Part shown: positions 1 through 64,000 of the stretch, one piece after another | Layout: every line of letters begins with the position of its first letter | How positions within the stretch are numbered: position 1 is the first letter of the stretch | From: Fimbriimonadaceae bacterium | GTDB taxonomy: Bacteria > Armatimonadota > Fimbriimonadia > Fimbriimonadales > Fimbriimonadaceae | Direction: 5' to 3' | DNA length: 64,000 nucleotides | Assembly (NCBI GenBank): GCA_022843485.1 | Contig: JALHNM010000003.1 | Coordinates: 186,001 to 250,000, forward strand | Made by a program: the position numbers and the translations under genes | The notes under the pieces: model-generated | Told to the model about the DNA's origin: nothing | Seen by the model: the letters and a program-made list of their open reading frames with translations, nothing else | The model's database searches: none

Positions 1-4
1 CGGC

Positions 5-1384
5 ATGAACGAGCTGACGGCACTGACCGAGACGTTGCGAAGGCTCGTCGACGAACCGGACCCGGCGATGGTCCGCGAGGCTCTGGACGGTGAGCGGGTC
101 GAGGACCTCGCCGCCGCCCTCGAGCGACTTCCCACGGACGAGGGCCTCGCGATCCTGCGCCAGCTCGACGAGGTCCTTGCCGCCGACCTGATGGTCGAGC
201 TCCCCACCGAGGTGGTCCGCCAGTACGCCCGCGAGCTCCCCGACCAGGTCCTCGCCGCCTACCTCGATGTCCTGCCGATGGACGACGCGATCGACCTGCA
301 GGAGGAGCTCGGCGAGGAGCGGTTCGAGGGACTGCTCGAGCTTATCCCGGAACACGACGCGAGCGAGATCCGCCGCCTCCTCCGCTACGAGCCCGGCCAA
401 GTGGGGCGCCTCGTCACCGAGCGCTTCTTCCACGTGCGTCCAGCGGACACGATGGAGACGATCCTCCACGACCTGCGCCTGGCGAGCGAGGACAAGTACG
501 AGACGGTCAATGACCTCTACGTCCTGGACGAGAAGGGCTTCCTGCACGGGGTCTTCAGCCTGCGCAAGGCCCTCCGGGTGGAGCCGGAGACGCGGGCCGA
601 GCAGGTGATGAACGAGGACGTCGTCACCGCCCAGGCCACCGAGACCGACGAGGAAGCGGCCCGGCGGATGGCCAAGTACGGCTTCTACGCCCTCCCGGTG
701 CTCGACGAGCGGGGCCGGATGATTGGGATCTTCACCGGCGACGACGCCCAGACGATCCTGCGCGAGGCGGAATCGGAGGACGTGCTCGCGCTCGGCGCCG
801 TGTCGGGCGCGGCCACGTCGTACCTTTCGCTGAGCCCCTGGCAGCTCTTCGCCCGCCGGGCCCCGTGGCTGATGGTGCTGTTCGTCGCCGAGACCCTGAC
901 CGGGGCCGTGATGCGGCACTACGCCCTCGGCGACGACACGGCAGGGCAGGTCGGGATGCTCGCCCTGATGCCGTTCGTCCCGCTCATCATCGGGGCAGGC
1001 GGGAACTCTGGGTCCCAGGTCACGACCACCATCACTCGCGCCCTGGCCCTGGGCGAGGTCGACACGTACGACGCCGCCGTCGTGTTCTTCCGGGAGCTCT
1101 TCGTCGCGGTGCTCATCGGGCTCGCCTTGGGGGCGGTCGGCTACGCCCGGGCTGCGTTGGGCTGGAACAGCGGCCCGGTGCTCAGCCTCATCGTCGGGCT
1201 CGCCTTGCCTGCCGTCGTGGTGTGGGCGGCCATGGTCGGCTCGCTGCTCCCGCTGGCGGCGAAACGGCTCGGCATCGACCCCGCCGTAATGAGCGCCCCG
1301 TTCATCACGACGTTCGTCGACGCCACCGGTCTGATCATCTTCTTCGAGATCGCCCTGAGGTTGATGCGAGCCGGAGGCCTCTGA
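5..1384 (+). CDS. mgtE: Magnesium transporter MgtE
   Basis: Inner-membrane Mg2+ channel/transporter. The 459 residues have the family order: an acidic helical N-domain (about 1-130), a CBS pair (about 135-260, including a segment with FYALPVLDERGRMIGIFTGD), then a C-terminal membrane domain with about five hydrophobic segments from residue 285. The signature PLIIGAGGNSGSQ lies in the first part of the membrane domain. Length matches the usual 450. In the family the N and CBS domains sense cytosolic Mg2+ and gate the pore. Only 4 bp precede the ATG, so the promoter and any riboswitch lie outside the window. The N-terminus looks complete. Confidence 0.95.
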   Translation: MNELTALTETLRRLVDEPDPAMVREALDGERVEDLAAALERLPTDEGLAILRQLDEVLAADLMVELPTEVVRQYARELPDQVLAAYLDVLPMDDAIDLQEELGEERFEGLLELIPEHDASEIRRLLRYEPGQVGRLVTERFFHVRPADTMETILHDLRLASEDKYETVNDLYVLDEKGFLHGVFSLRKALRVEPETRAEQVMNEDVVTAQATETDEEAARRMAKYGFYALPVLDERGRMIGIFTGDDAQTILREAESEDVLALGAVSGAATSYLSLSPWQLFARRAPWLMVLFVAETLTGAVMRHYALGDDTAGQVGMLALMPFVPLIIGAGGNSGSQVTTTITRALALGEVDTYDAAVVFFRELFVAVLIGLALGAVGYARAALGWNSGPVLSLIVGLALPAVVVWAAMVGSLLPLAAKRLGIDPAVMSAPFITTFVDATGLIIFFEIALRLMRAGGL

Positions 1385-1491
1385 CTCTGGGCGGAACCGG
1401 CAAGACTGACAGCCTATTCGGGCACCCAGACGACCGATAGGGACGTAGAGCTGGACAGCGGGTGTCGTCCCGACCGGCCCGCCAAGACCCC

Positions 1492-2724
1492 ATGAACGCC
1501 CTCGTCCGCCCCCTGGTCGCAGTCCTCCTCTCGGCCCTGGCCCTGCCCCTCCTCGCCCAACCCGAGGCGAGCCGTAAGCCGATCACGGCGGAGCAGAAGG
1601 CCGAGGTGCTCGCCGACATCGAGTCGATCGTGACCAAAGACGCCTTCGTCCCCGGCGTCGACTTCGGCAAGTGGCCCGACATGATCCAGGACAACCTGAC
1701 CGCGATCAACGAGGCCGGTACCGAGGTCGAGTTCGCCCAGCGCGTCAACCAGGCGCTCGGCAAGTTTGGGTTCAGCCACATCGTCCTCTACTCGCCCGCC
1801 GCTGCGACCGCCCGGACGTCGAGGCGCATGGTCGGGATCGGCGTGCGCATCCAGATCGAGGCGACCGGCATCCGGATCACCGGGATCTTCCCGAACAGCC
1901 CGGCCAGCGACTCCGGCCTCGCCGAGGGCGACCTCATCATCGCCGCCGACGGCAAGCCTGTCCGCACCCCGGCCGACCTCGCCGGCGAGGACGGGAGCAA
2001 GGTCAAGGTCACGGTGATGCGCGACACCCAACAGCGGGAGTACGAGGTCACCCGGCGCCCGTTCTCGACGGTCGTTCCCGAAGCGATCGAGCGACTCGAC
2101 GGGCGGACCATGAAGGTCACGATCCCGACGTTCGACATCGGCTACGACGCCAAGCGGGTGGACGAGATCATGGGCGAGGCGCTCAAGGCCGAGAACCTGG
2201 TCGTCGACCTCCGCGGTAACGGCGGCGGGGCGGTCTTGAACCTGCGCCACTTCGCCTCGTACTTCTTGACCGACGACCAGCCGCTGGGCACGTTCGTCAT
2301 GCGGAGCACTGTCCGCGGGTTCGAGCGGGCGACGGGCGAGAAGGCCACCGACGTCGTGAAAGTCGCCGCGTGGTCCAAGGAGAAGATCCGGACATCGAGT
2401 TCGCGGCCCCGGTTCGCGGGCCGGGTGGCGGTGCTGGTGAACGGGGGTACGGGGAGCGCGAGCGAGATCTTCGCCGCCGCCGCTCGCGAGCACCTGGGGG
2501 CCAGACTCATTGGGTCGAAGACCGCGGGGGCCGTCCTGGCGTCCTTCGTGCGGCCGATCGCGCACGGCTTCGCGCTCCAATACCCGGTCACAGACTATGT
2601 CAGCACCAAGGGGATCCGGGTGGAAGGGAACGGACTGTCGCCGGACATCATGACCACCCCATCCCGGTTCGGCGAACCGGACAACGCCCTCGTCCAAGCG
2701 CTCAAGGTGTTCGAGCGGGGCTAG
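1492..2724 (+). CDS. Secreted S41-family (C-terminal processing type) peptidase with PDZ domain
   Basis: Predicted exported serine peptidase of 410 residues. I chose ATG 1492 because it opens directly into a signal peptide (MNALVRPLVAVLLSALALPL, cleavage near LLAQ); an in-frame GTG at 1462 would put ten polar residues in front. A PDZ domain lies at about 110-185 (GVGVRIQ, SPASDSGLAEGDLIIAADGKP). The S41 domain follows, with candidate nucleophile Ser322 in GTGSASE. The usual downstream general-base Lys (T-x-G-K) is not in its normal place; a lysine occurs in GSKTAG (K343), as in a subset of S41 proteins. The 3' end overlaps the convergent gene by 23 bp. Substrate unknown. Confidence 0.88.
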   Translation: MNALVRPLVAVLLSALALPLLAQPEASRKPITAEQKAEVLADIESIVTKDAFVPGVDFGKWPDMIQDNLTAINEAGTEVEFAQRVNQALGKFGFSHIVLYSPAAATARTSRRMVGIGVRIQIEATGIRITGIFPNSPASDSGLAEGDLIIAADGKPVRTPADLAGEDGSKVKVTVMRDTQQREYEVTRRPFSTVVPEAIERLDGRTMKVTIPTFDIGYDAKRVDEIMGEALKAENLVVDLRGNGGGAVLNLRHFASYFLTDDQPLGTFVMRSTVRGFERATGEKATDVVKVAAWSKEKIRTSSSRPRFAGRVAVLVNGGTGSASEIFAAAAREHLGARLIGSKTAGAVLASFVRPIAHGFALQYPVTDYVSTKGIRVEGNGLSPDIMTTPSRFGEPDNALVQALKVFERG

Positions 2725-3955
2725 CGGAAGGCGGAAGGTATTGAGCCAGGGCCATCCGTCGGCCGCCTCGCGGGGCGGCCACGATGGCCGGGCGGCGGGG
2801 GACGGTGACCACCTCCCTTGTACCCCCTGCGCCCCACTCCGCCACCGAACCTGCGAAGCTGACCAACCGGTAGCCCTCAGCGGTCACAAAGAACGAGAAC
2901 TGGCGCTCCTCGGCGACGCTCTCGAGGATGAGCGTCGGTCGGCCCTGGAGGGCGATCCGCCCCGCGACGCGAACCCGCGCCCGGTCCCCGAGCAGGTCTC
3001 GGAAGGGGTTGACCCCCGCCATAAGTCGGCTCGCGACCGGGTCGACGCGGCTCCCTGCCCGTTCGACCGCCTCGAACACGTCCGACACCCCCGCCCGGCC
3101 CTCGACGAAAACCCCTTGCCGCCGGTCGAGGAGGGAGAGGCGCTCACCGTCGAAAGCCCAATCGACCGTCCCGTCGTCTTGCCGGATCGCTCCCGATTCA
3201 ACCCAAAGCCCGACCCGCTGCCCGGACCCGCGGAACTCGACCGAAAGGCGCTTGGGGGAGTCGTAGGGGGCCATCGCCCGCTCGAACGCCGTGCGGGCCA
3301 GCGTGTCGGCGAACTGGGGGGGAGCGGTCGCCGCCATGAGAGACGTCACTCGGCGATACCCGCCCGGGGGGAGGAACGAGACGGGCCGGGCGAGGGACGC
3401 GTAGCGGAACGTCCACCGGGATGTCCCCTCCTGCGAGCGCACCTCGTAGGCCGCGATCCGGTGGTCGGCGTCGAGTTCGAGCGACGACTGCCCGGTCCGA
3501 GCCCGGGTGACGAGGGTCATTAGGGCGCGCCCCGGGCGCAGGGCCCACTGGCCACCGGAGCCCTGCTGATCGAGCCAAGCACCGACCGGGGCACCCCCAA
3601 CGATGGCGAGGACGACCGGGTCGACGAGCGAGGCGATCTGGCCCAGGGTCTCTTCTCGCGGCTCGTCGCCTCGCTCGCGGGACGCGAAAGCGAAACGGAC
3701 CGGATCGACGTCGTACACCATATCCCCGGTCGCCACGACCCGCCTGCCCCCCGCCCCGCCGACCGACACGTCGAACCCACCCTGGGCGTCGTACGCGACC
3801 TCGACCCGCCTCGTCTGCGCCCCGAACAGCCCTTCCGTGCGGAACTCGGCGGTCACGCGTGCCGACCGGAGCTCGGTATGGGCGGCGCGCGCGCGCTCGA
3901 ATAGGTACGAGCCAGGGTCGAGGGCGGCGGCGGCAAGGACGGCGGCGAGCGTCAT
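2702..3955 (-). CDS. Exported protein with duplicated LolA-like (outer-membrane lipoprotein sorting type) domains, function unknown
   Basis: This 417-residue protein has a short hydrophobic start (MTLAAVLAAAALDPGSY) that looks like a weak signal peptide. Two similar beta-rich halves are visible, one beginning LRSARVTAEFRTEG (residues about 30-220) and one beginning PKRLSVEFRGSGQ (about 230-400). Each alternates short strands and ends in a ligand-barrel-like pattern reminiscent of LolA/DUF2092 proteins. The assignment is by eye and weak. The open frame extends upstream to 4165, but that part overlaps the permease gene; ATG 3955 lies 8 bp after the permease stop. It is the last gene of the ABC importer operon, in the slot where a substrate-binding lipoprotein might be expected, but it does not resemble BmpA-type proteins. 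Confidence 0.6.
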   Translation of the reverse strand: MTLAAVLAAAALDPGSYLFERARAAHTELRSARVTAEFRTEGLFGAQTRRVEVAYDAQGGFDVSVGGAGGRRVVATGDMVYDVDPVRFAFASRERGDEPREETLGQIASLVDPVVLAIVGGAPVGAWLDQQGSGGQWALRPGRALMTLVTRARTGQSSLELDADHRIAAYEVRSQEGTSRWTFRYASLARPVSFLPPGGYRRVTSLMAATAPPQFADTLARTAFERAMAPYDSPKRLSVEFRGSGQRVGLWVESGAIRQDDGTVDWAFDGERLSLLDRRQGVFVEGRAGVSDVFEAVERAGSRVDPVASRLMAGVNPFRDLLGDRARVRVAGRIALQGRPTLILESVAEERQFSFFVTAEGYRLVSFAGSVAEWGAGGTREVVTVPRRPAIVAAPRGGRRMALAQYLPPSASPARTP

Positions 3956-3963
3956 GGGTTCTT

Positions 3964-4806
3964 CTACGCCCGTCCGAGCCCGGCAGGGGCCTTGGTCTTG
4001 CCGAGAAGTCCGACCATCGCGACGAGGGTGGCCAAGTAGGGGAGCGCACCCCAAAACTCGCTCGGCAGTTGCGCCCCGAAGACGGGCGTGCCCTGGAGCT
4101 GGAGTTGGGCGGCCTCGACCCCCCCGAACACGAGGCAGGCCAGGAGCGTGGGGAGCGGGCGCCACCCACCCAAGATGAGCGCGGCCAGGGCGATGAAGCC
4201 CCGCCCGGCGGTCATCCCGTCGGTGAAGCTGCCCGCGTTGCTAGCGATGAGCGCCCCACCGAGGCCGCACAGCACCCCGGTCGCGACGAGGGCCCCATAG
4301 CGGACTCGGACGGGGTCGAGGCCCATCTGGCGGCTCTTGTCGGGGTCGTTGCCGACCGCGAGCAGCCACTGACCCCCGCGAACGCGTGCCAGGTAGACCG
4401 CGACCGCTACGACGGCAACGGCCGCCGCCGCCCAGTAGAACCCGACCGGTAGGTACGCCCCTTCGAGCGAGCGTTCTTGGTCGATGACCGCCTTCGCGAC
4501 GACGTTCGTCCCACCTAGGGCGAGGGCGTTCAGGGCCATGCCGCTGATGATATGGTCGAGCCGGAAGCTCTGGGTGAGGACGGCGTGCGTCAGGCTGAGG
4601 ACCACCGCGGCGGCCACTCCGGCCAGGAGCCCGAGCACGGCGTTGCCCGACTGGACGGCGACGACCGCCGTCGCACAGGCCGCCGCGAGGAGCTTGCCTT
4701 CGAGCCCGATGTTCATGACGCCGGCCCGTTCGCTCGTCAGCCCCCCGAGGGCGGCAAGGACGAGCGGTACCGAGAGCGTGATGAGGCTGGCGAGAGCGAG
4801 GTTCAT
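3964..4806 (-). CDS. ABC transporter permease, nucleoside/simple-sugar type (YufQ/NupQ-like)
   Basis: Inner-membrane permease of 280 residues with about eight to nine hydrophobic segments. The block LTSERAGVMNIGLEGKLL near residues 24-41 is the signature of the second permease in BMP-type nucleoside importers (NupQ/YufQ). It starts with ATG 4806, overlapping the stop of the first permease by four bases (ATGA), so translational coupling is likely. With the ATPase and the other permease it should form the membrane core of a purine-nucleoside or related importer. The substrate is inferred from family resemblance only. Confidence 0.9.
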   Translation of the reverse strand: MNLALASLITLSVPLVLAALGGLTSERAGVMNIGLEGKLLAAACATAVVAVQSGNAVLGLLAGVAAAVVLSLTHAVLTQSFRLDHIISGMALNALALGGTNVVAKAVIDQERSLEGAYLPVGFYWAAAAVAVVAVAVYLARVRGGQWLLAVGNDPDKSRQMGLDPVRVRYGALVATGVLCGLGGALIASNAGSFTDGMTAGRGFIALAALILGGWRPLPTLLACLVFGGVEAAQLQLQGTPVFGAQLPSEFWGALPYLATLVAMVGLLGKTKAPAGLGRA

Positions 4807-5807
4807 GGGCTCCTCCGGCGGTAGCGGACGACGGCAAAGGCGACGATGAGGGCGCCAAGCAGGACCCCGCTGAGCCCGCGCGGGACGCCGAGGAGTTGCA
4901 CCGCGGTCGTCCCCGTCGCGAGGATGGCGAAGAGGAGGGCGCTCGGGAGAAGGGCCAGCGTCGACGACCCCGCGAGCAGGGCGACCCCCAAGGCGTCGAA
5001 CCCGTAGCCCGGCGAGAAGTCGGCGTAGAACCGACGCTCATAGGCGAAGACCACGCAGGCTCCGGCCAGGCCCGCCAAGGCCCCGCTCGCAGCCATGGCG
5101 CGGACCGTAACGGCCCGTGTCTCGACCCCTGCCGTGGCGGCGGCGGTCGGGTTCTGCCCGACGGCAGACAGTTCGTACCCCGCCACCGTCCGGCTGAGCC
5201 ACCACGCCAAGGCGAGGACCACGACGACGGCGACGAGGAGGGCGAGGTTGAGGCGGAAGGGCGGCGCGGCGACGAGGTCGGGGAGCGTGCTCCCCGACGG
5301 GAGCAGGGCCGTCGTGGCGGTCTGCTGCCTGGGGTCCTTGAGCGGGCCTTTGACCGCCCACAGCGCAAGGAACCCGGCGAGGTTGTTGAGCATGATCGTG
5401 CTGATCACCTCGTGGCCACCTCGGTAGGCCTTGATGAGCCCGGCAGGCAGGGCCCAAAGCGCCCCCGCTACCATCGCGAGCACGACTCCGAGCCCGACCC
5501 CGACCGGTCCGGGCAGGGCCAGGACGACCGCCGCGCCCACCATCGCCCCGACGACCAGTTGACCGTCGGCGCCGATGTTGAACAGCCCGGCCCGGAGCGC
5601 CAAGAACACGGCCGCCCCGGCGATGAGCAGAGGCGTGGCCTCCTGGAGCGTCCGGCGCCACGAGGCGGGGCCCACGACGCTCCCCTGGACGAACCTCTGC
5701 AAAGCCTCGGCGGGTGCCGCCCCCGAGACCACGACCGCGAGCACGACCAAGCCCAAGCAAACGAGCGCGAGCAGAACCTCCTTGAGGCCCAGCGCGGGGG
5801 CCTTCAC
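4803..5807 (-). CDS. ABC transporter permease, nucleoside/simple-sugar type (YufP/NupP-like)
   Basis: Larger permease partner of 334 residues. It has an N-terminal membrane anchor, then the characteristic ALRAGLFNIGADGQLVVGA block and later GYELSAVGQNPTAA, both typical of the first permease of BMP-type importers. The GTG start at 5807 overlaps the ATPase stop (GTGA), and the 3' end overlaps the next permease start (ATGA). Much longer readings of the same frame reach upstream to 6842 but lie inside the ATPase gene and are rejected. Function as nucleoside permease is inferred from family. Confidence 0.9.
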   Translation of the reverse strand: MKAPALGLKEVLLALVCLGLVVLAVVVSGAAPAEALQRFVQGSVVGPASWRRTLQEATPLLIAGAAVFLALRAGLFNIGADGQLVVGAMVGAAVVLALPGPVGVGLGVVLAMVAGALWALPAGLIKAYRGGHEVISTIMLNNLAGFLALWAVKGPLKDPRQQTATTALLPSGSTLPDLVAAPPFRLNLALLVAVVVVLALAWWLSRTVAGYELSAVGQNPTAAATAGVETRAVTVRAMAASGALAGLAGACVVFAYERRFYADFSPGYGFDALGVALLAGSSTLALLPSALLFAILATGTTAVQLLGVPRGLSGVLLGALIVAFAVVRYRRRSP

Positions 5808-7294
5808 GCTTCGACCCCGACCATGAGGCGACCGATCTCGCGCCGGTCCCGCTCGAGCCCGGGCCGGGGTTCGCGGACGAGCCCGCCGCACACCGCGACG
5901 ACCCGGTCGCACTGCTCGAGCAGTTCGTCGAGGTCGAAGCTCACGACGAGGGCGCACGCCCCGGCGCGGCACGCCTCCCGGACGGCGGCGTACACCTTGG
6001 CCGTGCCGTCGATGTCTAGCCCGCGGGTCGGTTGGAAGGCGAGGACGACCTTCGGCTCCATGGCAAGGGCCCGGCCGGCCACGAACCGTTGCTGGTTGCC
6101 ACCGCTGAGCGAGCGGATGGCGCTCCCGAGGCCACCGTGCCTCGTGGCGAACCGGTCGGCGACCCGGGCGGCGTGTTCGAGTTTGGCCGGCCCGTCCGTG
6201 AGCCGACCCTTGGCAAGGGGCGGGCGCCGGTGCAGCCCGAGCGCAGCGTTCTCGACCAGGGTCCAGTCCTCGACGATCCCTTCCCGGTGTCGGTCCTCGG
6301 GGATGAGCCGCAAGCCGGCCGCCAGGCGCGCCCCGGGCCGCAAACCCACCCAGGTCTCTCCCTGGAGCTCGATCCGGCCCTGCGCGGGCCGGGTGCCTAC
6401 CAGGGCTTGGAAGAGCTCGCGCTGGCCGTTGCCGTCGACTCCCGCAAGGCCCACGACCTCGCCCTGGTGGAGCGTGAGGGAGGCGCCCTTGACCGCCTCG
6501 TCCCCCCGGTACCCTCTGACCCGAAGGCCTTCGACGACGAACATGGGGGCTCCGGCGGTTGCGCGGTCCGTCACGGGTCGCGGGGGTTCGTGGCCGACGA
6601 TCAGGCCCGCGAGTTCGTCCGTCGTCGTCTCCCCGACGGGTCTCGCCTCGACCGTGCGGCCCGCCCGGAGGACCGTGACGGTTCGGCAGTGCGCGAGGAC
6701 CTCGGGCAGTCGGTGGGTCACGACGACGACCGTGGCCCCCTCCCCCGCGAGGCTCGCGAGGCTGGCGTAGAGCGCGTCCGAGTCGGCGGGGGAGAGCATC
6801 GCGGTCGGTTCGTCGAGGACCATGACCTTCGAGTCCCGCCACAGGAGCTTCAGGATCTCAAGCTTTTGCGACCCTGCGGGGCTGAGGCCGCTCGAGGGGG
6901 CGTGCCAATCGAACTCGTAGCCCATCCGGGCGGCGAGTTCGGTGGCCCGGGCGGCGGCGCTTCTGGTGTCGAGCCACCAGCCCTGTTCGGCCCCCAGCGT
7001 GAGGTTTTGGAGGCAGGTGAGTTCGGGAATGACGCTGTAGTGCTGGCTGACCATGCCGATCCCGGCCTTGATCGCCTCTCGAGAGGACCGGAACGCCACT
7101 GGCCGGCCGTCGACCTCGACCCGGCCTGAGTCGGGCCGTTGGGCACCGAACAGGACTCGCATCAGGGTGGTCTTCCCCGCCCCGTTCTCGCCGACAAGGG
7201 CATGGATCGCCCCTCTCTCGGCGGCGAACGATGCTTCGGAAAGCGCGGCGACGGGGCCGAACCGCACGGTCACCCCGGTCATCGCCACGTTCAC
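5804..7294 (-). CDS. ABC transporter ATP-binding protein with two ATPase domains (YufO/NupO, sugar-importer type)
   Basis: Energises the importer encoded by the two following permease genes. The 496 residues contain two ABC domains. Domain 1 has Walker A GENGAGKTT (from about residue 35), Walker B KVMVLDEPTAML and a non-canonical signature (LSPAGSQK). Domain 2 has the degenerate Walker A GVDGNGQREL and signature LSGGNQQR with a relaxed Walker B (VVLAFQPTRGLDI), the usual asymmetry of double ATPases for sugars and nucleosides. The GTG at 7294 overlaps the upstream stop by four bases; an in-frame ATG at 7282 is an alternative start. Confidence 0.92.
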   Translation of the reverse strand: MNVAMTGVTVRFGPVAALSEASFAAERGAIHALVGENGAGKTTLMRVLFGAQRPDSGRVEVDGRPVAFRSSREAIKAGIGMVSQHYSVIPELTCLQNLTLGAEQGWWLDTRSAAARATELAARMGYEFDWHAPSSGLSPAGSQKLEILKLLWRDSKVMVLDEPTAMLSPADSDALYASLASLAGEGATVVVVTHRLPEVLAHCRTVTVLRAGRTVEARPVGETTTDELAGLIVGHEPPRPVTDRATAGAPMFVVEGLRVRGYRGDEAVKGASLTLHQGEVVGLAGVDGNGQRELFQALVGTRPAQGRIELQGETWVGLRPGARLAAGLRLIPEDRHREGIVEDWTLVENAALGLHRRPPLAKGRLTDGPAKLEHAARVADRFATRHGGLGSAIRSLSGGNQQRFVAGRALAMEPKVVLAFQPTRGLDIDGTAKVYAAVREACRAGACALVVSFDLDELLEQCDRVVAVCGGLVREPRPGLERDRREIGRLMVGVEA

Positions 7295-8157
7295 GCCGGC
7301 TTCACCCCGCGGGCGAGGAGGTCGAACAGGGCGGCCGTGGTCCAGTCGCCGTGGCCCTCCTCGTCGAGGACCGCGAGAAGGCTGTCCACGAGGTCCACCC
7401 CGGGGATCGGGGCACCGACCTCGCCCGCGGCCTCGCGAGCATAGCCGAAGTCCTTCCGCTGGTTGGCGATAGAGAACCCCGGCGTCCAGTCCCGGGCGAG
7501 CACCTTCGGGCCGTAGTTGTCGAACGCCCACGACCCCGCCGCCCCCCCGGCGAGAAGCTCGCGGGTCTGGACCAGGTCGAGGCCCGCTCGCTGAGCGAAG
7601 GCGAGGGATTCACAAAGCCCGAGGAGCGCCCCGCCGACCGCGATCTGGTTGGCGACTTTCATCGTCTGGCCCGCCCCGCTCGGTCCGACGAGGGCGGTGC
7701 GCTTCGAGTAGGCGGCCATGACAGGCTCGGCCCTCTGGTAGACATCGGGCTCGCCCCCGCAGAACACCGTGAGCTGACCGGCCTTCGCCCCCATCGACCC
7801 GCCGGTCACCGGAGCGTCGAGGAACGAGACCCCGTCCGCCGCCAGGCTTGTCGCAAGGGCCCTTGCCGCGGCGGGAGCGATGGTCGAGTGGTCGATGATA
7901 AGTGCACCCTCCTGCAGGCCAGGCCTTAGCCCCTCGACCACCGCCTCGACGTCTTCGGTCCGCGAGACACAGACGACGACGGTCTCGCAAGCGCGGGCCA
8001 ACTCGGTTAGGTTCTCGGCCCGGGTCGCGCCAGATGCCACGAGGGGCTCGGCCTTGGCGGGCGTACGGGTCCAGACCACGAGCTCGTTCCCGGCAGCAAG
8101 CAGATGGCCGGCCATCGGCCCGCCCATGACCCCTAACCCCACGAAACCCACGGCCAT
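7291..8157 (-). CDS. NAD(P)-dependent oxidoreductase of the 3-hydroxyisobutyrate dehydrogenase family
   Basis: Cytosolic beta-hydroxyacid dehydrogenase of 288 residues. The Rossmann motif GFVGLGVMGGPMAGHLL is at 4-20, the substrate-binding block DAPVTGGSMGAKAGQLTV is at about 114-131, and the catalytic Lys167 sits in MKVANQ. Members act on 3-hydroxyisobutyrate, tartronate semialdehyde or succinic semialdehyde; the sequence does not say which. It is the first gene of the ABC importer operon and its stop overlaps the ATPase start. A TACAAT hexamer nine bases upstream of ATG suggests a leaderless message. Confidence 0.9.
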   Translation of the reverse strand: MAVGFVGLGVMGGPMAGHLLAAGNELVVWTRTPAKAEPLVASGATRAENLTELARACETVVVCVSRTEDVEAVVEGLRPGLQEGALIIDHSTIAPAAARALATSLAADGVSFLDAPVTGGSMGAKAGQLTVFCGGEPDVYQRAEPVMAAYSKRTALVGPSGAGQTMKVANQIAVGGALLGLCESLAFAQRAGLDLVQTRELLAGGAAGSWAFDNYGPKVLARDWTPGFSIANQRKDFGYAREAAGEVGAPIPGVDLVDSLLAVLDEEGHGDWTTAALFDLLARGVKPA

Positions 8158-8166
8158 CGAACGGCC

Positions 8167-8172
8167 ATTGTA
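8167..8172 (-). promoter_or_regulatory. -10-like hexamer TACAAT, leaderless start of the ABC importer operon
   Basis: TACAAT lies nine bases before the ATG at 8157, with no Shine-Dalgarno between them. A transcript begun about 7 nt downstream of the hexamer would start at or next to the ATG. No convincing -35 is visible. Confidence 0.55.
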
Positions 8173-8260
8173 TATCGCCCGGCCCCCCCGTTTCCGCCGC
8201 CACGCGGAAGGCTCGCGGAAGCGGGTGGCGCAAAGCTGGTAATCGATTTTCGCGAGACCG

Positions 8261-8290
8261 TGACAAACGACGGCCCGATTGGCCTAGAAT
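8261..8290 (+). promoter_or_regulatory. Sigma-70-type promoter of the pilin-like/lipoprotein unit
   Basis: TGACAA (8261-8266) and TAGAAT (8285-8290) are separated by 18 bp, a near-consensus pair in G+C-rich surroundings. The following leader of about 45 nt contains a purine-rich Shine-Dalgarno (AGGGAG) about 8 nt before ATG 8343. Confidence 0.65.
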
Positions 8291-8342
8291 AGCGTTTGCC
8301 CCGCCTGAGAGGGCAGGGCCTCTCTCTTAGGGAGTGCACTCC

Positions 8343-9221
8343 ATGCTTAAACGTGCGTTCACACTCATCGAACTCCTCGTCGTGATCGCGATCATCGCGA
8401 TCCTTGCGGCGATCCTCTTCCCGGTCTTCGCCCAGGCGAAGACGGCCGCCCAGTCGACCGTCTGGCTGAACTCGTTCAAGCAGACGGCGATCTCCACCCA
8501 GCTCTACACGACCGACTACGACGACGGGGTGCCGTTCGTCAATAGCGGCGGAGAGGGCATCCCTGGGTGGGGCTTCGGTCGGCCCGACTATGTCTGGTAC
8601 GAGCTCGTCCAGCCCTACATCAAGAACTGGGAGCTGAGCGCGTGCCCTGCCGACCCGCTCAAGTGGCGCGACCGGGCTCTCGACCCGGTGACGGAGCGCC
8701 CGCTGCCCCCAGGCCACCCGAACTTCTACTACGCGATCGCCTCTCGGGCGAACATCGGCTACAACTTCTACTTCATGAGCCCGTGGGTCGTGATCGGTCG
8801 TTACGTCGGTTCCCGGCCCATCAATCAGAGCCTGGTCGCTTCTCCGTCGAACACGCTCATGCAGGTCGATTCGATCTGGGACCGGAACATCACGTCCGGT
8901 GTCCCGTTCGGCGGCGGTAACTGGGTCGTGCAGGCCCCGTGTCTGCTCGACGAGAACGGTCAGACCCTCGAGCCGATGAAGGGCTGGCGCGACGCGGGCC
9001 AATGGCGCGCGTACACGCCTCCCGGGTGGGACGTCGGTCGCCGCAGCTGGCTTGAGTTCGGCGGCATGTGGCCCTGGTACAGCAAGAAGTTCCGGGTCGC
9101 CATGTTCGACTCGTCGGTCAAGACCATGTCGCTCGGTCAGCTCTCGGCGGGCTGTAACGTGGTTCGCGGAGCCCGCGGTCTGGCCTTCGACGGCGACGCC
9201 TATATCTGGGACCTGCGATGA
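8343..9221 (+). CDS. Pilin-like protein with prepilin N-terminal cleavage/methylation domain (DUF1559-like)
   Basis: A 292-residue protein with a class III prepilin leader: MLKRA, then FTLIELLVVIAIIAILAAIL, with Glu at mature position 5 and cleavage predicted after Ala5. ATG 8343 is preferred over GTG 8334 because it gives the standard short leader and has a Shine-Dalgarno. The globular part is rich in Trp, Tyr and Asn and ends with FRVAMFDSSVKTMS, which resembles the C-terminal (H)-x-DGSV motif of DUF1559 proteins. Such proteins are numerous in Planctomycetes and Armatimonadota genomes; their job is mostly unknown. It overlaps the next gene by ATGA. Confidence 0.85.
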   Translation: MLKRAFTLIELLVVIAIIAILAAILFPVFAQAKTAAQSTVWLNSFKQTAISTQLYTTDYDDGVPFVNSGGEGIPGWGFGRPDYVWYELVQPYIKNWELSACPADPLKWRDRALDPVTERPLPPGHPNFYYAIASRANIGYNFYFMSPWVVIGRYVGSRPINQSLVASPSNTLMQVDSIWDRNITSGVPFGGGNWVVQAPCLLDENGQTLEPMKGWRDAGQWRAYTPPGWDVGRRSWLEFGGMWPWYSKKFRVAMFDSSVKTMSLGQLSAGCNVVRGARGLAFDGDAYIWDLR

Positions 9222-9424
9222 AGCGCGTGCTGACCCTCGTCGTCCTCGCTGCCCTAGCCGGCGCCCTTGTCGGTTGCGACACCGGGGCCCAAGACTCGGC
9301 CGCAGCCGCGAACGAGCTCTCGAAGGAGATGCCGAAGGGCGATGAGTCCAAGGTGTCGACCGACGACTTCTCGGACGCCCTTGGCGGCGCCGGGCAAGTT
9401 AGCGGAAAGAAAGGCGGCGGCTAA
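9218..9424 (+). CDS. Small predicted lipoprotein
   Basis: A 68-residue protein beginning with a lipoprotein signal peptide (MKRVLTLVVLAALAGALVGC, lipobox LVGC with the modified Cys at 20). The rest is a short hydrophilic tail with Ser, Asp, Lys and Gly and no recognisable domain. ATG 9218 overlaps the stop of the pilin-like gene, so the two are translationally coupled and probably work together at the envelope. A strong hairpin follows immediately. Confidence 0.75.
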   Translation: MKRVLTLVVLAALAGALVGCDTGAQDSAAAANELSKEMPKGDESKVSTDDFSDALGGAGQVSGKKGGG

Positions 9425-9445
9425 GCCCCGTACCAAGCTCGCCGA

Positions 9446-9476
9446 ACGCCCCCGGTGCCCTGTGCACCGGGGGCGT
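9446..9476 (+). terminator. Intrinsic-type terminator hairpin after the pilin-like/lipoprotein unit
   Basis: A perfect 12-bp stem (9446-9457 with 9465-9476) encloses a 7-nt loop and is followed by a short, imperfect T run (CGTCGTTT). It lies between two convergent genes and may serve both. Confidence 0.65.
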
Positions 9477-9496
9477 CGTCGTTTGGAAGCTACGGC

Positions 9497-10192
9497 TCAG
9501 CGGTCGCCGTCGCCGGCCAGGATTCGGAACCTTCGATCGACCGCGGCGTGGCGCTGAAGGAGGGCCGCCTCGAACGTGAGGCCTTCGACGAGCGCCGGAT
9601 CGTCGGGGGCGCCCTCGCCCGCCATTCCGGCCAGCACGGCGGCCCGGAGCCCTTCGACCGCTTCCTGAACCGATCCGGCCTTCAAGACCCGTTCGGCGAC
9701 GACCGGAGCGATCCGATCCCCGGCCTCGGCGCTCCCGGCGAGCCACGACCACCCCGAGTCCACGACGAAGTCACCGTCGTACTCGAGACAGTAGTACCGG
9801 TCCCCTTCGGGGGCTTCACAGACCTCCATGAAGAGCGCCTTCCCTACCCATGGTGCGGACTGGAAGTTCGCGAAGGCCGACTTGATCGGTTGGCTCAACG
9901 CGTTGACGACTCGCTGGACCGTGACGTCCTGCTCGCTGCGCTGGAACCCTTCGCGATGAGCGAAGTCGATCGCCGCGACGCGGAGCGACTCGACGTCCGA
10001 TTGCTGGCCGATGGCAGCGTACATGAGCCGGTCGTAGACCTCGTAGATCTTCCGGCTGCGGCGCCGGAACGCGGCGGCCACGATCCCCTCCGGTCGCGAG
10101 ACGGCCACGACCGGCACCCCGGACACGATCCTTCCTTCGATGTACTGGGCTCGATGGGCCATCCCCTCTTGCCAATCGTACGGCGTGATCAC
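9497..10192 (-). CDS. Bacterial 20S proteasome alpha-type subunit homologue (PrcA-like)
   Basis: A 231-residue Ntn-hydrolase-fold protein. The region KIYEVYDRLMYAAIG (48-62), then SDVESLRVAAIDFAHREGF and DVTVQRVVNALSQPIKSAF, follows the actinobacterial proteasome alpha subunit in order and spacing. It lacks the propeptide and Thr1 nucleophile of beta subunits, so it should be structural or gating. The GTG start has a TAGAAC hexamer six bases upstream. No PrcB, Pup, ARC/Mpa, PafA or Dop gene lies within the window. It follows the giant propeller gene on the same strand but is separated by a hairpin. An alternative is a diverged member of the bacterial proteasome homologues of unknown assembly. 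Confidence 0.72.
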   Translation of the reverse strand: MITPYDWQEGMAHRAQYIEGRIVSGVPVVAVSRPEGIVAAAFRRRSRKIYEVYDRLMYAAIGQQSDVESLRVAAIDFAHREGFQRSEQDVTVQRVVNALSQPIKSAFANFQSAPWVGKALFMEVCEAPEGDRYYCLEYDGDFVVDSGWSWLAGSAEAGDRIAPVVAERVLKAGSVQEAVEGLRAAVLAGMAGEGAPDDPALVEGLTFEAALLQRHAAVDRRFRILAGDGDR

Positions 10193-10198
10193 GCCCCG

Positions 10199-10204
10199 GT
10201 TCTA
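10199..10204 (-). promoter_or_regulatory. -10-like hexamer TAGAAC before the proteasome-like gene
   Basis: TAGAAC lies six bases upstream of the GTG start at 10192, with no Shine-Dalgarno. It matches the leaderless arrangement seen at several other unlinked genes here, except for C in the last position. Confidence 0.35.
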
Positions 10205-10213
10205 CCCGCGGGG

Positions 10214-10246
10214 GCGACCCGGCCCCCGGGAAGGGGGCCAGGTCGC
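10214..10246 (-). terminator. Stable hairpin at the end of the giant secreted-protein operon
   Basis: Arms 10214-10219/10241-10246 and 10221-10227/10233-10239 form a 6+7 bp stem with one mismatch and a 5-nt loop. It lies 7 bp after the stop of the giant propeller gene. There is no T tract, so it may be a processing or stability hairpin rather than a true intrinsic terminator. Confidence 0.45.
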
Positions 10247-10253
10247 GGCGAAG

Positions 10254-13200
10254 TCACTGGAGCGGGGGCCGCGAGGAGAACCGCGGGGCGATCGTCTGCA
10301 GGTAGACGTCCGGGGCTCCTGCCCGGCTGCTTCCCCAGAAGAGCCAGACCAACCCAGGGCGCCGTCCATTCGACGTGGTGTTGTTAAATGGCCCGTTGAG
10401 CGGGTCGATCCCGAGGGTCAGGCCGCTCTCGTTGCCGACCTCCTCCATGGGGATCGCCTGTTCGTCGAACTCGGGCACGAGCCGCACCCGGTCTCGCCAC
10501 TCGACCGTGCCGACGCTGACGCCGGCCTGGTCGACGGCGGCGTACCGCACCGTCACGTCCCGTTCCTCCTGGTCGGACTGGAAGTACACCCGCCCGCTCG
10601 CCGGATCGATCTGATAGAACCGCTCGGCCCCGCCGGAGAACGTGACCGTGAAGTCGATCACACTCCCGTCGGGACGGACGGCGACCGGGAAGGGTAGTTG
10701 GACGCCGAACCGGAGGGTCCGGTAGAACGGCCGGGTCGCCGCGCTGCCCTCGCCGGAGGTGCGGGTGTAGGCGACGACGAACCGGTCCCAGCGGATCGGG
10801 GCGTCCAGCGGGGGCCGCTGACCGAGTTCGTTGCCCCAGTAGCTGAGGTCGCCGACGAGGTTCCGCTGGCTATTGTTGGGGAACCAACGCAGGCCAAGGA
10901 AGCGGTCGTCGAAGAGGCTCGCGACGGAGCGGTAGTTCGCCCCGGTGCCCGAGCTGACCCGAAGGATGCTCGGCTCGTAGCGGATGAAGAGCTTGGCCCC
11001 ACGGCGCAGGATCGCCCCGGAGAACCGGACGCTGCCGTTGGCGGTGTCAAGGGTGACGTCCCCGCCGAGCCAAGTCGCGAACCGGGCGATGCCGGACCCG
11101 CTGTCGAACGTGGGCGGCTGGGCCGGGTCGTTCTTGATCGACCGCAGGACGCCGTTCCGGTCGTACGTGAGCACGTCCAGGTTGGCGAGCCCCGCATCGG
11201 AGGTCTGCCACTGCAGGCCCGGTGCCCAGAAGACGCCGGATGCCGCATCGACGGTGAGCTCCTCTTGCCTCACCGGGTAGAAGAGGGGCCCGGTTCGGCC
11301 GCGGGGAGCCCCGGTCCGAGCGTCGACCGGCACCCGGGTCATGTAGACCTCAGCGTACCGGCGGCCACGGACGCGCGCGCTGAACGTGAGTTCGACGCGG
11401 GCGTTCCCCGGGTCGTTCCGGAACCGTCGGAGCGTGGCGCTCGGGGCCCCGAGGCTCTCGAACGCGTTGCCGAGGCGCAGGTTGCCCGTCCGCCACTGAT
11501 CGTCCGGACCACGCGACGGGTCGAAGTTCGTCCAGAAGAGCTGGCCGAGCGCCGACGAGGTGGACGTGACGTAGACCGTGGCGACTTCGGTCGAGCCGTT
11601 GCTCACCTGGACGATGCTGGGACGGCTCTTGCGCCCGGTCACGTCGAGGGGCGAAGCGGAGAGTTCGCTCGCCGTGTACCCGACCTGTCCGTCGTTCCCG
11701 AACCGCATCGGCGCGATCATGACCTGGCTAACGGTGGTCTGGTTGCCGGCCGCGTCGCGCTTCTCTGCCTCGCCGACGAACGCCATGTACCGGGGGCGCG
11801 AGTTGCCCCACAGGCGGCCTTGCTGCGTCGGTTCGTCGAGCATGTTGAAGAACCCGGCGCTTGGGAAGGCGGGCGAGCCGTACCGGTCGGTGCCGGGCAC
11901 GATCGTCTCGCCTTGCTGGAGCGTGAAGACCGAGTTCGGGTTCCACGACCCGTCGCCTGGGGGCACCACCGCCCCGTGGCGCATCCAGCGGTCGTCGTTC
12001 TCCGGCACCCAGGTGTTCAGGTCCCGGATCGGGCTCTCCGCCCGTCGCGCCGCCTCGTCGGTGAGGTTGCCGCGCAGCCCGCCGACGAAGATCCGCCATC
12101 GGTCCTGTCGGCCGAGGTCGGCGTCGGTCCGGGCGCGGGCCGCCCAGTCCGGGGCACCGCTCGAGCCGAGTCGGTTGGACGACCAGGCGACGAAGAGGTT
12201 GCCGAGCCCGTCGCGCATCCCGGTCGGCTGGACGTTGCCCCAGGCGTAGGACTCGTTGCCGTTGAGTAACCGGTCGGCGATCGGGGCGGCCTTCGAGCTG
12301 GCGGCGTTCGTGAGACGGGTCTCGCGGACGTTGACCTTGAGCATCGCCCCCGGCTGGCTGAAGCTCTCAGCCGGGTCGAGCGTCGGCTCCTGGGCGCCGA
12401 TGAGGGTCGGGACCCCGCTGTCCTCGAAGACGTAGAGCCGACGTTGGTAGGAGCCGCTCGGCGTCCCGATGGGCGCGGTCAGACTGACCCGGGGGTCCCC
12501 TGGCCGGACGAGGGTCTGGTCGTAGACGAACCCGCCCGGCGTGCGCAGGTTGGCGTTCGGCCGCGACCGCGGGTTGACGTTGAACCGAGTGCCGATCACG
12601 TCGCCCGGCCGGGCCTTCTGGACCATGTTCGAGCCGAACTGGTCGCCGCCCGGGCTGCCCGACCCGACACGTCGAGACGCCGCATAGCGGAAGTCGAGCG
12701 ACGTGTGGAGGTGCGAGGCCGCGTCGAGCCACGACAGCTCGTGCTGACCCGGGGAGAAGATCTCGACCGGGCGGGCGCCGAACTGATCGGCGAAGAACTT
12801 AGCCACCCGAACGTTGGTGAGGTTGACGTTCCCCTCGTTCACCACCGCGAACGGCTGGAAGAGGTCGCCGAACGGGTTGTCCCCGCTCGTCGGGTCCCAG
12901 GGGGTGAAGGCTGAGTTGGGGTCCCAGGGCGCCCGGGGGCCGAAGTTCTGGCCACCGTTGAACCCGCCGCCGCCCGGCACGGAGCCGAGGTCGATGGTGG
13001 GCGTCGCCATGGTGATCCGCTCGTCCGCGGCGACGCGGAGGCCGAGGCCGTAGCGCCGGAACACCTGGCTCCCTTCGTTGACCTGGCCGCTCCCGACCTG
13101 GGTTTCGAGGAAAACGAGCTGGCTGCCGTAGTAGCCGTCGCGCGGGCTAGGCGGCTGGAACCTCGGCACCACCAGGGTGGTGTCGAACACCGTCGGAGTG

Positions 13201-16200
13201 AGGTCCCTTCGGAGCTGGGCGTCGAAGCCGGTGCGGGTGCGGTAGAGCGCCACGCCGTTCGGGTCGCTGATCCGCGGCGGGTTGAGTTCGACCCCGGTCG
13301 CGAAGAGCGGGTTCTGGGCCGACCCGGCCGAGGACGCGGCGACGCCCATGTTCTCGCGGCCGACGTCGGGGTAGTCCAGGCTCCGGTTCGGGATCTGCGT
13401 CGGGTAGTCCTCGAAGCCGGCGAAGTTCGCGCGGAGCGGCTTGGCGACGCCCCCGGTCTGGGAGCCGTCCGGCCGCCAGGCGATGTCGCGCGGGCCCACC
13501 CGGACTTGGGTGAGACCCCGACCGAGGATCAAGACCATCAGGCTCCGGTCGATCACGATCACGTTTTGCTTGCCGGTGCCGCCGTGGGCGACGAACTCGC
13601 CCTTAGAGGTGAAGTCCGGCCCGAAGAACCCGGCGGGCTCGACGAACGTCGGGTTCGCCGCCCACTGGTCGACGTTCTCGTTCCCGTTCACGAAGAAGCG
13701 CTTGAACTCCTGCGAGGTCTCGTTCTCGTTGACGGGAAGGATGTCGCCGTCCCCGATGCTGAGGTCGACGGTGCCGTCGTTCCGGAGCATCCGCACAGCG
13801 AGCGGGTTCGCGGTGTAGAAGTCGCAGTCCGGGTTCGGCGTGAAGGTGGCCGGTTGGCGCAGCCGCACCTGGTCGCTCCGCAGTCCGCGTTGGCCCGGGG
13901 CGACGGCGCTGACGCGCACGAAGCCGGCGCCAGGCGTGACACCCGCGTTGCCGGTCGTCATGATCGGGACGCCGGTAAGGCAGAACCCTCGGCTCGGATT
14001 GTCGGAGAGCGGCCGGACGGGGATCTGTCGGCGTTGGCTGGTGCGCCCGGTGCTCGTGACTTCGAACTCCAGGTAGTAGTTCGCGAGGTTCCCGGTGAGG
14101 ATCGGGAGGTTCGCGACGAGGATGTAGAACGTCTCGCCGAACTCGAAGTGCCTCCGCTGGGCCTCCTCGGTCCGCGCCTGGGTGATGTCGCCGGTGCTGA
14201 TCTGCCCCGTGTCCGCCCGTTCGCGGAGCCGGTCGTAGGCTTCCGGCGAGAGGAGCACGATGTCGTCCCGGTTCAGGATCTGGTTGATCTGGTCGGTCTC
14301 GTCCTCGCCTTGGTCGATGGGCGGGTCGATCGGCGGGTCCCCGGGCGTGAGCGGCTGCGGGTCAGTGTCGCTGATCGAGTTGAACGCGTAGAGCGAGCCG
14401 GTGCTGTCCCCGGTGTACATCCAGGAGTGGCGGGGGTCGGCGCCGGGGTTGTCGAACCCACCGGCCGCGATGGAGGCGACCTGGTCGCTCCCGGCGAGGT
14501 TGACCCGCCAGAGACCATGCCGATTGTCGCGCCCAGTGGCACCGCCCGCCTCGAAGGCGCTGATGCGGCCGTTGATGGCGGGGACGAGCACGACGGGCAC
14601 GTTGCTGAACGGCCCGGCGCCGGTGGCGTCTCGAAGGCGCAGGTAGGTGAAGCGCAAGGAGGCGGCGGGGGCGGGGCTCTCGTCGACGACCCGCCAGCGG
14701 ACGGTCCCGTTCGCCGGGTCGAGCGACACGAACTTACCGTTCTGGTCGCAGAAGAACACTGAGTCGACCCCGTAGACCCCACCGTTGAACTGACCGGGCG
14801 GGTCGACGAGCATGCTCGCGGGCACGGCGACGCCCCCTGCCCGGCCGAACGACTGGAAGCCGCCGTTGGCGGTGTCGGGTTGGCGCCAGGCGAGGGTGCC
14901 GTCGGCCTCGTTGAGGGCGAAGACCTCGCCCACGGCCGACGTTTGGTCCTGGGTGGCGGCGAAGAAGACGCGGCCGAAGGCGACGACGGGGGTGACGTTC
15001 ACCGGCCCGAGCACCGGGTCGGTCGCGAGGGGCCACTGCCAGACGACGCTGGTCGTCTTGGTGGCGGAGTCGCCGGATGCGTCCAGGGCGGTGACCCGGC
15101 CCTCGGCCTGGGGCACGATGACGATGGGCCGGTTGCCCGCGGCGGTCCCGAAGGCGACCGAGCCGGCGATGGGTCGCAGGCCCGCTTGCATGGGCACGGT
15201 CGGGGTGGTCGGGTTGTAGTCGTCGGGGTAGGTCCAGCGCCGGACGGTCGTCCCGTCGCCGCGGCCCGCCACATCGAGGCAATAGACCTTGCCGTTCTGG
15301 CCGGCGATATAAAGGAGGTCCGTGCCGTTGACCCGTTGAACGAGGGCCGAGCTCACGTTGAAGCCGGTCGGGGCCTCGGCGATCCCGTCCTTTCCGTCTT
15401 GGTCAGGCGCGCGGTTCGGGTCGCTCGCGGGCCGCTCGCTCGGATAGGTCCAGTACACGGTCGGACGCCCGCCGTTCGCGGGGTCACCGTGGGCGTCCAT
15501 GCAGTAGAGGCGCCCGTTCTCCATCGCGACGATGACGACGGACCGCTCGACCAGTGCGTTGTTGACCCTGACCTGGGCGGTGACTTGGACGGGGGTCGAA
15601 TCGACGCCGAGGTCGGCCTGACGCACGAACCGGACGGCGTCGGCGTAGGCGATTTTGCCCGCGTCGGTGGCGTCGGTCGAGCCGTTCGTGATCGCCACGC
15701 GCAGCGGGGCGGCGAGCGGGTCGTTCGGCGTGCCGTCGCGAGGTTGGAACGGCAAGCGGTACCAACCCGCGGGCCGGGTCTGGTCGAGCGTGTAGGTGCC
15801 ATCGACCGTCGCCCCACGGAGGACCTGGACCTGGAGCGCTCGCGGCAGGTTCGCGTCGCCGGGGAGGTAGACCTCGACGAAGTAGCTGCCTTCTGGCAGG
15901 CTAGGCCCGTAGAGCACCTGCTCGGTGAACGGCCCGACGGTCACGCCGCCCCGGAAGTAAGAGGGCCCGAGGGCGGTCGGCCGGTCGGTCTGGGGCAGGA
16001 AGCCCGCGGTCGGGGCGACGCCGCCGTTCAGGTCGTCGACCTGAACGCGTTGGTCGGCCCGGCTCAGGCTCTGGTCCGGGGCAAGGTCGAGCCCGAGGAT
16101 CCAGTCCCGGCGCCCGGTGGCGTAGGCGGTGACTTCGGCCTCGCTCGTGTTGAACGGCCGCTTGACCGGGAAGGACCAGACGAGGTTTCGCCGGAACACG

Positions 16201-17195
16201 TTCCCGGGTTCGGCTTGGAAGCCGTTGTGGACGAAGGACGTCGTGACGCCGAGGCGGTACTGGCGGCTGAGGTCGCCGACGAACGTGGACTCGTTGGCCG
16301 GGCTGACGACGCGCCAGCGGAAGGTCTCGGTGGCGCCGTTCGGGCGGGTCGCGCCAATTCGGCTCACGACGGGCGTCGCGGTGATCGTGCTCGAGCCGCG
16401 GCGGCTCTGGCTCACGACCTGGGCGGCGTCGGCGTAGACGAGCTCTTCGCCAGGCCGGGCGGAGGGGTCTCGCGGCTGGCCGTCCACGTCGAGCGGGACG
16501 GTGTTGTAGAGCGTGACGAGCAGCGTCGTGCCGGTCGGGCGGAAGGTGCGGTCGGTGGAGAGGCCACCGTTCCCGATGCGGATGTACCCGCCCGCGCCGA
16601 TCGTGAAGTCGACGACGTCCGTGAAGTCGCCGCCGTCGGCACCGGTCACTCGGTAGACCCAGTAGCGCTGGGGGAACCGGGAGACGCCGCCTCGGACGGT
16701 CGGCCCCACAGGCAGGTTGACGTAGAGCTCGTGGTCGACCCCTTGTTCAAGGTTCGAGAACTGCCACCGGTAGGTGGCGGTGGCCCCGGCCGTGGGATCG
16801 GTCGAGCTCGTCCCGCGAGCGGTCTGGACGTAGCGGTAGGGGACCGTTCCGACGGTGTTCTGGACGTAGCCGAACGCGAGCGTCTGGGCGTTGAGCGCGG
16901 ACTCCCAGATCCCGGTCCCGACCGAGCCGCCGGGCGAGTCGTTGTCGACGGTCGACCGGATCGCCTGGATCGGGTCCCACCAGCGCAGGAACGCGCGCCC
17001 GGGCTGGTTGTACTCCCAAGCGTCCCGCCCGCCGACGACGTCGGCGGGGAGCCCGGTGCGGTTCGGGTTCCCTGCCGCCATCGGGAAGTCCTGGGCGAAG
17101 GCGACGAGGCCGAGGACGGCCGTCGCGAGGACGGTCGTCAGGGCGGCCACGAGCCGCGACGGGCTCTTCCGAGCCGAGTTCGGGGTCCAGTCCAT
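10254..17195 (-). CDS. Giant exported protein with golvesin-like domains and PQQ-type beta-propeller
   Basis: A 2313-residue protein with an N-terminal signal peptide (hydrophobic stretch about 15-34, ending LVAFAQ). Two beta-rich stretches, about 90-260 and 425-525, end in the pattern W/Y...F...YADA(V/A)xFV, which resembles golvesin-type domains. Residues about 550-940 hold repeated propeller blades of PQQ type (NGRLYCMDA, NGKVYCLDVAG, GEVFALNEADGTLAWRQ, NGKFVSLDPANGTVRW). The remaining 1350 residues are long beta-rich regions without a domain I recognise. The ATG at 17195 is 3 bp after the upstream stop. It is the last gene of the minor-pilin operon, the place held by the propeller adhesin PilY1 in Proteobacteria. 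A cell-surface or pilus-tip role is inferred. Confidence 0.8.
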   Translation of the reverse strand: MDWTPNSARKSPSRLVAALTTVLATAVLGLVAFAQDFPMAAGNPNRTGLPADVVGGRDAWEYNQPGRAFLRWWDPIQAIRSTVDNDSPGGSVGTGIWESALNAQTLAFGYVQNTVGTVPYRYVQTARGTSSTDPTAGATATYRWQFSNLEQGVDHELYVNLPVGPTVRGGVSRFPQRYWVYRVTGADGGDFTDVVDFTIGAGGYIRIGNGGLSTDRTFRPTGTTLLVTLYNTVPLDVDGQPRDPSARPGEELVYADAAQVVSQSRRGSSTITATPVVSRIGATRPNGATETFRWRVVSPANESTFVGDLSRQYRLGVTTSFVHNGFQAEPGNVFRRNLVWSFPVKRPFNTSEAEVTAYATGRRDWILGLDLAPDQSLSRADQRVQVDDLNGGVAPTAGFLPQTDRPTALGPSYFRGGVTVGPFTEQVLYGPSLPEGSYFVEVYLPGDANLPRALQVQVLRGATVDGTYTLDQTRPAGWYRLPFQPRDGTPNDPLAAPLRVAITNGSTDATDAGKIAYADAVRFVRQADLGVDSTPVQVTAQVRVNNALVERSVVIVAMENGRLYCMDAHGDPANGGRPTVYWTYPSERPASDPNRAPDQDGKDGIAEAPTGFNVSSALVQRVNGTDLLYIAGQNGKVYCLDVAGRGDGTTVRRWTYPDDYNPTTPTVPMQAGLRPIAGSVAFGTAAGNRPIVIVPQAEGRVTALDASGDSATKTTSVVWQWPLATDPVLGPVNVTPVVAFGRVFFAATQDQTSAVGEVFALNEADGTLAWRQPDTANGGFQSFGRAGGVAVPASMLVDPPGQFNGGVYGVDSVFFCDQNGKFVSLDPANGTVRWRVVDESPAPAASLRFTYLRLRDATGAGPFSNVPVVLVPAINGRISAFEAGGATGRDNRHGLWRVNLAGSDQVASIAAGGFDNPGADPRHSWMYTGDSTGSLYAFNSISDTDPQPLTPGDPPIDPPIDQGEDETDQINQILNRDDIVLLSPEAYDRLRERADTGQISTGDITQARTEEAQRRHFEFGETFYILVANLPILTGNLANYYLEFEVTSTGRTSQRRQIPVRPLSDNPSRGFCLTGVPIMTTGNAGVTPGAGFVRVSAVAPGQRGLRSDQVRLRQPATFTPNPDCDFYTANPLAVRMLRNDGTVDLSIGDGDILPVNENETSQEFKRFFVNGNENVDQWAANPTFVEPAGFFGPDFTSKGEFVAHGGTGKQNVIVIDRSLMVLILGRGLTQVRVGPRDIAWRPDGSQTGGVAKPLRANFAGFEDYPTQIPNRSLDYPDVGRENMGVAASSAGSAQNPLFATGVELNPPRISDPNGVALYRTRTGFDAQLRRDLTPTVFDTTLVVPRFQPPSPRDGYYGSQLVFLETQVGSGQVNEGSQVFRRYGLGLRVAADERITMATPTIDLGSVPGGGGFNGGQNFGPRAPWDPNSAFTPWDPTSGDNPFGDLFQPFAVVNEGNVNLTNVRVAKFFADQFGARPVEIFSPGQHELSWLDAASHLHTSLDFRYAASRRVGSGSPGGDQFGSNMVQKARPGDVIGTRFNVNPRSRPNANLRTPGGFVYDQTLVRPGDPRVSLTAPIGTPSGSYQRRLYVFEDSGVPTLIGAQEPTLDPAESFSQPGAMLKVNVRETRLTNAASSKAAPIADRLLNGNESYAWGNVQPTGMRDGLGNLFVAWSSNRLGSSGAPDWAARARTDADLGRQDRWRIFVGGLRGNLTDEAARRAESPIRDLNTWVPENDDRWMRHGAVVPPGDGSWNPNSVFTLQQGETIVPGTDRYGSPAFPSAGFFNMLDEPTQQGRLWGNSRPRYMAFVGEAEKRDAAGNQTTVSQVMIAPMRFGNDGQVGYTASELSASPLDVTGRKSRPSIVQVSNGSTEVATVYVTSTSSALGQLFWTNFDPSRGPDDQWRTGNLRLGNAFESLGAPSATLRRFRNDPGNARVELTFSARVRGRRYAEVYMTRVPVDARTGAPRGRTGPLFYPVRQEELTVDAASGVFWAPGLQWQTSDAGLANLDVLTYDRNGVLRSIKNDPAQPPTFDSGSGIARFATWLGGDVTLDTANGSVRFSGAILRRGAKLFIRYEPSILRVSSGTGANYRSVASLFDDRFLGLRWFPNNSQRNLVGDLSYWGNELGQRPPLDAPIRWDRFVVAYTRTSGEGSAATRPFYRTLRFGVQLPFPVAVRPDGSVIDFTVTFSGGAERFYQIDPASGRVYFQSDQEERDVTVRYAAVDQAGVSVGTVEWRDRVRLVPEFDEQAIPMEEVGNESGLTLGIDPLNGPFNNTTSNGRRPGLVWLFWGSSRAGAPDVYLQTIAPRFSSRPPLQ

Positions 17196-17198
17196 ACT

Positions 17199-20100
17199 CT
17201 ATTGCCTCTGCGCGAACACTGGTGCGACGAGCCCTCTCGCCCCGACGACGGGGGGGAGCTCGAACAGCACGCTGAGCGCGGTGAATCCTAGGTTGCGTTT
17301 CGTGAGGGCGTAGCCCGGGTCGGTGGCGGGGCCGTCGAAGCTCCCATCGAGCATCACGACCTCGCCCTGGAAGCGCCGTCCGTCGAACCGCTGGCCGACG
17401 TACCCGTTCACGACGAGCACGTCCCCGGAGTCCAGTCGGCGGGCGAAGGTGGGCCGGAGGGCCGTCGCGTTGACCGCGAGCCGGGAGCGGTCGTAAGGGG
17501 GGGCGCTCCTGGGTCGGCGGATCGAGACGTAAGCCTCCGCAGGGAGCATCCAGCGAGTCTCCCACGGGCCGCCGGCCGTCCTTTGGACGACTTCGTACAC
17601 GCCGGTGGCGTCGGTGAACATCACGGCGAGGCGGTTGACCCCGCCGTCCGGCACGTACCGGAGCGTCACCGAGCTCAGGCCCACGAGTTTCTGCGTCCGG
17701 GCCTCTTGGTTCAGGCTCGGGAGCAGCCAGTCGTACTGGCCGGGTTGGCCCGGGATCTCGCCGAGGAACGTCCGCGCGGCGATCGGCGGCCGGACGAACT
17801 CGGTGAGCACCTCGGTCCGCGACCCGTCGTAGAGGACGATCCCGCCGTTGCCGCCGGTGCGGTCGGCCTGCTCGTTCCCGCCCGCGAGTCCGAACGTGCC
17901 GCGCCCGACTTCGACGTTGCCGAACCCGAGGGCGACGATCGTCCGCTGTTGGTTCGGGTCGTTCGGGTCGACGGCCCGGACGCGGCCGATGCTCGTGTAG
18001 GCGTAGTCCTTGCCGCTCAGCTCTTCCGGCGAGTGCCAGTAGAGCACCCCGAGAGCCCGGCGTGAGCGACCATCGATGTCGGTGAACTGGACGACGCCGA
18101 GGTTCCGGCCCCGCGAGTCGAGCTCATAGCGGTCGACGACCTCGACGACGCGGCGGTTGCCAGAGTCGGCGATCAGGTAGTGCACCCACCGTTCGACCGG
18201 TCGGGCGTTGCTGAAGGGGTTGTCCGCGTCCCGCACGACGGTCTCGAAGCTGAGGACGTCCTTCGGCCGGCTGAGCGAGCGGCTAGCCCCGGGTTGCATC
18301 CCGGAGGCCGCGCCCTGGGCCGGGAGCCCGGTGGGGACGAAACGCGGGTCCACGATGAACCCGGTGACGGTCCGGACCTCACGCGCGGCGGCGTCGACCC
18401 GGACGATCCGGTCGCTCCCCGTATCGACGATGAGCGAGCCGTTCTCGTCCGCCGGGTAGACCCGGTTCGGCTCGCTGAGCTGGCGCGAGACGTTCGAGGT
18501 GCCGGTCGGTTGGCCCGACCCGGCTTGGAACGTCTGGTCGGTCGTCCACACGGGGTTCCCGCTCGGGTCGAACCGTGACACCCGCCCGGAGTCGGCGACC
18601 AGGAAGTCGGACTTGGCGAAGACGTAGAGGCCGTTCTCGCTCGTCACGGCGAGGGTGCTGTCCCCGATCGCGAGGTTCAGGACGTCCTCGTTCTCCGGGA
18701 GGGCGGCCTGGTTGACGCGGATGCGGAGGTCGTCGAACTCGGTGATCCCGCGGAACTGCGGCCACTTGACCGCCGTCGCCGGCCGCACGTCGAACGGGCC
18801 CTCGGGGTTCGCGTTCTGACGGAACGCCCAGAGCTGGCTCTGCCACGGGCGCGCCGGGTCGGGGACGAGGAACTCGTCGTTCGGGCTCAGGTTCGCGTCC
18901 TGGGCGAAGATGAGGCCGTTGAACCGGGGCGGGAAGATCCCGGACAGGATGCTCGGCAGCACGCTGAGCCCGCCCAGGTAGATCGTCTCGCCCGCCACGC
19001 GCGGGGCAGACCCCGGGGCGAAGCCGTTGACCACGTTGTACCAAAGGATCGGCGACCAGCGACCCCCCGACCGGCCCGAGATGAATCGGCCGTTGTCCTG
19101 GAGCGCGTCCGGTTCGACGACCGTGTCCGTGCTCCCGGCCCGGCGGACGATGACGGGCAGGCTCGTCGAGATCGAGTCCCGGACTCGGCCACGCACCACG
19201 TTCATCAGGCTCCCGAGGATCACGCGGGACCGGGTCGTGCCGGGGATCGGCTCGACCGTGAACTGCCCGGGCTGGAGCTGGCTGAACTGCTCGGGGCGGC
19301 GCTTGTTCGTGCTCAGACTCGGGTCCGGTTGCACGAGCGTGAAGTTCGATTCCTGGCCCTCGATCTCGAAGGACGGGGTCGGCGGGTCGGCCTTGAACGC
19401 GACGAGCACGCCCGTGTTGGCCTGGGCGAACCCGAGGTCCTTGACCGCGTTCGCCATCGCGTAGACGGTCTGCCCCTTGACGACCGGTCCTCCGACGAAG
19501 CGGTAGCGGAACATCGGCGTGTCGAGCGGGCGGAACAGGCGGACGAGGTCTTGGGTGTCGCCGAAGACGGTCGGGACCTGAAGGGTCTCCGGGGTACCCG
19601 CGCCGGTGTTGAGTTGGTACTCGAGGGCGCGGTAGAGGTCGAACCGGGCGGCCATCGAGAACTGCCCAGGGCCGCGGTCCTCGCGGAAGGCGTAGAACGT
19701 CCCGCCGTCGCTCTGGTCGTCGCCACTACCGGTGGTGGTCACGAAGATGGCGCCCGTCGGCCCGATCGCCGGTGAGCCGACGATGCGCCGGCCAAGGTTC
19801 GTGTCGTCCGGCAGTTCGAGGTTGCCTCGCACGTAGTTGTCCGGAGACGCCCCGCCGAATTGGCCCGCGCGGGACCAATCGATCGTGTAGTCGATCCGCC
19901 AGCTGACGACGTTGGCGGGGTTCCCGCCCCGACCATCGTAGTCGAACGGCGGCCGCCCAGGCCGGAGCCCAAGGTTGATCACGCCGCTCGGCGTCTGGCT
20001 GACCGTGCCGTCCAGCGTCTGCTCGAGTTCGGCCCGGGTGAAGGGCTCGCCGGTCGGCTTGATGATCGTGACCTTGAGGCCAAGGGCGCCGTTCGGGCCG

Positions 20101-21980
20101 CTCGGGCTCGTGAGGAGCGGCAAGCCGAAGCGGGAGGCCCGAGTGAAGAGGTTGATCGAGTTGCCCGTGATCTCCTTGCGGTCCGGGTTCTCGCCGCGGG
20201 CACCGAGCCAGACGCTGATCAGCCCGGCTGGCCGTTGGACGACTCCGGTCGACGGTTGGGTGGCGCAGTAGACCACGCGGTCGGCGCCACCGGACCCATC
20301 GAGGATCGGGATGTAGCCCACTGTGGGCTCCGAGGAGAGGGGCGGGGTGCGGCCTGCGCTACTGATCGTGAACGTGTTGGGCCCCTCGGTCACGACTTGG
20401 GCCCGGGCGAGGTCCGCGACCCACAGTCGGCCGGCGGTCTGGTTCTGCACCTGCGCGGTGTCGGCGAGGACCACGAGCCCCTCATGGACGGTGGGCGCGA
20501 ACGGACCGGCGTTCGAGTCCGGGGTGAACCCGGGGAGCGGCCCGAGCGTGGCGAGGGCCGGCTGGTTCAGCGGGTCGCCCGTCGGGTCGAGTGGGAGGAC
20601 GAACGCTTGGCCGTTGTCGCCCATCACCCAGACCTGGTCGGGGCTGGCGAGGAGGGTGTCCGGGGACTCGACCACGGTCGGAGCGGAAAGCCTCGACGCG
20701 CCGCCGAGCGGGGCGGACTGGTAGACGAGGTCGCCGAGGACCCCGACGGGGTTCGGGGCGCCGTCGTCCGGGTTCCCGTCGAAGTCGAGGTCGCGGTCGG
20801 GCCGGCCATCGTAGACGTACACCCGGTTCCCTTTCGTGAGGACGACCCGGCCCTTGAAGAGGGCGGGCTCTTGGCCCGCGCGGAAGGTCCCCCCGCCCTG
20901 GTCGTCGATGAACCTTCGCAGCATCGGAGCGGACACGTCGACGCTGTTGCTGCCGGAGCGGCGGGAGTTGCCCGCAGCGCTGGTCGAGGCCCCGGCCGCG
21001 GCCACGACGTTGAAGGCCAGCTTGGCGGCGGCGACGAACGACGGGTCGCTCACGGCGGGACGGGCCGTGTAGCCGCGGTTCGCGAGGAACCCGGTCGGGT
21101 TCGCCGGGTCCACCCCGCGGTTCAGGTTGGCCGTGACCCCACGGGTCGTGAGGACGAAGGCACCCTGGCCGATCTGGGCGGTGCTCACCGTCCGCTGGGC
21201 GGCGTTCCCGGCGATGCCCGCCACGGGGACGAGCCGGGCCGACTCCCACGGCAGCCACGAGAGGAACTGCGGGATCGAGCCGAGGTCCCCGGCCTCGAGC
21301 GGTCGCGAGACGAGCCGCAGGTTCTGGAGCGGGTTCTCGGTGAGTTGGAGGTCGAAGAGCGACAGGGCGTTCGGGAACCTCATGAGCGGGTGCTCGAGGT
21401 TCGCGTCGACCGGGCCGTTGTTCTGTCCGACCCCGAACGGCACGGGCAGCGGGTTGCCGATGTCGAAGTCCGGCGTGCCGCCGACGTCGTCGACCAGATC
21501 GGCCCAGAGCACGCCGCCTTGGTCCACGAACCGGCGCAGCCGGTCGCGCTCGGCGGCGGTGAGGCTCACCCCGCGGTACAGGCTGACGACGAGCACGTCG
21601 TAGGTCGCGAGGACCTCGTCGCTCACGTCGGCGAGGCGCACTTCCCAGTACGGCGCCGTCTCGCGGGTGACCCGGGTGCCGGCGACAGGGGTGCTGGCGT
21701 CGAGCAAGGCCCACCGGGCGCGGATCCCGGCGGTGAGGACAGTGGGCGCGAGCGGGTTCGAGAGCGCGATCCGGGCGGGCCGGACGCTCGTGTCCTTGTC
21801 CAGGTTCGCCCAGACGAACGGCGCCGGGTTGGCGACGGCCCCGTTGACCCGCTGGCTATCGATCAGCAGCACTCCGACCCGGACCTCCACAGCGGTGGCG
21901 GCGTAGTTCAGGGGCTGGCCGGTGGCGAGCGCGGCGAGGAGGCCGAGGAGCAGGGTCAAAAGGGGGCGCGTGGTTCTCAC
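17199..21980 (-). CDS. Giant exported protein with GATase-like N-domain and propeller/NHL-type repeats
   Basis: A 1593-residue protein. I chose GTG 21980 because it overlaps the preceding stop (GTGA) and opens into a signal peptide (RPLLTLLLGLLAALATGQP); the open frame continues upstream to 23009 only inside the previous gene. Residues about 105-150 (VLVVSLYRGVSLTAAERDRL, then FVDQGGVLWADLVDD) look like a glutamine-amidotransferase-like/DUF4159 fold. A propeller-like region follows with a calcium-type loop DLDFDGNPDDG near residue 400. Further on is an NHL-like stretch (FDPSGNPVWTTD, NGSLIVDTGSDRIVRVDAA). It lies between the PilX-like gene and the second giant gene, 3 bp from the latter. Surface display or pilus association is inferred. 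Confidence 0.78.
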   Translation of the reverse strand: MRTTRPLLTLLLGLLAALATGQPLNYAATAVEVRVGVLLIDSQRVNGAVANPAPFVWANLDKDTSVRPARIALSNPLAPTVLTAGIRARWALLDASTPVAGTRVTRETAPYWEVRLADVSDEVLATYDVLVVSLYRGVSLTAAERDRLRRFVDQGGVLWADLVDDVGGTPDFDIGNPLPVPFGVGQNNGPVDANLEHPLMRFPNALSLFDLQLTENPLQNLRLVSRPLEAGDLGSIPQFLSWLPWESARLVPVAGIAGNAAQRTVSTAQIGQGAFVLTTRGVTANLNRGVDPANPTGFLANRGYTARPAVSDPSFVAAAKLAFNVVAAAGASTSAAGNSRRSGSNSVDVSAPMLRRFIDDQGGGTFRAGQEPALFKGRVVLTKGNRVYVYDGRPDRDLDFDGNPDDGAPNPVGVLGDLVYQSAPLGGASRLSAPTVVESPDTLLASPDQVWVMGDNGQAFVLPLDPTGDPLNQPALATLGPLPGFTPDSNAGPFAPTVHEGLVVLADTAQVQNQTAGRLWVADLARAQVVTEGPNTFTISSAGRTPPLSSEPTVGYIPILDGSGGADRVVYCATQPSTGVVQRPAGLISVWLGARGENPDRKEITGNSINLFTRASRFGLPLLTSPSGPNGALGLKVTIIKPTGEPFTRAELEQTLDGTVSQTPSGVINLGLRPGRPPFDYDGRGGNPANVVSWRIDYTIDWSRAGQFGGASPDNYVRGNLELPDDTNLGRRIVGSPAIGPTGAIFVTTTGSGDDQSDGGTFYAFREDRGPGQFSMAARFDLYRALEYQLNTGAGTPETLQVPTVFGDTQDLVRLFRPLDTPMFRYRFVGGPVVKGQTVYAMANAVKDLGFAQANTGVLVAFKADPPTPSFEIEGQESNFTLVQPDPSLSTNKRRPEQFSQLQPGQFTVEPIPGTTRSRVILGSLMNVVRGRVRDSISTSLPVIVRRAGSTDTVVEPDALQDNGRFISGRSGGRWSPILWYNVVNGFAPGSAPRVAGETIYLGGLSVLPSILSGIFPPRFNGLIFAQDANLSPNDEFLVPDPARPWQSQLWAFRQNANPEGPFDVRPATAVKWPQFRGITEFDDLRIRVNQAALPENEDVLNLAIGDSTLAVTSENGLYVFAKSDFLVADSGRVSRFDPSGNPVWTTDQTFQAGSGQPTGTSNVSRQLSEPNRVYPADENGSLIVDTGSDRIVRVDAAAREVRTVTGFIVDPRFVPTGLPAQGAASGMQPGASRSLSRPKDVLSFETVVRDADNPFSNARPVERWVHYLIADSGNRRVVEVVDRYELDSRGRNLGVVQFTDIDGRSRRALGVLYWHSPEELSGKDYAYTSIGRVRAVDPNDPNQQRTIVALGFGNVEVGRGTFGLAGGNEQADRTGGNGGIVLYDGSRTEVLTEFVRPPIAARTFLGEIPGQPGQYDWLLPSLNQEARTQKLVGLSSVTLRYVPDGGVNRLAVMFTDATGVYEVVQRTAGGPWETRWMLPAEAYVSIRRPRSAPPYDRSRLAVNATALRPTFARRLDSGDVLVVNGYVGQRFDGRRFQGEVVMLDGSFDGPATDPGYALTKRNLGFTALSVLFELPPVVGARGLVAPVFAQRQ

Positions 21981-24900
21981 GGGTTCACCTCGCCGAAGTA
22001 GGCGAGCGTCGGGCTGACGGGCAGTCTCGGCATCGGCGGTAGCGCCCGGCCGAACTCGTCGGTCCGGAGCGGTGTGCGCCCGTCGGCGCTCGATGAGGCG
22101 AGCACCGGGTCGTAGACCAGCGTCAGGTTCGGGACGGTCGGGTTGGCCGAGAGGTCGAGGCCCGAGGTGTGCTGGGCCGGGATGCGGCGGCCGCTGGCGC
22201 CGATGAGGCGCGGCATCCAGCCCCACTTCTTGAGCCATTCCGCTTGGGCGCTGATCGGAGCGGGCATGTTCTCGCTCACGGCGCCGAAGAGGCTCACCCG
22301 GACGGCGAGCGGCTCGCCGTAGAACGGGACCTCGGGCGAGTGGCCGTACAGTTCGAACCGCCGTTGGCGCGCCTCGTCGTCGTTGAGCCCTCGGTAGGGC
22401 GACCCCGCGGTGGTCCGGTCGAGCCAGGCCTGGCGGGTGTCGTCGCTCTTGAGGTTCGTCCAGTGGCCGGGGATCACGAAGAAGGACCCGTCCTCGGCGA
22501 AGAGGGAGGCCTCGATCCGCACGTCGTGGGGGGCGACCGCGACTCTGGAGGCGAGGTAGTTCTTCATCGGCACCTGGCCGACGGCGTTCATCCGCACCCG
22601 AAGGAACGTCGGGTCCTGGACGCCGAGCGCGATCGGGCCGATGTCGGGGTTGTTCGAGACGAGGTTGCGCCCGTTGAACGTGAAGCTCGCGTCGACGAGC
22701 GGCAGGCCGACGTTCTCGAACTTCGGGAACGCGTTGAGCGCGGGGTTGCCGAGGCCGTAGACCGGCACGGTCGTGCCGTTCGGGAAGAACGGGCTCGCCG
22801 CGTTGAACACGACCTGGGTCGCGCCGAAGTCGATCGTCCGCGGGACGAGCAGTGTCGCCCAGTCCCCGCCGCCGAGGTACCGGCCGCTGAGGGCGTCGAC
22901 CGAGACGAACCCGGGGCCGTTGTCGTCGGCCGCGCTCGTGAGCAGCAGCCGGGTCGGGATGCTCCCCCCGCCGCCCGCCTCGGTGTAGGTCCGGGCGTAG
23001 GGCTGCCACGAACTCGGGTTCAGCGGGTTGCCGCTGAGCGGGTCGAGCAGGAAGGCGGTCTCGAGCACGATGTCGGGGTTGTCGATCCGGAGTTCGAACG
23101 GGTTGGCCGTGTCCGGCGCGGCGTTCGCGTCCTTCTCGTCCACCCGTTCGCCCGGGGCGGGGCCGAAGAACAGCGTCGTGTTAAGCGTGACGTAGTCCCG
23201 CGCCATGAGCATCGCCATCGACCGGCTCGGCCGTTGCAGGACCGTCCCCGTCTCGTCGACGACCCCTTTCGTCACGCTGCCGTCCACGTAGACCGTCCCG
23301 AACGAAGCGAGCGTGATCTGTTGGTCGGTGGGGATGACGCCGCGGACCCGGACGTCCCCTTCGAACAGCAGGACGCCGTTGAAGAGCCGGCCCGCTAGTC
23401 GGAAGTCTTGGTCGGTGAGCGAGGCCCCCGGCCTGCCGACCAGGGCGGGCTGGGTGATCGAGTCGATGACCATCGGTCGGCGTGCGTCGGCCGCGGTCGG
23501 GTACCCGACGCTCCGGACGCGGAACCGGGCCCTCGTCTCCGTCGTCGGCCCGCCGTCCGGTCGGCGCCAGAACGGGACTCGGCTCCGGGTGTCGCGTACG
23601 ATCTCGAACCCGTCGGGCAGGAGCCTCACGGTCGGGGCGCGCGGGATGTAGAAGGGCCCGCGCCAGCCTTCGGTCTGGGCGTTGTTGGGGTTGAGCCAGT
23701 CGGTCGGCAGGGATCGGACGGCCCCGGCGATCTGGCGCTCGTCCTCGCTGTTCGAGTTCCCCCGCTCCGGCGAGTCGACGTAGACGCCGCTCCCGTAGCC
23801 GAACCTCCCGGAGTTGCGCCCGTTCACGAGCGCCCCCGAGTCGCGGGTCAGGACAAGGTAGCGGTTGAGCCCGTTCTGGGGGTCGGTCTCGATGATCGAG
23901 GGCGGCTCTTTCCGGGCCGCGCCGCGGCTAAAGCCGTCGACGTCGGCGTCCTGTCGGCCGTCGCGAAGGACGCCGCCCAGGGTCGTGAACCGGGCCGCAC
24001 CGCTATCGAGCGGGTACCCGTTCGCGGGCGGGTCACCCGCCACGACGAGGGGGTTTTGGAACGTGGACGCGTTCGACCCTACTGAGTCCGACCACGCGCT
24101 GCCCCAGGTCGAGTTGGCGGGGCGGTAGACGCTGCGGATGACCCGCAGGCGGGCCCCAGAGTTCCCGGGCGCGATGGACCCCGCCACGGACCAGCCCTCG
24201 TTCACGAAGGCGTTGAGGACGATGTCGTTCTGGCCGAACACCTTGAGGTCGGCGTTGCTATGCAGCGACCCTCCCCCGGGCGTGCGCTCCCAGTTCGGGG
24301 CGCCGGGCGTCCCGTCCGGGAACGCCTGGCCCCAGAGCAGGGTGCCGGCGACCGGTTGGACCTGCCCCGCCACGTCGCCGTAGGTGACGCCAAGGCCGAC
24401 CTCGTCGAACGGGTTCCGGGCCCCGGTGCTCGCGCTCGCGGCGGGGAAGCCGATCTCGGCGGGCCGGGAGACGCGGTCCTTGTTCGTGACGAACCGGGCG
24501 GTCTCGACGATCCCGATCGAGGCGAACGCGAGGAGGCTCCGCGAGTCGGTGAGCTGGGCGTCGGCCTGCTTGATCCGGCCAAGCTCCCTGGTCTTGTCGG
24601 CGAGGCTGGCGTAGCCCGCCACCTGGACGCGCTGGCCGAGCCGGAGCGTCGGGTCCTCGCGCCGGTCGGTGCGCAGGGCCCCTGGGCGGCCGACGACCTC
24701 GACGGAGAGGTAGCCCCTCGCCTGTCCCGGACGGCGCAGGTTCCCGGTCGGGTTCGCGAAGCTGTCGAACTCGGACGGGGCGTAGCGCACCCTGACGAGG
24801 GCCCGCCCCCGCTCGAAGAAGACCCGGCTGTAGGGGCCGAGCCCGTCCGGCCCGCCGAGGTCGACGAGCCCGGGGACAGGGTTGCCCCCCCGGTCCGGGA

Positions 24901-25240
24901 AGGCGAGTGGGTCGGCCGGGCGCAGGTAGGCGGCGTCCGGGTCCCTCGTGAAGCCCTGGGCGTCGACGTCGAGCGCGGTCGGGGTCGGCCGCCAGTCGGC
25001 CCCGAGGGCCGAGAACCGGAGTTGGTAGTGGGCGTACTCGGCCCCTGCGCGCGCCAGGTCACCGGCGAGCGTGCGTTTCGACGAGGTGTCGGCGCTGCGG
25101 ATGTTCCCGGAGAGGACGGCCGCGAAGGCGAACCCGAGCGACACGAGTACGCCCAGGAGGATCACGGCGACGACCAGGGTCTGGCCGGACTGTCGGCTAC
25201 GGGCTCTCGGGGGGGTGGTCACCATCGTGTCGGCTCTCAT
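21977..25240 (-). CDS. Giant PilX-like/GspK-like minor pilin
   Basis: A 1087-residue protein, several times longer than usual PilX. Near the N-terminus the segment SGQTLVVAVILLGVLVSLGF (from about residue 18) matches the PilX N-terminal helix. Cleavage could occur after the Gly, and Glu is missing at position 5, as in GspK. It continues with ADTSSKRTLAGDLARAGAEYAHY, the usual PilX amphipathic helix. The rest is a very long beta-rich exported region with a DADVDG calcium-type loop near residue 430. ATG 25240 overlaps the PilW-like stop (ATGA); an internal ATG (MVTTPP) is an alternative. By family it would help prime pilus assembly at the inner membrane. Confidence 0.78.
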   Translation of the reverse strand: MRADTMVTTPPRARSRQSGQTLVVAVILLGVLVSLGFAFAAVLSGNIRSADTSSKRTLAGDLARAGAEYAHYQLRFSALGADWRPTPTALDVDAQGFTRDPDAAYLRPADPLAFPDRGGNPVPGLVDLGGPDGLGPYSRVFFERGRALVRVRYAPSEFDSFANPTGNLRRPGQARGYLSVEVVGRPGALRTDRREDPTLRLGQRVQVAGYASLADKTRELGRIKQADAQLTDSRSLLAFASIGIVETARFVTNKDRVSRPAEIGFPAASASTGARNPFDEVGLGVTYGDVAGQVQPVAGTLLWGQAFPDGTPGAPNWERTPGGGSLHSNADLKVFGQNDIVLNAFVNEGWSVAGSIAPGNSGARLRVIRSVYRPANSTWGSAWSDSVGSNASTFQNPLVVAGDPPANGYPLDSGAARFTTLGGVLRDGRQDADVDGFSRGAARKEPPSIIETDPQNGLNRYLVLTRDSGALVNGRNSGRFGYGSGVYVDSPERGNSNSEDERQIAGAVRSLPTDWLNPNNAQTEGWRGPFYIPRAPTVRLLPDGFEIVRDTRSRVPFWRRPDGGPTTETRARFRVRSVGYPTAADARRPMVIDSITQPALVGRPGASLTDQDFRLAGRLFNGVLLFEGDVRVRGVIPTDQQITLASFGTVYVDGSVTKGVVDETGTVLQRPSRSMAMLMARDYVTLNTTLFFGPAPGERVDEKDANAAPDTANPFELRIDNPDIVLETAFLLDPLSGNPLNPSSWQPYARTYTEAGGGGSIPTRLLLTSAADDNGPGFVSVDALSGRYLGGGDWATLLVPRTIDFGATQVVFNAASPFFPNGTTVPVYGLGNPALNAFPKFENVGLPLVDASFTFNGRNLVSNNPDIGPIALGVQDPTFLRVRMNAVGQVPMKNYLASRVAVAPHDVRIEASLFAEDGSFFVIPGHWTNLKSDDTRQAWLDRTTAGSPYRGLNDDEARQRRFELYGHSPEVPFYGEPLAVRVSLFGAVSENMPAPISAQAEWLKKWGWMPRLIGASGRRIPAQHTSGLDLSANPTVPNLTLVYDPVLASSSADGRTPLRTDEFGRALPPMPRLPVSPTLAYFGEVNP

Positions 25241-27579
25241 CGGACGAAGTTCCTGGCCTCCGCCGCCCCCCGCACCGTGATGTTCTGCGGGTTGGGCAGG
25301 TTCTGCGACTGCGGGAAGTTACGGATCGTGACCGTGAACTCGACGACTTGGGTCGTGTCGTAGTCCACCGCCACCACGTCCTTCGGTTCCGTGTATTGGA
25401 AGCGGTAGCTGACGTAGATGTTCCCCGTCGGCACGAACCCGTTCGGCCCTCGGAACCCGCTCGGGATCGGCTCGCCGAACCGCGAGTTCAGTTCGACGTA
25501 ACCCGCGCGGTAGGGCGCCTGCAGCACGGCTTGGAAGAACTCGTCGGCCCGGTAGGCCCGAGGGTCGTACCGCAGGTCCCCGATCGTGTAGGGCAGGCCG
25601 AGCTCGCTCCAGCGCGGCTCCGGCTGGTCGGTGTAGTTGATCAGGTACTGGTTCGGCCCCACCGGCCGCTGGGTGACCCGCGTGTAGCGCACGTACCGGC
25701 CGTAGTTTGGGCCCGGTCGTTGGTCGGGGCCCACAACGACCTCGCTCCCCGGCGTCAGGACGGCCCTAGCCACCACGTCCGCAGGGTCTGCGGCGGGCAG
25801 GAGGGGGCTCAGGCTCCCGTCGGCCTGGGGCACCGCCCGCAGGTCGATGAAGCGGCGCACGTAGGTGGCCCGGTCCAGCCCCGGCGCGAGGCGCGGGAAG
25901 TCGGTCCAAAGCTTGTTGAACGTCCGGTTGACGGGTTGGAACCGTTCGTCGCTCCAAACGCCGGTCCCCACGTCGGGGTCGTTGTTCGGGGTGAAGTCCA
26001 GCGGCGTGTTCGGGTCGTAGGGGCTCACGCGCACGCCGACGCGGTCGGCGACGTTGGGGGCCCCGGCGGCGCTCTGTTGGCCGCGGGTCGGGACGCGAAG
26101 GTCGTAGGCGAGCGAGGCATCGGTGCCGACCTCGTTGATCGGGAAACTCCCGACGAGCTTGCCCCCTCGGGGGTCCGGCACGACCGGGACGAAGTTGACG
26201 AGCCAGCGGGGGTCCTGCAGCCAGTTCGTCCGCGAGTCCGCCGACGCCACCGCCGCGGTGAACGCGTACGGCCGTCCGGGCGTGTCCTTCGGCAGCCGGA
26301 GCACCTCGAGGTAGCGGCTCACGTCGAACACTTCGACCCCTTCGCGCTCGTCGTCCGACATCGTGGCCGGGTCGAACCCGAACAGCCCCACCCGTTCGAC
26401 GCCGGCGAGCGTCCAGGCCCGGCCGACCAGGTACGGTCCGCCGCCCCATTCGCCCCGGACGTCCCCGGCCCGGGCGAGGTTCTCGCCGAACGCCGGGGGC
26501 CAGAGGCTCGGCCAGACCCGGTAGTTGACGTTCGCCCACGCCCCGTACTGGGTCGTGAACACGTCCGGACCCACCTTGTCCGTGTTAAAGGCCTCCTCGC
26601 CGGTGCGCACGGCGAGCTCGCCGGGCACCGCCTCGCTCGTCACCCGCTTGGGCTGGAACCGGACGAGGCTCACGAGCCGCGGGACGTTCCCGTCGTACTG
26701 CACGCGCGGCGGGCTCGTCTTCTCGACCACGGGCGCGACCATGTCGAACCGGCTGACCTCCGTCACCACCGTCGCCCGTCGGAGCCAGTTCTGCATCCGG
26801 ACCGCCTTGCCCCGGCCGACGGCGGTGAGGGCGGAGTTCGCGACGTTGAAGTCCTGGCCCGGCAGCAGGGTGAAGAAGGCGGGGTCGTCGAGGTCGTCCG
26901 GCGTGCCGTCGAGGTCGTCGTCCAGGAAGAGCCCGGTGTCCACGACCGGTTGGAGCCGTCCGTTGACCGTCCGCCACACCCGCGGCTGGACCTCGGCCCG
27001 GAACAGCACGTAGAGATTGTCCCGCTCGCCGCTCCGGGCCATCAGGAGCCCGTCGTAGGGGTTCGTGTACCGCGCGGCCCCGGCGGGGGAGCCGTCGTTC
27101 CCAAGGACCAGCGGCTCGCGGAGCCCGACGAAGTAGCGCACGAGCGTGCTGCCCTGCCTGGCCGGGAGCTGCTGCTGGCCTTTCGGCGCCCGCAGGGTGG
27201 GGTCGAAGCGCCCAGTGTCGGGGTTACGGAACGCACCTCCGGGGCCCCGGTCTTGCGGGTCTCCCTCGGCGGGCCGGACGAGGTCGAGCTTCGCGAAGGG
27301 CAGGCGCACCACGACGGGGGTCCGGTCCCGCCCCGGCACGACCACGTCGATCGCCCCCCGTTCCGCGTTGTTGTCCCGCACGGACGCGGCGTTGCCGACC
27401 TCCCGCTCGAGCTGCCGGACGAGGGTCCGGGCCCGGTCTTGCGCTTGGGAGAACGACTGGGCGGCCCTGGTGAGGTTAAAGCCCTGCACCACCGGCACCG
27501 CGATGATCGTGAGGAGGATCGCCGAGATCGCGATCGCCGTGATGAGTTCGATGAGCGTGAACGCGCTGTGTCGCCGCAT
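25237..27579 (-). CDS. Giant PilW-like prepilin
   Basis: A 780-residue protein with a class III prepilin leader: MRRHSA, then FTLIELITAIAISAILLTII, with Glu5. The helix continues (QSFSQAQDRARTLVRQLEREVGNA), which is the PilW/GspJ pattern with frequent Arg and Gln. PilW is normally about 250-300 residues; the extra length is a large unrecognised domain. Residues 220-232 hold an aspartate-rich calcium-type loop (DDDLDGTPDDLDD). ATG 27579 starts 6 bp after the PilV-like stop, and the 3' end overlaps the PilX-like start. It belongs to the minor-pilin series of this operon. Confidence 0.83.
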   Translation of the reverse strand: MRRHSAFTLIELITAIAISAILLTIIAVPVVQGFNLTRAAQSFSQAQDRARTLVRQLEREVGNAASVRDNNAERGAIDVVVPGRDRTPVVVRLPFAKLDLVRPAEGDPQDRGPGGAFRNPDTGRFDPTLRAPKGQQQLPARQGSTLVRYFVGLREPLVLGNDGSPAGAARYTNPYDGLLMARSGERDNLYVLFRAEVQPRVWRTVNGRLQPVVDTGLFLDDDLDGTPDDLDDPAFFTLLPGQDFNVANSALTAVGRGKAVRMQNWLRRATVVTEVSRFDMVAPVVEKTSPPRVQYDGNVPRLVSLVRFQPKRVTSEAVPGELAVRTGEEAFNTDKVGPDVFTTQYGAWANVNYRVWPSLWPPAFGENLARAGDVRGEWGGGPYLVGRAWTLAGVERVGLFGFDPATMSDDEREGVEVFDVSRYLEVLRLPKDTPGRPYAFTAAVASADSRTNWLQDPRWLVNFVPVVPDPRGGKLVGSFPINEVGTDASLAYDLRVPTRGQQSAAGAPNVADRVGVRVSPYDPNTPLDFTPNNDPDVGTGVWSDERFQPVNRTFNKLWTDFPRLAPGLDRATYVRRFIDLRAVPQADGSLSPLLPAADPADVVARAVLTPGSEVVVGPDQRPGPNYGRYVRYTRVTQRPVGPNQYLINYTDQPEPRWSELGLPYTIGDLRYDPRAYRADEFFQAVLQAPYRAGYVELNSRFGEPIPSGFRGPNGFVPTGNIYVSYRFQYTEPKDVVAVDYDTTQVVEFTVTIRNFPQSQNLPNPQNITVRGAAEARNFVR

Positions 27580-27585
27580 AAGCCT

Positions 27586-29676
27586 TTACCCTCGCCCTCC
27601 GACTTGCATGCTCTGGCTCTCGTTCCTTCGCCAGGACCGCGACCAGAACTCGAGCGCCGCATAGTTCGCGACGGGGTCGGTGCCGAGCGCGAAGGAGCCG
27701 GGGTTCCAGACCGCCCGCACCCGCATCGAGGCGCCCCGCACCCGCCGGACGGCGTACCCGCGCGAGAAGTCGAACACCGTGTTCGGCCCCATCTTGCCCC
27801 GGATATCGACGAACGCCACGTTGCCTTGGGCGCCGTCCACTTCGAACTCTTGGTCGAAGAGCGGGGTCGGCGGGTCGTTCGTGCCCCGGCTCACCCACAG
27901 TTCACCGACGATGACCTTCTGGCCCCGGTCGCTGAGCGGGAAGTAGAGGCGGTACGGGTCGCCCTGGGGCCGCCCGTTGGCGTCCGGCGTCCCTCCGACG
28001 AGGCACTCGCCCGGGCCGAGCCCGTTCGCGCGGAAGACGTATGAGAGGCGGTAGTTCCGGGCCGCCTTGGCCGGTTGCACGGCCCACTCGCCGACGCCCA
28101 TGTAGTGGGCCCTCAGGCTCCGGCCGCTCAGGTCGGCGACCTGCACCGGGGCGCTCCACGGGGCGTTAGGGTCGCCGGTCGGGTAGACTACCCACGCTCC
28201 GAGCCCGTCCTGGTTCGGGAAGACGTCGCGCAGGGTCACGACCCCGTTCGACTTGTCGACCGAGTACCCGCTGTCCGAGCGCTGCCCGTCGTTCCCGAGC
28301 ACGACCCCGCCCGTTTCGGCGTCGACGAGCACGAAGTCCCCGTCCTGGACGACCGGGTTGCTGGCGGGCAGGGTCGGCACGCCGAGCCCGACCCCCGAGA
28401 CGGGGCGTCCGTCCGGCCCTTGGTTCCCCTTCACCTTCAGGTTCGTGAGCGCGAGCTTGACTGTCCGCGGCCCGCTCACGGGCACTCGGAATTCGTCCCT
28501 CATGACCCTCCAGTCGAAGACGGTGTAGTCGACCCGGGCTTGGAGCGGCACCCGGCCCCCCTGGGCGGTCTGAACCTTGGCGTCCGCCGCGTCTGGGCTC
28601 AGCCACACTTGGCCGAGCGCGAACCCGCGACCCGTACCGGGGTCGGTTCCCGAGGCCACGACCTTGTACTCGTAGGGCTCGCCGGGCGTGAACGGCGCGC
28701 TGAGCGGCCGCTCGAGGAAGACCCGTTGCAGCCGGATCGAGGAGGCCTCGGTGCCGAGGTAGAGCTGGGGGTCGAACTGGCTCGAGCCGCCCGGGTCGTT
28801 GACGTCCGGCAGCGCCACGAGCTGCCGCAACGAGACCACCCAGTAGTTCCCCGCCCGGACCGCGTAGGGCACTGGGTTGGCCGGGTCGAGAGTCGCCTGG
28901 ACGATGACGTCGAACTGGTCGGTCCGGCCCCCGTTGTCGTAGAGGAAGCTGAACGCGATCCGGAACGCACGCGCGGTAGAGGGGCCTACCCAGAGCTGGT
29001 CCTCGCCCGGGAAGTACGTGTCGTCCGTGCTCTCGGAGTCCACGAAGAAGAACTCCCAGTCGCGCGGCGAGCCGCCGGGGTTCGGCCGGTTGATCGAGCG
29101 GTCGCCGAACCGGCGGGCGAGGTCGTTGCCGTAGACCTGCAGCACCCCGGTCTCGCCGACGCCGGTCGCAGCGTCGCGGAAGTAGTAGACCGGGCCGAAC
29201 GTCAGGTTGAGCACCGAGACCGGCTGGCCGTTGACGACGCCGCGGCCCGGGACGGGACGGGACTCGCCCACGACCCGAGAGAAGACATTGGGCCCGCTGG
29301 CCGTGGCCCAGTCCCCGAAGCGCTGCCCGTCCACCAGCACGTTCCCGTCCTGGTCGATCCGTCCGACCCCGTCCGAACTCCGCGGCGGCATGAGGTCGCC
29401 CCAGTTCCGCGTCGGGTCGATCTGCACCCGCAGGCCCGCCGTCGTCCGGGTGTAGGTCACGGGGACGATCATCTCGGCGACCTGGCCCGGTTGGCCCAGG
29501 ATGCGTTGCGTCTCGGTAGAGGCGAGTTGGGCGGCGACCGTGTTGTTCCGGGTCGTCCGCAGGAGTTGCAGGCCCGGCGGGAAGATCTGGACCACGGCCA
29601 GGATCCCGACCAGGAACACCACGATCACGACCAGCACTTCGATGAGGGTCGTCCCGGCTCGGCGGTTCTTCGGCAT
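27586..29676 (-). CDS. Giant PilV-like prepilin
   Basis: A 696-residue protein with prepilin leader MPKNRRAG, then TTLIEVLVVIVVFLVGILAV, with Glu5 and cleavage after Gly8. The next helix (RTTRNNTVAAQLASTETQRIL) is the typical PilV/GspI continuation. Usual PilV is about 150-200 residues, so roughly 500 residues of extra beta-rich sequence are attached. It follows the GspG-like pilin gene by 90 bp and precedes the PilW-like gene by 6 bp. By analogy it would be part of the minor-pilin initiation complex. Confidence 0.83.
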   Translation of the reverse strand: MPKNRRAGTTLIEVLVVIVVFLVGILAVVQIFPPGLQLLRTTRNNTVAAQLASTETQRILGQPGQVAEMIVPVTYTRTTAGLRVQIDPTRNWGDLMPPRSSDGVGRIDQDGNVLVDGQRFGDWATASGPNVFSRVVGESRPVPGRGVVNGQPVSVLNLTFGPVYYFRDAATGVGETGVLQVYGNDLARRFGDRSINRPNPGGSPRDWEFFFVDSESTDDTYFPGEDQLWVGPSTARAFRIAFSFLYDNGGRTDQFDVIVQATLDPANPVPYAVRAGNYWVVSLRQLVALPDVNDPGGSSQFDPQLYLGTEASSIRLQRVFLERPLSAPFTPGEPYEYKVVASGTDPGTGRGFALGQVWLSPDAADAKVQTAQGGRVPLQARVDYTVFDWRVMRDEFRVPVSGPRTVKLALTNLKVKGNQGPDGRPVSGVGLGVPTLPASNPVVQDGDFVLVDAETGGVVLGNDGQRSDSGYSVDKSNGVVTLRDVFPNQDGLGAWVVYPTGDPNAPWSAPVQVADLSGRSLRAHYMGVGEWAVQPAKAARNYRLSYVFRANGLGPGECLVGGTPDANGRPQGDPYRLYFPLSDRGQKVIVGELWVSRGTNDPPTPLFDQEFEVDGAQGNVAFVDIRGKMGPNTVFDFSRGYAVRRVRGASMRVRAVWNPGSFALGTDPVANYAALEFWSRSWRRNESQSMQVGGRG

Positions 29677-29766
29677 AGCGTTTCGTTCGTGCAGGTTGGC
29701 GTGGGTCGCGGGCGCTCCCGGTCTCGTTCGGACGGGTCGGCGCCGGTGGGGTCTCGGGCCGCCCGG

Positions 29767-30642
29767 TTAGGGCTTGACCCTCCAACTCCGCTCGGCCATC
29801 AGGTTCGAGGCGAACGGGCGGGCCCCGCCGCCCAGGAACACCACGATGTCCTGGTTCCCGGCCTGGAGCCGGTCGTCCTGGAAGTTGCGGTCGTACCCGT
29901 GCCAGAACATGACCGTCTCGGCGGGCGGCTCGTTGTAGCCCAGCTGCCGCGGGTCGTCGAGGGCGCTGCCCAGGTTGGTGCCGTCGCCGACGAGCGAGTA
30001 CCCCGTCCAGAACAGGGCGTAGCGGAGCTCGACCTGAGAGCGGATCCCCGGCCGGCGGGTGTCGGCTACGTCATAGCCGCTCACGCGGTAGAACCGGAGT
30101 TGCCGCTGCGGGTCCGAGCAGGGCACCAGGCCCTCGCAGACCGGCTGCGGGTTGTCCACGAAGTTGAAGGCCTGGCGGGCCCCGGCGGTGTCGTCGTCGC
30201 CGTTCACCTGGCTGTCGCCGTTGAAGTCGCCGAGCGGGGCCGTGCCCACCGCGCGAGGGTCGGCGGCGGGCCAGAGCGCGGTCGTCACGTCCGAGTCCTT
30301 GAAGGGGTTCGCCCCGTTCTTGAACGTCGCCAGGCTCACGACCCGCTTCGGGTAGAGGAAGCTCTTGACCAAGTTCGCGGGCACGACGTCGTTCCCACCG
30401 GGGGTGTAGGTGGTCACATAACCGAGCAGGGCCGGGGGATAGCCACCCTGATCGACCCGGTACAGCTGGAGGGCCGTCCGGAGCGTGTTCATGTTCGTAA
30501 TGTCCCCGGAGCGCCGAGCCGTCACCTTCGTGTTCTGGTAGACCGGGAAGATGATCGCGGCCAGGATCGCGATGATCGCGATCACGGTGAGCAACTCGAT
30601 CATGGTAAAGCCTCGGCTGAGCCGGCGGTTCTTCGTGCGCAT
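29767..30642 (-). CDS. GspG/PilA-like pilin with EF-hand-like calcium loop
   Basis: A 291-residue pilin with leader MRTKNRRLSRG, then FTMIELLTVIAIIAILAAII, with Glu5 and cleavage after Gly11. The helix continues as YQNTKVTARRSGDITNMNTLRTALQLYRVDQGGYP, the classic GspG (major pseudopilin) pattern. Residues 139-150 (DFNGDSQVNGDD) form an EF-hand/dockerin-like loop; GspG proteins also bind calcium. Two Cys near residues 168 and 173 could form a disulfide. It is the first pilin of the operon, has a good Shine-Dalgarno (AGGGGGAAC) and lies 59 bp after the prepilin peptidase gene. Confidence 0.88.
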   Translation of the reverse strand: MRTKNRRLSRGFTMIELLTVIAIIAILAAIIFPVYQNTKVTARRSGDITNMNTLRTALQLYRVDQGGYPPALLGYVTTYTPGGNDVVPANLVKSFLYPKRVVSLATFKNGANPFKDSDVTTALWPAADPRAVGTAPLGDFNGDSQVNGDDDTAGARQAFNFVDNPQPVCEGLVPCSDPQRQLRFYRVSGYDVADTRRPGIRSQVELRYALFWTGYSLVGDGTNLGSALDDPRQLGYNEPPAETVMFWHGYDRNFQDDRLQAGNQDIVVFLGGGARPFASNLMAERSWRVKP

Positions 30643-30701
30643 TGTTCCCCCTGTTACGGTGTCTCCCGCCTAAGACGGCGAGCCCCCCCGTTGTGTTCCC
30701 T

Positions 30702-31730
30702 TCAAGACCCGCCCTGGAACGACCTCAAGTACGCTTCGAGGGCCGACCGGATGGGACCCTCGAACAGGGCCGCACCGATCGCCCCAGCGGCCAGGTACGG
30801 ACCGAACGGGATCATCGTCAGTTCTACCCGAGGCTCGTCCTCGAACTCTTCGGTCGAGTAGGGGTTTTCGCCGAACCACTTCTCGTAAACCTTCGGGGCC
30901 GCAAGGCCTAGGACGTCCACGCACAGGAGGTAGCCGAGCCCGCACCAGAGCAGGGATCCGAGGGTCTCGGGTTCTTCGGTGCCCTCGTCCTCCTCGTCGC
31001 CTCCGTCTTGCGGCTGGCGCTTCCGGAGGGCGATGGCCAGCAGGCCGAACACCGCGCCCAGCGCGACCGCGATCCCGAAGCTGGCGACCGCCATGGTCGG
31101 AAGTAAGACGGCCCCGATCCCCCGGGCCATCTTGATATCGCCGTGGCCCATGGCGTCCTTGCGGAAGAGGAGCCGCCCGAGGAACGCGATCCCCCAGAGC
31201 ACCCCGAACCCGGTCAAGGCCCCGGCCACGCTGGACGGGAGCGGCCCGAGCCACGCCTCGGGACGGCCCTGGGCGATCGTCACGGCGTTGGCCCCGAGGC
31301 CGAGAAGGAGCATGAAGGCGTTGACCTGATCCGGGATGATGTAGTGGGCGAGGTCGGTGAAGATCGCCGCCACGAGGGCCGAGACGAACAGCGAGAGCAC
31401 CACGGCCTTGAGCGGGTCGCCCATGGTATGGGGCCCAGAGAGCGTCGCCCACCAGACGGCGGCCCACAACGCCCCCGTCACGAGTTCGACGACCATGTAC
31501 CTGGCCCCGATCGGGTTCCCGCAGTGGCGGCACCGTCCCCGGAGGACGAGCCAGCTGAACACCGGGACGAGGTCAGGGAGCGTGAGCCGGTGCTTGCACC
31601 CGGGGCAGAAGCTGTAGACTGGCTGCCAGATAGAAAGGCCCCGGGGGAGGCGGTAGACCACCACGTTCAGGAAGCTCCCGACGCACATCCCGATCCACAG
31701 CCCGACGATCCAAGTCCACTCTGGGAACAC
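30702..31730 (-). CDS. pilD: Prepilin peptidase/N-methyltransferase (PilD/GspO family) with an acidic insertion
   Basis: Inner-membrane aspartyl protease that cleaves and N-methylates prepilins. The 342 residues include two CxxC pairs (C42/C45 and C67/C70), the first catalytic segment FTDLAHYIIPD (D126, D134) and the second GHGD (D198). It is longer than the usual 250-290 residues because about 70 residues are inserted between RKRQ (236) and MIPFGPYLA (306): an acidic stretch, a hydrophobic helix and a second acidic stretch. It sits 59 bp upstream of the pilin genes and 13 bp after the methyltransferase gene, so it probably processes the pilins of this operon. Confidence 0.93.
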   Translation of the reverse strand: MFPEWTWIVGLWIGMCVGSFLNVVVYRLPRGLSIWQPVYSFCPGCKHRLTLPDLVPVFSWLVLRGRCRHCGNPIGARYMVVELVTGALWAAVWWATLSGPHTMGDPLKAVVLSLFVSALVAAIFTDLAHYIIPDQVNAFMLLLGLGANAVTIAQGRPEAWLGPLPSSVAGALTGFGVLWGIAFLGRLLFRKDAMGHGDIKMARGIGAVLLPTMAVASFGIAVALGAVFGLLAIALRKRQPQDGGDEEDEGTEEPETLGSLLWCGLGYLLCVDVLGLAAPKVYEKWFGENPYSTEEFEDEPRVELTMIPFGPYLAAGAIGAALFEGPIRSALEAYLRSFQGGS

Positions 31731-31743
31731 CCTTCCTCCGCAC

Positions 31744-32682
31744 CTACCCCGTCAAGGGTCGGAAGGTACCCGCTTTCTCACGAGGGGGACGGCCGTCGAG
31801 GAAGAGCGCCGCGAACCCGCCCGCCCCCGGGCCCCGGTGCGGATAGGCCCGATAGCAGGGGTGCGCGGACCGGGTGCTCCGCCACGGGTCGTACAGGGGC
31901 GAACCCACCGCCTGAACGCCTGGGGCCCGGGCGAGGAGCCACTCGACAGTCTCCTCGTCCTCCTCCGGGGCGAACGTGCAGGTCGTGTAGAGCAGCGCCC
32001 CCCCGGGGGCGACGCAAAGGAGGGCGTTCGCAAGGATCCGGCGCTGGCGGGCAGCGTTCATCGCGATCATCTTTGGCAAGAACGCCCCGAAGGCGTCCTT
32101 CCCCTTCGCCACGAGCGATTGACCCGAGCAGGGGGCGTCCACGACGACGAGGTCGAACCCCTCCGGCTCGGCCTCGGCCCATACGGCGCTGTCCATCTGG
32201 GTCACCTCGGCCGTGACCCGGCACCGGTCCAGGTTCGAACGGAGGGCCCCGTGACGCTTGCCCACGACCTCGTTCGCGACGAGCCGCTCCGGACGGAACG
32301 CCCGCCAGGCGAACACGGTCTTGCCGCCCGGGGCCGCACAGAGGTCGAGGACCCGCTGCGGGAGGGTAGGTAGGGCTAGCATGAGCCCAGCGGCCCAAGC
32401 GGAGCTCGGGTCTAGGGCGTACAGCTCGCCCGCCGCGTGCCGGGGGTCCCCGCCCGGCCTCGCCCCCGGGGGCAACACCGCGACGAACGGTGGTTGCCAC
32501 GGCTCTGGTTCGACGGCCCCGGGTGGGGAGGCGCCCTCAAGGACGACGACCGCCGTGCCGCGAGGGGCCGGGGCGACGAGCGCCGACAGGAACGCCGACC
32601 GCTCGGCCTCGCCCTCGAAGTGGGCCCCCGCGAACCGGGCCAGGCTCTTCGAGTCCCGTATCGACACGCCCCAGTCTGGCAC
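31744..32682 (-). CDS. RsmB/NSUN-family RNA (cytosine-C5) methyltransferase
   Basis: SAM-dependent m5C methyltransferase of rRNA or tRNA. The SAM-binding motif LDLCAAPGGKT, motif IV DAPCSGQS with its Cys, and motif VI TTCTFAPEED with the catalytic Cys are all present. The start is uncertain. An in-frame TTG at 32760 would leave only 2 bp to the divergent reductase gene, while GTG codons at 32682 and 32667 begin just before the first family-like sequence (KSLARFAGAHFEGEA). I give the 32682 version, about 312 residues. No NusB-like N-domain is present, so it is closer to RsmF/YebU or NSUN types. Target unknown. Confidence 0.85.
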   Translation of the reverse strand: MPDWGVSIRDSKSLARFAGAHFEGEAERSAFLSALVAPAPRGTAVVVLEGASPPGAVEPEPWQPPFVAVLPPGARPGGDPRHAAGELYALDPSSAWAAGLMLALPTLPQRVLDLCAAPGGKTVFAWRAFRPERLVANEVVGKRHGALRSNLDRCRVTAEVTQMDSAVWAEAEPEGFDLVVVDAPCSGQSLVAKGKDAFGAFLPKMIAMNAARQRRILANALLCVAPGGALLYTTCTFAPEEDEETVEWLLARAPGVQAVGSPLYDPWRSTRSAHPCYRAYPHRGPGAGGFAALFLDGRPPREKAGTFRPLTG

Positions 32683-32762
32683 GGCCTGCGATAGGCCCCG
32701 ACCGGCCCCTTCGGCCGCCGCCTTGCGAGGTAGGGGGACAGAATCCGTACGCAGTGACAACG

Positions 32763-33758
32763 ATGGATCGGGTCGACGTGACGGTCATCGGGGGAGGGCC
32801 AGTCGGCCTTTTCGCCGCCTTCTACGCTGGGATGCGGGGGATGTCCGTCCGCATCGTCGATAGCCTGCCGGAACTCGGCGGCCAGCTCACGGCGCTCTAC
32901 CCAGAGAAGTACGTGTACGACATGCCAGGCTTCCCGGCCGTGCTCGCCAAAGACCTCGCGAGAGGGCTGATCGACCAGGCGGCCCGGTTCCATCCTGAGG
33001 TCGTCCTCGACGAGACCGCCGAGGGGCTAGAGCCCGACTTCGAGGGCTACACGGTCGTCGGGCGTCGGGACCGGTACCCGACCCGGACGGTGATCGTCTC
33101 CGCCGGGGCGGGAGCGTTCAGCCCGACGAAGCTAGGGGTCGAGGGCGAGGACGGCTACGTCGGACGGGGCCTCTCTTACGGCGTGAAGTCCAAGGCCGAC
33201 TTCGAGGGCAAGCGCGTGCTCGTCGTCGGCGGCGGCGACAGCGCTTTCGACTGGGCGGAGAACTTGCACCCGGTCGCGGCGTCGGTCGAGATCGTCCACC
33301 GGCGCGACCAGTTCCGAGCCCACGAGGAGACGGTCCGCGCCGTGAGGGGCCTCGGGGTCGGATTCCACCTGTTCAAGGTTGTGACCGCCCTCCACGGGGA
33401 CGGCGACTTGACCGCCGTCACTCTCGAGGACACGCAGACCAAGGAGTCAGGCGAGATCCCCTGCGACGCCCTCGTCGTGAACATTGGGTTCAAGTCCTCG
33501 CTCGGCCCGATCAAGGACTGGGGCCTGGTGATCGAGAAGAACCAGGTGGTGGTCGACCACGGCTACCGCACGAACCTTCCCGGGGTGTTCGCGGTGGGGG
33601 ACGTCTGCAGTTTCGACGGGAAAATCAAGCTCATCGCCACCGGTGTCGGCGAGGCGGCGACGGCAGTCTGCCTCGCCAAGACCCGACTCGACCCTACGGC
33701 GAAGCTCTTCCCCGGCCACAGCTCCGACATGGACCAGTTCGCGACTGTGCCCGGCTAG
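32763..33758 (+). CDS. Ferredoxin--NADP reductase, thioredoxin-reductase-like (YumC type)
   Basis: A 331-residue flavoprotein that should exchange electrons between NADPH and ferredoxin. The FAD motif VIGGGPVG is at 8-15, followed by ELGGQLTALYPEKYVYDMPGF, typical of YumC-type reductases. The NADPH motif VVGGGDSAFDWA follows, and a C-terminal FAD block (NLPGVFAVGDVC) closes the domain. The redox-active CxxC of thioredoxin reductases is absent, which separates it from TrxB. ATG 32763 is preferred to the in-frame GTG 32754. Its TAG stop shares the CTAG palindrome with the stop of the convergent SDR gene. Confidence 0.92.
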   Translation: MDRVDVTVIGGGPVGLFAAFYAGMRGMSVRIVDSLPELGGQLTALYPEKYVYDMPGFPAVLAKDLARGLIDQAARFHPEVVLDETAEGLEPDFEGYTVVGRRDRYPTRTVIVSAGAGAFSPTKLGVEGEDGYVGRGLSYGVKSKADFEGKRVLVVGGGDSAFDWAENLHPVAASVEIVHRRDQFRAHEETVRAVRGLGVGFHLFKVVTALHGDGDLTAVTLEDTQTKESGEIPCDALVVNIGFKSSLGPIKDWGLVIEKNQVVVDHGYRTNLPGVFAVGDVCSFDGKIKLIATGVGEAATAVCLAKTRLDPTAKLFPGHSSDMDQFATVPG

Positions 33759-34522
33759 CCGGGTCCCCGTACCAAGCCCCCGTCCACGAGCAGGCTCACC
33801 CCGGTGATGTACGACGCCCGGGCCGAGCAGAGGAACGCCACCGCGGCCGCGACCTCCGAAGGGTCGGCCAGGCGCCCGATGGGGACTTCTTCTGCCTGCT
33901 TCGCGAGGGCCTCCTCGGGGCTGGTCCCCTCCCGATCGGCCCGGACTTGGGCGAGGTGGAGTTGCCGATCCGTCAGCGTGTGACCTGGGAGCACCGCGTT
34001 CACCGTGACCCCGTCCGGGGCGAGTTCGGTGGCTTGGAGCCGGGTCAGCGCTGTGAGCCCGGCCCGCAGAGTCGACGAGATTGGGAGCAGACGGCTGGGC
34101 TCCTTGGCCACGAGGCTCGTGAGGTGGACGATCCGCCCCCACTTCCGCTCCCGCATCCCGGGCGCGACGAGGCGGACGAGCCGGACCACGTTGAGGAGGG
34201 TCGATTCGAAGCCTTGAGCCCAGGCCGCGTCGCCCAGTTCGGTCCACGGGCCTGCGGGCGGCCCGCCCGTGTTCGTCACAAGAATCGACGGCTCACCTAG
34301 GGAGGATCGGACTGACTCGACCCACGACTCAAGGTCGGTGGCGACCGAGACGTCCGCCCGGTCGAACCGCTCGAAGCTCGTTAAAATGCTGGTATCAGGC
34401 TCGCTCCTTGCACAGACCGCGACTCGACACCCCTCTTGCGCGAGTTCCTTGGCGATGGCCAGGCCGATGCCTTTGGTGCCCGCCGCGACCAGCGCGACCT
34501 TCCCTGCGACCCCGAGGTCCAT
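33755..34522 (-). CDS. SDR-family protein lacking the canonical catalytic Tyr and Lys
   Basis: A 255-residue short-chain dehydrogenase/reductase fold resembling 3-oxoacyl-ACP reductases. The cofactor motif GTKGIG (15-20) and the NTGG block (84-87) are present. In the active-site helix, where YxxxK is expected before AG, the sequence is LPISSTLRAGL, so Tyr is replaced by Ser149 and Lys by Arg153. A subgroup of SDR proteins with this change (often S-N-T-L-R-A) exists in databases to my knowledge; its activity is unclear. TAAGCT lies seven bases before ATG, suggesting a leaderless message. Confidence 0.85.
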   Translation of the reverse strand: MDLGVAGKVALVAAGTKGIGLAIAKELAQEGCRVAVCARSEPDTSILTSFERFDRADVSVATDLESWVESVRSSLGEPSILVTNTGGPPAGPWTELGDAAWAQGFESTLLNVVRLVRLVAPGMRERKWGRIVHLTSLVAKEPSRLLPISSTLRAGLTALTRLQATELAPDGVTVNAVLPGHTLTDRQLHLAQVRADREGTSPEEALAKQAEEVPIGRLADPSEVAAAVAFLCSARASYITGVSLLVDGGLVRGPG

Positions 34523-34529
34523 ACGGTTC

Positions 34530-34535
34530 AGCTTA
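34530..34535 (-). promoter_or_regulatory. -10-like hexamer TAAGCT before the SDR gene
   Basis: TANNNT match seven bases upstream of the ATG at 34522; no Shine-Dalgarno and no clear -35. Confidence 0.45.
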
Positions 34536-34690
34536 CGCCGGAGACCCCGTCCCCGCGGGGCCGCGGCCTACAAACGAGATAGCCTTAAACAACTCTTCTC
34601 TCCCGCTGAGACCCGGTCAAGATTGACGTTTTTCGGGCCGACGGTGACTTTCTTCGTTCGGTACTCGTACTTTTCTGTGCAGGCCTGGTG

Positions 34691-34696
34691 TACAAC
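34691..34696 (+). promoter_or_regulatory. -10-like hexamer TACAAC before the HD-GYP gene
   Basis: TACAAC, preceded by TG, ends six bases before ATG 34703. This spacing matches the other leaderless-type starts in the window and favours 34703 over ATG 34697, which directly abuts the hexamer. Confidence 0.45.
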
Positions 34697-34702
34697 ATGC
34701 GT

Positions 34703-35641
34703 ATGGTGCGGGAGCCGAGTCACCCGAGGGGGCATGGCGGCGACAGGGCACGGGCGGCGGCTTGGGTCGCTTCCGTCTACATCGCGGTCGCCCTTGCCTG
34801 GATGGTGGCCATGTCTTGGCTACTCCATAAGGTGAAGGCGACCGTCGCTACGACGCTGTCGATCGAAGCGGCGACCGGGGCGTTGCTCATCGGCGGCTCG
34901 GCGGTCCTCATCTACTTCTACGTGCGAAGCCTCATCGGAGACCTCGAGCGACACCACAAGTCGTCACTGCAATCCAAGCTGGAGCTGGTCAACCGGCTCG
35001 CCCTTGCCGCCGAGTACAGGGACGACCTGCGCGGGGGCCATAACTATCGCATCGGCCACGGATCGGCCATCTTGGCAAGGCTTATGGGGCTCCCGCCGGA
35101 GAGGTGCGACCTGATCGGCCAGTCCGCCGTCCTCCACGACATCGGCAAGATCGGGGTCCCCGACTCGATCATCAGCAAGCCGGGACCGCTCACCGACGAA
35201 GAGCGCGAGATCGTCCAACGCCACGTCCTTTACGGCGCCCACTTGCTCGAAGGGTCCGACTCGCCGGTCATCCAGACCGCGCACACGATCGCCCTCACCC
35301 ACCACGAGCGTTGGGACGGATCGGGCTATCCCTATGGCCTTGTGGGGGAGAAGACCCCCGTCGAGGGCCGGATCGTCGCCGTCGTCGACGTCTTCGACGC
35401 CTTGACGAGCAAGCGCCCGTACAAAGCTGCCTGGACGGTGGAAGAGGCTCGCGCGTTCGTCCTCGATCAATCCGGCAAGCTGTTCGACCCGGCCGTCGTG
35501 GCCGCCTTCGAGGAGGGCCTCGCGGAACTGCTCGCCCTCCGCGAGAAGTCGGAGGCGCTCGTCCCGCTCCCGGAGGCCGAGATCGTCCCGACCGGGGCCC
35601 TCGTGCCCAAGGTCGGTTCCGAGCGGCTGCGCGTCGTCTGA
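34703..35641 (+). CDS. Membrane-anchored HD-GYP domain protein (cyclic-di-GMP phosphodiesterase type)
   Basis: A 312-residue protein with two N-terminal membrane helices (about 21-42 and 57-76) and a cytosolic HD-GYP domain. The HD motif is H145-D146 in HDIGKIGVPDSIISKPGPL. The GYP motif is at 208-210 in HHERWDGSGYP, with further metal ligands at H200/H201 and the DVFDALTS block. All key residues look intact, so phosphodiesterase activity on cyclic di-GMP or a related cyclic dinucleotide is plausible. The input domain is only the membrane hairpin. ATG 34697 and GTG 34688 are alternative starts. Confidence 0.9.
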   Translation: MVREPSHPRGHGGDRARAAAWVASVYIAVALAWMVAMSWLLHKVKATVATTLSIEAATGALLIGGSAVLIYFYVRSLIGDLERHHKSSLQSKLELVNRLALAAEYRDDLRGGHNYRIGHGSAILARLMGLPPERCDLIGQSAVLHDIGKIGVPDSIISKPGPLTDEEREIVQRHVLYGAHLLEGSDSPVIQTAHTIALTHHERWDGSGYPYGLVGEKTPVEGRIVAVVDVFDALTSKRPYKAAWTVEEARAFVLDQSGKLFDPAVVAAFEEGLAELLALREKSEALVPLPEAEIVPTGALVPKVGSERLRVV

Positions 35642-35687
35642 ACCCCTGGGGCGTCCGGCCGCCCCCGCCCGTCCCTACTCCTGAGCG

Positions 35688-36578
35688 ATGACGGGCGAAC
35701 TCTGGGTGAGGGACCGTACGTGGACCTGGCACGACCGCTTGCGCGACGAGGCGCCCCCGGTCTGGCTCAGCCTCGACCCGGCCGACGCCGACCATGGCCC
35801 ACCCGCCCGTGTCACGCTCGTCAGCGGGGGCGTCGTCCGCGCCTGGCGGTTCATCGGCTCGACCGACCCCGGGGCCGACCCGATCGGTCTGGTCTGCGCT
35901 GCCTGGAGCCTCCTCAACGACGCCCCGCCCGGTACCCCGATCCTCGCCCCGCCCGTGCGTGAGAGCCCGGTGCACCGCCACCTCGCCCTCTCGCTGGCCC
36001 AGGCCCTGCGGCCCGAGCGGATCGTCGTCCCCCGCGCCTCCGGCCTGGAGAGGTGGCCATGGCCGGTCGGCGCCGAGGAGGCCGATGCGACGCCCGACCT
36101 CCCTCCGCTCGTGCGCGACGCCCAGCGCCGAGCCCGCTGGCTCGAGTTGCGCGAGCGCGCGACCTCCCAGATCGTGCCGCTCGATACGGTCGGGGTTTTG
36201 GGGGCCAGGTTCGGGTCCGGCCACCGGTTCCGCACGACCGACTGGGAGGGGCACGCCGAGGCCGGGGCGGGGACGCTCCTCCTGATCGGCGACGGCGAAC
36301 CGGACGAAGCCGCAGGAACCCTGATGGCCCAATCCCAAGCCTCCCGGATGGTCGTCAACTCACCCCGCACGTACGACGGTCTCGTCTGCGCGTTCGCCCA
36401 CCAGGACGGGGAGGATTTCGCGATGGGGATCGTCGATCGCCTCGACCTCGAACGCCGCGAGTTCACGGTCCTGTCCGACGCCGTGCCCCCGGCCCCGGTC
36501 CGGCTCCTGCGCCTGGGCCGCCTTCGGGTGGACGGTTCGGGCCGGGAGGTGGGGGAGGCCAAACCGTGGACGGTATAA
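35688..36578 (+). CDS. Uncharacterised protein resembling the Clp1/Grc3 polynucleotide-kinase family but lacking the P-loop
   Basis: A 296-residue cytosolic protein with no signal peptide. The series LSLDPADADHGPPARVTL (28-45), RFIGSTDP (54-61), LRPERIVVPRAS and the C-terminal GLVCAFAHQDGEDFAMGIVDRLD with VRLLRLGRLR lines up by eye with bacterial and archaeal Clp1-like 5'-OH polynucleotide kinases. In those, a Walker A motif should lie 20-30 residues before the first block; here the N-terminus has none, and the preceding gene ends only 46 bp away. If the resemblance is right, this is a non-catalytic relative. Otherwise it is simply a conserved hypothetical protein. Confidence 0.6.
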   Translation: MTGELWVRDRTWTWHDRLRDEAPPVWLSLDPADADHGPPARVTLVSGGVVRAWRFIGSTDPGADPIGLVCAAWSLLNDAPPGTPILAPPVRESPVHRHLALSLAQALRPERIVVPRASGLERWPWPVGAEEADATPDLPPLVRDAQRRARWLELRERATSQIVPLDTVGVLGARFGSGHRFRTTDWEGHAEAGAGTLLLIGDGEPDEAAGTLMAQSQASRMVVNSPRTYDGLVCAFAHQDGEDFAMGIVDRLDLERREFTVLSDAVPPAPVRLLRLGRLRVDGSGREVGEAKPWTV

Positions 36579-36579
36579 C
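36574..36579 (+). promoter_or_regulatory. -10-like hexamer TATAAC before the histidine phosphatase gene
   Basis: TATAAC overlaps the stop of the preceding gene and ends eight bases before ATG 36588. It may give an internal leaderless start. Confidence 0.4.
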
Positions 36580-36587
36580 CTACGGCG

Positions 36588-37214
36588 ATGCGCCTCTACC
36601 TCGTCCGCCACGCCCAGACCGCGTGGAACCGCGAGGGCCGGGCGCAGGGCCACACCGATGTGCTCCTCGACGACACCGGCCGGTGGCAGGCCGAGCAACT
36701 CGGGGCGCGCCTCGCGACCGAGCCGATCGAGCGCGTCGTGGCCAGTGACCTCACTCGGTGCCGCGAGACGCTCGCCCCTCTCCTCGCCCTCCGCCCGATC
36801 GCGACCGAGTACCGCGCCGACCTCCGTGAACGCACGTTCGGCGAGATGGAAGGAGAGGACTACAGAAAGCTCCACGACTTCCTGGTCGCGGAGTCGGCCC
36901 GGACTGGCGAACCCGCGGAGGCGGTCCGCCCGCCCGGCGGCGAGTCCGTGCTCGACGTCCGGCTCCGGCTCGAACCGTTCATGGCGAGACTCGTCGAAGC
37001 CCGGGAGCCGACCCTCGTCGTCTCACACGGCGGCACGCTAGCCCAGATCCTCTCGACGTTGATCAAGGGCGGCTGGGAGACGGCCCGGAGCTTCCGGTTC
37101 GCGAACGCCTCGGTCACCGAACTGAGCCGGAGGCCGAACGGGGCGTTCGTCATCGAGAGGTTCAACGAGACCGCCCACCTGGAGTCCGCACTTGAGGCTG
37201 CTGGAGTCACTTAA
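36588..37214 (+). CDS. Histidine phosphatase family protein (phosphoglycerate mutase-like)
   Basis: A 208-residue phosphatase of the RHG superfamily. The phospho-acceptor His8 is in LVRHAQT, a second Arg block is in ASDLTRCRETL, the acidic ERTFGEMEGE segment is near residue 85, and the second His is in VVSHGG. Members of this size include CobC-type alpha-ribazole phosphatases, acid phosphatases and mutases; no cobalamin genes are nearby, so the substrate stays open. Its 3' end overlaps the Lnt gene by 23 bp. Confidence 0.88.
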   Translation: MRLYLVRHAQTAWNREGRAQGHTDVLLDDTGRWQAEQLGARLATEPIERVVASDLTRCRETLAPLLALRPIATEYRADLRERTFGEMEGEDYRKLHDFLVAESARTGEPAEAVRPPGGESVLDVRLRLEPFMARLVEAREPTLVVSHGGTLAQILSTLIKGGWETARSFRFANASVTELSRRPNGAFVIERFNETAHLESALEAAGVT

Positions 37215-38682
37215 GCGCTCCTGGCCGATCGCGGCGAGCGTGCTGCTGCTCGGGCTCGCGTTCCCTCCGCTCAACCTCGCGCTGCTCGTGTTCGTCGCGG
37301 CGGCGCCGTGGCTGGCCTCGCTCCGCGATACCGACGACCGCGGGGCGTTGCGCTCCGGGTTCACCTTCGGCCTCCTCTACTTCCTGGTCCAGATGTTCTG
37401 GCTCGTGCCGTTCGTCGGTCGGTGGACGGGGTCGCTGGCCCTCGCCGCCGTCCCTTGGGTGCTCACGGGGCTCATCGCGGGCCTGGTCTACATGCCCTTG
37501 GGCTGGCTCGTCCACCGGTGCTGGGCGCGAGGGCGATGGTGGGCGGTCCCCTTCGTTTGGGCGGGGCACGAAGCGTTCCGGGCCCACCTGCCCGGCCTCG
37601 CGTTCCCGTGGGCGAACATCGCCGACCCGCTGGTCGCCTTCCCCGCCTACGTCCAGCACGCGTCGTTCGGGACGGTGTTCTTCGTCTCGGCCTGGGTCGT
37701 GCTCGCGAACGTGGTGATCGCGACCTTCGTCTGGCCCGCCCGGGTCGGCGACCAGGTGTTGGTGCTCAAGGGGCCGATCGTGCTCCGGACGGCGTTCCTG
37801 TTCTGCGGGATCATGCTCGTGTCCGTCGTGCGCTACTCGCAAACCCCGGCCACAGAGACGAGGGTGTTCACGCTCGGCCAACTCGGGGTCGACATGGCGT
37901 TCTCGGACCGGGCCACGCGCCCGCGGTCGATCTTCGACGCCGGCAACCTCATCCAAAGCCGAGCCGCGCTCCAAGGGACAGACCTTCTCGTCTACCCGGA
38001 AGGGTTCGCCGAAGGCGGGGCGACCCTCCCGCCGGTCAACCCGCTCGGGCCGGAGCCCCGGGTACCCGTCCTCTTCCCGGGGTTTCGCAAAGTCGGCGAG
38101 AAGACGTTCGCCGCCGCCTTTTCGTACGACGGTCGCTGGCAGTCGACGGACAAGACCCGGCTCGTGGTGTTCGGCGAGTACGTCCCAGGGCGCGGGGTGA
38201 TCCCCGGGCTCGACGCCTTCGACCTGCCGAACTCCGACCTGAGTCCAGGGTCAACCGTCCAGGTCCTCACCGTGAACGGGATGCGCGTCGCCCCGTTGGT
38301 CTGCTTCGAGGGGGTGTTCACAGAACTGGTCGAGGTGCAGCAGCGGCTTGGGGCCCAGGTGCTCGCGCAGATGAGCATCGACGATTGGTACGAGGGGACG
38401 CCCGCCTGGCAGCAGCTCTGGCACGCCTCGGTCTGGAGGTCCATCGAGTCCGGCCTCCCGATGGTTCGGGTGGGGAGTCGAGGCATGAGCCTGGCCACCG
38501 ACGCACGCGGGAACGTCCGGGCCTTTGCGCCGCCTGGGCAGATGGCCGCGATCCGGGTCGAGGTAGGGCTGCCGACACAAGGGGACGGGTTCGCCTACCG
38601 CACCGGGTTCCTGTGGCTGTGCTGGGCGGTCATGGTGGCGGTGGGGCTCGAGGCCCTGCTCCGGCGCGGCCCCAAGAGCTGA
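37192..38682 (+). CDS. lnt: Apolipoprotein N-acyltransferase
   Basis: Inner-membrane enzyme that adds the third acyl chain to lipoproteins. The 496 residues have about six N-terminal membrane helices, a nitrilase-like periplasmic domain and a final membrane helix. The catalytic triad is visible as E270 (VYPEGF), K321 (TDKTRLVVFGE) and C371 (PLVCFEG). Start is TTG 37192; the first membrane segment begins 12 residues later and no ATG or GTG lies before it. Presence of Lnt supports a diderm cell with triacylated lipoproteins, such as the small lipoprotein at 9.2 kb. Confidence 0.9.
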   Translation: MRLLESLKRSWPIAASVLLLGLAFPPLNLALLVFVAAAPWLASLRDTDDRGALRSGFTFGLLYFLVQMFWLVPFVGRWTGSLALAAVPWVLTGLIAGLVYMPLGWLVHRCWARGRWWAVPFVWAGHEAFRAHLPGLAFPWANIADPLVAFPAYVQHASFGTVFFVSAWVVLANVVIATFVWPARVGDQVLVLKGPIVLRTAFLFCGIMLVSVVRYSQTPATETRVFTLGQLGVDMAFSDRATRPRSIFDAGNLIQSRAALQGTDLLVYPEGFAEGGATLPPVNPLGPEPRVPVLFPGFRKVGEKTFAAAFSYDGRWQSTDKTRLVVFGEYVPGRGVIPGLDAFDLPNSDLSPGSTVQVLTVNGMRVAPLVCFEGVFTELVEVQQRLGAQVLAQMSIDDWYEGTPAWQQLWHASVWRSIESGLPMVRVGSRGMSLATDARGNVRAFAPPGQMAAIRVEVGLPTQGDGFAYRTGFLWLCWAVMVAVGLEALLRRGPKS

Positions 38683-38683
38683 G

Positions 38684-38771
38684 TGGCGGAGGGGGTGGGA
38701 TTCGAACCCACGTTAGGTTGCCCTAAAACGGTTTTCAAGACCGTCGCGATCGACCGCTCTGCCACCCCTCC
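38684..38771 (-). tRNA. tRNA-Ser (anticodon TGA)
   Basis: An 88-nt class II tRNA. The acceptor stem GGAGGGG pairs with CCCCTCC, the discriminator is G and the 3' CCA is encoded. The T arm is GTGGG-TTCGAAT-CCCAC. The anticodon loop CTTGAAA gives TGA, and a long variable arm lies between. It begins one base after the lnt stop, on the opposite strand. Confidence 0.95.
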
Positions 38772-38865
38772 GGACGTGCCCGGATTGTACCGGTCGCCCG
38801 CGACGGGGCCGACCGAGTACCATCTCGCGCGGAGCCCGAAGCGGCCCCGAAAGAGGACACACACC

Positions 38866-39270
38866 ATGGCAGACATCAAGGAGATCGAAGGGATCGGACC
38901 CGCCTATGGCGAGAAGCTCGAGGCCGCTGGCGTAGGGACCGTAGAGAAGCTGCTCGAGGCAGGCGCGACGAAGAAGGGGCGCGAGGGGCTGGCCGAGACC
39001 ACCGGCATCGCCGAGGCCCACATCCTGGCGTGGGTGAACAAGGCCGACCTCATGCGCATCAAGGGCATCGGGCCCCAGTTCTCCGACCTCCTCGAGGCGG
39101 CCGGGGTCGACTCGGTGCCCGAGCTCGCCCAGCGCAATGCCGCGAACCTCCACGCAAAGCTCGCGGAAGTCAACGAAACGAAGAACCTCGTCAACCGGCT
39201 CCCCAGCGAGGGCGACGTCGAAGAGATGATCGCCCAGGCCAAGACGCTGGACCGCGTCGTCACGCACTGA
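38866..39270 (+). CDS. DUF4332-type protein with helix-hairpin-helix motifs
   Basis: A 134-residue protein built of two helix-hairpin-helix units: IEGIGPAYGEKLEAAGV near residues 7-23 and IKGIGPQFSDLLEAAGV near 63-79. This is the DUF4332 arrangement, related to the HhH domains that touch DNA non-specifically. The function of the family is not established. The ATG at 38866 has a purine-rich Shine-Dalgarno (AAAGAGGA). It stands alone between the tRNA gene and mutS. Confidence 0.85.
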   Translation: MADIKEIEGIGPAYGEKLEAAGVGTVEKLLEAGATKKGREGLAETTGIAEAHILAWVNKADLMRIKGIGPQFSDLLEAAGVDSVPELAQRNAANLHAKLAEVNETKNLVNRLPSEGDVEEMIAQAKTLDRVVTH

Positions 39271-39332
39271 CCGGCACCCGGGCTCGGGGCGGCGAGACCA
39301 GCCCCCCCGAGCGGCCATACTGAACGGCGACG

Positions 39333-41921
39333 ATGACCGGGCGGACGCCGATGATGAGGCAGTACTTCGAGGCGAAGGCTGCCCACCCCGACGCCCTCCT
39401 TGCGATGCGCGTCGGGGACTTCTACGAGTTCTACGGCGAAGACGCGGAGACCGCCGCCCGGGCACTCGAGATCACCCTCACCGGCCGCGAGGACGGGCCG
39501 GGGAACAGGATCCCGATGGCCGGGGTCCCGTTCCACGCGATCGAGCGCTACCTGGCCCGGCTCGTGACCGCCGGTCACAAGGTCGCCCTCTGCGACCAAC
39601 TCGAGGACCCGCGGCTCGCCAAGGGGCTCGTCAAGCGGGGGGTGACCCGGGTGCTCACGCCGGGCACGGTCCTCGAGGACGCCATGCTCCCGAGCGGGGC
39701 GAACAACTTCCTCGCCGCGATCTGCGTCCAGGACGGACGGGCCGGGCTTGCCACGCTCGACCCCTCGACCGGCGAGTTCCTGGTCACCGAGTTCGAGGGC
39801 GATCTCTTGAGCGAGCGGCTGCTCCAGGAGCTCGCCCGAGTGCGCCCGGCCGAGCTCCTCGCGAGCGAGGGTGAGCGTCCGGTCGCCGAACTGGCCCGGG
39901 ACGGGCTCGGGTTGACCTTCACCCCCGACCAGCGCCCCGGGCCGGACCGCGCTGCGCGGACGCTCCTCGAGCACTTCCGGGTCTCGAACCTGGCCGGGTT
40001 CGGGGTGGATGGGAAGCCGACGGCGGTCGTGGCCGCCTCTATGGTCCTCGACTACGCCACCGCGATGGGGCTAACGCTTAGCCACGTCGAAGGGCTCTCC
40101 ACATACTCGGTCGACGGGTTCATGCGGCTGGACCCGGCGACCCGGCGCTCGCTCGAATTGACGATGAACCTGACCGACGGGAGCCGCCGCCACACGCTGC
40201 TCGCCGTGCTCGACCACACCGTGACCCCGATGGGCGCCCGGCTCTTGCGGCGATGGGTTGAGCAACCCCTGTTGGACAGGGCCGAGATCGAGGGGCGGCT
40301 CGACTCGGTCGGAAGGCTGATCGAGCACGGCATCACCCGCGGGGACCTGCGCGAGGCCCTGGGCAAGGTCGCCGACATCGAGCGGCTCGTCTCGCGGGCC
40401 GCGACCGGGCTCGCCACCCCGCGGGACCTCGCCGCCCTGCGCCTCTCCCTCGCCTCGCTCCCCGACCTCGACGCCTCATTGCGCAAAGTGGCCCTGGGCG
40501 GGCTCTACGACGTCCGCGAGCGCATCGGCGACTTCGGCGACCTCACCCATCTCCTCCGCCGGGCCCTCGTCGCGGACCCGCCGATGACGGCCCGCGAGGG
40601 CGGCGTCATCCAGCCCGGCTACGACCTCGAGCTGGACAAGCTCCGCGAGCTCAGCCGGAACGGCAAGGACTACATCGCGGCGCTGGAGGCCACCGAACGT
40701 CAGGCCACCGGCATCGACAAGCTCAAGGTCGGCTACAACTCGGTGTTCGGCTACTACCTCGAGGTCTCAAAGGCCCACACGAACCGGGTGCCGCCGCACT
40801 ACGTTCGCAAGCAGACCACCGCCAACGCCGAACGCTACATCACGGCCGAGCTCAAGGACCACGAGAGCGCGGTGCTCGGCGCCGAGGAGAAGGCGCTGGC
40901 CCTTGAGGCCGACCTGTTCCACCGGCTCCGCCAGACTGTCGCGTCGCACGCCTCACCGCTGCTCCGCACGGCTCGGGCGCTGGCCGAACTCGACGCCCTT
41001 GCTTCGCTCGCAGAGGCCGCCGTGAACCGCGACTACGTGCGGCCTGAGATCGTCGAAGAGGACGTGCTCGAGATCGCGGGCGGTCGGCACGCGGTGGTCG
41101 AAGCGATGGGGCGCTTCGTGCCGAACGACCTCGAACTCGGCGACGGCCGCAGGGTGATCGTCCTCACCGGGCCCAACATGAGCGGGAAGTCGACGTACCT
41201 GCGCCAGACCGCCCTGATCACCCTTCTCGCCCAGATGGGCTCGTTCGTCCCCGCGCGGTCCTGTAGGCTGGGGCTCTGCGACCGGATCTTCACCCGGGTC
41301 GGGGCGAAGGACGAGCTCGCGCTTGGGCAGTCGACCTTCATGGTCGAGATGGTCGAGAGCGCGAACATCCTCAACAATGCCACTCCGCGATCCCTGGTCG
41401 TCCTCGACGAGGTGGGCCGGGGAACCTCGACGTTCGACGGTCTCGCGATCGCGTGGGCCATGGTCGAGCACCTGGCCGCGATCGGGGCGAAGACGCTGTT
41501 CGCCACCCACTACCACCAGCTCAACGCCCTCGCCGGGCAGCTCCCCGTGGTGGCGAACTGCCGGGTGGACGTCCAGGAGACCGGCGACGAGGTGCTCTGG
41601 ACGCACCGGGTCGTGGCCGGGGGCACAGACCGGTCGTACGGCATCCAGGTCGCCCGGATGGCCGGTGTCCCGCCGACGGTGCTCGCCCGAGCGCGGGAGG
41701 TTCTCGGCCGCCTCGAACAGAGTGAGGTCCCGATCGAGGCCCTCCGCGCCGGCACCCAGCGGGTCCAGCTCACACTCTTCGAGGCGGAACGTCCTGAGGT
41801 CGTGAAGGAACTGGCAGACCTCGACGTAAGCCGCCTGACCCCGATCGAGGCGCTCCTCAAGCTGGACGACTGGAAGAAGCGCTTCGGCTCGGGCGGGGGA
41901 CACGGGACCGACGGGGCCTAA
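39333..41921 (+). CDS. mutS: DNA mismatch repair protein MutS
   Basis: An 862-residue ATPase that recognises mismatched bases. Domain I has the mismatch-wedging motif GDFYEFYGEDA (near residue 29-39). The connector, lever and clamp domains follow, and the ATPase domain carries Walker A TGPNMSGKST near residue 612, Walker B LVVLDEVGRGTSTFDG and the FATHYHQL block. Length is standard for MutS1. No mutL is visible nearby. The downstream gpsA starts 58 bp later behind its own -10-like hexamer. Confidence 0.97.
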   Translation: MTGRTPMMRQYFEAKAAHPDALLAMRVGDFYEFYGEDAETAARALEITLTGREDGPGNRIPMAGVPFHAIERYLARLVTAGHKVALCDQLEDPRLAKGLVKRGVTRVLTPGTVLEDAMLPSGANNFLAAICVQDGRAGLATLDPSTGEFLVTEFEGDLLSERLLQELARVRPAELLASEGERPVAELARDGLGLTFTPDQRPGPDRAARTLLEHFRVSNLAGFGVDGKPTAVVAASMVLDYATAMGLTLSHVEGLSTYSVDGFMRLDPATRRSLELTMNLTDGSRRHTLLAVLDHTVTPMGARLLRRWVEQPLLDRAEIEGRLDSVGRLIEHGITRGDLREALGKVADIERLVSRAATGLATPRDLAALRLSLASLPDLDASLRKVALGGLYDVRERIGDFGDLTHLLRRALVADPPMTAREGGVIQPGYDLELDKLRELSRNGKDYIAALEATERQATGIDKLKVGYNSVFGYYLEVSKAHTNRVPPHYVRKQTTANAERYITAELKDHESAVLGAEEKALALEADLFHRLRQTVASHASPLLRTARALAELDALASLAEAAVNRDYVRPEIVEEDVLEIAGGRHAVVEAMGRFVPNDLELGDGRRVIVLTGPNMSGKSTYLRQTALITLLAQMGSFVPARSCRLGLCDRIFTRVGAKDELALGQSTFMVEMVESANILNNATPRSLVVLDEVGRGTSTFDGLAIAWAMVEHLAAIGAKTLFATHYHQLNALAGQLPVVANCRVDVQETGDEVLWTHRVVAGGTDRSYGIQVARMAGVPPTVLARAREVLGRLEQSEVPIEALRAGTQRVQLTLFEAERPEVVKELADLDVSRLTPIEALLKLDDWKKRFGSGGGHGTDGA

Positions 41922-41966
41922 CCCCAGCTAGCCGCCTTGCCCTGGCCGGACGAACCCGTTTCCGCC

Positions 41967-41972
41967 TACAAT
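41967..41972 (+). promoter_or_regulatory. -10-like hexamer TACAAT before gpsA
   Basis: TACAAT ends seven bases before ATG 41980, and no Shine-Dalgarno fits between. It probably gives a leaderless gpsA-folK-gspF transcript. Confidence 0.55.
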
Positions 41973-41979
41973 CGCCTGG

Positions 41980-42981
41980 ATGACGGTCACGGTGATCGGT
42001 GCGGGGAGTTGGGGGACGGCCCTCGCGCTCTTGCTTCTGCGTAATGGGCACCGCGTGCGGTTGCTCGGGCGGGAGCCGGAGACCCTCGCCGACCTCGCCA
42101 CCCTCCGCGAGAACCGGCGGTACCTGCCCGGTTTCGTGCTTCCCGGCGAACTCACTGCCGGCCCGATCGACGGGGCGGACCGGGGGGCCGAGATGACCGT
42201 CATCGCCGTCCCTTCCGCTGCCGTCGCCGAGGTGGCCCCGGCTGCCTGTGAAAGCGAGGTCGTCGTCGTCGCGAGCAAGGGCCTGGCGGGGGGTCGGCTT
42301 TTGTCCGAGACCGTGCGGGACGCCTGTCCCGGCACGCGGGTGGTGGTTCTGAGCGGCCCGAACTTAGCCCTTGAGATCGCCCGCGGCGTTCCAACCCTCG
42401 CCGTCGTGGCCGAGTCAGGCGCGAACGGCCACGATTCGGAGGCCGCCGTCCTCGCCCGCGACGCCTTCATGACGTCGAGCTACCGGGTCTACCTGGGGTC
42501 CGATGCGCTTGGGATCGAACTCGCGGGCTCGCTCAAGAACGTCTACGCGATCGCCGCCGGGATGTCCGACGGCCTCGGGTTCGGCGACAACACGAAGGGG
42601 GCGCTCCTCGCCCGGGGGCTGAACGAGATGGCCCGGCTCGGCCTCGCGATGGGGGCCAGGCTCGAGACGTTCATGGGTATCGCGGGGGTCGGTGACCTTT
42701 TCGCAACGGCCAACTCCCGGCTCAGCCGGAACTACCGGGTCGGCTGGGCGCTCGGGCAGGGGCAAGGGCTCGAGGACGCCCTCGAGCAGATCGGCCAGGT
42801 CGCTGAGGGAGTGGCGACCACCGAGCAAGCCCTCGCCCTCGCCGCGGCCCACCGAGTCGACGTGCCGATCATGGAGGTGGTGCGGGGCGTCATCGCCGGG
42901 CACACCGACGCCCGTAAGGCCGTGACGAGCCTCATGGAGCGGACCCCCAAGCGCGAGGCCGTCCTCGAGGCCGTCCCGTGA
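41980..42981 (+). CDS. gpsA: Glycerol-3-phosphate dehydrogenase [NAD(P)+]
   Basis: Cytosolic enzyme making sn-glycerol 3-phosphate from dihydroxyacetone phosphate for phospholipid synthesis. The 333 residues carry the Rossmann motif VIGAGSWGTALA (5-16), the SGPNLALEIARG block and the catalytic Lys in GSLKNVYAIAAG, followed by NTKGALLARGL and GIAGVGDLFAT. All family landmarks are intact. Its stop overlaps the folK GTG start (GTGA). Confidence 0.96.
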   Translation: MTVTVIGAGSWGTALALLLLRNGHRVRLLGREPETLADLATLRENRRYLPGFVLPGELTAGPIDGADRGAEMTVIAVPSAAVAEVAPAACESEVVVVASKGLAGGRLLSETVRDACPGTRVVVLSGPNLALEIARGVPTLAVVAESGANGHDSEAAVLARDAFMTSSYRVYLGSDALGIELAGSLKNVYAIAAGMSDGLGFGDNTKGALLARGLNEMARLGLAMGARLETFMGIAGVGDLFATANSRLSRNYRVGWALGQGQGLEDALEQIGQVAEGVATTEQALALAAAHRVDVPIMEVVRGVIAGHTDARKAVTSLMERTPKREAVLEAVP

Positions 42982-43496
42982 ACGCCCCCGTCGCGATCGC
43001 CTACGGCTCGAACCTCGGCGACCGCGCGGGGACGATCGGCCGGGCCCTGGCCGCGCTCGCGGGCCTCGTCCGGAACGTTCGGGCGAGCGGGCTCTACGAG
43101 ACCGCCCCCCTCTACGTCGAGGAGCAGGGCCTGTTCCTGAACGGCTGCCTCGTCGGCCAGACGCACCTTGGGCCGCTCGCCCTCCTCCGAGAACTCAAGA
43201 GGGTCGAGGCGGCGATAGGTCGGCACGCCCGGGAGCGGAACGGGCCGCGGGAGATCGACCTCGACCTGATCGCCTACGGGTCGCTCCGGCTGGTGTCGAG
43301 CGGGGAGCGGGAGCTTGTCCTGCCCCACCCCCGCGTTGCCGAGCGGCGGTTCGTGCTCGAACCTCTCGCCGAGATCGCGCCGTCCCTTGTCTTGCCGGGC
43401 TTGGGGAGCGTCGCCGACGCGTTGCGCGCTCCGCAAGTCCAGACGCAGCAGGTGAGGAGGATCGGAGATGCCCCGGTTCCGTTGGGAAGCGGTTGA
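42978..43496 (+). CDS. folK: 2-amino-4-hydroxy-6-hydroxymethyldihydropteridine pyrophosphokinase
   Basis: Folate pathway enzyme that transfers pyrophosphate from ATP to the hydroxymethylpterin. The 172 residues include YGSNLGDR near residue 9 and the signature RNGPREIDLDLI, plus LPHPRVAERRFVLEPL. GTG 42978 overlaps the gpsA stop. The 3' end overlaps the first GspF-like gene by 29 bp, so the three genes are probably cotranscribed although their functions are unrelated. Confidence 0.94.
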   Translation: MNAPVAIAYGSNLGDRAGTIGRALAALAGLVRNVRASGLYETAPLYVEEQGLFLNGCLVGQTHLGPLALLRELKRVEAAIGRHARERNGPREIDLDLIAYGSLRLVSSGERELVLPHPRVAERRFVLEPLAEIAPSLVLPGLGSVADALRAPQVQTQQVRRIGDAPVPLGSG

Positions 43497-44730
43497 CGCC
43501 GCGGGTGCGGCCCGCGCTGGGGAACTCGACGCGCCCACCGCGAACGAGGCGGTGGCCCATCTGGCCAGCCAGGGCCTGAGCGTGCGCCGACTAGGCCCGG
43601 CCACGTCGGCCCGGCCGACTCCTGCCCCCCAAGCCGCCCCCGCCGTGCGGCCGGCCCCCCGTATCCCCCGTGCGCCGGGCCCCGCAGTGAGGACCCGCCG
43701 GTCGAAGCCCCGCGACCTTCGGTTCCTCTTTTCGCAGCTCGGCCAGATGCTCGGGGCCGGGATCGCTCCGACCGACTCCCTCACCCACCTGACCGCCCGC
43801 GACCTCCCCGGGTACTTCCAGGCCGCCCTCCGCGAGGGCTCGCGCCTCACGGCCTCGGGGTCCTCGCTGGCCGACGCGCTCGCCTGCTACCCAGACCTCT
43901 TCCCGCCCAGCGCCGTCGGTGCGGTGAGGGCGGGTGAGGCGGGGGGGTACCTGCCGGATGCCTGCCGGGCCCTCGAGGAGCAGTTCGCGACGGAGCACAA
44001 GATGCGCCGGGCCGTGTTCCTCTTCCGGCTGGTCTTCGTCCCGGGCTTGTTCGCGATGCCCGCGGTCCTGTTCTTGATCGCCGGGATGGACCGGTCGTTC
44101 GCCGAGATGAGCGGGCTGGGAGGGTTCTTCGCGGGGGTCGTCGGGGCGATGGCGGGGTCCCTCGGGGTCACCTGGCTCGCGGGGATCGGGGCGTACTTCC
44201 TCCTCGCATGGTGGGCCCGGGGCACCGGCCGGAGGCGGTTACGGCACCGTCTCGCCCTCGCGTTACCGGTGTTCGGGAAGCGAGCCCGCGCCGAAGGGGC
44301 GACGACGTTCGCTTGGCACCTGGGCCGGCTCCAGCGGTCGGGCATCCCGCCCTACCGGGCGTGGGGCCTCGCGGCGGCCGCCGTGCCGAACCTTGCCTTG
44401 GCCGAGGCAGTCGCGGCTGCGGGCCAGGGGGCGCGAGAGTCAGCGCGAGTCTCTGAGTTGCTCGCGGCGAGCGGGCTCCTACCGCCCGAACTCGTCGGAG
44501 TCGTCCAGACGGGCGAGCTGACGGGCCAGGTGGCCGACTCGCTCGAACAGGCCTCCCAGATCTCAAGCTCGGACTTCACGCGCACCGAGGCGGCCAGCCG
44601 CGTCTCGCTCTACAGCCTCTACTTCGGGCTTTTCGTCGTCCTTGGTATCGTGGGCGGCGTCACGTTCTATACCGGTTACTTCAACGCCCTGTACAAGCAC
44701 ACGGTCGGTGAAGTCGAGGGAGGGCCCTAA
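43468..44730 (+). CDS. GspF/PilC-family inner-membrane platform protein, copy 1
   Basis: A 420-residue protein of the type II secretion/type IV pilus platform family. After a short N-terminal segment (MPRFRWEAVDAAGAARAGEL) comes a Pro/Ala-rich linker (about 48-75), then two T2SSF helical domains: one with FLFSQLGQMLGAGIAPTDSL and VRAGEAGGYLPDA, the second with FAWHLGRLQRSGIPPYRAW and VQTGELTGQVADSLE. Three membrane segments separate and follow them. It starts inside folK and is followed after 2 bp by a paralogue. No assembly ATPase gene is in the window. Confidence 0.9.
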   Translation: MPRFRWEAVDAAGAARAGELDAPTANEAVAHLASQGLSVRRLGPATSARPTPAPQAAPAVRPAPRIPRAPGPAVRTRRSKPRDLRFLFSQLGQMLGAGIAPTDSLTHLTARDLPGYFQAALREGSRLTASGSSLADALACYPDLFPPSAVGAVRAGEAGGYLPDACRALEEQFATEHKMRRAVFLFRLVFVPGLFAMPAVLFLIAGMDRSFAEMSGLGGFFAGVVGAMAGSLGVTWLAGIGAYFLLAWWARGTGRRRLRHRLALALPVFGKRARAEGATTFAWHLGRLQRSGIPPYRAWGLAAAAVPNLALAEAVAAAGQGARESARVSELLAASGLLPPELVGVVQTGELTGQVADSLEQASQISSSDFTRTEAASRVSLYSLYFGLFVVLGIVGGVTFYTGYFNALYKHTVGEVEGGP

Positions 44731-44732
44731 GC

Positions 44733-45965
44733 GTGCCGGTCTACGAGTACTCAGCCACAGACGGGAGCGGACGGGTGTTGCGGGGGACCGTGCACGGGGT
44801 GACCCTCGACGCGGCGGCGAAGAGCCTGGCGGCCCAGGGCCTGAGCGTCCAGTCCTTAGGGGTTCTGGAGACCCCCTTCGACCCAGGCCCGAGCGTCGCC
44901 CCCGCTCGCGAGGCCCCTCCAACCGCGCCGCGCAGCGTCCTCGCGACGAACGTGGCCGGCCCCGCCATCGGGACGGTGCCCCTGCCCGACCTGCACTTCT
45001 TCTTCCGCCAACTTGGGACGATGCTCCATGCCGGGATCAACCCCTCGGACGCCCTCGAAACGCTTTCGCGGAACTCAGGGAGCGCCAAGCTGCGGAGTGT
45101 GATCGTCGAGACACGGGAGCACGTGGTCCACGGGCGGCCGATGTCGGTCGGGTTCCAGCGCTACCCCGAGGTCTTCAGCCCGCTCATGGTGAGCATGGTG
45201 CGGGCGGGTGAGGACGGCGGCTTCCTCGACGAGCAGTGTCGGCAGCTGAGCGAGTACATCCAGCGCGACATCGAGCTCCGCAACATGATCCGCCGCGAGA
45301 CGGCGATGCCGAAGATCACGGTGTTCGTCTCGATCCTGATCATCCTGGGCGCGAACAGCATCATCGGCGCCATGGCCCCCGGACGGCCTGGGATCACCCC
45401 GCCGACCGTCATCTGGATCGCGGCCTCAGTGATCGGGGTGGTCTCGTTCCTCTTCGTCCGGTTCGGGCTGCGGATCGCGGGTGTGCGGTATGCGTTCGAC
45501 CGGTTCACTCTGGGCCTCCCGTGGGTCGGGGGGATGATCCTCGGGTTCGCGATGGCGAAGTTCGGGCGGGCGTTCGGAGCGCTCTACCGAGGCGGGGTCC
45601 CGTTGCCACGAGCGGTGGAGCTCGCGGCGGACGCCTGCGGCAACGAGGCGGTACGGGCCCGGGTCTACCCGGCCGCGAAGGCTCTCGAGACGGGGGCCGG
45701 GATCTCGGAGACGTTCGCTTCGACCGGGGCCTTCAGCCCCCTCGTGCTCGATATGGCCCGGACGGGCGAGACGACCGGGAACATGGATCAGATGCTGACG
45801 AAAGTGGCAGAGTTCTACGAGGACGAGGGGCAGACGCAGGCCCAACAATCGGCGAAGATCATCGGCGTCGTCTGCCTGCTGCTGGTCGCCGCGTACGTGG
45901 CCTATATCCTCGTGACGTTCTACGGCGGCTACTTCGGTGGGCTGGGCCGCGCCGTAGAGGGCTGA
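44733..45965 (+). CDS. GspF/PilC-family inner-membrane platform protein, copy 2
   Basis: A 410-residue paralogue of the preceding gene with the same layout. The N-terminus is MPVYEYSATDGSGRVLRGTV; the first T2SSF domain has FFFRQLGTMLHAGINPSDAL and VRAGEDGGFLDEQ, the second FGRAFGALYRGGVPLPRAVE and ARTGETTGNMDQML. Three membrane segments are present. The GTG start is 2 bp after the stop of copy 1. Tandem copies could form a heteromeric platform or serve two machines; the pilin operon at 10-31 kb is a candidate partner. Confidence 0.92.
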   Translation: MPVYEYSATDGSGRVLRGTVHGVTLDAAAKSLAAQGLSVQSLGVLETPFDPGPSVAPAREAPPTAPRSVLATNVAGPAIGTVPLPDLHFFFRQLGTMLHAGINPSDALETLSRNSGSAKLRSVIVETREHVVHGRPMSVGFQRYPEVFSPLMVSMVRAGEDGGFLDEQCRQLSEYIQRDIELRNMIRRETAMPKITVFVSILIILGANSIIGAMAPGRPGITPPTVIWIAASVIGVVSFLFVRFGLRIAGVRYAFDRFTLGLPWVGGMILGFAMAKFGRAFGALYRGGVPLPRAVELAADACGNEAVRARVYPAAKALETGAGISETFASTGAFSPLVLDMARTGETTGNMDQMLTKVAEFYEDEGQTQAQQSAKIIGVVCLLLVAAYVAYILVTFYGGYFGGLGRAVEG

Positions 45966-45969
45966 CGGT

Positions 45970-46443
45970 TCAGCGCCCGATCGGGACGGCGGCCTCGCCC
46001 TGGATGAGGGCCTTCAGCGACTCGGGGTAGCGGTCGAGGGCGGCTTGGGCAGCGGCGTGGGTGTCCGGGATGCCGTGCTCGGCTTCGACCTCGGTCTCGA
46101 CCGTGCCTGCCTCCACTGCTTCCCGGGCCCGGGCGGGGTCGCTCCAGACGGACCGTGCCCAGGTCGCGGCCTCGGCGTCGGGGACCTCGAGGCGGCGGCC
46201 GTTCAGGGCGAGGAACGTGGCGAAGGCGACGAAGGCGGTCGCGTCGTTCCCCTTGTCGAAGGGCCTCATGCTCGGGAAGCTCGCAAGGAGTCGGGCGGCC
46301 TGGCCGACGGGGTCGAGGCTGGACCCGTGGCCGTACTGGGCGAAGGTCGCTTCTTCGAGCCGGTCGTAGCGGTACTTCTGGTTCGCACCGGTGAGCTGGA
46401 GGTTGATCCAGAGGACGTCGGGGACGGTCAAGTACGCGGCCAT
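45970..46443 (-). CDS. Doc/Fic-like protein with a degenerate active-site motif
   Basis: A 157-residue protein resembling Doc (death-on-curing). It begins MAAYLTVPDVLWINLQL like Doc, and residues 60-68 (RPFDKGNDA) occupy the place of the Fic-type motif HxFx(D/E)GN(K/G)R. The catalytic His is Arg60, the metal-binding acid is Lys64, and the final Lys-Arg is Asp67-Ala68. Catalysis by the normal mechanism is therefore unlikely. No Phd-like antitoxin is adjacent. The C-terminal 70 residues are a charged extension. TAGAAT lies nine bases upstream of ATG. Confidence 0.72.
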   Translation of the reverse strand: MAAYLTVPDVLWINLQLTGANQKYRYDRLEEATFAQYGHGSSLDPVGQAARLLASFPSMRPFDKGNDATAFVAFATFLALNGRRLEVPDAEAATWARSVWSDPARAREAVEAGTVETEVEAEHGIPDTHAAAQAALDRYPESLKALIQGEAAVPIGR

Positions 46444-46452
46444 CAGCCCGCT

Positions 46453-46458
46453 ATTCTA
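46453..46458 (-). promoter_or_regulatory. -10-like hexamer TAGAAT before the Doc-like gene
   Basis: TAGAAT ends nine bases before the ATG at 46443, with no Shine-Dalgarno; leaderless type. Confidence 0.5.
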
Positions 46459-46503
46459 GCCCTTCCGCTCGGTCGGCGGGGGCTTTCGAGGGGGCCCAGA
46501 CGG

Positions 46504-46531
46504 CAAAAAGCCCGGCACGATGGCCGGGCTT
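46504..46531 (-). terminator. Intrinsic terminator of the 16S rRNA gene
   Basis: A 9-bp G+C-rich stem (46523-46531 with 46508-46516) and 6-nt loop are followed, on the minus strand, by TTTTT. It lies about 90 bp beyond the 16S 3' end, and no 23S, 5S or tRNA gene comes between. Confidence 0.8.
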
Positions 46532-46622
46532 CTGACTTCAGAGCTCCATTCGGTTGTTGTTTCGCAGCATCGACCTGAGCGTGTCGCGTTTGCCCCAGTG
46601 GGGCTCGCGAGTACTAGCTCTT

Positions 46623-48131
<1,509 letters not shown>

Positions 48132-48454
48132 AAACGTTCTGGTTGTCCCGGGCTAAACCCGAGTCAGGCCGTCTCGTTCGAAGCGTCCCGACCATGAATG
48201 TTCGGGTTCCATCGCCCTCGACCTAGTCGAGGGGTGGAATTCTACGCCAGGCACTAGGCCCGGCGCTTCGTTTCGGCTGCGTCACAACCACCTATGGAGC
48301 TTTCAAGCTGCCGCCCCATGGGTCAGGGGCAAGAGCGATTATAGGCACGGCTTTCCGGCGGATGCAAGGGTCCCGGGCGATTTTCTCGAAAACTGGGCAT
48401 CGAGGCCCACTCGCAGGGCGTCTTGAACCTTTTGGGGGCTCCTCAGGGTCCCGG
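48132..48454 (-). other. rrs leader and promoter region (no gene)
   Basis: This 323-bp stretch between the rhomboid stop and the 16S 5' end contains no convincing ORF. It holds the rrs promoter (48338-48367), an A+T block at 48380-48392 just upstream that may act as an UP element, and a leader of about 200 nt. The leader includes a perfect 8-bp hairpin (48215-48222 with 48226-48233). No boxA was found. Confidence 0.7.
48338..48367 (-). promoter_or_regulatory. 16S rRNA promoter
   Basis: On the minus strand TTGCAT (48362-48367) and a perfect TATAAT (48338-48343) are separated by 18 bp, about 200 bp upstream of the mature 16S end. Confidence 0.75.
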
Positions 48455-49648
48455 TCACCGCTGGGCCGCGATCCGCTGGAGGGCGGCGAGCCGCTCCCGC
48501 ACCTGCCCCTCCATCGGGCTCATCGGCCACCGCCGCGCGTGCTCGGAGTAGAGGTGCCAAGCCCCCGCGTAGTCCTGGAACCACGACTCGCGCAGGAGCG
48601 CCTGCCGGAAGACCGCCGTCTCCACGTCGGACTCGCTCGCGTCGGCGGACGTCCGCACCCGGTCGAGCAGGAGGTTGGCCAATTGGGGCTGTCCCTCCGC
48701 CTCGAGCCGGGTCGCCACCCGGAGCACCGTCCCCGCCGGGGGTCCGGCCCCGGCCATGCACAGGTTCGCAACGACCGAGCCTAACGACTCGACGTCCGCG
48801 GTCGACACCGCCCGGGGCAGCAGTCGCACGACATGGTTCCGGCACTCCGGCGGGATCGCTCCCCGGCGCGCCTCCCCCGCCGCCCAGGCCAGTGCCAGAT
48901 CGACGTTGTCCGGGCTGCGACGTGCCAGGTGCGCCAGGTCGCCGACGGGCAACCCCCGAAAGTCCCCTTCGGCCTCGTGGAGCATCGACTTCGCCTCGCC
49001 CTCGGTCGCGTCGTCGCGCTTGGCTCGGAGCGCGAGGGCCGCGACGAAACCCCCGGCGGCACCGCCGAGGTGCGCCAAATAGGCGACGCCGCCCCCCGTC
49101 GAACCGGCCCCGGCGACCGCGCCGAGGAGGTCGAACCCAAGGTAGTAGAGGGCGACCCCCCAGATTCGCCACTCCCAGGTCCCATAGAACCAGATCCCGA
49201 ACCAGTAGCCGACCGTGAGCCGGGTGAACGGGAACATCCAGATCGCCGCTCCCAGCACGCCCATGATCGCCCCCGAGGCGCCGAGGCTCGGGATGTCCGG
49301 ATGGTTCATCGTCAGGCCTAGGTGCAGGGCGTCGCCGGCCAAGCCCGCCGCGAGGTAGAGGAGCGCGAACTTGAGCGGGCGCAACCGGCCCTCGACCATG
49401 CGGCCCAGAAGGTAGAGGAACCACATGTTCCCGGCGAGGTGGAGGATGTCCCCGTGGAGGAACATCGAGCTGAGGAGCGTTAGCGGGCTCAGGCCCTCGC
49501 GGGTGAGGGCGAACCTCTCGGCCACGTCGTCCCGGACCACGAGCCAATGGGACGTGAGGAAGAAGATGAGGACGTTGGCACCGATGAGCGTCCACGTCAC
49601 GTACGGGACGCTCTCGGGGGCGTTCTTCGTCCTCAGCGGCAGGATCAT
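48455..49648 (-). CDS. Rhomboid-family intramembrane serine protease with C-terminal helical extension
   Basis: Membrane protease of 397 residues. Six or seven membrane segments occupy residues 15-210. The dyad is Ser125 in GASGA and His193 in AHLGGAAGG; HxxxN (H70-N74) is also conserved. A soluble C-terminal part of about 180 residues (helical, TPR-like in feel, not recognised) follows and is not part of the catalytic core. The ATG at 49648 has a Shine-Dalgarno (AGGAG) and a promoter in the short gap to the next gene. Substrates unknown. Confidence 0.92.
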   Translation of the reverse strand: MILPLRTKNAPESVPYVTWTLIGANVLIFFLTSHWLVVRDDVAERFALTREGLSPLTLLSSMFLHGDILHLAGNMWFLYLLGRMVEGRLRPLKFALLYLAAGLAGDALHLGLTMNHPDIPSLGASGAIMGVLGAAIWMFPFTRLTVGYWFGIWFYGTWEWRIWGVALYYLGFDLLGAVAGAGSTGGGVAYLAHLGGAAGGFVAALALRAKRDDATEGEAKSMLHEAEGDFRGLPVGDLAHLARRSPDNVDLALAWAAGEARRGAIPPECRNHVVRLLPRAVSTADVESLGSVVANLCMAGAGPPAGTVLRVATRLEAEGQPQLANLLLDRVRTSADASESDVETAVFRQALLRESWFQDYAGAWHLYSEHARRWPMSPMEGQVRERLAALQRIAAQR

Positions 49649-49664
49649 CGGGGCTCCTGCCCTG

Positions 49665-49694
49665 AGTTTACATCAGCAGCCTTGGAAACGGCAA
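49665..49694 (-). promoter_or_regulatory. Putative promoter of the rhomboid gene
   Basis: On the minus strand TTGCCG (49689-49694) and TAAACT (49665-49670) are separated by 18 bp. A leader of about 10 nt with AGGAG precedes the ATG. Confidence 0.4.
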
Positions 49695-49719
49695 CCTTCC
49701 GGCCGCCGAACCTGGCGAT

Positions 49720-50217
49720 TTACTTGAACTTCGCCGAGGCGACCATCCGGTCGAAGTGGGCGGCCCACTCCTTCTCTGTGTCCGTGCCGGGGATCCGGAC
49801 GCTCAGCGCCAGCAGTCCCTTCTCCGGGTGCTTCACGAGGACGTACCGGCGGTTGGCGAACCCACGCTCGTCCTTCACGGCGAAGGTCGCGGCTTCGAGA
49901 CCGTTCTTGAGCTTGGTGACCGTGTACGGGGTCGGCGTGCCCTCGCTCTCGCGCATGATGAAGTAGAGCGACGTGTCGTACAGGTCGTCCCAACTCGCCC
50001 GGCTCGGCGGGGCGGTCATCACCCCGAGTTCTCCCCCGCCGGTCGGGGCGATCTTGCGCTGGCCCCATCGCGTCTCGGGGGTGACCTTCCAACCCTTGGG
50101 CACTTCGATCGAGTAGGTCTTGGTCTCGACCCGGACGTACCCGTCCTTGAGGTCGACGATCGAATGGTCCGGCTCTGTGGTCTGAGCGAGGACGAGGGGG
50201 AGGATCAGGCTGAGCAC
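49720..50217 (-). CDS. Small exported protein of unknown function
   Basis: A 165-residue protein with a short signal peptide (LSLILPLVLAQ after a GTG start). The mature part begins with TYSIEVPKGWKVTPE, a pattern seen in PsbP/DUF1795-like proteins, followed by alternating strands and an ending EKEWAAHFDRMVASAKFK. The resemblance to the PsbP/Mog1 fold is only by eye. It is divergent from pnuC, and one copy of the inverted repeat lies in the gap between them. Confidence 0.65.
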   Translation of the reverse strand: MLSLILPLVLAQTTEPDHSIVDLKDGYVRVETKTYSIEVPKGWKVTPETRWGQRKIAPTGGGELGVMTAPPSRASWDDLYDTSLYFIMRESEGTPTPYTVTKLKNGLEAATFAVKDERGFANRRYVLVKHPEKGLLALSVRIPGTDTEKEWAAHFDRMVASAKFK

Positions 50218-50303
50218 ACCGGCGTCTACGAGGCTGGGCCCGAGAACGTCGCCGGGAGGCCCGCCGGTGCGGTAGTGTCCCGGCGAGACCGCCCGGCAGG
50301 CGC

Positions 50304-50356
50304 GGGGTCACGGACCCCGGGTCCGGGGAGCGGGTCGCGGACCCGCGCTCCAGGGG
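50304..50356. repeat. Intergenic palindromic repeat, left copy of an inverted pair flanking pnuC
   Basis: This 53-nt element is nearly identical to the reverse complement of 51031-51082: three differences, with an identical 35-nt core. Within it, 7-bp arms GCGGGTC and GACCCGC enclose a GCG loop. Confidence 0.85.
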
Positions 50357-50366
50357 CGCCTGACGT

Positions 50367-51014
50367 ATGAGACCCGTCCCCATCGCCCTCGGCATCCTCC
50401 TCAGCGCCGCCCTCATCGGAGCGTGCGCCGCTCTGCCCGTGCTCAAGACCTCACCGGTCGAGGCGACAGCCTTCGCCCTCGCGGGCTGGTGGATCGTGCT
50501 CCTCGTCCGCCAGAGCCCCTGGAACTGGCTGTTCGCCATCCTCTCGAGCGGCGTGTACCTGGCCGTCTTCCTCCAGAACAGCCTCTTCGCCGACGCTGGC
50601 CTGCAGCTCGTTTACATCGCGTTGAGCATCGCCGGGTGGGTGTGGTGGGTGCGGGGAGGGAAAGAGCGTTCGGAGCTCCCGGTGTCGCGGGCAACCCCGG
50701 CCCTCTGGGTTGTCGCGGGACTTTGCACGGCCCTCTTCACCGTCCTCATCGGCCTGCGCCTCGCGACGATCCCGGGGACGCTCCCCTTCTGGGACCCTTT
50801 CACCACCGCCCTCAGCCTGGTCGGCCAGTACATGCAAGCCCGGAAGGTATACGAGAACTGGTTCCTCTGGATCGCGGCCAACGCGTGCTACGTCGGGGTC
50901 TACCTCTACAAAGGGCTCGAGCTCACCGCCGTCCTCAGCCTGGTCCTCCTCGCCCTCTGCTTCGCCGGCTTGAGAGAATGGCGCCAGGGCCTGCAACCTG
51001 CGGCTTCACATTGA
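50367..51014 (+). CDS. pnuC: Nicotinamide riboside/mononucleotide transporter PnuC family
   Basis: A 215-residue inner-membrane protein with about seven hydrophobic segments. Landmarks are the SPWNWLFAILSSGVYL segment (near residue 50), the QLVYIALSIAGWVWW segment, and QARKVYENWFLWIAAN near the C-terminus, which carries the conserved aromatic substrate-binding residues. PnuC facilitates uptake of nicotinamide riboside for NAD salvage. No NadR-like kinase is adjacent. The gene is bracketed by inverted copies of a 53-nt repeat, the left one ending 10 bp before the ATG. Confidence 0.9.
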   Translation: MRPVPIALGILLSAALIGACAALPVLKTSPVEATAFALAGWWIVLLVRQSPWNWLFAILSSGVYLAVFLQNSLFADAGLQLVYIALSIAGWVWWVRGGKERSELPVSRATPALWVVAGLCTALFTVLIGLRLATIPGTLPFWDPFTTALSLVGQYMQARKVYENWFLWIAANACYVGVYLYKGLELTAVLSLVLLALCFAGLREWRQGLQPAASH

Positions 51015-51030
51015 CCGCGGTTCGGCCAGC

Positions 51031-51082
51031 CCCCGGAGCGCGGGTCCGCGACCCGCTCCCCGGACCCGGAGTCCATGACCCC
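51031..51082. repeat. Intergenic palindromic repeat, right copy of an inverted pair flanking pnuC
   Basis: Inverted counterpart of 50304-50356. It begins 17 bp after the pnuC stop. The hairpin core could also act as a transcription stop. Confidence 0.85.
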
Positions 51083-51132
51083 GTCGGGCGACCCGCACGA
51101 TCGACTGGTCCAAAGTCCATCGACCCCGGTGG

Positions 51133-51138
51133 TAACCT
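51133..51138 (+). promoter_or_regulatory. -10-like hexamer TAACCT before the M42 peptidase gene
   Basis: TANNNT match ending eight bases before ATG 51147; leaderless type. Confidence 0.4.
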
Positions 51139-51146
51139 GAAGGGCG

Positions 51147-52223
51147 ATGCGCGCAGAGTCGCTCGCCTTCTTCAAAGAGATCGTCGATGCCCCGTCCCCG
51201 TCCGGGTTCGAGGTTCCGGCGGCCGAGGCCTACCGTCGCTACACCGGGGCTTTCGCCGACGCCGTCCGGACCGACGTCCACGGGAGCGTCCACGCCGTCC
51301 TTAACCCCGACGCCCCGATGAGGGTCATGCTCGGCGGGCACATGGACGAGATCGGGTTCATCGTCCACTACATCGACGAGAACGGGTTCCTCTACTTCAA
51401 CCAGATCGGCGGGCACGACACGATGGTGCCGATCGGGCAGAGGGTGTGGATCCACAGCGGCGACTCCCGGGTCCCTGGCGTCATCGGGAGGAAACCGATC
51501 CACCTCCAGGAAGACAGCGACAAGAAGCGGCCCGAGCTGTACGACCTCTGGATCGACATCGGCGCGACGAACCGCGAGGAGGCGGCGGCCGCGGTGGAGA
51601 TGGGCTCGCCCGTGACCTATCAATGGGAGTTCGCGCACCTCCTCGGCGACCGCGTCACCGCCCGGGGGCTCGACAACAAGATGGGCGCCTTCATCGTCGC
51701 CGAGGCCCTGCGGCTGCTCAAGGACGAGGGCGGGCTCGACCCGGGCGTCGGGGTTTACGCAGTGGCGACGGTCCAAGAGGAGGTCGGTCTTCGCGGGGCG
51801 AGGACGTCCGCCTACTCGATCGACGCCCACAGCGGCCTCGCCGTCGACGTCGACTTCGCGATCGACCACCCAGGGCTCAGTAAGACCCGGTACGGCGAGA
51901 GCGACATGGGCAAGGGCCCGACGGTCTCCCGAGGCTCGAACATCAACCCGATCGTCTACCGGATGGTCCTCGAGGCGGCGACCAAGGACGGGATCTCGGT
52001 CCAGATCGGGCCGTACGGCGGGGCGAGCGGGACCGACGCGAACGCGATGCAGGTCAGCCGGGGGGGTATGGCGACCGGCCTCGTCGGGGTGCCCATCCGC
52101 TACATGCACACCCCCTGCGAGACGCTCTCACTGAAGGACGTCGAGGACTGCGCCCGCCTGATGGCCGGGTACTGCCGCCTCGTCCGGCCCGACACCGACT
52201 TCACGCCCCGGCCCGGGTTCTAA
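51147..52223 (+). CDS. M42-family metallo-aminopeptidase
   Basis: A 358-residue cytosolic di-zinc peptidase of the type that forms dodecameric tetrahedral shells. Metal ligands are visible: H65 and D67 (GGHMDEIG), bridging D176 (LDNKMG), E211/E212 (QEEVGLRGA), D234 (VDVDFAID) and H321 (MHTPCE). Length is standard. Members trim peptides, often downstream of large proteases such as proteasomes, and a proteasome-like subunit is encoded elsewhere in the window; a functional link is speculation. Confidence 0.94.
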   Translation: MRAESLAFFKEIVDAPSPSGFEVPAAEAYRRYTGAFADAVRTDVHGSVHAVLNPDAPMRVMLGGHMDEIGFIVHYIDENGFLYFNQIGGHDTMVPIGQRVWIHSGDSRVPGVIGRKPIHLQEDSDKKRPELYDLWIDIGATNREEAAAAVEMGSPVTYQWEFAHLLGDRVTARGLDNKMGAFIVAEALRLLKDEGGLDPGVGVYAVATVQEEVGLRGARTSAYSIDAHSGLAVDVDFAIDHPGLSKTRYGESDMGKGPTVSRGSNINPIVYRMVLEAATKDGISVQIGPYGGASGTDANAMQVSRGGMATGLVGVPIRYMHTPCETLSLKDVEDCARLMAGYCRLVRPDTDFTPRPGF

Positions 52224-52277
52224 GGCCCGACTCTTGCTGTCCCCCGGAAGGGACGGCGACCTCTTGCGGGCAAGCTG

Positions 52278-52321
52278 CGGCCTAACAGGCCGTGGACCGG
52301 GGTGCGGGCTCGAAAGCCCGC
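52278..52321. other. Two tandem hairpins between the M42 peptidase and esterase genes
   Basis: Stem 52278-52283/52287-52292 (6 bp, 3-nt loop) and stem 52304-52310/52315-52321 (7 bp, CGAA tetraloop) lie in a 139-bp gap. No T tract follows, so they may be RNA-stability or termination elements. Confidence 0.4.
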
Positions 52322-52349
52322 GCTCTGGGGCCGAACCTCCAGGGCTGGG

Positions 52350-52355
52350 TACAAC
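52350..52355 (+). promoter_or_regulatory. -10-like hexamer TACAAC before the esterase gene
   Basis: TACAAC ends seven bases before ATG 52363, no Shine-Dalgarno; leaderless type. Confidence 0.4.
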
Positions 52356-52362
52356 GGGGCCG

Positions 52363-53142
52363 ATGCGCGCCCTGATCGACCGGCCCTACCCCGTCCATGG
52401 GGGCGACCAGCGGTTCGACCTCTTCTGCCCGGACAGCGACGGCCCCTTGCCCCTCCTTGTGTTCCTTCACGGCGGCGGGTGGGTGAGCGGGTCGAAGGAG
52501 GACTACCGGGACGAGGCGCTCTGGGCGGCCCGCCAAGGGTTCGCCTGTGCGTGCGTCGGCTACCGACTCGCGCCGCTCTACCCGTTCCCGACCCCCGTCG
52601 CCGACGTCCAGCGGTTCTTCCGGTACGTCCAAGGCGAGGCCGGCGCCCTTGGCGTGGACCCCAGCAAGGTCTTAGCGGTCGGCAACAGCGCGGGCGGGCA
52701 CCTCGCCCTGATGGCCGGGCTTTGCCCCGAGCTCCTGGACGGCGACGGCGGGCCCGCGGCCCGAGCGACGGCAACCGTCGCCATCTGCCCGATCACCGAC
52801 CTTCGGGACCCGTTCGAGACCCACCTGCCCGTGGGCCACGCGTTCCTCGAGCAGTTCCTCGGTGTCCCGCTCGCGGAGGCCGGGGAGTCGCTGGGGGCGG
52901 CGAGCCCGGCCGCCTACGCGAGCCACGCGGTCGGCCCGGTCACGCTCCTCCACGGCACCGAGGACGACATCGTGCCGTTCGACCAGAGCGTCCGGCTCGC
53001 CCGGGAGTTCGAGCGGCTTGGGCGCCCCCACCACTTCGTCGCGCTCGAGGGCGAGGCCCACAGCTTCACCCTTCCCGCCTGGGAGGTCGTCCGGGGCGGC
53101 TACATCGACCAAGCCGAGCGGCTTCGCGAGGCGGCCCTGTGA
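52363..53142 (+). CDS. Alpha/beta hydrolase (esterase/lipase, HSL-like)
   Basis: A 259-residue cytosolic hydrolase. The oxyanion motif HGGGW is at 36-40, nucleophile Ser109 lies in VGNSAGG, the acid is in HGTEDDIVPF and the His in GEAHSF. This is the arrangement of the hormone-sensitive-lipase and kynurenine-formamidase-like esterases. ATG 52363 was chosen over upstream in-frame codons because those lie in hairpin-rich non-coding sequence. Its stop overlaps the threonine aldolase start (GTGA), so the two are coupled. Substrate unknown. Confidence 0.9.
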   Translation: MRALIDRPYPVHGGDQRFDLFCPDSDGPLPLLVFLHGGGWVSGSKEDYRDEALWAARQGFACACVGYRLAPLYPFPTPVADVQRFFRYVQGEAGALGVDPSKVLAVGNSAGGHLALMAGLCPELLDGDGGPAARATATVAICPITDLRDPFETHLPVGHAFLEQFLGVPLAEAGESLGAASPAAYASHAVGPVTLLHGTEDDIVPFDQSVRLAREFERLGRPHHFVALEGEAHSFTLPAWEVVRGGYIDQAERLREAAL

Positions 53143-54164
53143 CCGTCGACCTGCGCAGCGACACAGTCACGACCCCGACGCCGGCGATGTACGAGGCGAT
53201 GGCCGCCGCCGAGCTCGGCGACGACGTGCTGGGACACGACCCGACCACCGAGAGACTGGAGGCCCTCGCCGCCGAGACCGTCGGGATGGAGGCCGCCCTG
53301 TTCGTCCCGAGCGGCACCATGGGCAACCAGATCGCGCTCGCCACCCACACCCGGCCCGGGGACAGCGTGCTCTTCGAGGACGACGCCCACATGCTGTTCT
53401 ACGAGGCCGCGGCTCCAGCTGTGTTCGCAGGCGTCCAGGCCCGGACCGTCCCCTCGGACCGGGGCATCGTCGATCCGGAACGCGTCGCCGCCCGGGTCCT
53501 CAAGCGCAGCGAGCACACGCCGGGCACGACCCTGCTCTGCCTCGAGAACACCCACAATCGGGCCGGAGGCAGCGCCACCCCGGTCGCGACGCACGCCCGC
53601 CTCCGCGAGGTCGCCTCCGAAGCTGGGCTCAAGGTCCACCTCGACGGCGCCCGCGTGTTCAACGCCGCCGTGGCCCTCGGCGTCCCCGTCCGCGAGGTGA
53701 CCCGGCACGTCGACACCGTCAACTTCTGCCTCAGCAAAGGCCTGGCCTCGCCGGTCGGGTCCGTCCTGTGCGGCCCGGCCGCCTTCATCGGCGAGGCCCG
53801 GTTCTGGCGCAAGCGGATGGGCGGGGGTCTTCGTCAATCGGGATTGCTCGCCGCGTGCGGGATCGTCTCCCTGACCCAGATGGTCGACCGGCTCGCCGAG
53901 GACCACCGCCGGGCAGCCGCACTCGCCGAGGCGCTGAGCGGGCTCCCCGGGATTCGACCCGTGCCGCCGGAGACGAACATCCTGATGCTAGACCTCGATC
54001 GGCCCGCTTCCGAATGGCAGGGGGCCCTCGAGGAGCGAGGCGTCCGCACCATCCCCGTCGCCCCCCACCGGCTCCGACTCGTGTTCCACAAGGACGTGGA
54101 CGATGAAGGGCTAGAGCAGGCGGGGCGTCATATCCGCGAACTCAGTGACTCCGGCCTCGTCTAG
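53139..54164 (+). CDS. ltaE: Low-specificity L-threonine aldolase family (PLP-dependent)
   Basis: A 341-residue fold-type I PLP enzyme that splits threonine or related beta-hydroxy amino acids to glycine and an aldehyde. It begins TVDLRSDTVTTPTPAM, the family N-terminus, followed by GDDVLGHDPTTERLE and FVPSGTMGNQ. HLDGAR precedes the PLP lysine K200 in NFCLSKGLASPVGS. GTG 53139 overlaps the esterase stop. The last 54 bp run antisense to the 3' end of the convergent nuclease gene. Confidence 0.94.
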   Translation: MTVDLRSDTVTTPTPAMYEAMAAAELGDDVLGHDPTTERLEALAAETVGMEAALFVPSGTMGNQIALATHTRPGDSVLFEDDAHMLFYEAAAPAVFAGVQARTVPSDRGIVDPERVAARVLKRSEHTPGTTLLCLENTHNRAGGSATPVATHARLREVASEAGLKVHLDGARVFNAAVALGVPVREVTRHVDTVNFCLSKGLASPVGSVLCGPAAFIGEARFWRKRMGGGLRQSGLLAACGIVSLTQMVDRLAEDHRRAAALAEALSGLPGIRPVPPETNILMLDLDRPASEWQGALEERGVRTIPVAPHRLRLVFHKDVDDEGLEQAGRHIRELSDSGLV

Positions 54165-54899
54165 CGTCTTCGCCCGGAGCTTGTCGTATGTCAGCTGCGC
54201 CAAGCGCTCCAGGTTGACCACGTCCTCGCGGTTGTACTCGACGAGCGTGCGGAGCGACGCTTCGTTCCCACTCTGGTACTCCCGCCAGAGCCGGATCGCG
54301 TCGAGGCCGCTCAGCCCGTCCGTGTCCTCGCCCCGGGCGATGCCGAGTTGCTTCTCGATCCGCTTCAGACCGCCGCGCACGCCGACCCGCTTGAGCGCGA
54401 AACAGAGGTCTAGGTGGATCTGGTCGAAGTGAAGCGAGGGGAAACACCGCGACAGAACGGGGAGGTCGAACCCGGTGCCGTAGAACGTGACGATCATCGA
54501 GGCGTGCGACAGCAGGTCGGGAAGTTCGGCGAGGTCCTGGCCCTTCACGAGGCAGCGGAACTCCGTCCCGTCGTAGAGCCCGACACAGGTCACCGCATCG
54601 CCACCCATCCCCCCGTCGGTCTCGATGTCGAGGTAGAGGCAGTGCTCGCGGAACTCGGGCCAGGCCCGCCAAGCGTCCTTACTGCCGAGAGGCTTGGCGA
54701 AGGCCTGGTGCCTCCCCTCGGCCAGAGCCGCCTGCGACTCCTCGAGGCCGGCTCGAACCGCCGTTCGGTCTGCGCCGCCGATGGGGAACCGCTGAGGGTC
54801 CTCCAGGTAGGTGGCCCAGGAGTCGCAGCCCTGGCGCCAGAGGAGCCCCTCGGTCTGCGGTCCGATCCCAGGGAGATGGACGAAGGTTCGCCTCAGCAC
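54111..54899 (-). CDS. RNase H-like DEDD exonuclease domain protein (YprB-like)
   Basis: A 262-residue protein. The N-terminal HLPGIGPQTEGLLWRQG (8-24) resembles an HhH-like element found in YprB-type proteins. The nuclease domain has YLDIETDG (D91, E93), VTFYGTGFDLPVL, then HLDLCFALKR and the final YNREDVVNLERL. This is the DEDD pattern of the RNase_H_2/YprB family, probably acting on nucleic acids with metal ions; the biological role is unknown. Start is GTG 54899, with TAAAGT six bases upstream. Confidence 0.87.
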   Translation of the reverse strand: MLRRTFVHLPGIGPQTEGLLWRQGCDSWATYLEDPQRFPIGGADRTAVRAGLEESQAALAEGRHQAFAKPLGSKDAWRAWPEFREHCLYLDIETDGGMGGDAVTCVGLYDGTEFRCLVKGQDLAELPDLLSHASMIVTFYGTGFDLPVLSRCFPSLHFDQIHLDLCFALKRVGVRGGLKRIEKQLGIARGEDTDGLSGLDAIRLWREYQSGNEASLRTLVEYNREDVVNLERLAQLTYDKLRAKTLDEAGVTEFADMTPRLL

Positions 54900-54905
54900 G
54901 GGGCG

Positions 54906-54911
54906 ACTTTA
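54906..54911 (-). promoter_or_regulatory. -10-like hexamer TAAAGT before the YprB-like gene
   Basis: TANNNT match ending six bases before the GTG start at 54899, in the 9-bp gap and 3' end of the upstream gene. Confidence 0.4.
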
Positions 54912-55448
54912 CCGCCGCTGACGCGGCCGGACGTTCGGGTTCATCCCGGCCGTTCGGTTCGGTACCAGAATGTCGAACGTGGTCCCCGCGGGCCAGAACT
55001 GCTTGATCGTCGGGTCCTCGAACCAGTACTCCCCGGTCCGCTGGTCGCGGTCGAACTCGCCGGCCAAACGCATCGTGCCCCCGCCGAACATCTGGCCTCG
55101 CAGATCCCGGCCGAACCACTGCACAGCCCGCCACTTACCCGTCACCACGACCCGACCCGTGCCGGTATAGATGACCCGGTCGTTCTTGTCCCACTCCTTG
55201 CGGAGCCGGCCCGAGACCTGGTAGTCCCCCTCGACGCGGCTGAGCATGAGCGTGCCCGTGAAGGCGAACTCGAGCCGCCCTTCGCCGTTGATGATCCGGA
55301 AGCTCCCGAGCCGGGTCTGGAACCGGACGATCCCAAGGTCGGTTCGACCGGCGAACGACCCCATCTCAGCCGGCGTGGCCGGTTGGGCGAAGGCGAGCAC
55401 CGTCGTCGCGAGGGCCGTTGAGGCGATAAGGGTACGGAGGGTCGTCAT
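54909..55448 (-). CDS. Exported protein of unknown function
   Basis: A 179-residue protein with a signal peptide (MTTLRTLIASTALATTVLAFAQ). The mature part is beta-rich with Gly, Arg and aromatic residues (GTGRVVVTGKWRAVQWFGRD) and ends in a basic tail (RPRQRR). I recognise no domain. A TACACT hexamer lies 15 bases upstream of the ATG with an AGGA Shine-Dalgarno between. It is divergent from the ccmE-ccmF genes. Confidence 0.65.
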   Translation of the reverse strand: MTTLRTLIASTALATTVLAFAQPATPAEMGSFAGRTDLGIVRFQTRLGSFRIINGEGRLEFAFTGTLMLSRVEGDYQVSGRLRKEWDKNDRVIYTGTGRVVVTGKWRAVQWFGRDLRGQMFGGGTMRLAGEFDRDQRTGEYWFEDPTIKQFWPAGTTFDILVPNRTAGMNPNVRPRQRR

Positions 55449-55539
55449 GCCGCTGTCCTGAGAAGTGTACTCGTCCGTCCTAGAGACAACGGGCCGAGCG
55501 GACGAGTTCCCGCTCTAACGATCGTTCCTATCGGCTAAG

Positions 55540-55929
55540 ATGGGGCGTCAGATGAAACCTGGCGCCATCTTTGCTTACGTCTTGAGCGCGGTCGGACTGA
55601 CCGCCGTCGTCACCGCCTTCCTTACGAACGCGAGCCCTTACGTCACCGTGGCCCAGGCCGCGACGATGTCGGCCGACAACCTGCACCTTGCTGGCGACAT
55701 CGTCCCCGGCACGGTCCAGGTGAGCCCCCATTCCAAACGAGTGACCTTCACGTTGAAGGACGCCGAGGGTCGGACGATGCCGGTGCTCTACCGGGGCGCC
55801 CCGCCCGCGAACATGGGAAGCGCCACCAAGGTCGTCGCGGTCGGCGGGGTGAAGGACGGGGTGTTCGCCTGCGAGAAGCTCCTCCTGAAGTGCCCGTCGA
55901 AGTACGAGAGCGAGGGCGGGGCGAGCTAG
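55540..55929 (+). CDS. ccmE: Cytochrome c maturation protein CcmE, Cys-type variant
   Basis: Periplasmic haem chaperone anchored by one N-terminal helix. The 129 residues carry the OB-fold core (VSPHSKRVTFTLKDAEGRTMPVLYRG). The haem-attachment motif at the C-terminus is LLLKCPSKY: Cys118 replaces the usual covalent-binding His, with Tyr122 four residues on. This CX3Y variant is known from Desulfovibrio and some archaea. ATG 55552 is an alternative start. The gene is 7 bp upstream of ccmF. CcmA, B, C, G and H are not in the window. Confidence 0.9.
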   Translation: MGRQMKPGAIFAYVLSAVGLTAVVTAFLTNASPYVTVAQAATMSADNLHLAGDIVPGTVQVSPHSKRVTFTLKDAEGRTMPVLYRGAPPANMGSATKVVAVGGVKDGVFACEKLLLKCPSKYESEGGAS

Positions 55930-55936
55930 GCCGCCG

Positions 55937-58345
55937 ATGGACGCTTCCCTCGGTACGCCCGCCGCTCCCTGGTCGCTCGTCGTCGGCCACCTCGGCCATG
56001 CCGCGGTCTTGGGAGCCCTCGCCGCGTTCGTGACCGCGATCGTGCTCGCGGCCGGATCGGCCAAGCGTCCGGAGTGGACGCCCTGGTCGGGCCGGGCAGC
56101 CTGGCTCGGCGGGGCCGCGGTCGCGACCGCCTTCGCCTGCCTCCTCGCCCTCTTCGTCCGAGACCAGTTCCAGTTCGCGTACGTCTTCAAGCACGGCGCC
56201 CTCGACCACGAGCTCCGGTACAAGATTGCGGGCGTCTGGTCCGGCCAACAGGGCTCGATCCTCCTTTGGGCGTCGACCACAGCCCTGTTCGGGCTCCTCG
56301 CCCTCCGCGGGACGGGCGGGTACCGGCGGTGGTACACCGTCGTCTTCGGCGCGGTCATGACCGGCATCACGTCGATCCTGGTCTTCGAGTCGCCGTTCGT
56401 CCTGCGGGCCCCGGTAGACGGGCAGTTCCTCGTGCCGACCACCGGCCAAGGCATGGCCCCTTCCCTCCTCAACTACTGGGTCACGATCCACCCGCCTACG
56501 ATCTTCCTTGGGTTCGGCTCGCTGGTCGTCCTCTACTGCTGGGCGATGGCGGCCATGCTCCAACGCGACATGGTGGGGTGGGTGCCGGGGGTGCGCCCGT
56601 GGGTCCTCGTCTCCACGACCCTCGTCGGCCTCGGGTTGACGATGGGCGGGTTCTGGGCCTACGAAACGCTGGGCTGGGGCGGCTTCTGGATGTGGGACCC
56701 GGTCGAGAACGTGAGCTTTGTGCCTTGGTGCCTCACCGCGGCCCTGATCCACGGGGCGTTCGTCCAACAGGCCCGCCGTAAGTGGTTCTTCACGAACGCG
56801 TTCCTGGCCTGCATGCCGTTCGTCGCGTTCGTGTACGGGACCTTCCTCACCCGGTCTGGCTTCCTCGGCGACACGAGCGTCCACAGCTTCGCCTCGATGG
56901 ACCGCAACGCCCTCTGGACCCTCGTCTCGCTCATGGCGGCGACGCTCTTCGGGTTCCTCGGCGTGTGGGCGGTGCGCCGGGTCCAGATGCGGGGCCAGCT
57001 CCCCGCCCCGATCATGGCCGAGCCGACCGGGCTGCACCGCGAGTCGTTCTTCGCCGTCGGGTCGTGGCTCCTCGCCGCCTTCGCGATCGTGACCGCCATC
57101 GGGATGAGCGTGCCGCTGATCCAGTCCCTTGCGGGCCAGCAGCCCAAGGTCGTCGAAGAGCAGCTCTACAACACGGTGCTCGCGTTCTTCTTCGTGCCGC
57201 TCGTGCTGGCGATGGCGGTCGGGCCGTTCGTGACGTGGCGGGGGCTGGGTTTCCGGGCGCTGGTGGTCCGGATGCTCAACGTGCTCGCCGTCTCGATCGG
57301 GCTCACCGGGTTCACCCTGCTCTGGGCGAAGGGCGACTGGATGGGGATGACCGCCGACGCCGCGGCCACCGCCACGCTCCTTTTGCGCTGGGAAGTCAAC
57401 CAACTCGCTTGGGTCATGTCGCTGACCTGGCTCTGCTGGTTCGGGGTCGTCGCCTCGGGCTGGCGGCTCGCCGAGACGTTCGGCCAGGTCAAGGGCTCGG
57501 TCGGCGGGATGCTCACCCACCTCGGAGTCCTCACCGCCGTCTTCGGCCTCGTGTTCTCCCGGGGCCTGCAGCAGAAGGAGCAACTGCTCCTGACCAGCCA
57601 TAACTCGGTGAAGGCGTTCGGCTACGATTGGCTCGCCCAAGGGCCGACCAAGACCTACGCCGACCGAGACAACAAGGTCAAGGTCCTGGTGAGCAACCCC
57701 CTCGCACGGTTCGAAATGTGGCCGGGGCTCTACTATCTCGGTACGGACGAGGCTGGCGAGCCCAGACCCTTTATCTGGCCGGGCATCCGCAACCAGCCCC
57801 TCTACGACCTTTACCTCGTCGTGCACGGCCTGACGTTCGACGCCAGCGACCCGACGGACATGAAGGTCGGCGAGACCCGGCTGCTCCCGACCGAACGGAT
57901 GCTCGTCACCTACAACGGGTACCGCACGGAAGGGACCCCCGGGATGGCGGGGGCGAAGTTCGTCGCCGACGTGACGGTCGACACCGTGAACGGGCGGCTG
58001 ACGACCCAGCCCGCGATCAAGCTCGGGGCGAGCGGGATCGAGGACCTTCCGGCCGACCTTGGGGACCACCACCGGGTGCGCCTCGTCAAGATCGACGCGG
58101 CCACCAAGGGTGCCACCCTACAAGTGCTCTATAAAGAACCGGCCTACCCGGTCGAGGTCTTCTATAAGCCCTTCACCGTCCTGGTCTGGGGCGGCGTCGG
58201 TATCATGACCATCGGTGGCTTTTTGGCCGCGTGGGGGCGCAGGACGTCCCGCCGGACACCGCCCGCCGCGCCCACGACCGAGGCCAAGGGCGAGCCAGGG
58301 GCCGCCGACCACGACGATGCGCCTGTCCCAGCTGCTCAAGTCTAA
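55937..58345 (+). CDS. ccmF: Haem lyase CcmF (cytochrome c-type biogenesis)
   Basis: An 802-residue integral membrane protein that attaches haem from CcmE to apocytochrome c. About 15 hydrophobic segments are visible. The tryptophan-rich WWD signature reads WGGFWMWDPVENVSFVPW (around residues 246-263), and WSGQQGSILLWAS is the typical earlier block. A large periplasmic loop precedes the last membrane helix. It follows ccmE closely, and its last 29 bp overlap the panD start. Presence of ccmE and ccmF indicates c-type cytochromes made by System I. Confidence 0.95.
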   Translation: MDASLGTPAAPWSLVVGHLGHAAVLGALAAFVTAIVLAAGSAKRPEWTPWSGRAAWLGGAAVATAFACLLALFVRDQFQFAYVFKHGALDHELRYKIAGVWSGQQGSILLWASTTALFGLLALRGTGGYRRWYTVVFGAVMTGITSILVFESPFVLRAPVDGQFLVPTTGQGMAPSLLNYWVTIHPPTIFLGFGSLVVLYCWAMAAMLQRDMVGWVPGVRPWVLVSTTLVGLGLTMGGFWAYETLGWGGFWMWDPVENVSFVPWCLTAALIHGAFVQQARRKWFFTNAFLACMPFVAFVYGTFLTRSGFLGDTSVHSFASMDRNALWTLVSLMAATLFGFLGVWAVRRVQMRGQLPAPIMAEPTGLHRESFFAVGSWLLAAFAIVTAIGMSVPLIQSLAGQQPKVVEEQLYNTVLAFFFVPLVLAMAVGPFVTWRGLGFRALVVRMLNVLAVSIGLTGFTLLWAKGDWMGMTADAAATATLLLRWEVNQLAWVMSLTWLCWFGVVASGWRLAETFGQVKGSVGGMLTHLGVLTAVFGLVFSRGLQQKEQLLLTSHNSVKAFGYDWLAQGPTKTYADRDNKVKVLVSNPLARFEMWPGLYYLGTDEAGEPRPFIWPGIRNQPLYDLYLVVHGLTFDASDPTDMKVGETRLLPTERMLVTYNGYRTEGTPGMAGAKFVADVTVDTVNGRLTTQPAIKLGASGIEDLPADLGDHHRVRLVKIDAATKGATLQVLYKEPAYPVEVFYKPFTVLVWGGVGIMTIGGFLAAWGRRTSRRTPPAAPTTEAKGEPGAADHDDAPVPAAQV

Positions 58346-58679
58346 ACTGCACCACGCCCACGTCACCTACGCGAACCCAGACTACGTCGGGAGCATCGAG
58401 GTGGACGCGGGACTGATGGCCCGGGTCGGGCTTCAGGACGGGGAGCTCGTCCACGTCTGGGGGGTCGACCACACGGCGCGGATCCAGACCTACGTCTTCG
58501 CGGGCCCGCCCGGGGTCGTCGGGCTCAACGGCGGGGCCGCCCAGTTCTTCAAGGCCGGTGACCGCGTGATCATCGCCGCCTTCGCCCTCACCGACGAAGC
58601 GGTCGTGCCGCAGGTCGTCCTACTCGACGAGGAGAACCGTGTCGTCCGAGACCTCACCCCGTTCAGCGTCCTCGGTTGA
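58317..58679 (+). CDS. panD: Aspartate 1-decarboxylase (pyruvoyl enzyme)
   Basis: Makes beta-alanine for pantothenate and CoA synthesis. The 120 residues have the self-cleavage site Gly25-Ser26 in YVGSIEVD, Lys8-Lys10 near the N-terminus (LLKSKLHHA), and the NGGAAQFFKAGDRVIIAAF block. Length is standard. ATG 58317 lies inside the ccmF 3' end, and pyrE starts 41 bp before the panD stop, so the three genes overlap in series. Confidence 0.95.
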   Translation: MRLSQLLKSKLHHAHVTYANPDYVGSIEVDAGLMARVGLQDGELVHVWGVDHTARIQTYVFAGPPGVVGLNGGAAQFFKAGDRVIIAAFALTDEAVVPQVVLLDEENRVVRDLTPFSVLG

Positions 58680-59250
58680 GCTCGGGGCCCTGCTCGAATC
58701 GAGCGGGGCCGTCCTCCGTGGACACTTCGTGCTCACGAGCGGCCGCCACAGCGAGGTCTACTTCGAGAAGTTCCGGGTGCTCGAGCGGCCGGACGTCCTC
58801 TCCGCCCTCTGCGCGGAGACGGCCGCATGGGCGTCTTCGCTGAGCCAGCCGGTCGAACTCGTGGCCGGGCCCACCACGGGGGGGATCATCATCGCGTTCG
58901 AGGTCGCCCGGAGGCTCGGCGTGCCCGCGCTGTACGTCGAGAGCGTCGAAGGGGTGAAGACCTTGAGGCGGGGGGCGACCGTGCCGCAGGGGGCGCGGAC
59001 GCTCGTCGTGGACGACGTGCTCACGACTGGGCTCTCGGTTCGCGAGACCGCCGCCGTGGTCGAGGCGGCCGGGGGCGAGGTCGTCGGGGTCGGGGTGCTC
59101 ATCGACCGCTCCGAGCACGCCCCGGACTTCGGCGTCCCGCTCCACGCCGCCTACCGGGTCGAGGCCGCCTCCTACCCCCCGGACGCCGTCCCCCCCTGGC
59201 TCGCCGCCACGCCCATCACCAAGCCCGGCACGCGCCCGACCCCGGACTAG
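58639..59250 (+). CDS. pyrE: Orotate phosphoribosyltransferase
   Basis: Pyrimidine biosynthesis enzyme that joins orotate to PRPP. The 203 residues contain the FVLTSGRHSEVYFEK block (30-44), GPTTGG at 77-82 and the PRPP motif TLVVDDVLTTGLSV (121-134). The GTG start is inside panD. The final 20 residues are Pro-rich and not conserved. No other pyr gene is adjacent. Confidence 0.93.
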   Translation: MSSETSPRSASSVELGALLESSGAVLRGHFVLTSGRHSEVYFEKFRVLERPDVLSALCAETAAWASSLSQPVELVAGPTTGGIIIAFEVARRLGVPALYVESVEGVKTLRRGATVPQGARTLVVDDVLTTGLSVRETAAVVEAAGGEVVGVGVLIDRSEHAPDFGVPLHAAYRVEAASYPPDAVPPWLAATPITKPGTRPTPD

Positions 59251-59315
59251 GGCCTGGGTCGGAGGGGCTCGGCCAGCCGTTCTCGAAGAAGTCGGACTTT
59301 AGTCCCAATTCTGTG

Positions 59316-59330
59316 CCCCCCGGGGGGGGG
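59316..59330. repeat. Homopolymer C6G9 tract upstream of a secreted-protein gene
   Basis: Six C followed by nine G end 17 bp before the TACAGT hexamer, that is at the -35 position. Such tracts are prone to slippage. Confidence 0.7.
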
Positions 59331-59347
59331 TAAGCCGGAAGGTGTTG

Positions 59348-59353
59348 TACAGT
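59348..59353 (+). promoter_or_regulatory. -10-like hexamer TACAGT before the 158-residue secreted-protein gene
   Basis: TACAGT ends nine bases before GTG 59363 and supports that start over GTG 59342. Confidence 0.45.
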
Positions 59354-59362
59354 TTTAGCACT

Positions 59363-59839
59363 GTGAAAATCACTGTACTCACTGGCCTTGTTGCTCTTCT
59401 GACCCTCCCTGGGCTCGCCCAGCAAACGCTTTGGATGCCGGACAACAGCGAACCCCGGATGTCAGGCGAGGTTGTGCCTGCAGTTTCCACTACGACGTCG
59501 GGAGCTCTCTTTTGGTACGCAGTCAAGGGCACTGATAAGGACACCTGGAAGAACACGCAGGGCCAGACTCAAGTCTTCGCCTCGGCAGCCCACGGGATCG
59601 ACGACTCAACGATCCGGTCAGGCACGCTGCAGACGGTTGCGACGTCCAGTTATGTCGATGGAACGTACACGTGGACGGTTACGATTCAGGCCCAGAGCGT
59701 GGCACGTGGCAGGCAGGTTATCCGGATCGACGACTTCGCCATTCACGACGACGAGACCCAAGGCCCGATTCAAGACCTCCCGCACCTTGTTGTCCAGGCG
59801 ACAGTCGTCATCAGCGGCCCACCCCTGGAGGAGGACTGA
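59363..59839 (+). CDS. Small exported protein of unknown function
   Basis: A 158-residue protein with a clear signal peptide (VKITVLTGLVALLTLPGLAQ). The mature part is Thr/Ser-rich and beta-patterned (YVDGTYTWTVTIQAQSV) with no family I recognise. Its codon use looks less G+C-biased than that of its neighbours, which might indicate transfer or weak selection. GTG 59363 is preferred because the signal peptide starts there and a -10-like hexamer lies nine bases upstream. It is 3 bp upstream of the next gene. Confidence 0.65.
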   Translation: MKITVLTGLVALLTLPGLAQQTLWMPDNSEPRMSGEVVPAVSTTTSGALFWYAVKGTDKDTWKNTQGQTQVFASAAHGIDDSTIRSGTLQTVATSSYVDGTYTWTVTIQAQSVARGRQVIRIDDFAIHDDETQGPIQDLPHLVVQATVVISGPPLEED

Positions 59840-59842
59840 CCC

Positions 59843-60814
59843 GTGACCGGCCTTGCCCTCAGCCTGCTCCTGATCCCGGTCGAAGCATTCACGTTCGAGG
59901 GTGGGCCGACATCAAGGTTCGCCGCCGCACTTGCGGAACGTACGAAGAGGCCCGTCGTCGTGGCACTCAGCCCGGGCGGGGTGGCCACCGGCGAGGCGCG
60001 GCTGTTCACAGGCGAGCCGGAGGAAGAGCCCCGGAGGACGATTCGGGACATCGCCGAGGGCTTCAAACTCGACGCGGTCTCGTCCGAGTCGCTCCTCTTC
60101 GGCCCACGTTCCCTCTCTAGCCGGGAGATCAACAAAGTGTCTGGCGTAGCGAGGGGCGTCGCCAAATGGAAGCCCTTCGAGGTCTCCCAACTCGAGGTGA
60201 CAGGAGACGGCGTCGTTGTGGGCGATGGCAAGGGCGAAGCCCTCTGGCTCCGAGACCTCGGCGATTGGGAGTGGGAGCGACCTGTGCGCACACACCGGAT
60301 CCTCCAAAGTCTGGCCGTCGTGCCCGTCGGCACCTGGCCGTCGCAGCGCGCCTTCCTCGCGGACGCCGTCGCTGCCGCCGCGGGGCGGTTGATCGAGAAG
60401 GACGACCACTGGCTCCTCGACATCGACCCCGTCGTCCTCCGTCGGCGCCTCCGGGCCGGAGTCTTCGCGAGCGTTACCTTCCCCGACGACCTCCAGGCCG
60501 CCTACGTGAGGGCCGCCCAGGCGGCGTTCGACGAGATCCCACTTGACCGGTTGGTCGAGACCCTGACGACCAGCAAGGAGTGGGCCGAGCTCGAGCTGTC
60601 ACCCGGAAAGGGGGCGGACGCCGTCCGCGAGTTCTTCGGCCTCTTCGTCGAGGCGGGGGATCGAGGGCGACTCCTCCCTGCCCACCGCGAGATGGCCAAT
60701 TCGATCCGAGCCCGGTGCTCGGGCCGGTTGCCCGTGGTCGTCTCGCTCTCGACCGACGGGATGGTCACGATCGGGATCCTGACGTCCGACGGGAAGACGA
60801 CGTTCTTCCCCTGA
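59843..60814 (+). CDS. Uncharacterised protein, possibly exported
   Basis: A 323-residue protein with a short hydrophobic start (TGLALSLLLIPVEAFTF), perhaps a signal peptide. The first region (FAAALAERTKRPVVVALSPG) resembles a small alpha/beta module of the secretin N-domain sort, but I cannot place it with confidence. The remainder is mixed alpha/beta. The GTG start is 3 bp after the preceding stop, so the two unknown genes probably form one unit. Confidence 0.6.
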   Translation: MTGLALSLLLIPVEAFTFEGGPTSRFAAALAERTKRPVVVALSPGGVATGEARLFTGEPEEEPRRTIRDIAEGFKLDAVSSESLLFGPRSLSSREINKVSGVARGVAKWKPFEVSQLEVTGDGVVVGDGKGEALWLRDLGDWEWERPVRTHRILQSLAVVPVGTWPSQRAFLADAVAAAAGRLIEKDDHWLLDIDPVVLRRRLRAGVFASVTFPDDLQAAYVRAAQAAFDEIPLDRLVETLTTSKEWAELELSPGKGADAVREFFGLFVEAGDRGRLLPAHREMANSIRARCSGRLPVVVSLSTDGMVTIGILTSDGKTTFFP

Positions 60815-60819
60815 CCCCA

Positions 60820-61116
60820 CTACCGCAGGTTGCCTAGGGACTGCCAGAACGTGAACCCACCGCCGAGGACGGCGCTGACGAGCCAGACGACGAGGATGAG
60901 GGTCTTCTTCTCGTGCTTGAACTCGGCGAAGGCGTAGTAGAGCAGGTAAACGAAGCACAGCAGCGAGACGAGCCCCTTCCAGACCGCATTCTGGAAGGCG
61001 TGCACGAGGATGATGACGGAGCAGACGAGCGAGACGAGCGCGAAGAGGGTTCCGAGCATGGCGACGACCTGACCCAAGTTCCAAGACGGGCCCTGGTGCG
61101 TTCGGGTTGCGGTCAC
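60820..61116 (-). CDS. Small membrane protein with three predicted helices
   Basis: A 98-residue protein with three hydrophobic segments (about 17-41, 47-66 and 73-90) separated by short loops with FAEFKHEKKT between the last two. No family recognised. Its GTG start overlaps the stop of the lipid kinase gene (GTGA), so it is translationally coupled to it. It ends 5 bp from the convergent gene. Confidence 0.65.
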   Translation of the reverse strand: MTATRTHQGPSWNLGQVVAMLGTLFALVSLVCSVIILVHAFQNAVWKGLVSLLCFVYLLYYAFAEFKHEKKTLILVVWLVSAVLGGGFTFWQSLGNLR

Positions 61117-62000
61117 TGGGGCGGGGCGGCGACCTGGAGGGCGCCCGACAGCGTCTCGACCCGCAAGGGCGTGACCCCCCGGACGTCGCCCTCGAGGTGG
61201 AACGCGACCGGCCGGTCAGTCTCGACCACGAGCGTGCGGCACCGCCTTGTGTGAACCTTCGGATGGTCGACGTGCGCCCCCGAATCGACCTTCGTCAAGA
61301 GCCCCGCCACCTCGCCCGGGCCCACCCCCGCCCCCCAGACGACGTCCATGAGCCCGTCCGACGGGTCGGCCCCCGGCAGCACCATCATCCCCGCCCCGTA
61401 ATACCGGGCGTGGCCTGCCGCTAGGAGCAGGAGACCAGGGACGTCGAGCGTCTCCCCGTCCAGCGTCACCTTGGCCACCGGCGGGCGGTAGCCGACGAGG
61501 GTCCGGGCGATCGCCAGGTAGTAGCGCACGCGAACGGGGAGCGCACGCCAGACCCGGGAGCGGGAGTTGAAGACCTTGGTCACCTCCGCGTCGAATCCGA
61601 CCCCGGCCACGTTGACGAACGGCCGCTCCTCCCCGTCCCCCCACCGCGCTAAGCCGACGTCCACGGGACGCAGGGGCCCCCCGGCCGCGACCGCCAATGC
61701 TGCGACCGGGTCGGTGGGGAGGCCAAGGGTGCGGGCGTAGTCGTTCCCCGTCCCAACGGCCACGAGCCCGAGCCCAGCTCCCGTGCCGAGGAGCCCGGCC
61801 ACGACCTCGTTGAGCGTCCCGTCCCCGCCCATCGCGACGACCCGCTCGGCCCCCGCCTCGGCGAACCGTCTCGCGGCTTCGGTCGCCTCGCCTGGTCGGG
61901 TGGTCACGCAGACCTCCCCCTCGGCCCCGAGCGTGGACCACATCCGACCCGCCCGTCCGCTCCCAGCGGAGGGGTTCACCACGTAGCAGACCCTCGTCAC
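61113..62000 (-). CDS. Diacylglycerol kinase/YegS-family lipid kinase
   Basis: A 295-residue cytosolic or membrane-peripheral kinase. The nucleotide-binding signature MGGDGTLNEVVAGLL (57-71) is intact, preceded by NPSAGSGRA (9-17) and followed by VGTGNDYARTLG and the FVNVAGVGFDAEV block of the C-terminal domain. It phosphorylates diacylglycerol or a related lipid. Start is GTG 62000, with TAGACT nine bases upstream. It is divergent from a 73-residue gene, with only 35 bp between the starts. Confidence 0.92.
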   Translation of the reverse strand: MTRVCYVVNPSAGSGRAGRMWSTLGAEGEVCVTTRPGEATEAARRFAEAGAERVVAMGGDGTLNEVVAGLLGTGAGLGLVAVGTGNDYARTLGLPTDPVAALAVAAGGPLRPVDVGLARWGDGEERPFVNVAGVGFDAEVTKVFNSRSRVWRALPVRVRYYLAIARTLVGYRPPVAKVTLDGETLDVPGLLLLAAGHARYYGAGMMVLPGADPSDGLMDVVWGAGVGPGEVAGLLTKVDSGAHVDHPKVHTRRCRTLVVETDRPVAFHLEGDVRGVTPLRVETLSGALQVAAPPQ

Positions 62001-62009
62001 GCGTGCGGG

Positions 62010-62015
62010 AGTCTA
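62010..62015 (-). promoter_or_regulatory. -10-like hexamer TAGACT for the lipid kinase gene
   Basis: TANNNT match ending nine bases before GTG 62000; its partner for the divergent gene lies 8 bp away. Confidence 0.45.
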
Positions 62016-62023
62016 TCCGAAGG

Positions 62024-62029
62024 TATCGT
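62024..62029 (+). promoter_or_regulatory. -10-like hexamer TATCGT for the divergent small gene
   Basis: TANNNT match ending six bases before GTG 62036. Confidence 0.4.
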
Positions 62030-62035
62030 TAGGGC

Positions 62036-62257
62036 GTGCGCCAGCCCGTCGTCGCCGACCGCTACTACGTGACCTGGGAAGAGATCGGCAAGCCGCTGAT
62101 CCCTGGGGACTACGAGATCCCGAACCTCGGGCTCCTCACCCTCGACGACGCCGACGTCCACTTCGCCACCCGCGTCCCGGGGGCCGCGTTCTTCGTGCGC
62201 CGCTCGGCCGCGCTCGGCGGGCGCTACGTGGTCGTCGCCCGCGAGCAGCCCGCCTAA
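62036..62257 (+). CDS. Small conserved-looking protein of unknown function
   Basis: A 73-residue acidic protein (VTWEEIGKPLIPGDYEIPN, then LGLLTLDDADVHFATRV), with no signal peptide or membrane segment. It fills the gap between the divergent lipid kinase gene and the convergent pth gene exactly; its TAA shares bases with the pth TAG. The GTG start and short length leave some doubt that it is real, but the matching -10-like hexamer supports it. Confidence 0.55.
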   Translation: MRQPVVADRYYVTWEEIGKPLIPGDYEIPNLGLLTLDDADVHFATRVPGAAFFVRRSAALGGRYVVVAREQPA

Positions 62258-62856
62258 GGGCCGTTCACGAGGTTCATCGCACGCTCAAGGCCCTCGCGCA
62301 ACCAGACCTCGACCCCGTCCGAGGCCCTCTCCACAGCCCTGTCCATTTCGACCCGCTCATCCGGTGGGAACTTGCTCAGGACGTGGGCCACGGTCGGGTC
62401 GTCGCCCGCCTTGCCGATCCCCAACTTGATCCGGGGGTAGGTGTCCGTCCCGAGCGACTGGATGACGGACCGGTGGCCGTTGTGCCCGCCGTGGCTCCCC
62501 TTGGGCTTCATCCGGACCCGGGCCACGGCAAGGTCGAGGTCGTCCGCCACGACCATGATCGACTCCGGGGGGATCGAAAAGTGCCTCGCGAGGGCCGCGA
62601 CGGCCTGGCCGCTTAGGTTCATGAACGTCACCGGCTTGACCAAGACGACCGACCGGTCGGCCACCGTCCCCGTCCCGTAGACCGCCCGGAACTTGGCCGA
62701 CCGCACCGGGACGCGGAACCGCCGGGCCAACTCGTCCACGACCTCGAAGCCCACGTTGTGGCGGGTGCCGTTGTACTCCGGGCCGGGGTTACCGAGCCCG
62801 ACGACCATCGCCTCCGGAGGCAGATCAGGAGGCCCGGACTTCTTGAGCCACTTCAC
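62254..62856 (-). CDS. pth: Peptidyl-tRNA hydrolase
   Basis: Releases tRNA from peptidyl-tRNA dropped by ribosomes. The 200 residues have VGLGNPGPEY (19-28), catalytic His33 in TRHNVGF, the KPVTFMNLSGQAV block, VVADDLDL and KGSHGGHNGHRSV. All key residues are intact. The N-terminus carries about 15 extra residues before the first strand; the GTG at 62856 lies inside the uppP 3' end (32 bp overlap). Confidence 0.95.
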   Translation of the reverse strand: MKWLKKSGPPDLPPEAMVVGLGNPGPEYNGTRHNVGFEVVDELARRFRVPVRSAKFRAVYGTGTVADRSVVLVKPVTFMNLSGQAVAALARHFSIPPESIMVVADDLDLAVARVRMKPKGSHGGHNGHRSVIQSLGTDTYPRIKLGIGKAGDDPTVAHVLSKFPPDERVEMDRAVERASDGVEVWLREGLERAMNLVNGP

Positions 62857-63703
62857 CCCGGCTCACCCCCGTCGGACGGTCTTGGATGACCCCGGTCGCC
62901 CCGAGCGCCAAGATGACCAGGCCCAAGACGACCCGGTACACGACGAACACGGCCGTCGTCCGGGTCTGCAGGAACTTCATAAGGAAGGCGATGGCCGCGT
63001 AGCCCGAGACGAACGCCACGACCGTCGCGACGAGCGTGGGCCCCCAGCCCCCGCTCAAGAGGTCGCCACGCTCCTTGTACAGCTTGTAAAGCCCGGACAG
63101 TGTGATCGCCGGGATCGAGAGCAGGAACGAGAACCGCGCCGCCGACGCCCGGTCGAGGCCGAGGAACAGTCCCCCGGTGATCGTGCACCCGCTCCGGCTT
63201 GAACCAGGGATCAAGGCCAGGCACTGCCACACTCCGATGACGGCCCCGTCCCGGACGGTGACCGAGTCCATCCCCCGCGTCTGTTTGGCCACCCGTTCGG
63301 CCAGGCCCATGAGCAGACCGAACCCGATCAGTGTCCCGGCCACGACCCAGAGAGAGCGGAACGTCGTGTCGATCCACCGCTCCAGCAGCAGCCCCACCAC
63401 CGCGATGAGCACCGTGCCGACGGCGATCGCCCACCCGGTCCTCGCCTCGGGGCTCCCTCGCAGCTCCCGATCGACGAGCGACCTCGCCCACCCCATGAAG
63501 GTGCGCACGAGGTCCGACCAGAAGTAGATGAACACCGCCACGATCGTGCCGAGCTGGATGACGGCGGTGAAGCCGGCCCCGGGGTCGTTCCAGCGCATGA
63601 GCTCCGGCACGAGGAACAGGTGCCCGCTGCTGCTGATCGGCAGGAACTCGGTGAGGCCCTGGATGAGCCCCATGACGACGGCTTGCACCCAGTCTAGGCC
63701 CAC
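62825..63703 (-). CDS. uppP: Undecaprenyl-diphosphatase
   Basis: Membrane phosphatase that recycles the undecaprenyl carrier for peptidoglycan synthesis and confers bacitracin resistance in the family. The 292 residues have about eight hydrophobic segments, the first motif [14 protein letters not shown] (16-29) with Glu19 and His28, and the second PGSSRSG. GTG 63703 was chosen because GAGGAGG lies 5 bases upstream; the open frame continues to 63745 inside wecB. It overlaps the wecB stop by 10 bp and pth by 32 bp, suggesting a cell-envelope operon. Confidence 0.94.
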
Positions 63704-64000
63704 ATCGCCTCCTCGGGGGTCTCGACACCCAAGCCTCGCAGGCATGCGAACCGCACCCGCGCCGCCGCCCGCCCGTCGCCGTAGGGGCTGACCGCGTTCG
63801 CCATCTCTGCGTACGCGGTTGGGTCGTCGAGAAGCCGCCCCGCCTCGAGGCAGATCGCCTCCCCGTCAGTCCCGACCAGTTTCGCCGTGCCGGCCGTCAC
63901 CCCCTCGGGCCGCTCCGTGGTCTCGCGCAGGACTAGGACTGGCCGCCCGAAACTCGGGGCCTCCTCCTGGACGCCGCCCGAGTCGGTGAGGATGAGGTGC
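63694..64000 (-). CDS. wecB: UDP-N-acetylglucosamine 2-epimerase (non-hydrolysing), C-terminal part
   Basis: The gene runs off the right edge; only the last 102 residues are present. They include [18 protein letters not shown] and [13 protein letters not shown], the C-terminal signature of WecB/MnaA epimerases, which make UDP-ManNAc from UDP-GlcNAc for surface polysaccharides. The stop at 63694-63696 lies within the uppP start region. The 5' end and catalytic N-domain are not in the window. Confidence 0.92.

Follow-up and report, generated by a model that had tools for sequence, protein, structure and literature searches.

The window, a 64,000 nucleotide stretch from the genome of a Fimbriimonadaceae bacterium (C3:186001-250000), encodes a protein that resembles the alpha subunit of the actinobacterial 20S proteasome. 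A first-pass annotation described it as an orphan, a single-subunit homologue of unknown assembly, and noted that genes for a beta subunit, Pup, an ATPase ring and a ligase are missing around it. The locus thus raises the question whether this protein acts without a partner, or is one half of a proteasome whose other parts are encoded elsewhere in the genome. The source genome comprises 2.96 Mb in 20 contigs and is 98.78% complete. A literature search found no paper on a Fimbriimonadaceae proteasome.

Identity of the alpha subunit

The gene, prcA, is located at positions 9497..10192 on the minus strand, with a GTG start at 10192, and encodes a protein of 231 amino acids. The translation starts MITPYDWQE, has no internal stop codons, and contains all three PrcA-like motifs named in the first-pass annotation, KIYEVYDRLMYAA, VAAIDFAHREGF and VVNALSQPIKSAF. 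An NCBIfam search listed a single family, TIGR03691, the bacterial proteasome alpha model, at 88.7 bits (E 3.8e-25), which is under its curated cut-off of 139.05 bits. The Pfam family PF00227 (Proteasome) gave 20.7 bits against a cut-off of 22.4 bits. With scores under both curated cut-offs, the protein is, judged by its sequence, a divergent member of the PrcA family. PrcA chains in the PDB are matched by the protein at E values from 1.9e-14 to about 4e-14 (phmmer), and by an alignment profile of 48 relatives at 3.3e-20 to 2.3e-19.

A monomer model was made with AlphaFold2 from the 48-row alignment (mean pLDDT 95.2, pTM 0.91). DSSP assigns an N-terminal helix of the H0 type to residues 4-22 of the model (10127..10183, minus strand). 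Among the matches listed by Foldseek, PrcA of M. tuberculosis and Rhodococcus are best (E 3e-16). The top match in VIA-align is also PrcA, with Z 25.3 over 209 residues at 2.5 A and about 25% identity; the best 22 listed rows are all Mycobacterium or Rhodococcus PrcA (Z 24.5-25.3), followed by archaeal and eukaryotic alpha subunits at Z about 21-22. In brief, the model has the N-terminal helix and the proteasome fold of an alpha subunit, and the sequence has neither a propeptide nor a catalytic Thr1. Actinobacterial PrcA, as found in M. tuberculosis and Rhodococcus, thus shares full-length homology, the predicted fold and the N-terminal helix with the window protein. The nearest relatives in a scan of named genomes are Armatimonadota, and the closest named one is the alpha of a Fimbriimonadaceae bacterium with 61% identity (both among the best 80 of 436 encoding stretches).

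The reading as a proteasome alpha-type subunit of the PrcA kind, from outside Actinobacteria, agrees with TIGR03691, the PDB PrcA chains and the model fold. The weak Pfam score would also suit another Ntn-hydrolase family (HslV, Anbu or BPH), but we give this next to no weight: NCBIfam returns the bacterial alpha model alone, the predicted fold is closest to PrcA over its whole length, including the helix typical of alpha subunits, and the sequence has no Thr at a mature N-terminus. Pfam and NCBIfam list none of the three families for this protein at E values up to 1, and none is among the best 50 matches listed in each of the two structure searches. We rejected a non-proteasome Ntn-hydrolase, there being no sign of one in Pfam, NCBIfam, phmmer, profile or structure comparisons. 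A best structural match of that kind was what the first-pass annotation had named as evidence against itself; PrcA structures came out on top instead.

Partner genes in the genome

The window itself is indeed devoid of partner genes, and whole-genome searches place all of them on contigs C1 and C2. The Pfam Proteasome family is represented by two genes in the whole genome, the window alpha and a single-copy prcB at C1:71780-72418 (126.5 bits). Thr1 of PrcB is its residue 28, as aligned to mature PDB chains, and Asp17 and Lys33, numbered from Thr1, are in place.

The C1 locus has the order Dop, a 61 amino acid protein ending in YRQRSGE, and PrcB. The small protein is UBact, a Pup-like tag, with E values of 1.8e-21 to PF20513 and 6.3e-21 to NF033388, both over cut-off. 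Its gene, of which there is one copy in the genome, lies between Dop and PrcB (L004:13530-13715). The adjoining Dop gene, at C1:70057-71409, scores 320.9 bits with the Dop model versus 255.2 bits with the PafA model. A second protein of the Pup_ligase family (PF03136) is encoded at C2:86021-87379 and scores almost equally with the two models (Dop 275.9 bits, PafA 273.3 bits). We call this protein PafA because it is not the copy beside UBact and because it is matched at 568-888 bits by its counterparts in 20 stretches fetched for comparison, but at 248 bits by the one Dop present in them. The ARC ATPase, with AAA and proteasomal-ATPase OB domains, is encoded at C1:696659-698128 (449 bits). It should be noted that alpha, beta, Dop, PafA and ARC of this genome all score under the NCBI curated cut-offs, which we assume were set mainly on actinobacterial proteins.

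The heat-shock repressor gene hrcA (TIGR00331) is divergent from pafA in this genome (L255:6884-7897 and 8001-9452), and the pair recurs in four of 20 further pafA neighbourhoods. In M. tuberculosis, HrcA has been identified among the putative targets of the Pup-proteasome (PMC7448276).

We did not find an alpha gene at the Dop-UBact-PrcB locus on C1. Searches with TIGR03691 and with a profile of the 17-row alignment A1 gave no second alpha elsewhere in the genome. Since the C1 cluster is without alpha and the window gene is the only alpha of the genome, the window protein completes the UBact-proteasome of this genome as its alpha half. The designation as an orphan of unknown assembly therefore does not hold, as the genome has one beta, UBact, Dop, PafA and ARC. 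A complete Pup-proteasome locus with a second alpha had been proposed as a finding that would overturn it; such a locus does exist elsewhere in the genome with all but the alpha, there is no second alpha, and the missing one is the window gene itself. We are highly confident that the product of the window gene is PrcA, and that it serves as alpha subunit in a two-subunit 20S proteasome, part of a UBact-proteasome system that is complete but scattered.

Linkage of prcA and prcB in Armatimonadota

Dop/PafA homologues have been described as occurring "very sporadically" in a number of phyla, Armatimonadetes being one of them (PMC7947786). We searched 61 genomes of relatives and found alpha in 52, beta in 54, a Dop/PafA protein in 59 and ARC in 58. 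Every one of the 52 alpha-bearing relatives has exactly one copy. Linkage was counted in the 51 relatives with both alpha and beta.

The genes prcA and prcB are unlinked in all 32 genomes with both that belong to family f1 of the search, which we infer to be Fimbriimonadaceae; the nearest pair is 18 kb apart (G010), and in one of the 32 (G036) the beta is a fragment at a contig end. They are on different contigs in the source genome. A Dop/PafA gene is found at most 2 kb from prcB in 31 of the 32. The sister families f2, f3 and f5 encode orthologous alphas, 37-43% identical to the window protein (four sister-family rows, alignment A1), but here prcA is located directly behind prcB in 19 of 19 genomes, with gaps of 32-83 nt between the matches.

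The same pattern was seen in a survey of 151 genomes of the phylum, in which weak beta matches of about 42 bits or lower were not counted. Alpha is present in 86 of these genomes, and beta in all 86. All 31 f1 genomes have the two genes unlinked, whereas 54 of the 55 others have them no more than 1.05 kb apart; in the remaining genome, G069, they lie on different contigs. Among named genomes, beta adjoins alpha in 26 of 80 loci (best 80 of 436). Several of the linked named loci have the order ARC-Dop-PrcB-PrcA-PafA, with a second Dop-like protein as PafA, and this is likely the ancestral order. In one genome, two neighbouring UBact matches, the second of them partial, lie near prcB (G071:C4:768105-768378), possibly a duplicated tag.

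In a FastTree phylogeny, the alphas of the own family fall on one side of one branch. The tree was not used as evidence for a single relocation, as branch support is unreadable for alpha and 0.227 for beta.

The upstream neighbour of prcA on the same strand, 61 nt away, encodes a 2313 amino acid protein with a PQQ_2/BamB-like stretch (10254-17195, minus strand). An operon with neighbours in the window was rejected, as relatives have a different neighbour there. The alpha gene of G001, from the same genus, is located behind genes for ribosomal protein L11 and a 5_nucleotid_C protein. A nearby beta is absent from 55 loci, the window's and 54 named ones; the gene picker called no alpha in three of the 55. 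An L11-type family is present in 20 of these loci and a 5_nucleotid_C-type family in 24. Thus, prcA of f1 is often found near genes for L11 and a 5'-nucleotidase C-terminal-domain protein, and this context is gone in the source genome. Searches around prcA gave no promoter-like or terminator-like sites, of which few are expected by chance, and a repeat scan gave short imperfect matches alone.

The distance of prcA from prcB and from all other partners, together with a family context of unrelated functions (L11 and the 5'-nucleotidase C-terminal-domain protein), could suggest a true orphan, either a ring built of alpha alone or an alpha put to another use, working without PrcB. We regard this as very improbable. 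The genome has only this alpha and exactly one beta, which is without an adjoining alpha, the orthologues in the sister families directly follow prcB, and every alpha-bearing genome of the phylum survey also has a beta. A strong beta without alpha was found in none of the genomes in that survey. The relatives search has two such cases against strict pairing, G020 (92% complete) and G048 (88% complete), where beta is present and alpha was not detected. G020 has beta, ARC, UBact and two PF03136 proteins, and its missing alpha is most simply an assembly gap. On the basis of the whole-genome partner search and the phylum survey, we rejected an orphan or an alpha-only assembly. The position of prcA beside prcB is the usual order and not a functional requirement.

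Joint loss and co-variation of the components

Profile searches did not recover alpha in nine relatives (G020, G029, G034, G035, G039, G048, G053, G054 and G060). Two of these, G029 and G039, are at least 96% complete and have no alpha, beta, Dop/PafA, ARC or UBact; most of the others are incomplete assemblies. G190, which shares its genus with G029, is without alpha, beta and UBact. G029 and G190 are small genomes (1.5 Mb), and G039 belongs to another family. The system is thus jointly lost in two lineages, and its absence from G029, G190 and G039 is probably secondary.

The distance matrices of alpha and beta correlate across the 31 f1 members for which both sequences were at hand (r 0.56), and none of 5000 shuffles reached this value, the best being 0.31. 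The correlation also reflects the shared history of the organisms and is by itself no proof of interaction.

Docking of the ATPase to the alpha ring

In M. tuberculosis, the activators Mpa, an ATPase, and PafE dock by a GQYL motif at their C-terminus, which enters between the alpha subunits. The Tyr of the motif contacts Arg26 or Glu119 of alpha, the end of the motif contacts Lys52 and the Gly contacts Asp144, and a change of Arg26 or Lys52 to Ala abolishes degradation driven by PafE (PMC9599533; PMC8755798).

The ARC of the source genome (L006:1444-3606) ends in KKTIV and is without a GQYL or HbYX tail. We compared 37 ARC proteins of Armatimonadota, 30 from genomes of the order and seven from linked loci. 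None of them has a Tyr or Phe as the penultimate residue. In 34 of 37 the sequence closes with two residues drawn from V, I or L, and all 37 have an Arg or Lys within the five residues before these, as in tails such as RRTVI.

The pocket of the alpha subunit has changed as well. Lys48 (codon 10049..10051, minus strand) corresponds to Lys52 of M. tuberculosis PrcA in the activator-docking pocket and is a Lys in 48 of 48 aligned alphas. Asp139 (9776..9778, minus strand) corresponds to Asp144 of the docking pocket and is conserved in 47 of 48. The places of the two residues that contact the activator Tyr are taken by Ser24 (10121..10123, minus strand) for Arg26, where Arg occurs in none and Lys in one of the 48, and by Val116 (9845..9847, minus strand) for Glu119, where Glu occurs in none (44 V, two I and two L). 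The window alpha thus shares the equivalents of Lys52 and Asp144 with actinobacterial PrcA, but differs from it by the absence of equivalents of Arg26 and Glu119; the two are about 25% identical when aligned by structure. Residue 21 of the window protein, three residues before the place of Arg26 and on the same helix, is Arg in 41 and Lys in seven of the 48 alphas, and might stand in for Arg26. The patterns at the ARC tail and at the four pocket residues are seen in linked and unlinked loci alike, and are therefore a trait of the system of the phylum and not of the relocation of prcA.

Our tentative suggestion, to which we give slightly less than even chances, is that ARC of Armatimonadota, including that of the source organism, docks independently of tyrosine, with a tail of the type R-[RK]-x-[VI]-[VIL] in place of GQYL and an alpha pocket that has changed too, lacking equivalents of Arg26 and Glu119 and keeping the Lys and the Asp, which contact the end and the backbone of the tail. 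Alternatively, alpha and beta would assemble into a 20S core to which ARC does not dock, and another activator would serve the core. A 2012 review suggests a lack of docking for actinobacteria that have no genes for proteasome subunits and whose ATPases are without the C-terminal motif (PMC3511204), and we keep this alternative because of such ATPases. It also accords with the missing penultimate Tyr in all 37 ARC tails and with the loss of both Tyr-contacting residues from all 48 alphas. We nevertheless consider it unlikely, since the tail is not decayed, with its two hydrophobic end residues (V, I or L) and the preceding basic residue, since the pocket Lys and Asp are retained, and since G029 and G039 have lost ARC along with the core. 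Tyrosine-independent docking of ARC, with a joint change of its tail and the alpha pocket, would be a testable variation on how ATPases open the gates of proteasomes.

A scattered UBact-proteasome

UBact was reportedly described by Lehmann and colleagues in 2017. The source genome has all components of the UBact-proteasome of Gram-negative bacteria, namely UBact, Dop, PafA, ARC, PrcB and PrcA, but in Fimbriimonadaceae prcA, pafA and arc are dispersed. We suggest that an ancestral ARC-Dop-UBact-PrcB-PrcA-PafA cluster was broken up in this family; Dop-UBact-PrcB would have been kept together, and prcA, pafA and arc would have come to lie elsewhere.

For the assembly of 20S rings, their activity, the docking of ARC and the marking of proteins for degradation by UBact in the source organism, we infer a working that would be analogous to that of actinobacterial proteasomes. 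In brief, each outer ring, which is gated, would consist of seven alpha subunits, and each inner ring, which is proteolytic, of seven PrcB subunits with Thr1 as the nucleophile. UBact would be attached to substrates by PafA and removed by Dop. The ARC ATPase would unfold the tagged proteins and feed them through the alpha gate.

The window gene does not encode a lone proteasome homologue but an ordinary, though divergent, PrcA. The separation of prcA and prcB is of note, as a proteasome should require as much alpha as beta. Here a bacterial family has retained the whole UBact-proteasome although the genes of its core no longer share an operon.

Follow-up and report, generated by a model that had tools for sequence, protein, structure and literature searches.

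On the minus strand of the Fimbriimonadaceae DNA analysed here (the window, a stretch of 64,000 nucleotides from contig C3, in a 98.8% complete genome of 2.96 Mb), six consecutive genes encode pilin-like and exported proteins. In order, these are a GspG/PilE-like pilin of 291 aa (29767..30642), a PilV-like minor pilin of 696 aa (27586..29676), a PilW-like minor pilin of 780 aa (25237..27579), a PilX/GspK-like minor pilin of 1087 aa (21977..25240), and two giant exported proteins of 1593 and 2313 aa, which we label P5 (17199..21980) and P6 (10254..17195) and whose signal peptides were read from the sequence. The prepilin peptidase PilD (342 aa, 30702..31730, same strand) lies upstream and is 49-69% identical to its copy in same-family relatives. 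A first-pass annotation, made from the letters alone, had reported six genes of these sizes on one strand behind a prepilin peptidase, and all of the frames are present. The close packing that it described from PilV onward is likewise confirmed by the coordinates, with a 6 bp gap between PilV and PilW, 4 bp overlaps between PilW and PilX and between PilX and P5 (with a GTG start), and a 3 bp gap between P5 and P6; the GspG-like pilin and the PilV-like gene are separated by 90 bp.

The same annotation considered every component greatly enlarged. This holds for five of the genes but not for the GspG-like pilin, which at 291 aa stands at the top of the range that the annotation took as normal, is 261-315 aa long in relatives, and probably serves the operon as its major or base pilin. 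The lengths encoded by the operon are real and not frame artefacts, because the relatives have medians of 663, 745, 1067, 1588 and 2291 aa for the PilV-like, PilW-like and PilX-like proteins, P5 and P6. The window also contains another N_methyl pilin just past P6 on the opposite strand (8343-9221, plus), the source genome having 37 N_methyl matches, as well as a 16S rRNA gene (46623-48131, minus) that is apparently unlinked, since no 23S or 5S match was found in the window.

Pilin N-termini and enlarged minor pilins

The pilin N-termini seen in the first reading are supported by PF07963, which scores above its cut-off in the GspG-like pilin (3.8e-07), the PilV-like protein and the PilW-like protein (2.8e-06), and by a mature Glu5 that is invariant across the PilV-like and PilW-like families (E13 and E11 in the respective precursors, at the sites RRAG/TTLIE and RHSA/FTLIE). 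The GspG-like pilin also matches TIGR01710 (GspG) at 1.2e-11, below the cut-off. TIGR02523 (PilV) is matched by 21 of 22 PilV-like orthologues, with the window protein itself below cut-off, and the PilW-like profile matches solved pilins (E 1e-4). The PilX-like protein has the site RQSG/QTLVV, and its family carries an invariant Gly before this QTL-type site and a residue other than Glu at position 5. The presence of Glu5 in V and W and its absence in X agree with what is known of PilV, PilW and PilX/GspK; the PilX of Myxococcus is also reported to be without Glu5 (PMC7541494).

In the PilX-like protein, neither PF07963 nor PilX_N was matched and no family scored above cut-off, while weak GspK similarity appears in 4/27 members; its closest named relatives by sequence search are from Armatimonadetes/Fimbriimonadaceae. 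Its structural model contains a long N-terminal helix (residues 18-76) at low overall confidence (pLDDT 49). The family profile had no match in the PDB, and a Foldseek search of the model, uninformative at this confidence, returned nothing at E <0.05. The extensions of the PilV-like and PilW-like proteins matched no family searched. The C-terminal tail of the PilX-like family is conserved as LPPxPRLPVSPxLxYFGE. One PilX-like homologue elsewhere has a single in-frame stop inside an otherwise long match, either a sequencing error or recent decay.

Enlarged minor pilins as such are already known, with precedents in ComZ and in modular pilins. The latter are widespread, with over 1,200 proteins in 264 architectures, and in Streptococcus sanguinis PilB and PilC, as in the proteins described here, extra modules are placed on a pilin N-terminus for display by the filament (PMC8179133); unlike in that system, the minor pilins of our operon are all enlarged, are so phylum-wide, and have modules that match no named domain. 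Thermus thermophilus ComZ resembles the PilX-like protein in being a large GspK-like tip pilin that lacks the standard motif and is encoded beside other minor pilins, and it carries a large inserted beta-solenoid (PMC6561018). The operon could accordingly be read as part of a competence pilus in which the PilX-like protein acts as ComZ does, with P5 and P6 as accessory DNA- or wall-binding proteins. We consider this rather unlikely: PilX-like proteins do show weak similarity to FapA, MinC_C and DUF7305, but these solenoid-type matches are confined to single members at E 0.03-0.4, and the PilX-like model is too poor to confirm a solenoid. The PilX-like protein also differs from ComZ in being about twice its size, and partners resembling P5 and P6 are not reported for ComZ.

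N-terminal matches to the Verru_Chthon cassette A-D (TIGR02600, 02598, 02599 and 02596) and to the cyanobacterial pseudopilins HpsB/HpsC were found in some members of the operon families: V to Verru_Chthon B (8.5e-07), W to C/D (2.9e-07 and 9.6e-07) and to HpsC (1.4e-08), and X to Verru_Chthon A (0.006). Unlike components of that cassette, the window proteins fall below the curated cut-offs or are unmatched. The similarity may lie in the pilin helix only, and it offers a lead that may hint at a wider group of large-pilin cassettes. TIGR02600 was also searched in the source genome and had no match.

Domains of the two giant exported proteins

The first-pass annotation could name no domain in the roughly 6,000 extracytoplasmic residues of the operon proteins, a statement that does not survive profile and fold searches. 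P6 contains a PQQ_2 propeller (residues ~680-887) that is present in 22/22 orthologues, and most orthologues (16/22) also have Golvesin_C, with a best value of 9.8e-36 and a position, in one of them, at residues 320-462, N-terminal of the propeller. The C-terminal ~1200 aa of P6 matched no family searched. P5 has a DUF4159-like domain near its N-terminus, detected weakly in 20/26 orthologues, with the window protein scoring below the cut-off, and a model of residues 370-1569 (pLDDT 71) predicts two beta-propellers after it. Fold comparison makes the first one BamB-like, with long insertions (Z 22, rmsd 2.8 over 294 residues), and the other WD40/NHL-like (Z about 15). The propeller fold alone is not informative on function.

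P5 also carries calcium motif 1 of PilY1, Dx(D/N)xDGxxD (PMC13190605), which occurs at a similar position in 22/26 orthologues with 0.12 expected by shuffling; in the window protein it lies at residue 397, close to where the first predicted propeller begins. The P5 C-terminal tail is conserved as PxFADR. An ELP motif near this end was considered as a counterpart of the LQNVYELP strand of Myxococcus xanthus PilY1.3 (PMC11046646) and dropped, as only 11/26 orthologues have it. Two P5 homologues in other genomes contain a single in-frame stop each within otherwise long matches, from sequencing errors or recent decay.

The analogy with PilY1 made in the earlier reading gains strength from propellers, calcium motif and gene position, but the giants are not members of PF05567, which matched neither P5, nor P6, nor any orthologue scanned. 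Across 81 genomes PF05567 was likewise absent (0/81), a weak result given that the control genomes were silent too. The PilY1 propeller structure 3HX6 was not among the 50 fold matches listed for P5, which excludes nothing.

Conservation and linkage to the pilus machine

Profile searches covered 291 genomes of the phylum, with 194 good genomes and 45 families in the set. Among the good genomes, the PilX-like family was found in 188/194, the PilW-like family in 182/194 and P5 in 172/194, although the remotest families give weak PilX-like and PilW-like matches (E about 1e-7 to 1e-20), for which the pilin helix may be largely responsible. A contig search with the PilX-like protein returned only Armatimonadota records (one titled "bacterium"). 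The first-pass annotation had the phylum, Armatimonadota, right. Same-family relatives keep the order PilD-pilin-V-W-X-P5-P6 at full length, and PilD adjoins the operon upstream in every same-family locus that extends that far. Thirteen loci in other families all have V-W-X-P5 (13/13), and P6 comes next in nine; one of the remaining contigs ends before the P6 position, and in three loci from two families (f34 and f35) P6 is absent, with unrelated genes following P5. The conservation of these genes together, in order and in length, across the phylum is the opposite of what the first-pass annotation had named as grounds for abandoning its proposal.

One genus of the same family with a 1.5 Mb genome (two genomes seen) has shrunken V, W and X and lacks P5 and P6, with pilB and pilT present, and this looks like genome reduction. 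Since P6 is missing in some families and both giants are missing in this genus, neither P5 nor P6 is needed in every case. The pilus ATPase family PF00437 was found in 9/9 genomes checked, six of them without a PilX-like match, so that the operon can be absent where the ATPase is present, a weak result from nine genomes of which several are fragmented assemblies.

The gaps in P6 distribution, together with the likeness of the P6 propeller and the first P5 propeller to the very general BamB-type fold, could be taken to mean that P5 and P6 belong to the surface or wall, happen to be encoded in this operon, and put their propellers to a separate use such as BamB-like envelope assembly. This seems improbable: P5 follows the PilX-like gene in all 13 other-family loci and in two further ones (L069 and L070), it has a calcium loop of the PilY1 type, and many relatives have it flanked by genes of the pilus machine.

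That machine is the type IV pilus apparatus. In eight families (f1, f5, f8, f9, f15, f16, f32 and f34) the series pilB-pilT-pilC-pilD precedes the operon on the same strand, pilB being cut off in a few loci where the contig or stretch ends. In four families (f1, f5, f15 and f32) pilM with pilN, pilO and pilQ follows the operon, although pilN and pilO were not detected in every locus with a downstream pilM. One same-family genome, a single contig of 5,231,762 bp, shows the unbroken series from pilB to pilQ. No upstream linkage was seen in some good genomes of families f2 and f13. The pilV-W-X-(Y1) gene order recognised at first reading and the pil genes proposed as its companions are thus, in relatives, parts of one shared locus.

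The source genome carries its orthologous pilB/pilT pair, together with pilC, on contig C8 and its pilM-N-O-Q genes on C1, so the locus is broken up here. It also has more pilB/pilT paralogues and a second set of pilM-N-O-Q; the two separate clusters of this type (L121, 10017-16088; L122, 3792-9623) suggest two pilus-type machines. The window contains a tandem PilC/GspF-like pair (43747-45965, plus), whose members share 25% and 30% identity with the operon-type PilC; the true orthologue of that PilC is on C8.

The presence of pilT and of the pilM-Q set in the operon locus points to a type IVa-like pilus and not to type II secretion. A pseudopilus tip, with P5 and P6 as secreted substrates or parts of a secretion tip, would fit the best score of the GspG-like pilin, which is with GspG, and the GspK-like N-terminus in 4/27 PilX-like proteins; it would not fit the linked pilT and pilM-pilN-pilO-pilQ series, and substrates would not be expected to remain collinear with minor pilins, as P5 does in all other-family loci examined and P6 in most. 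We regard this explanation as very improbable. For the same reason, namely linkage to an otherwise ordinary type IVa-like machine with its retraction ATPase, the earlier suggestion of a new kind of appendage or a secretion tip is not sustained.

A putative large pilus tip

Based on its linkage to pilB-T-C-D and pilM-N-O-Q, we propose that the operon is the tip or priming segment of the main type IVa-like pilus locus of Armatimonadota, encoding minor pilins and tip proteins of a large V/W/X-P5-P6 tip, and we hold this with a probability of about 0.8. The enlarged minor pilins and, in most genomes, the two giant propeller proteins probably make up a pilus tip of unusual size that stands in for the usual PilY1. 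The operon resembles the FimU-PilV-PilW-PilX-PilY1 set of type IVa pili in Myxococcus and Pseudomonas in the V-W-X-then-propeller order, the pilin N-termini, the loss of Glu5 in X only, the linkage to pilB/T/C/D/M/N/O/Q and calcium motif 1. It differs from that priming complex in the size of V, W and X, which are several times larger, in having two giants where there is usually one PilY1, and in lacking PF05567 and a clear FimU.

Gene content and order, pilin N-termini, linkage, phylum-wide conservation, propeller predictions and the calcium motif come from computation; from these, and by analogy, we infer an assembly order, docking, tip location and ligand binding as follows. PilD would cleave the four prepilins, and the PilV-, PilW- and PilX-like pilins would join by way of their N-terminal helices to form a cap whose outermost member is the PilX/GspK-like protein, which lacks Glu5. 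The two giants would be exported to the periplasm and dock on this cap at the place usually taken by PilY1. The Myxococcus complex has PilY1 sitting on four minor pilins at the tip and primes extension (PMC7541494, PMC11046646); by analogy, P5 would stand on the V/W/X cap, with or without P6. Candidate docking points are the C-terminal tails that are conserved in the PilX-like protein and in P5. PilB would then polymerise pilin beneath the cap and so push a tip of ~6,500 residues through the PilQ pore, and PilT would retract the pilus bearing it. Such a tip may bind surfaces or polysaccharides through its calcium-dependent propeller and golvesin-type modules.

Knowledge of type IV pilus tips comes from few phyla, with PilY1 regarded as the standard tip adhesin. 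The tip set encoded by the operon is some three to four times the size of an ordinary V/W/X/PilY1 set. As a complete set, three enlarged minor pilins with two giant non-PF05567 propeller proteins, phylum-wide and inside a pilus locus, have no match among the known systems compared here, and the literature searched yielded nothing on an Armatimonadota pilus tip. More tentatively, and at somewhat less than even odds, Armatimonadota may have replaced PilY1 with an unrelated giant propeller pair on a hypertrophied minor-pilin cap, which would make this a second, independently evolved type IVa tip. Under the main tip model proposed above, most of the phylum would use an oversized tip built from proteins without a named family, a prospect that bears on the load that a PilQ-type machine can carry and on surface attachment in the little-studied Armatimonadota.
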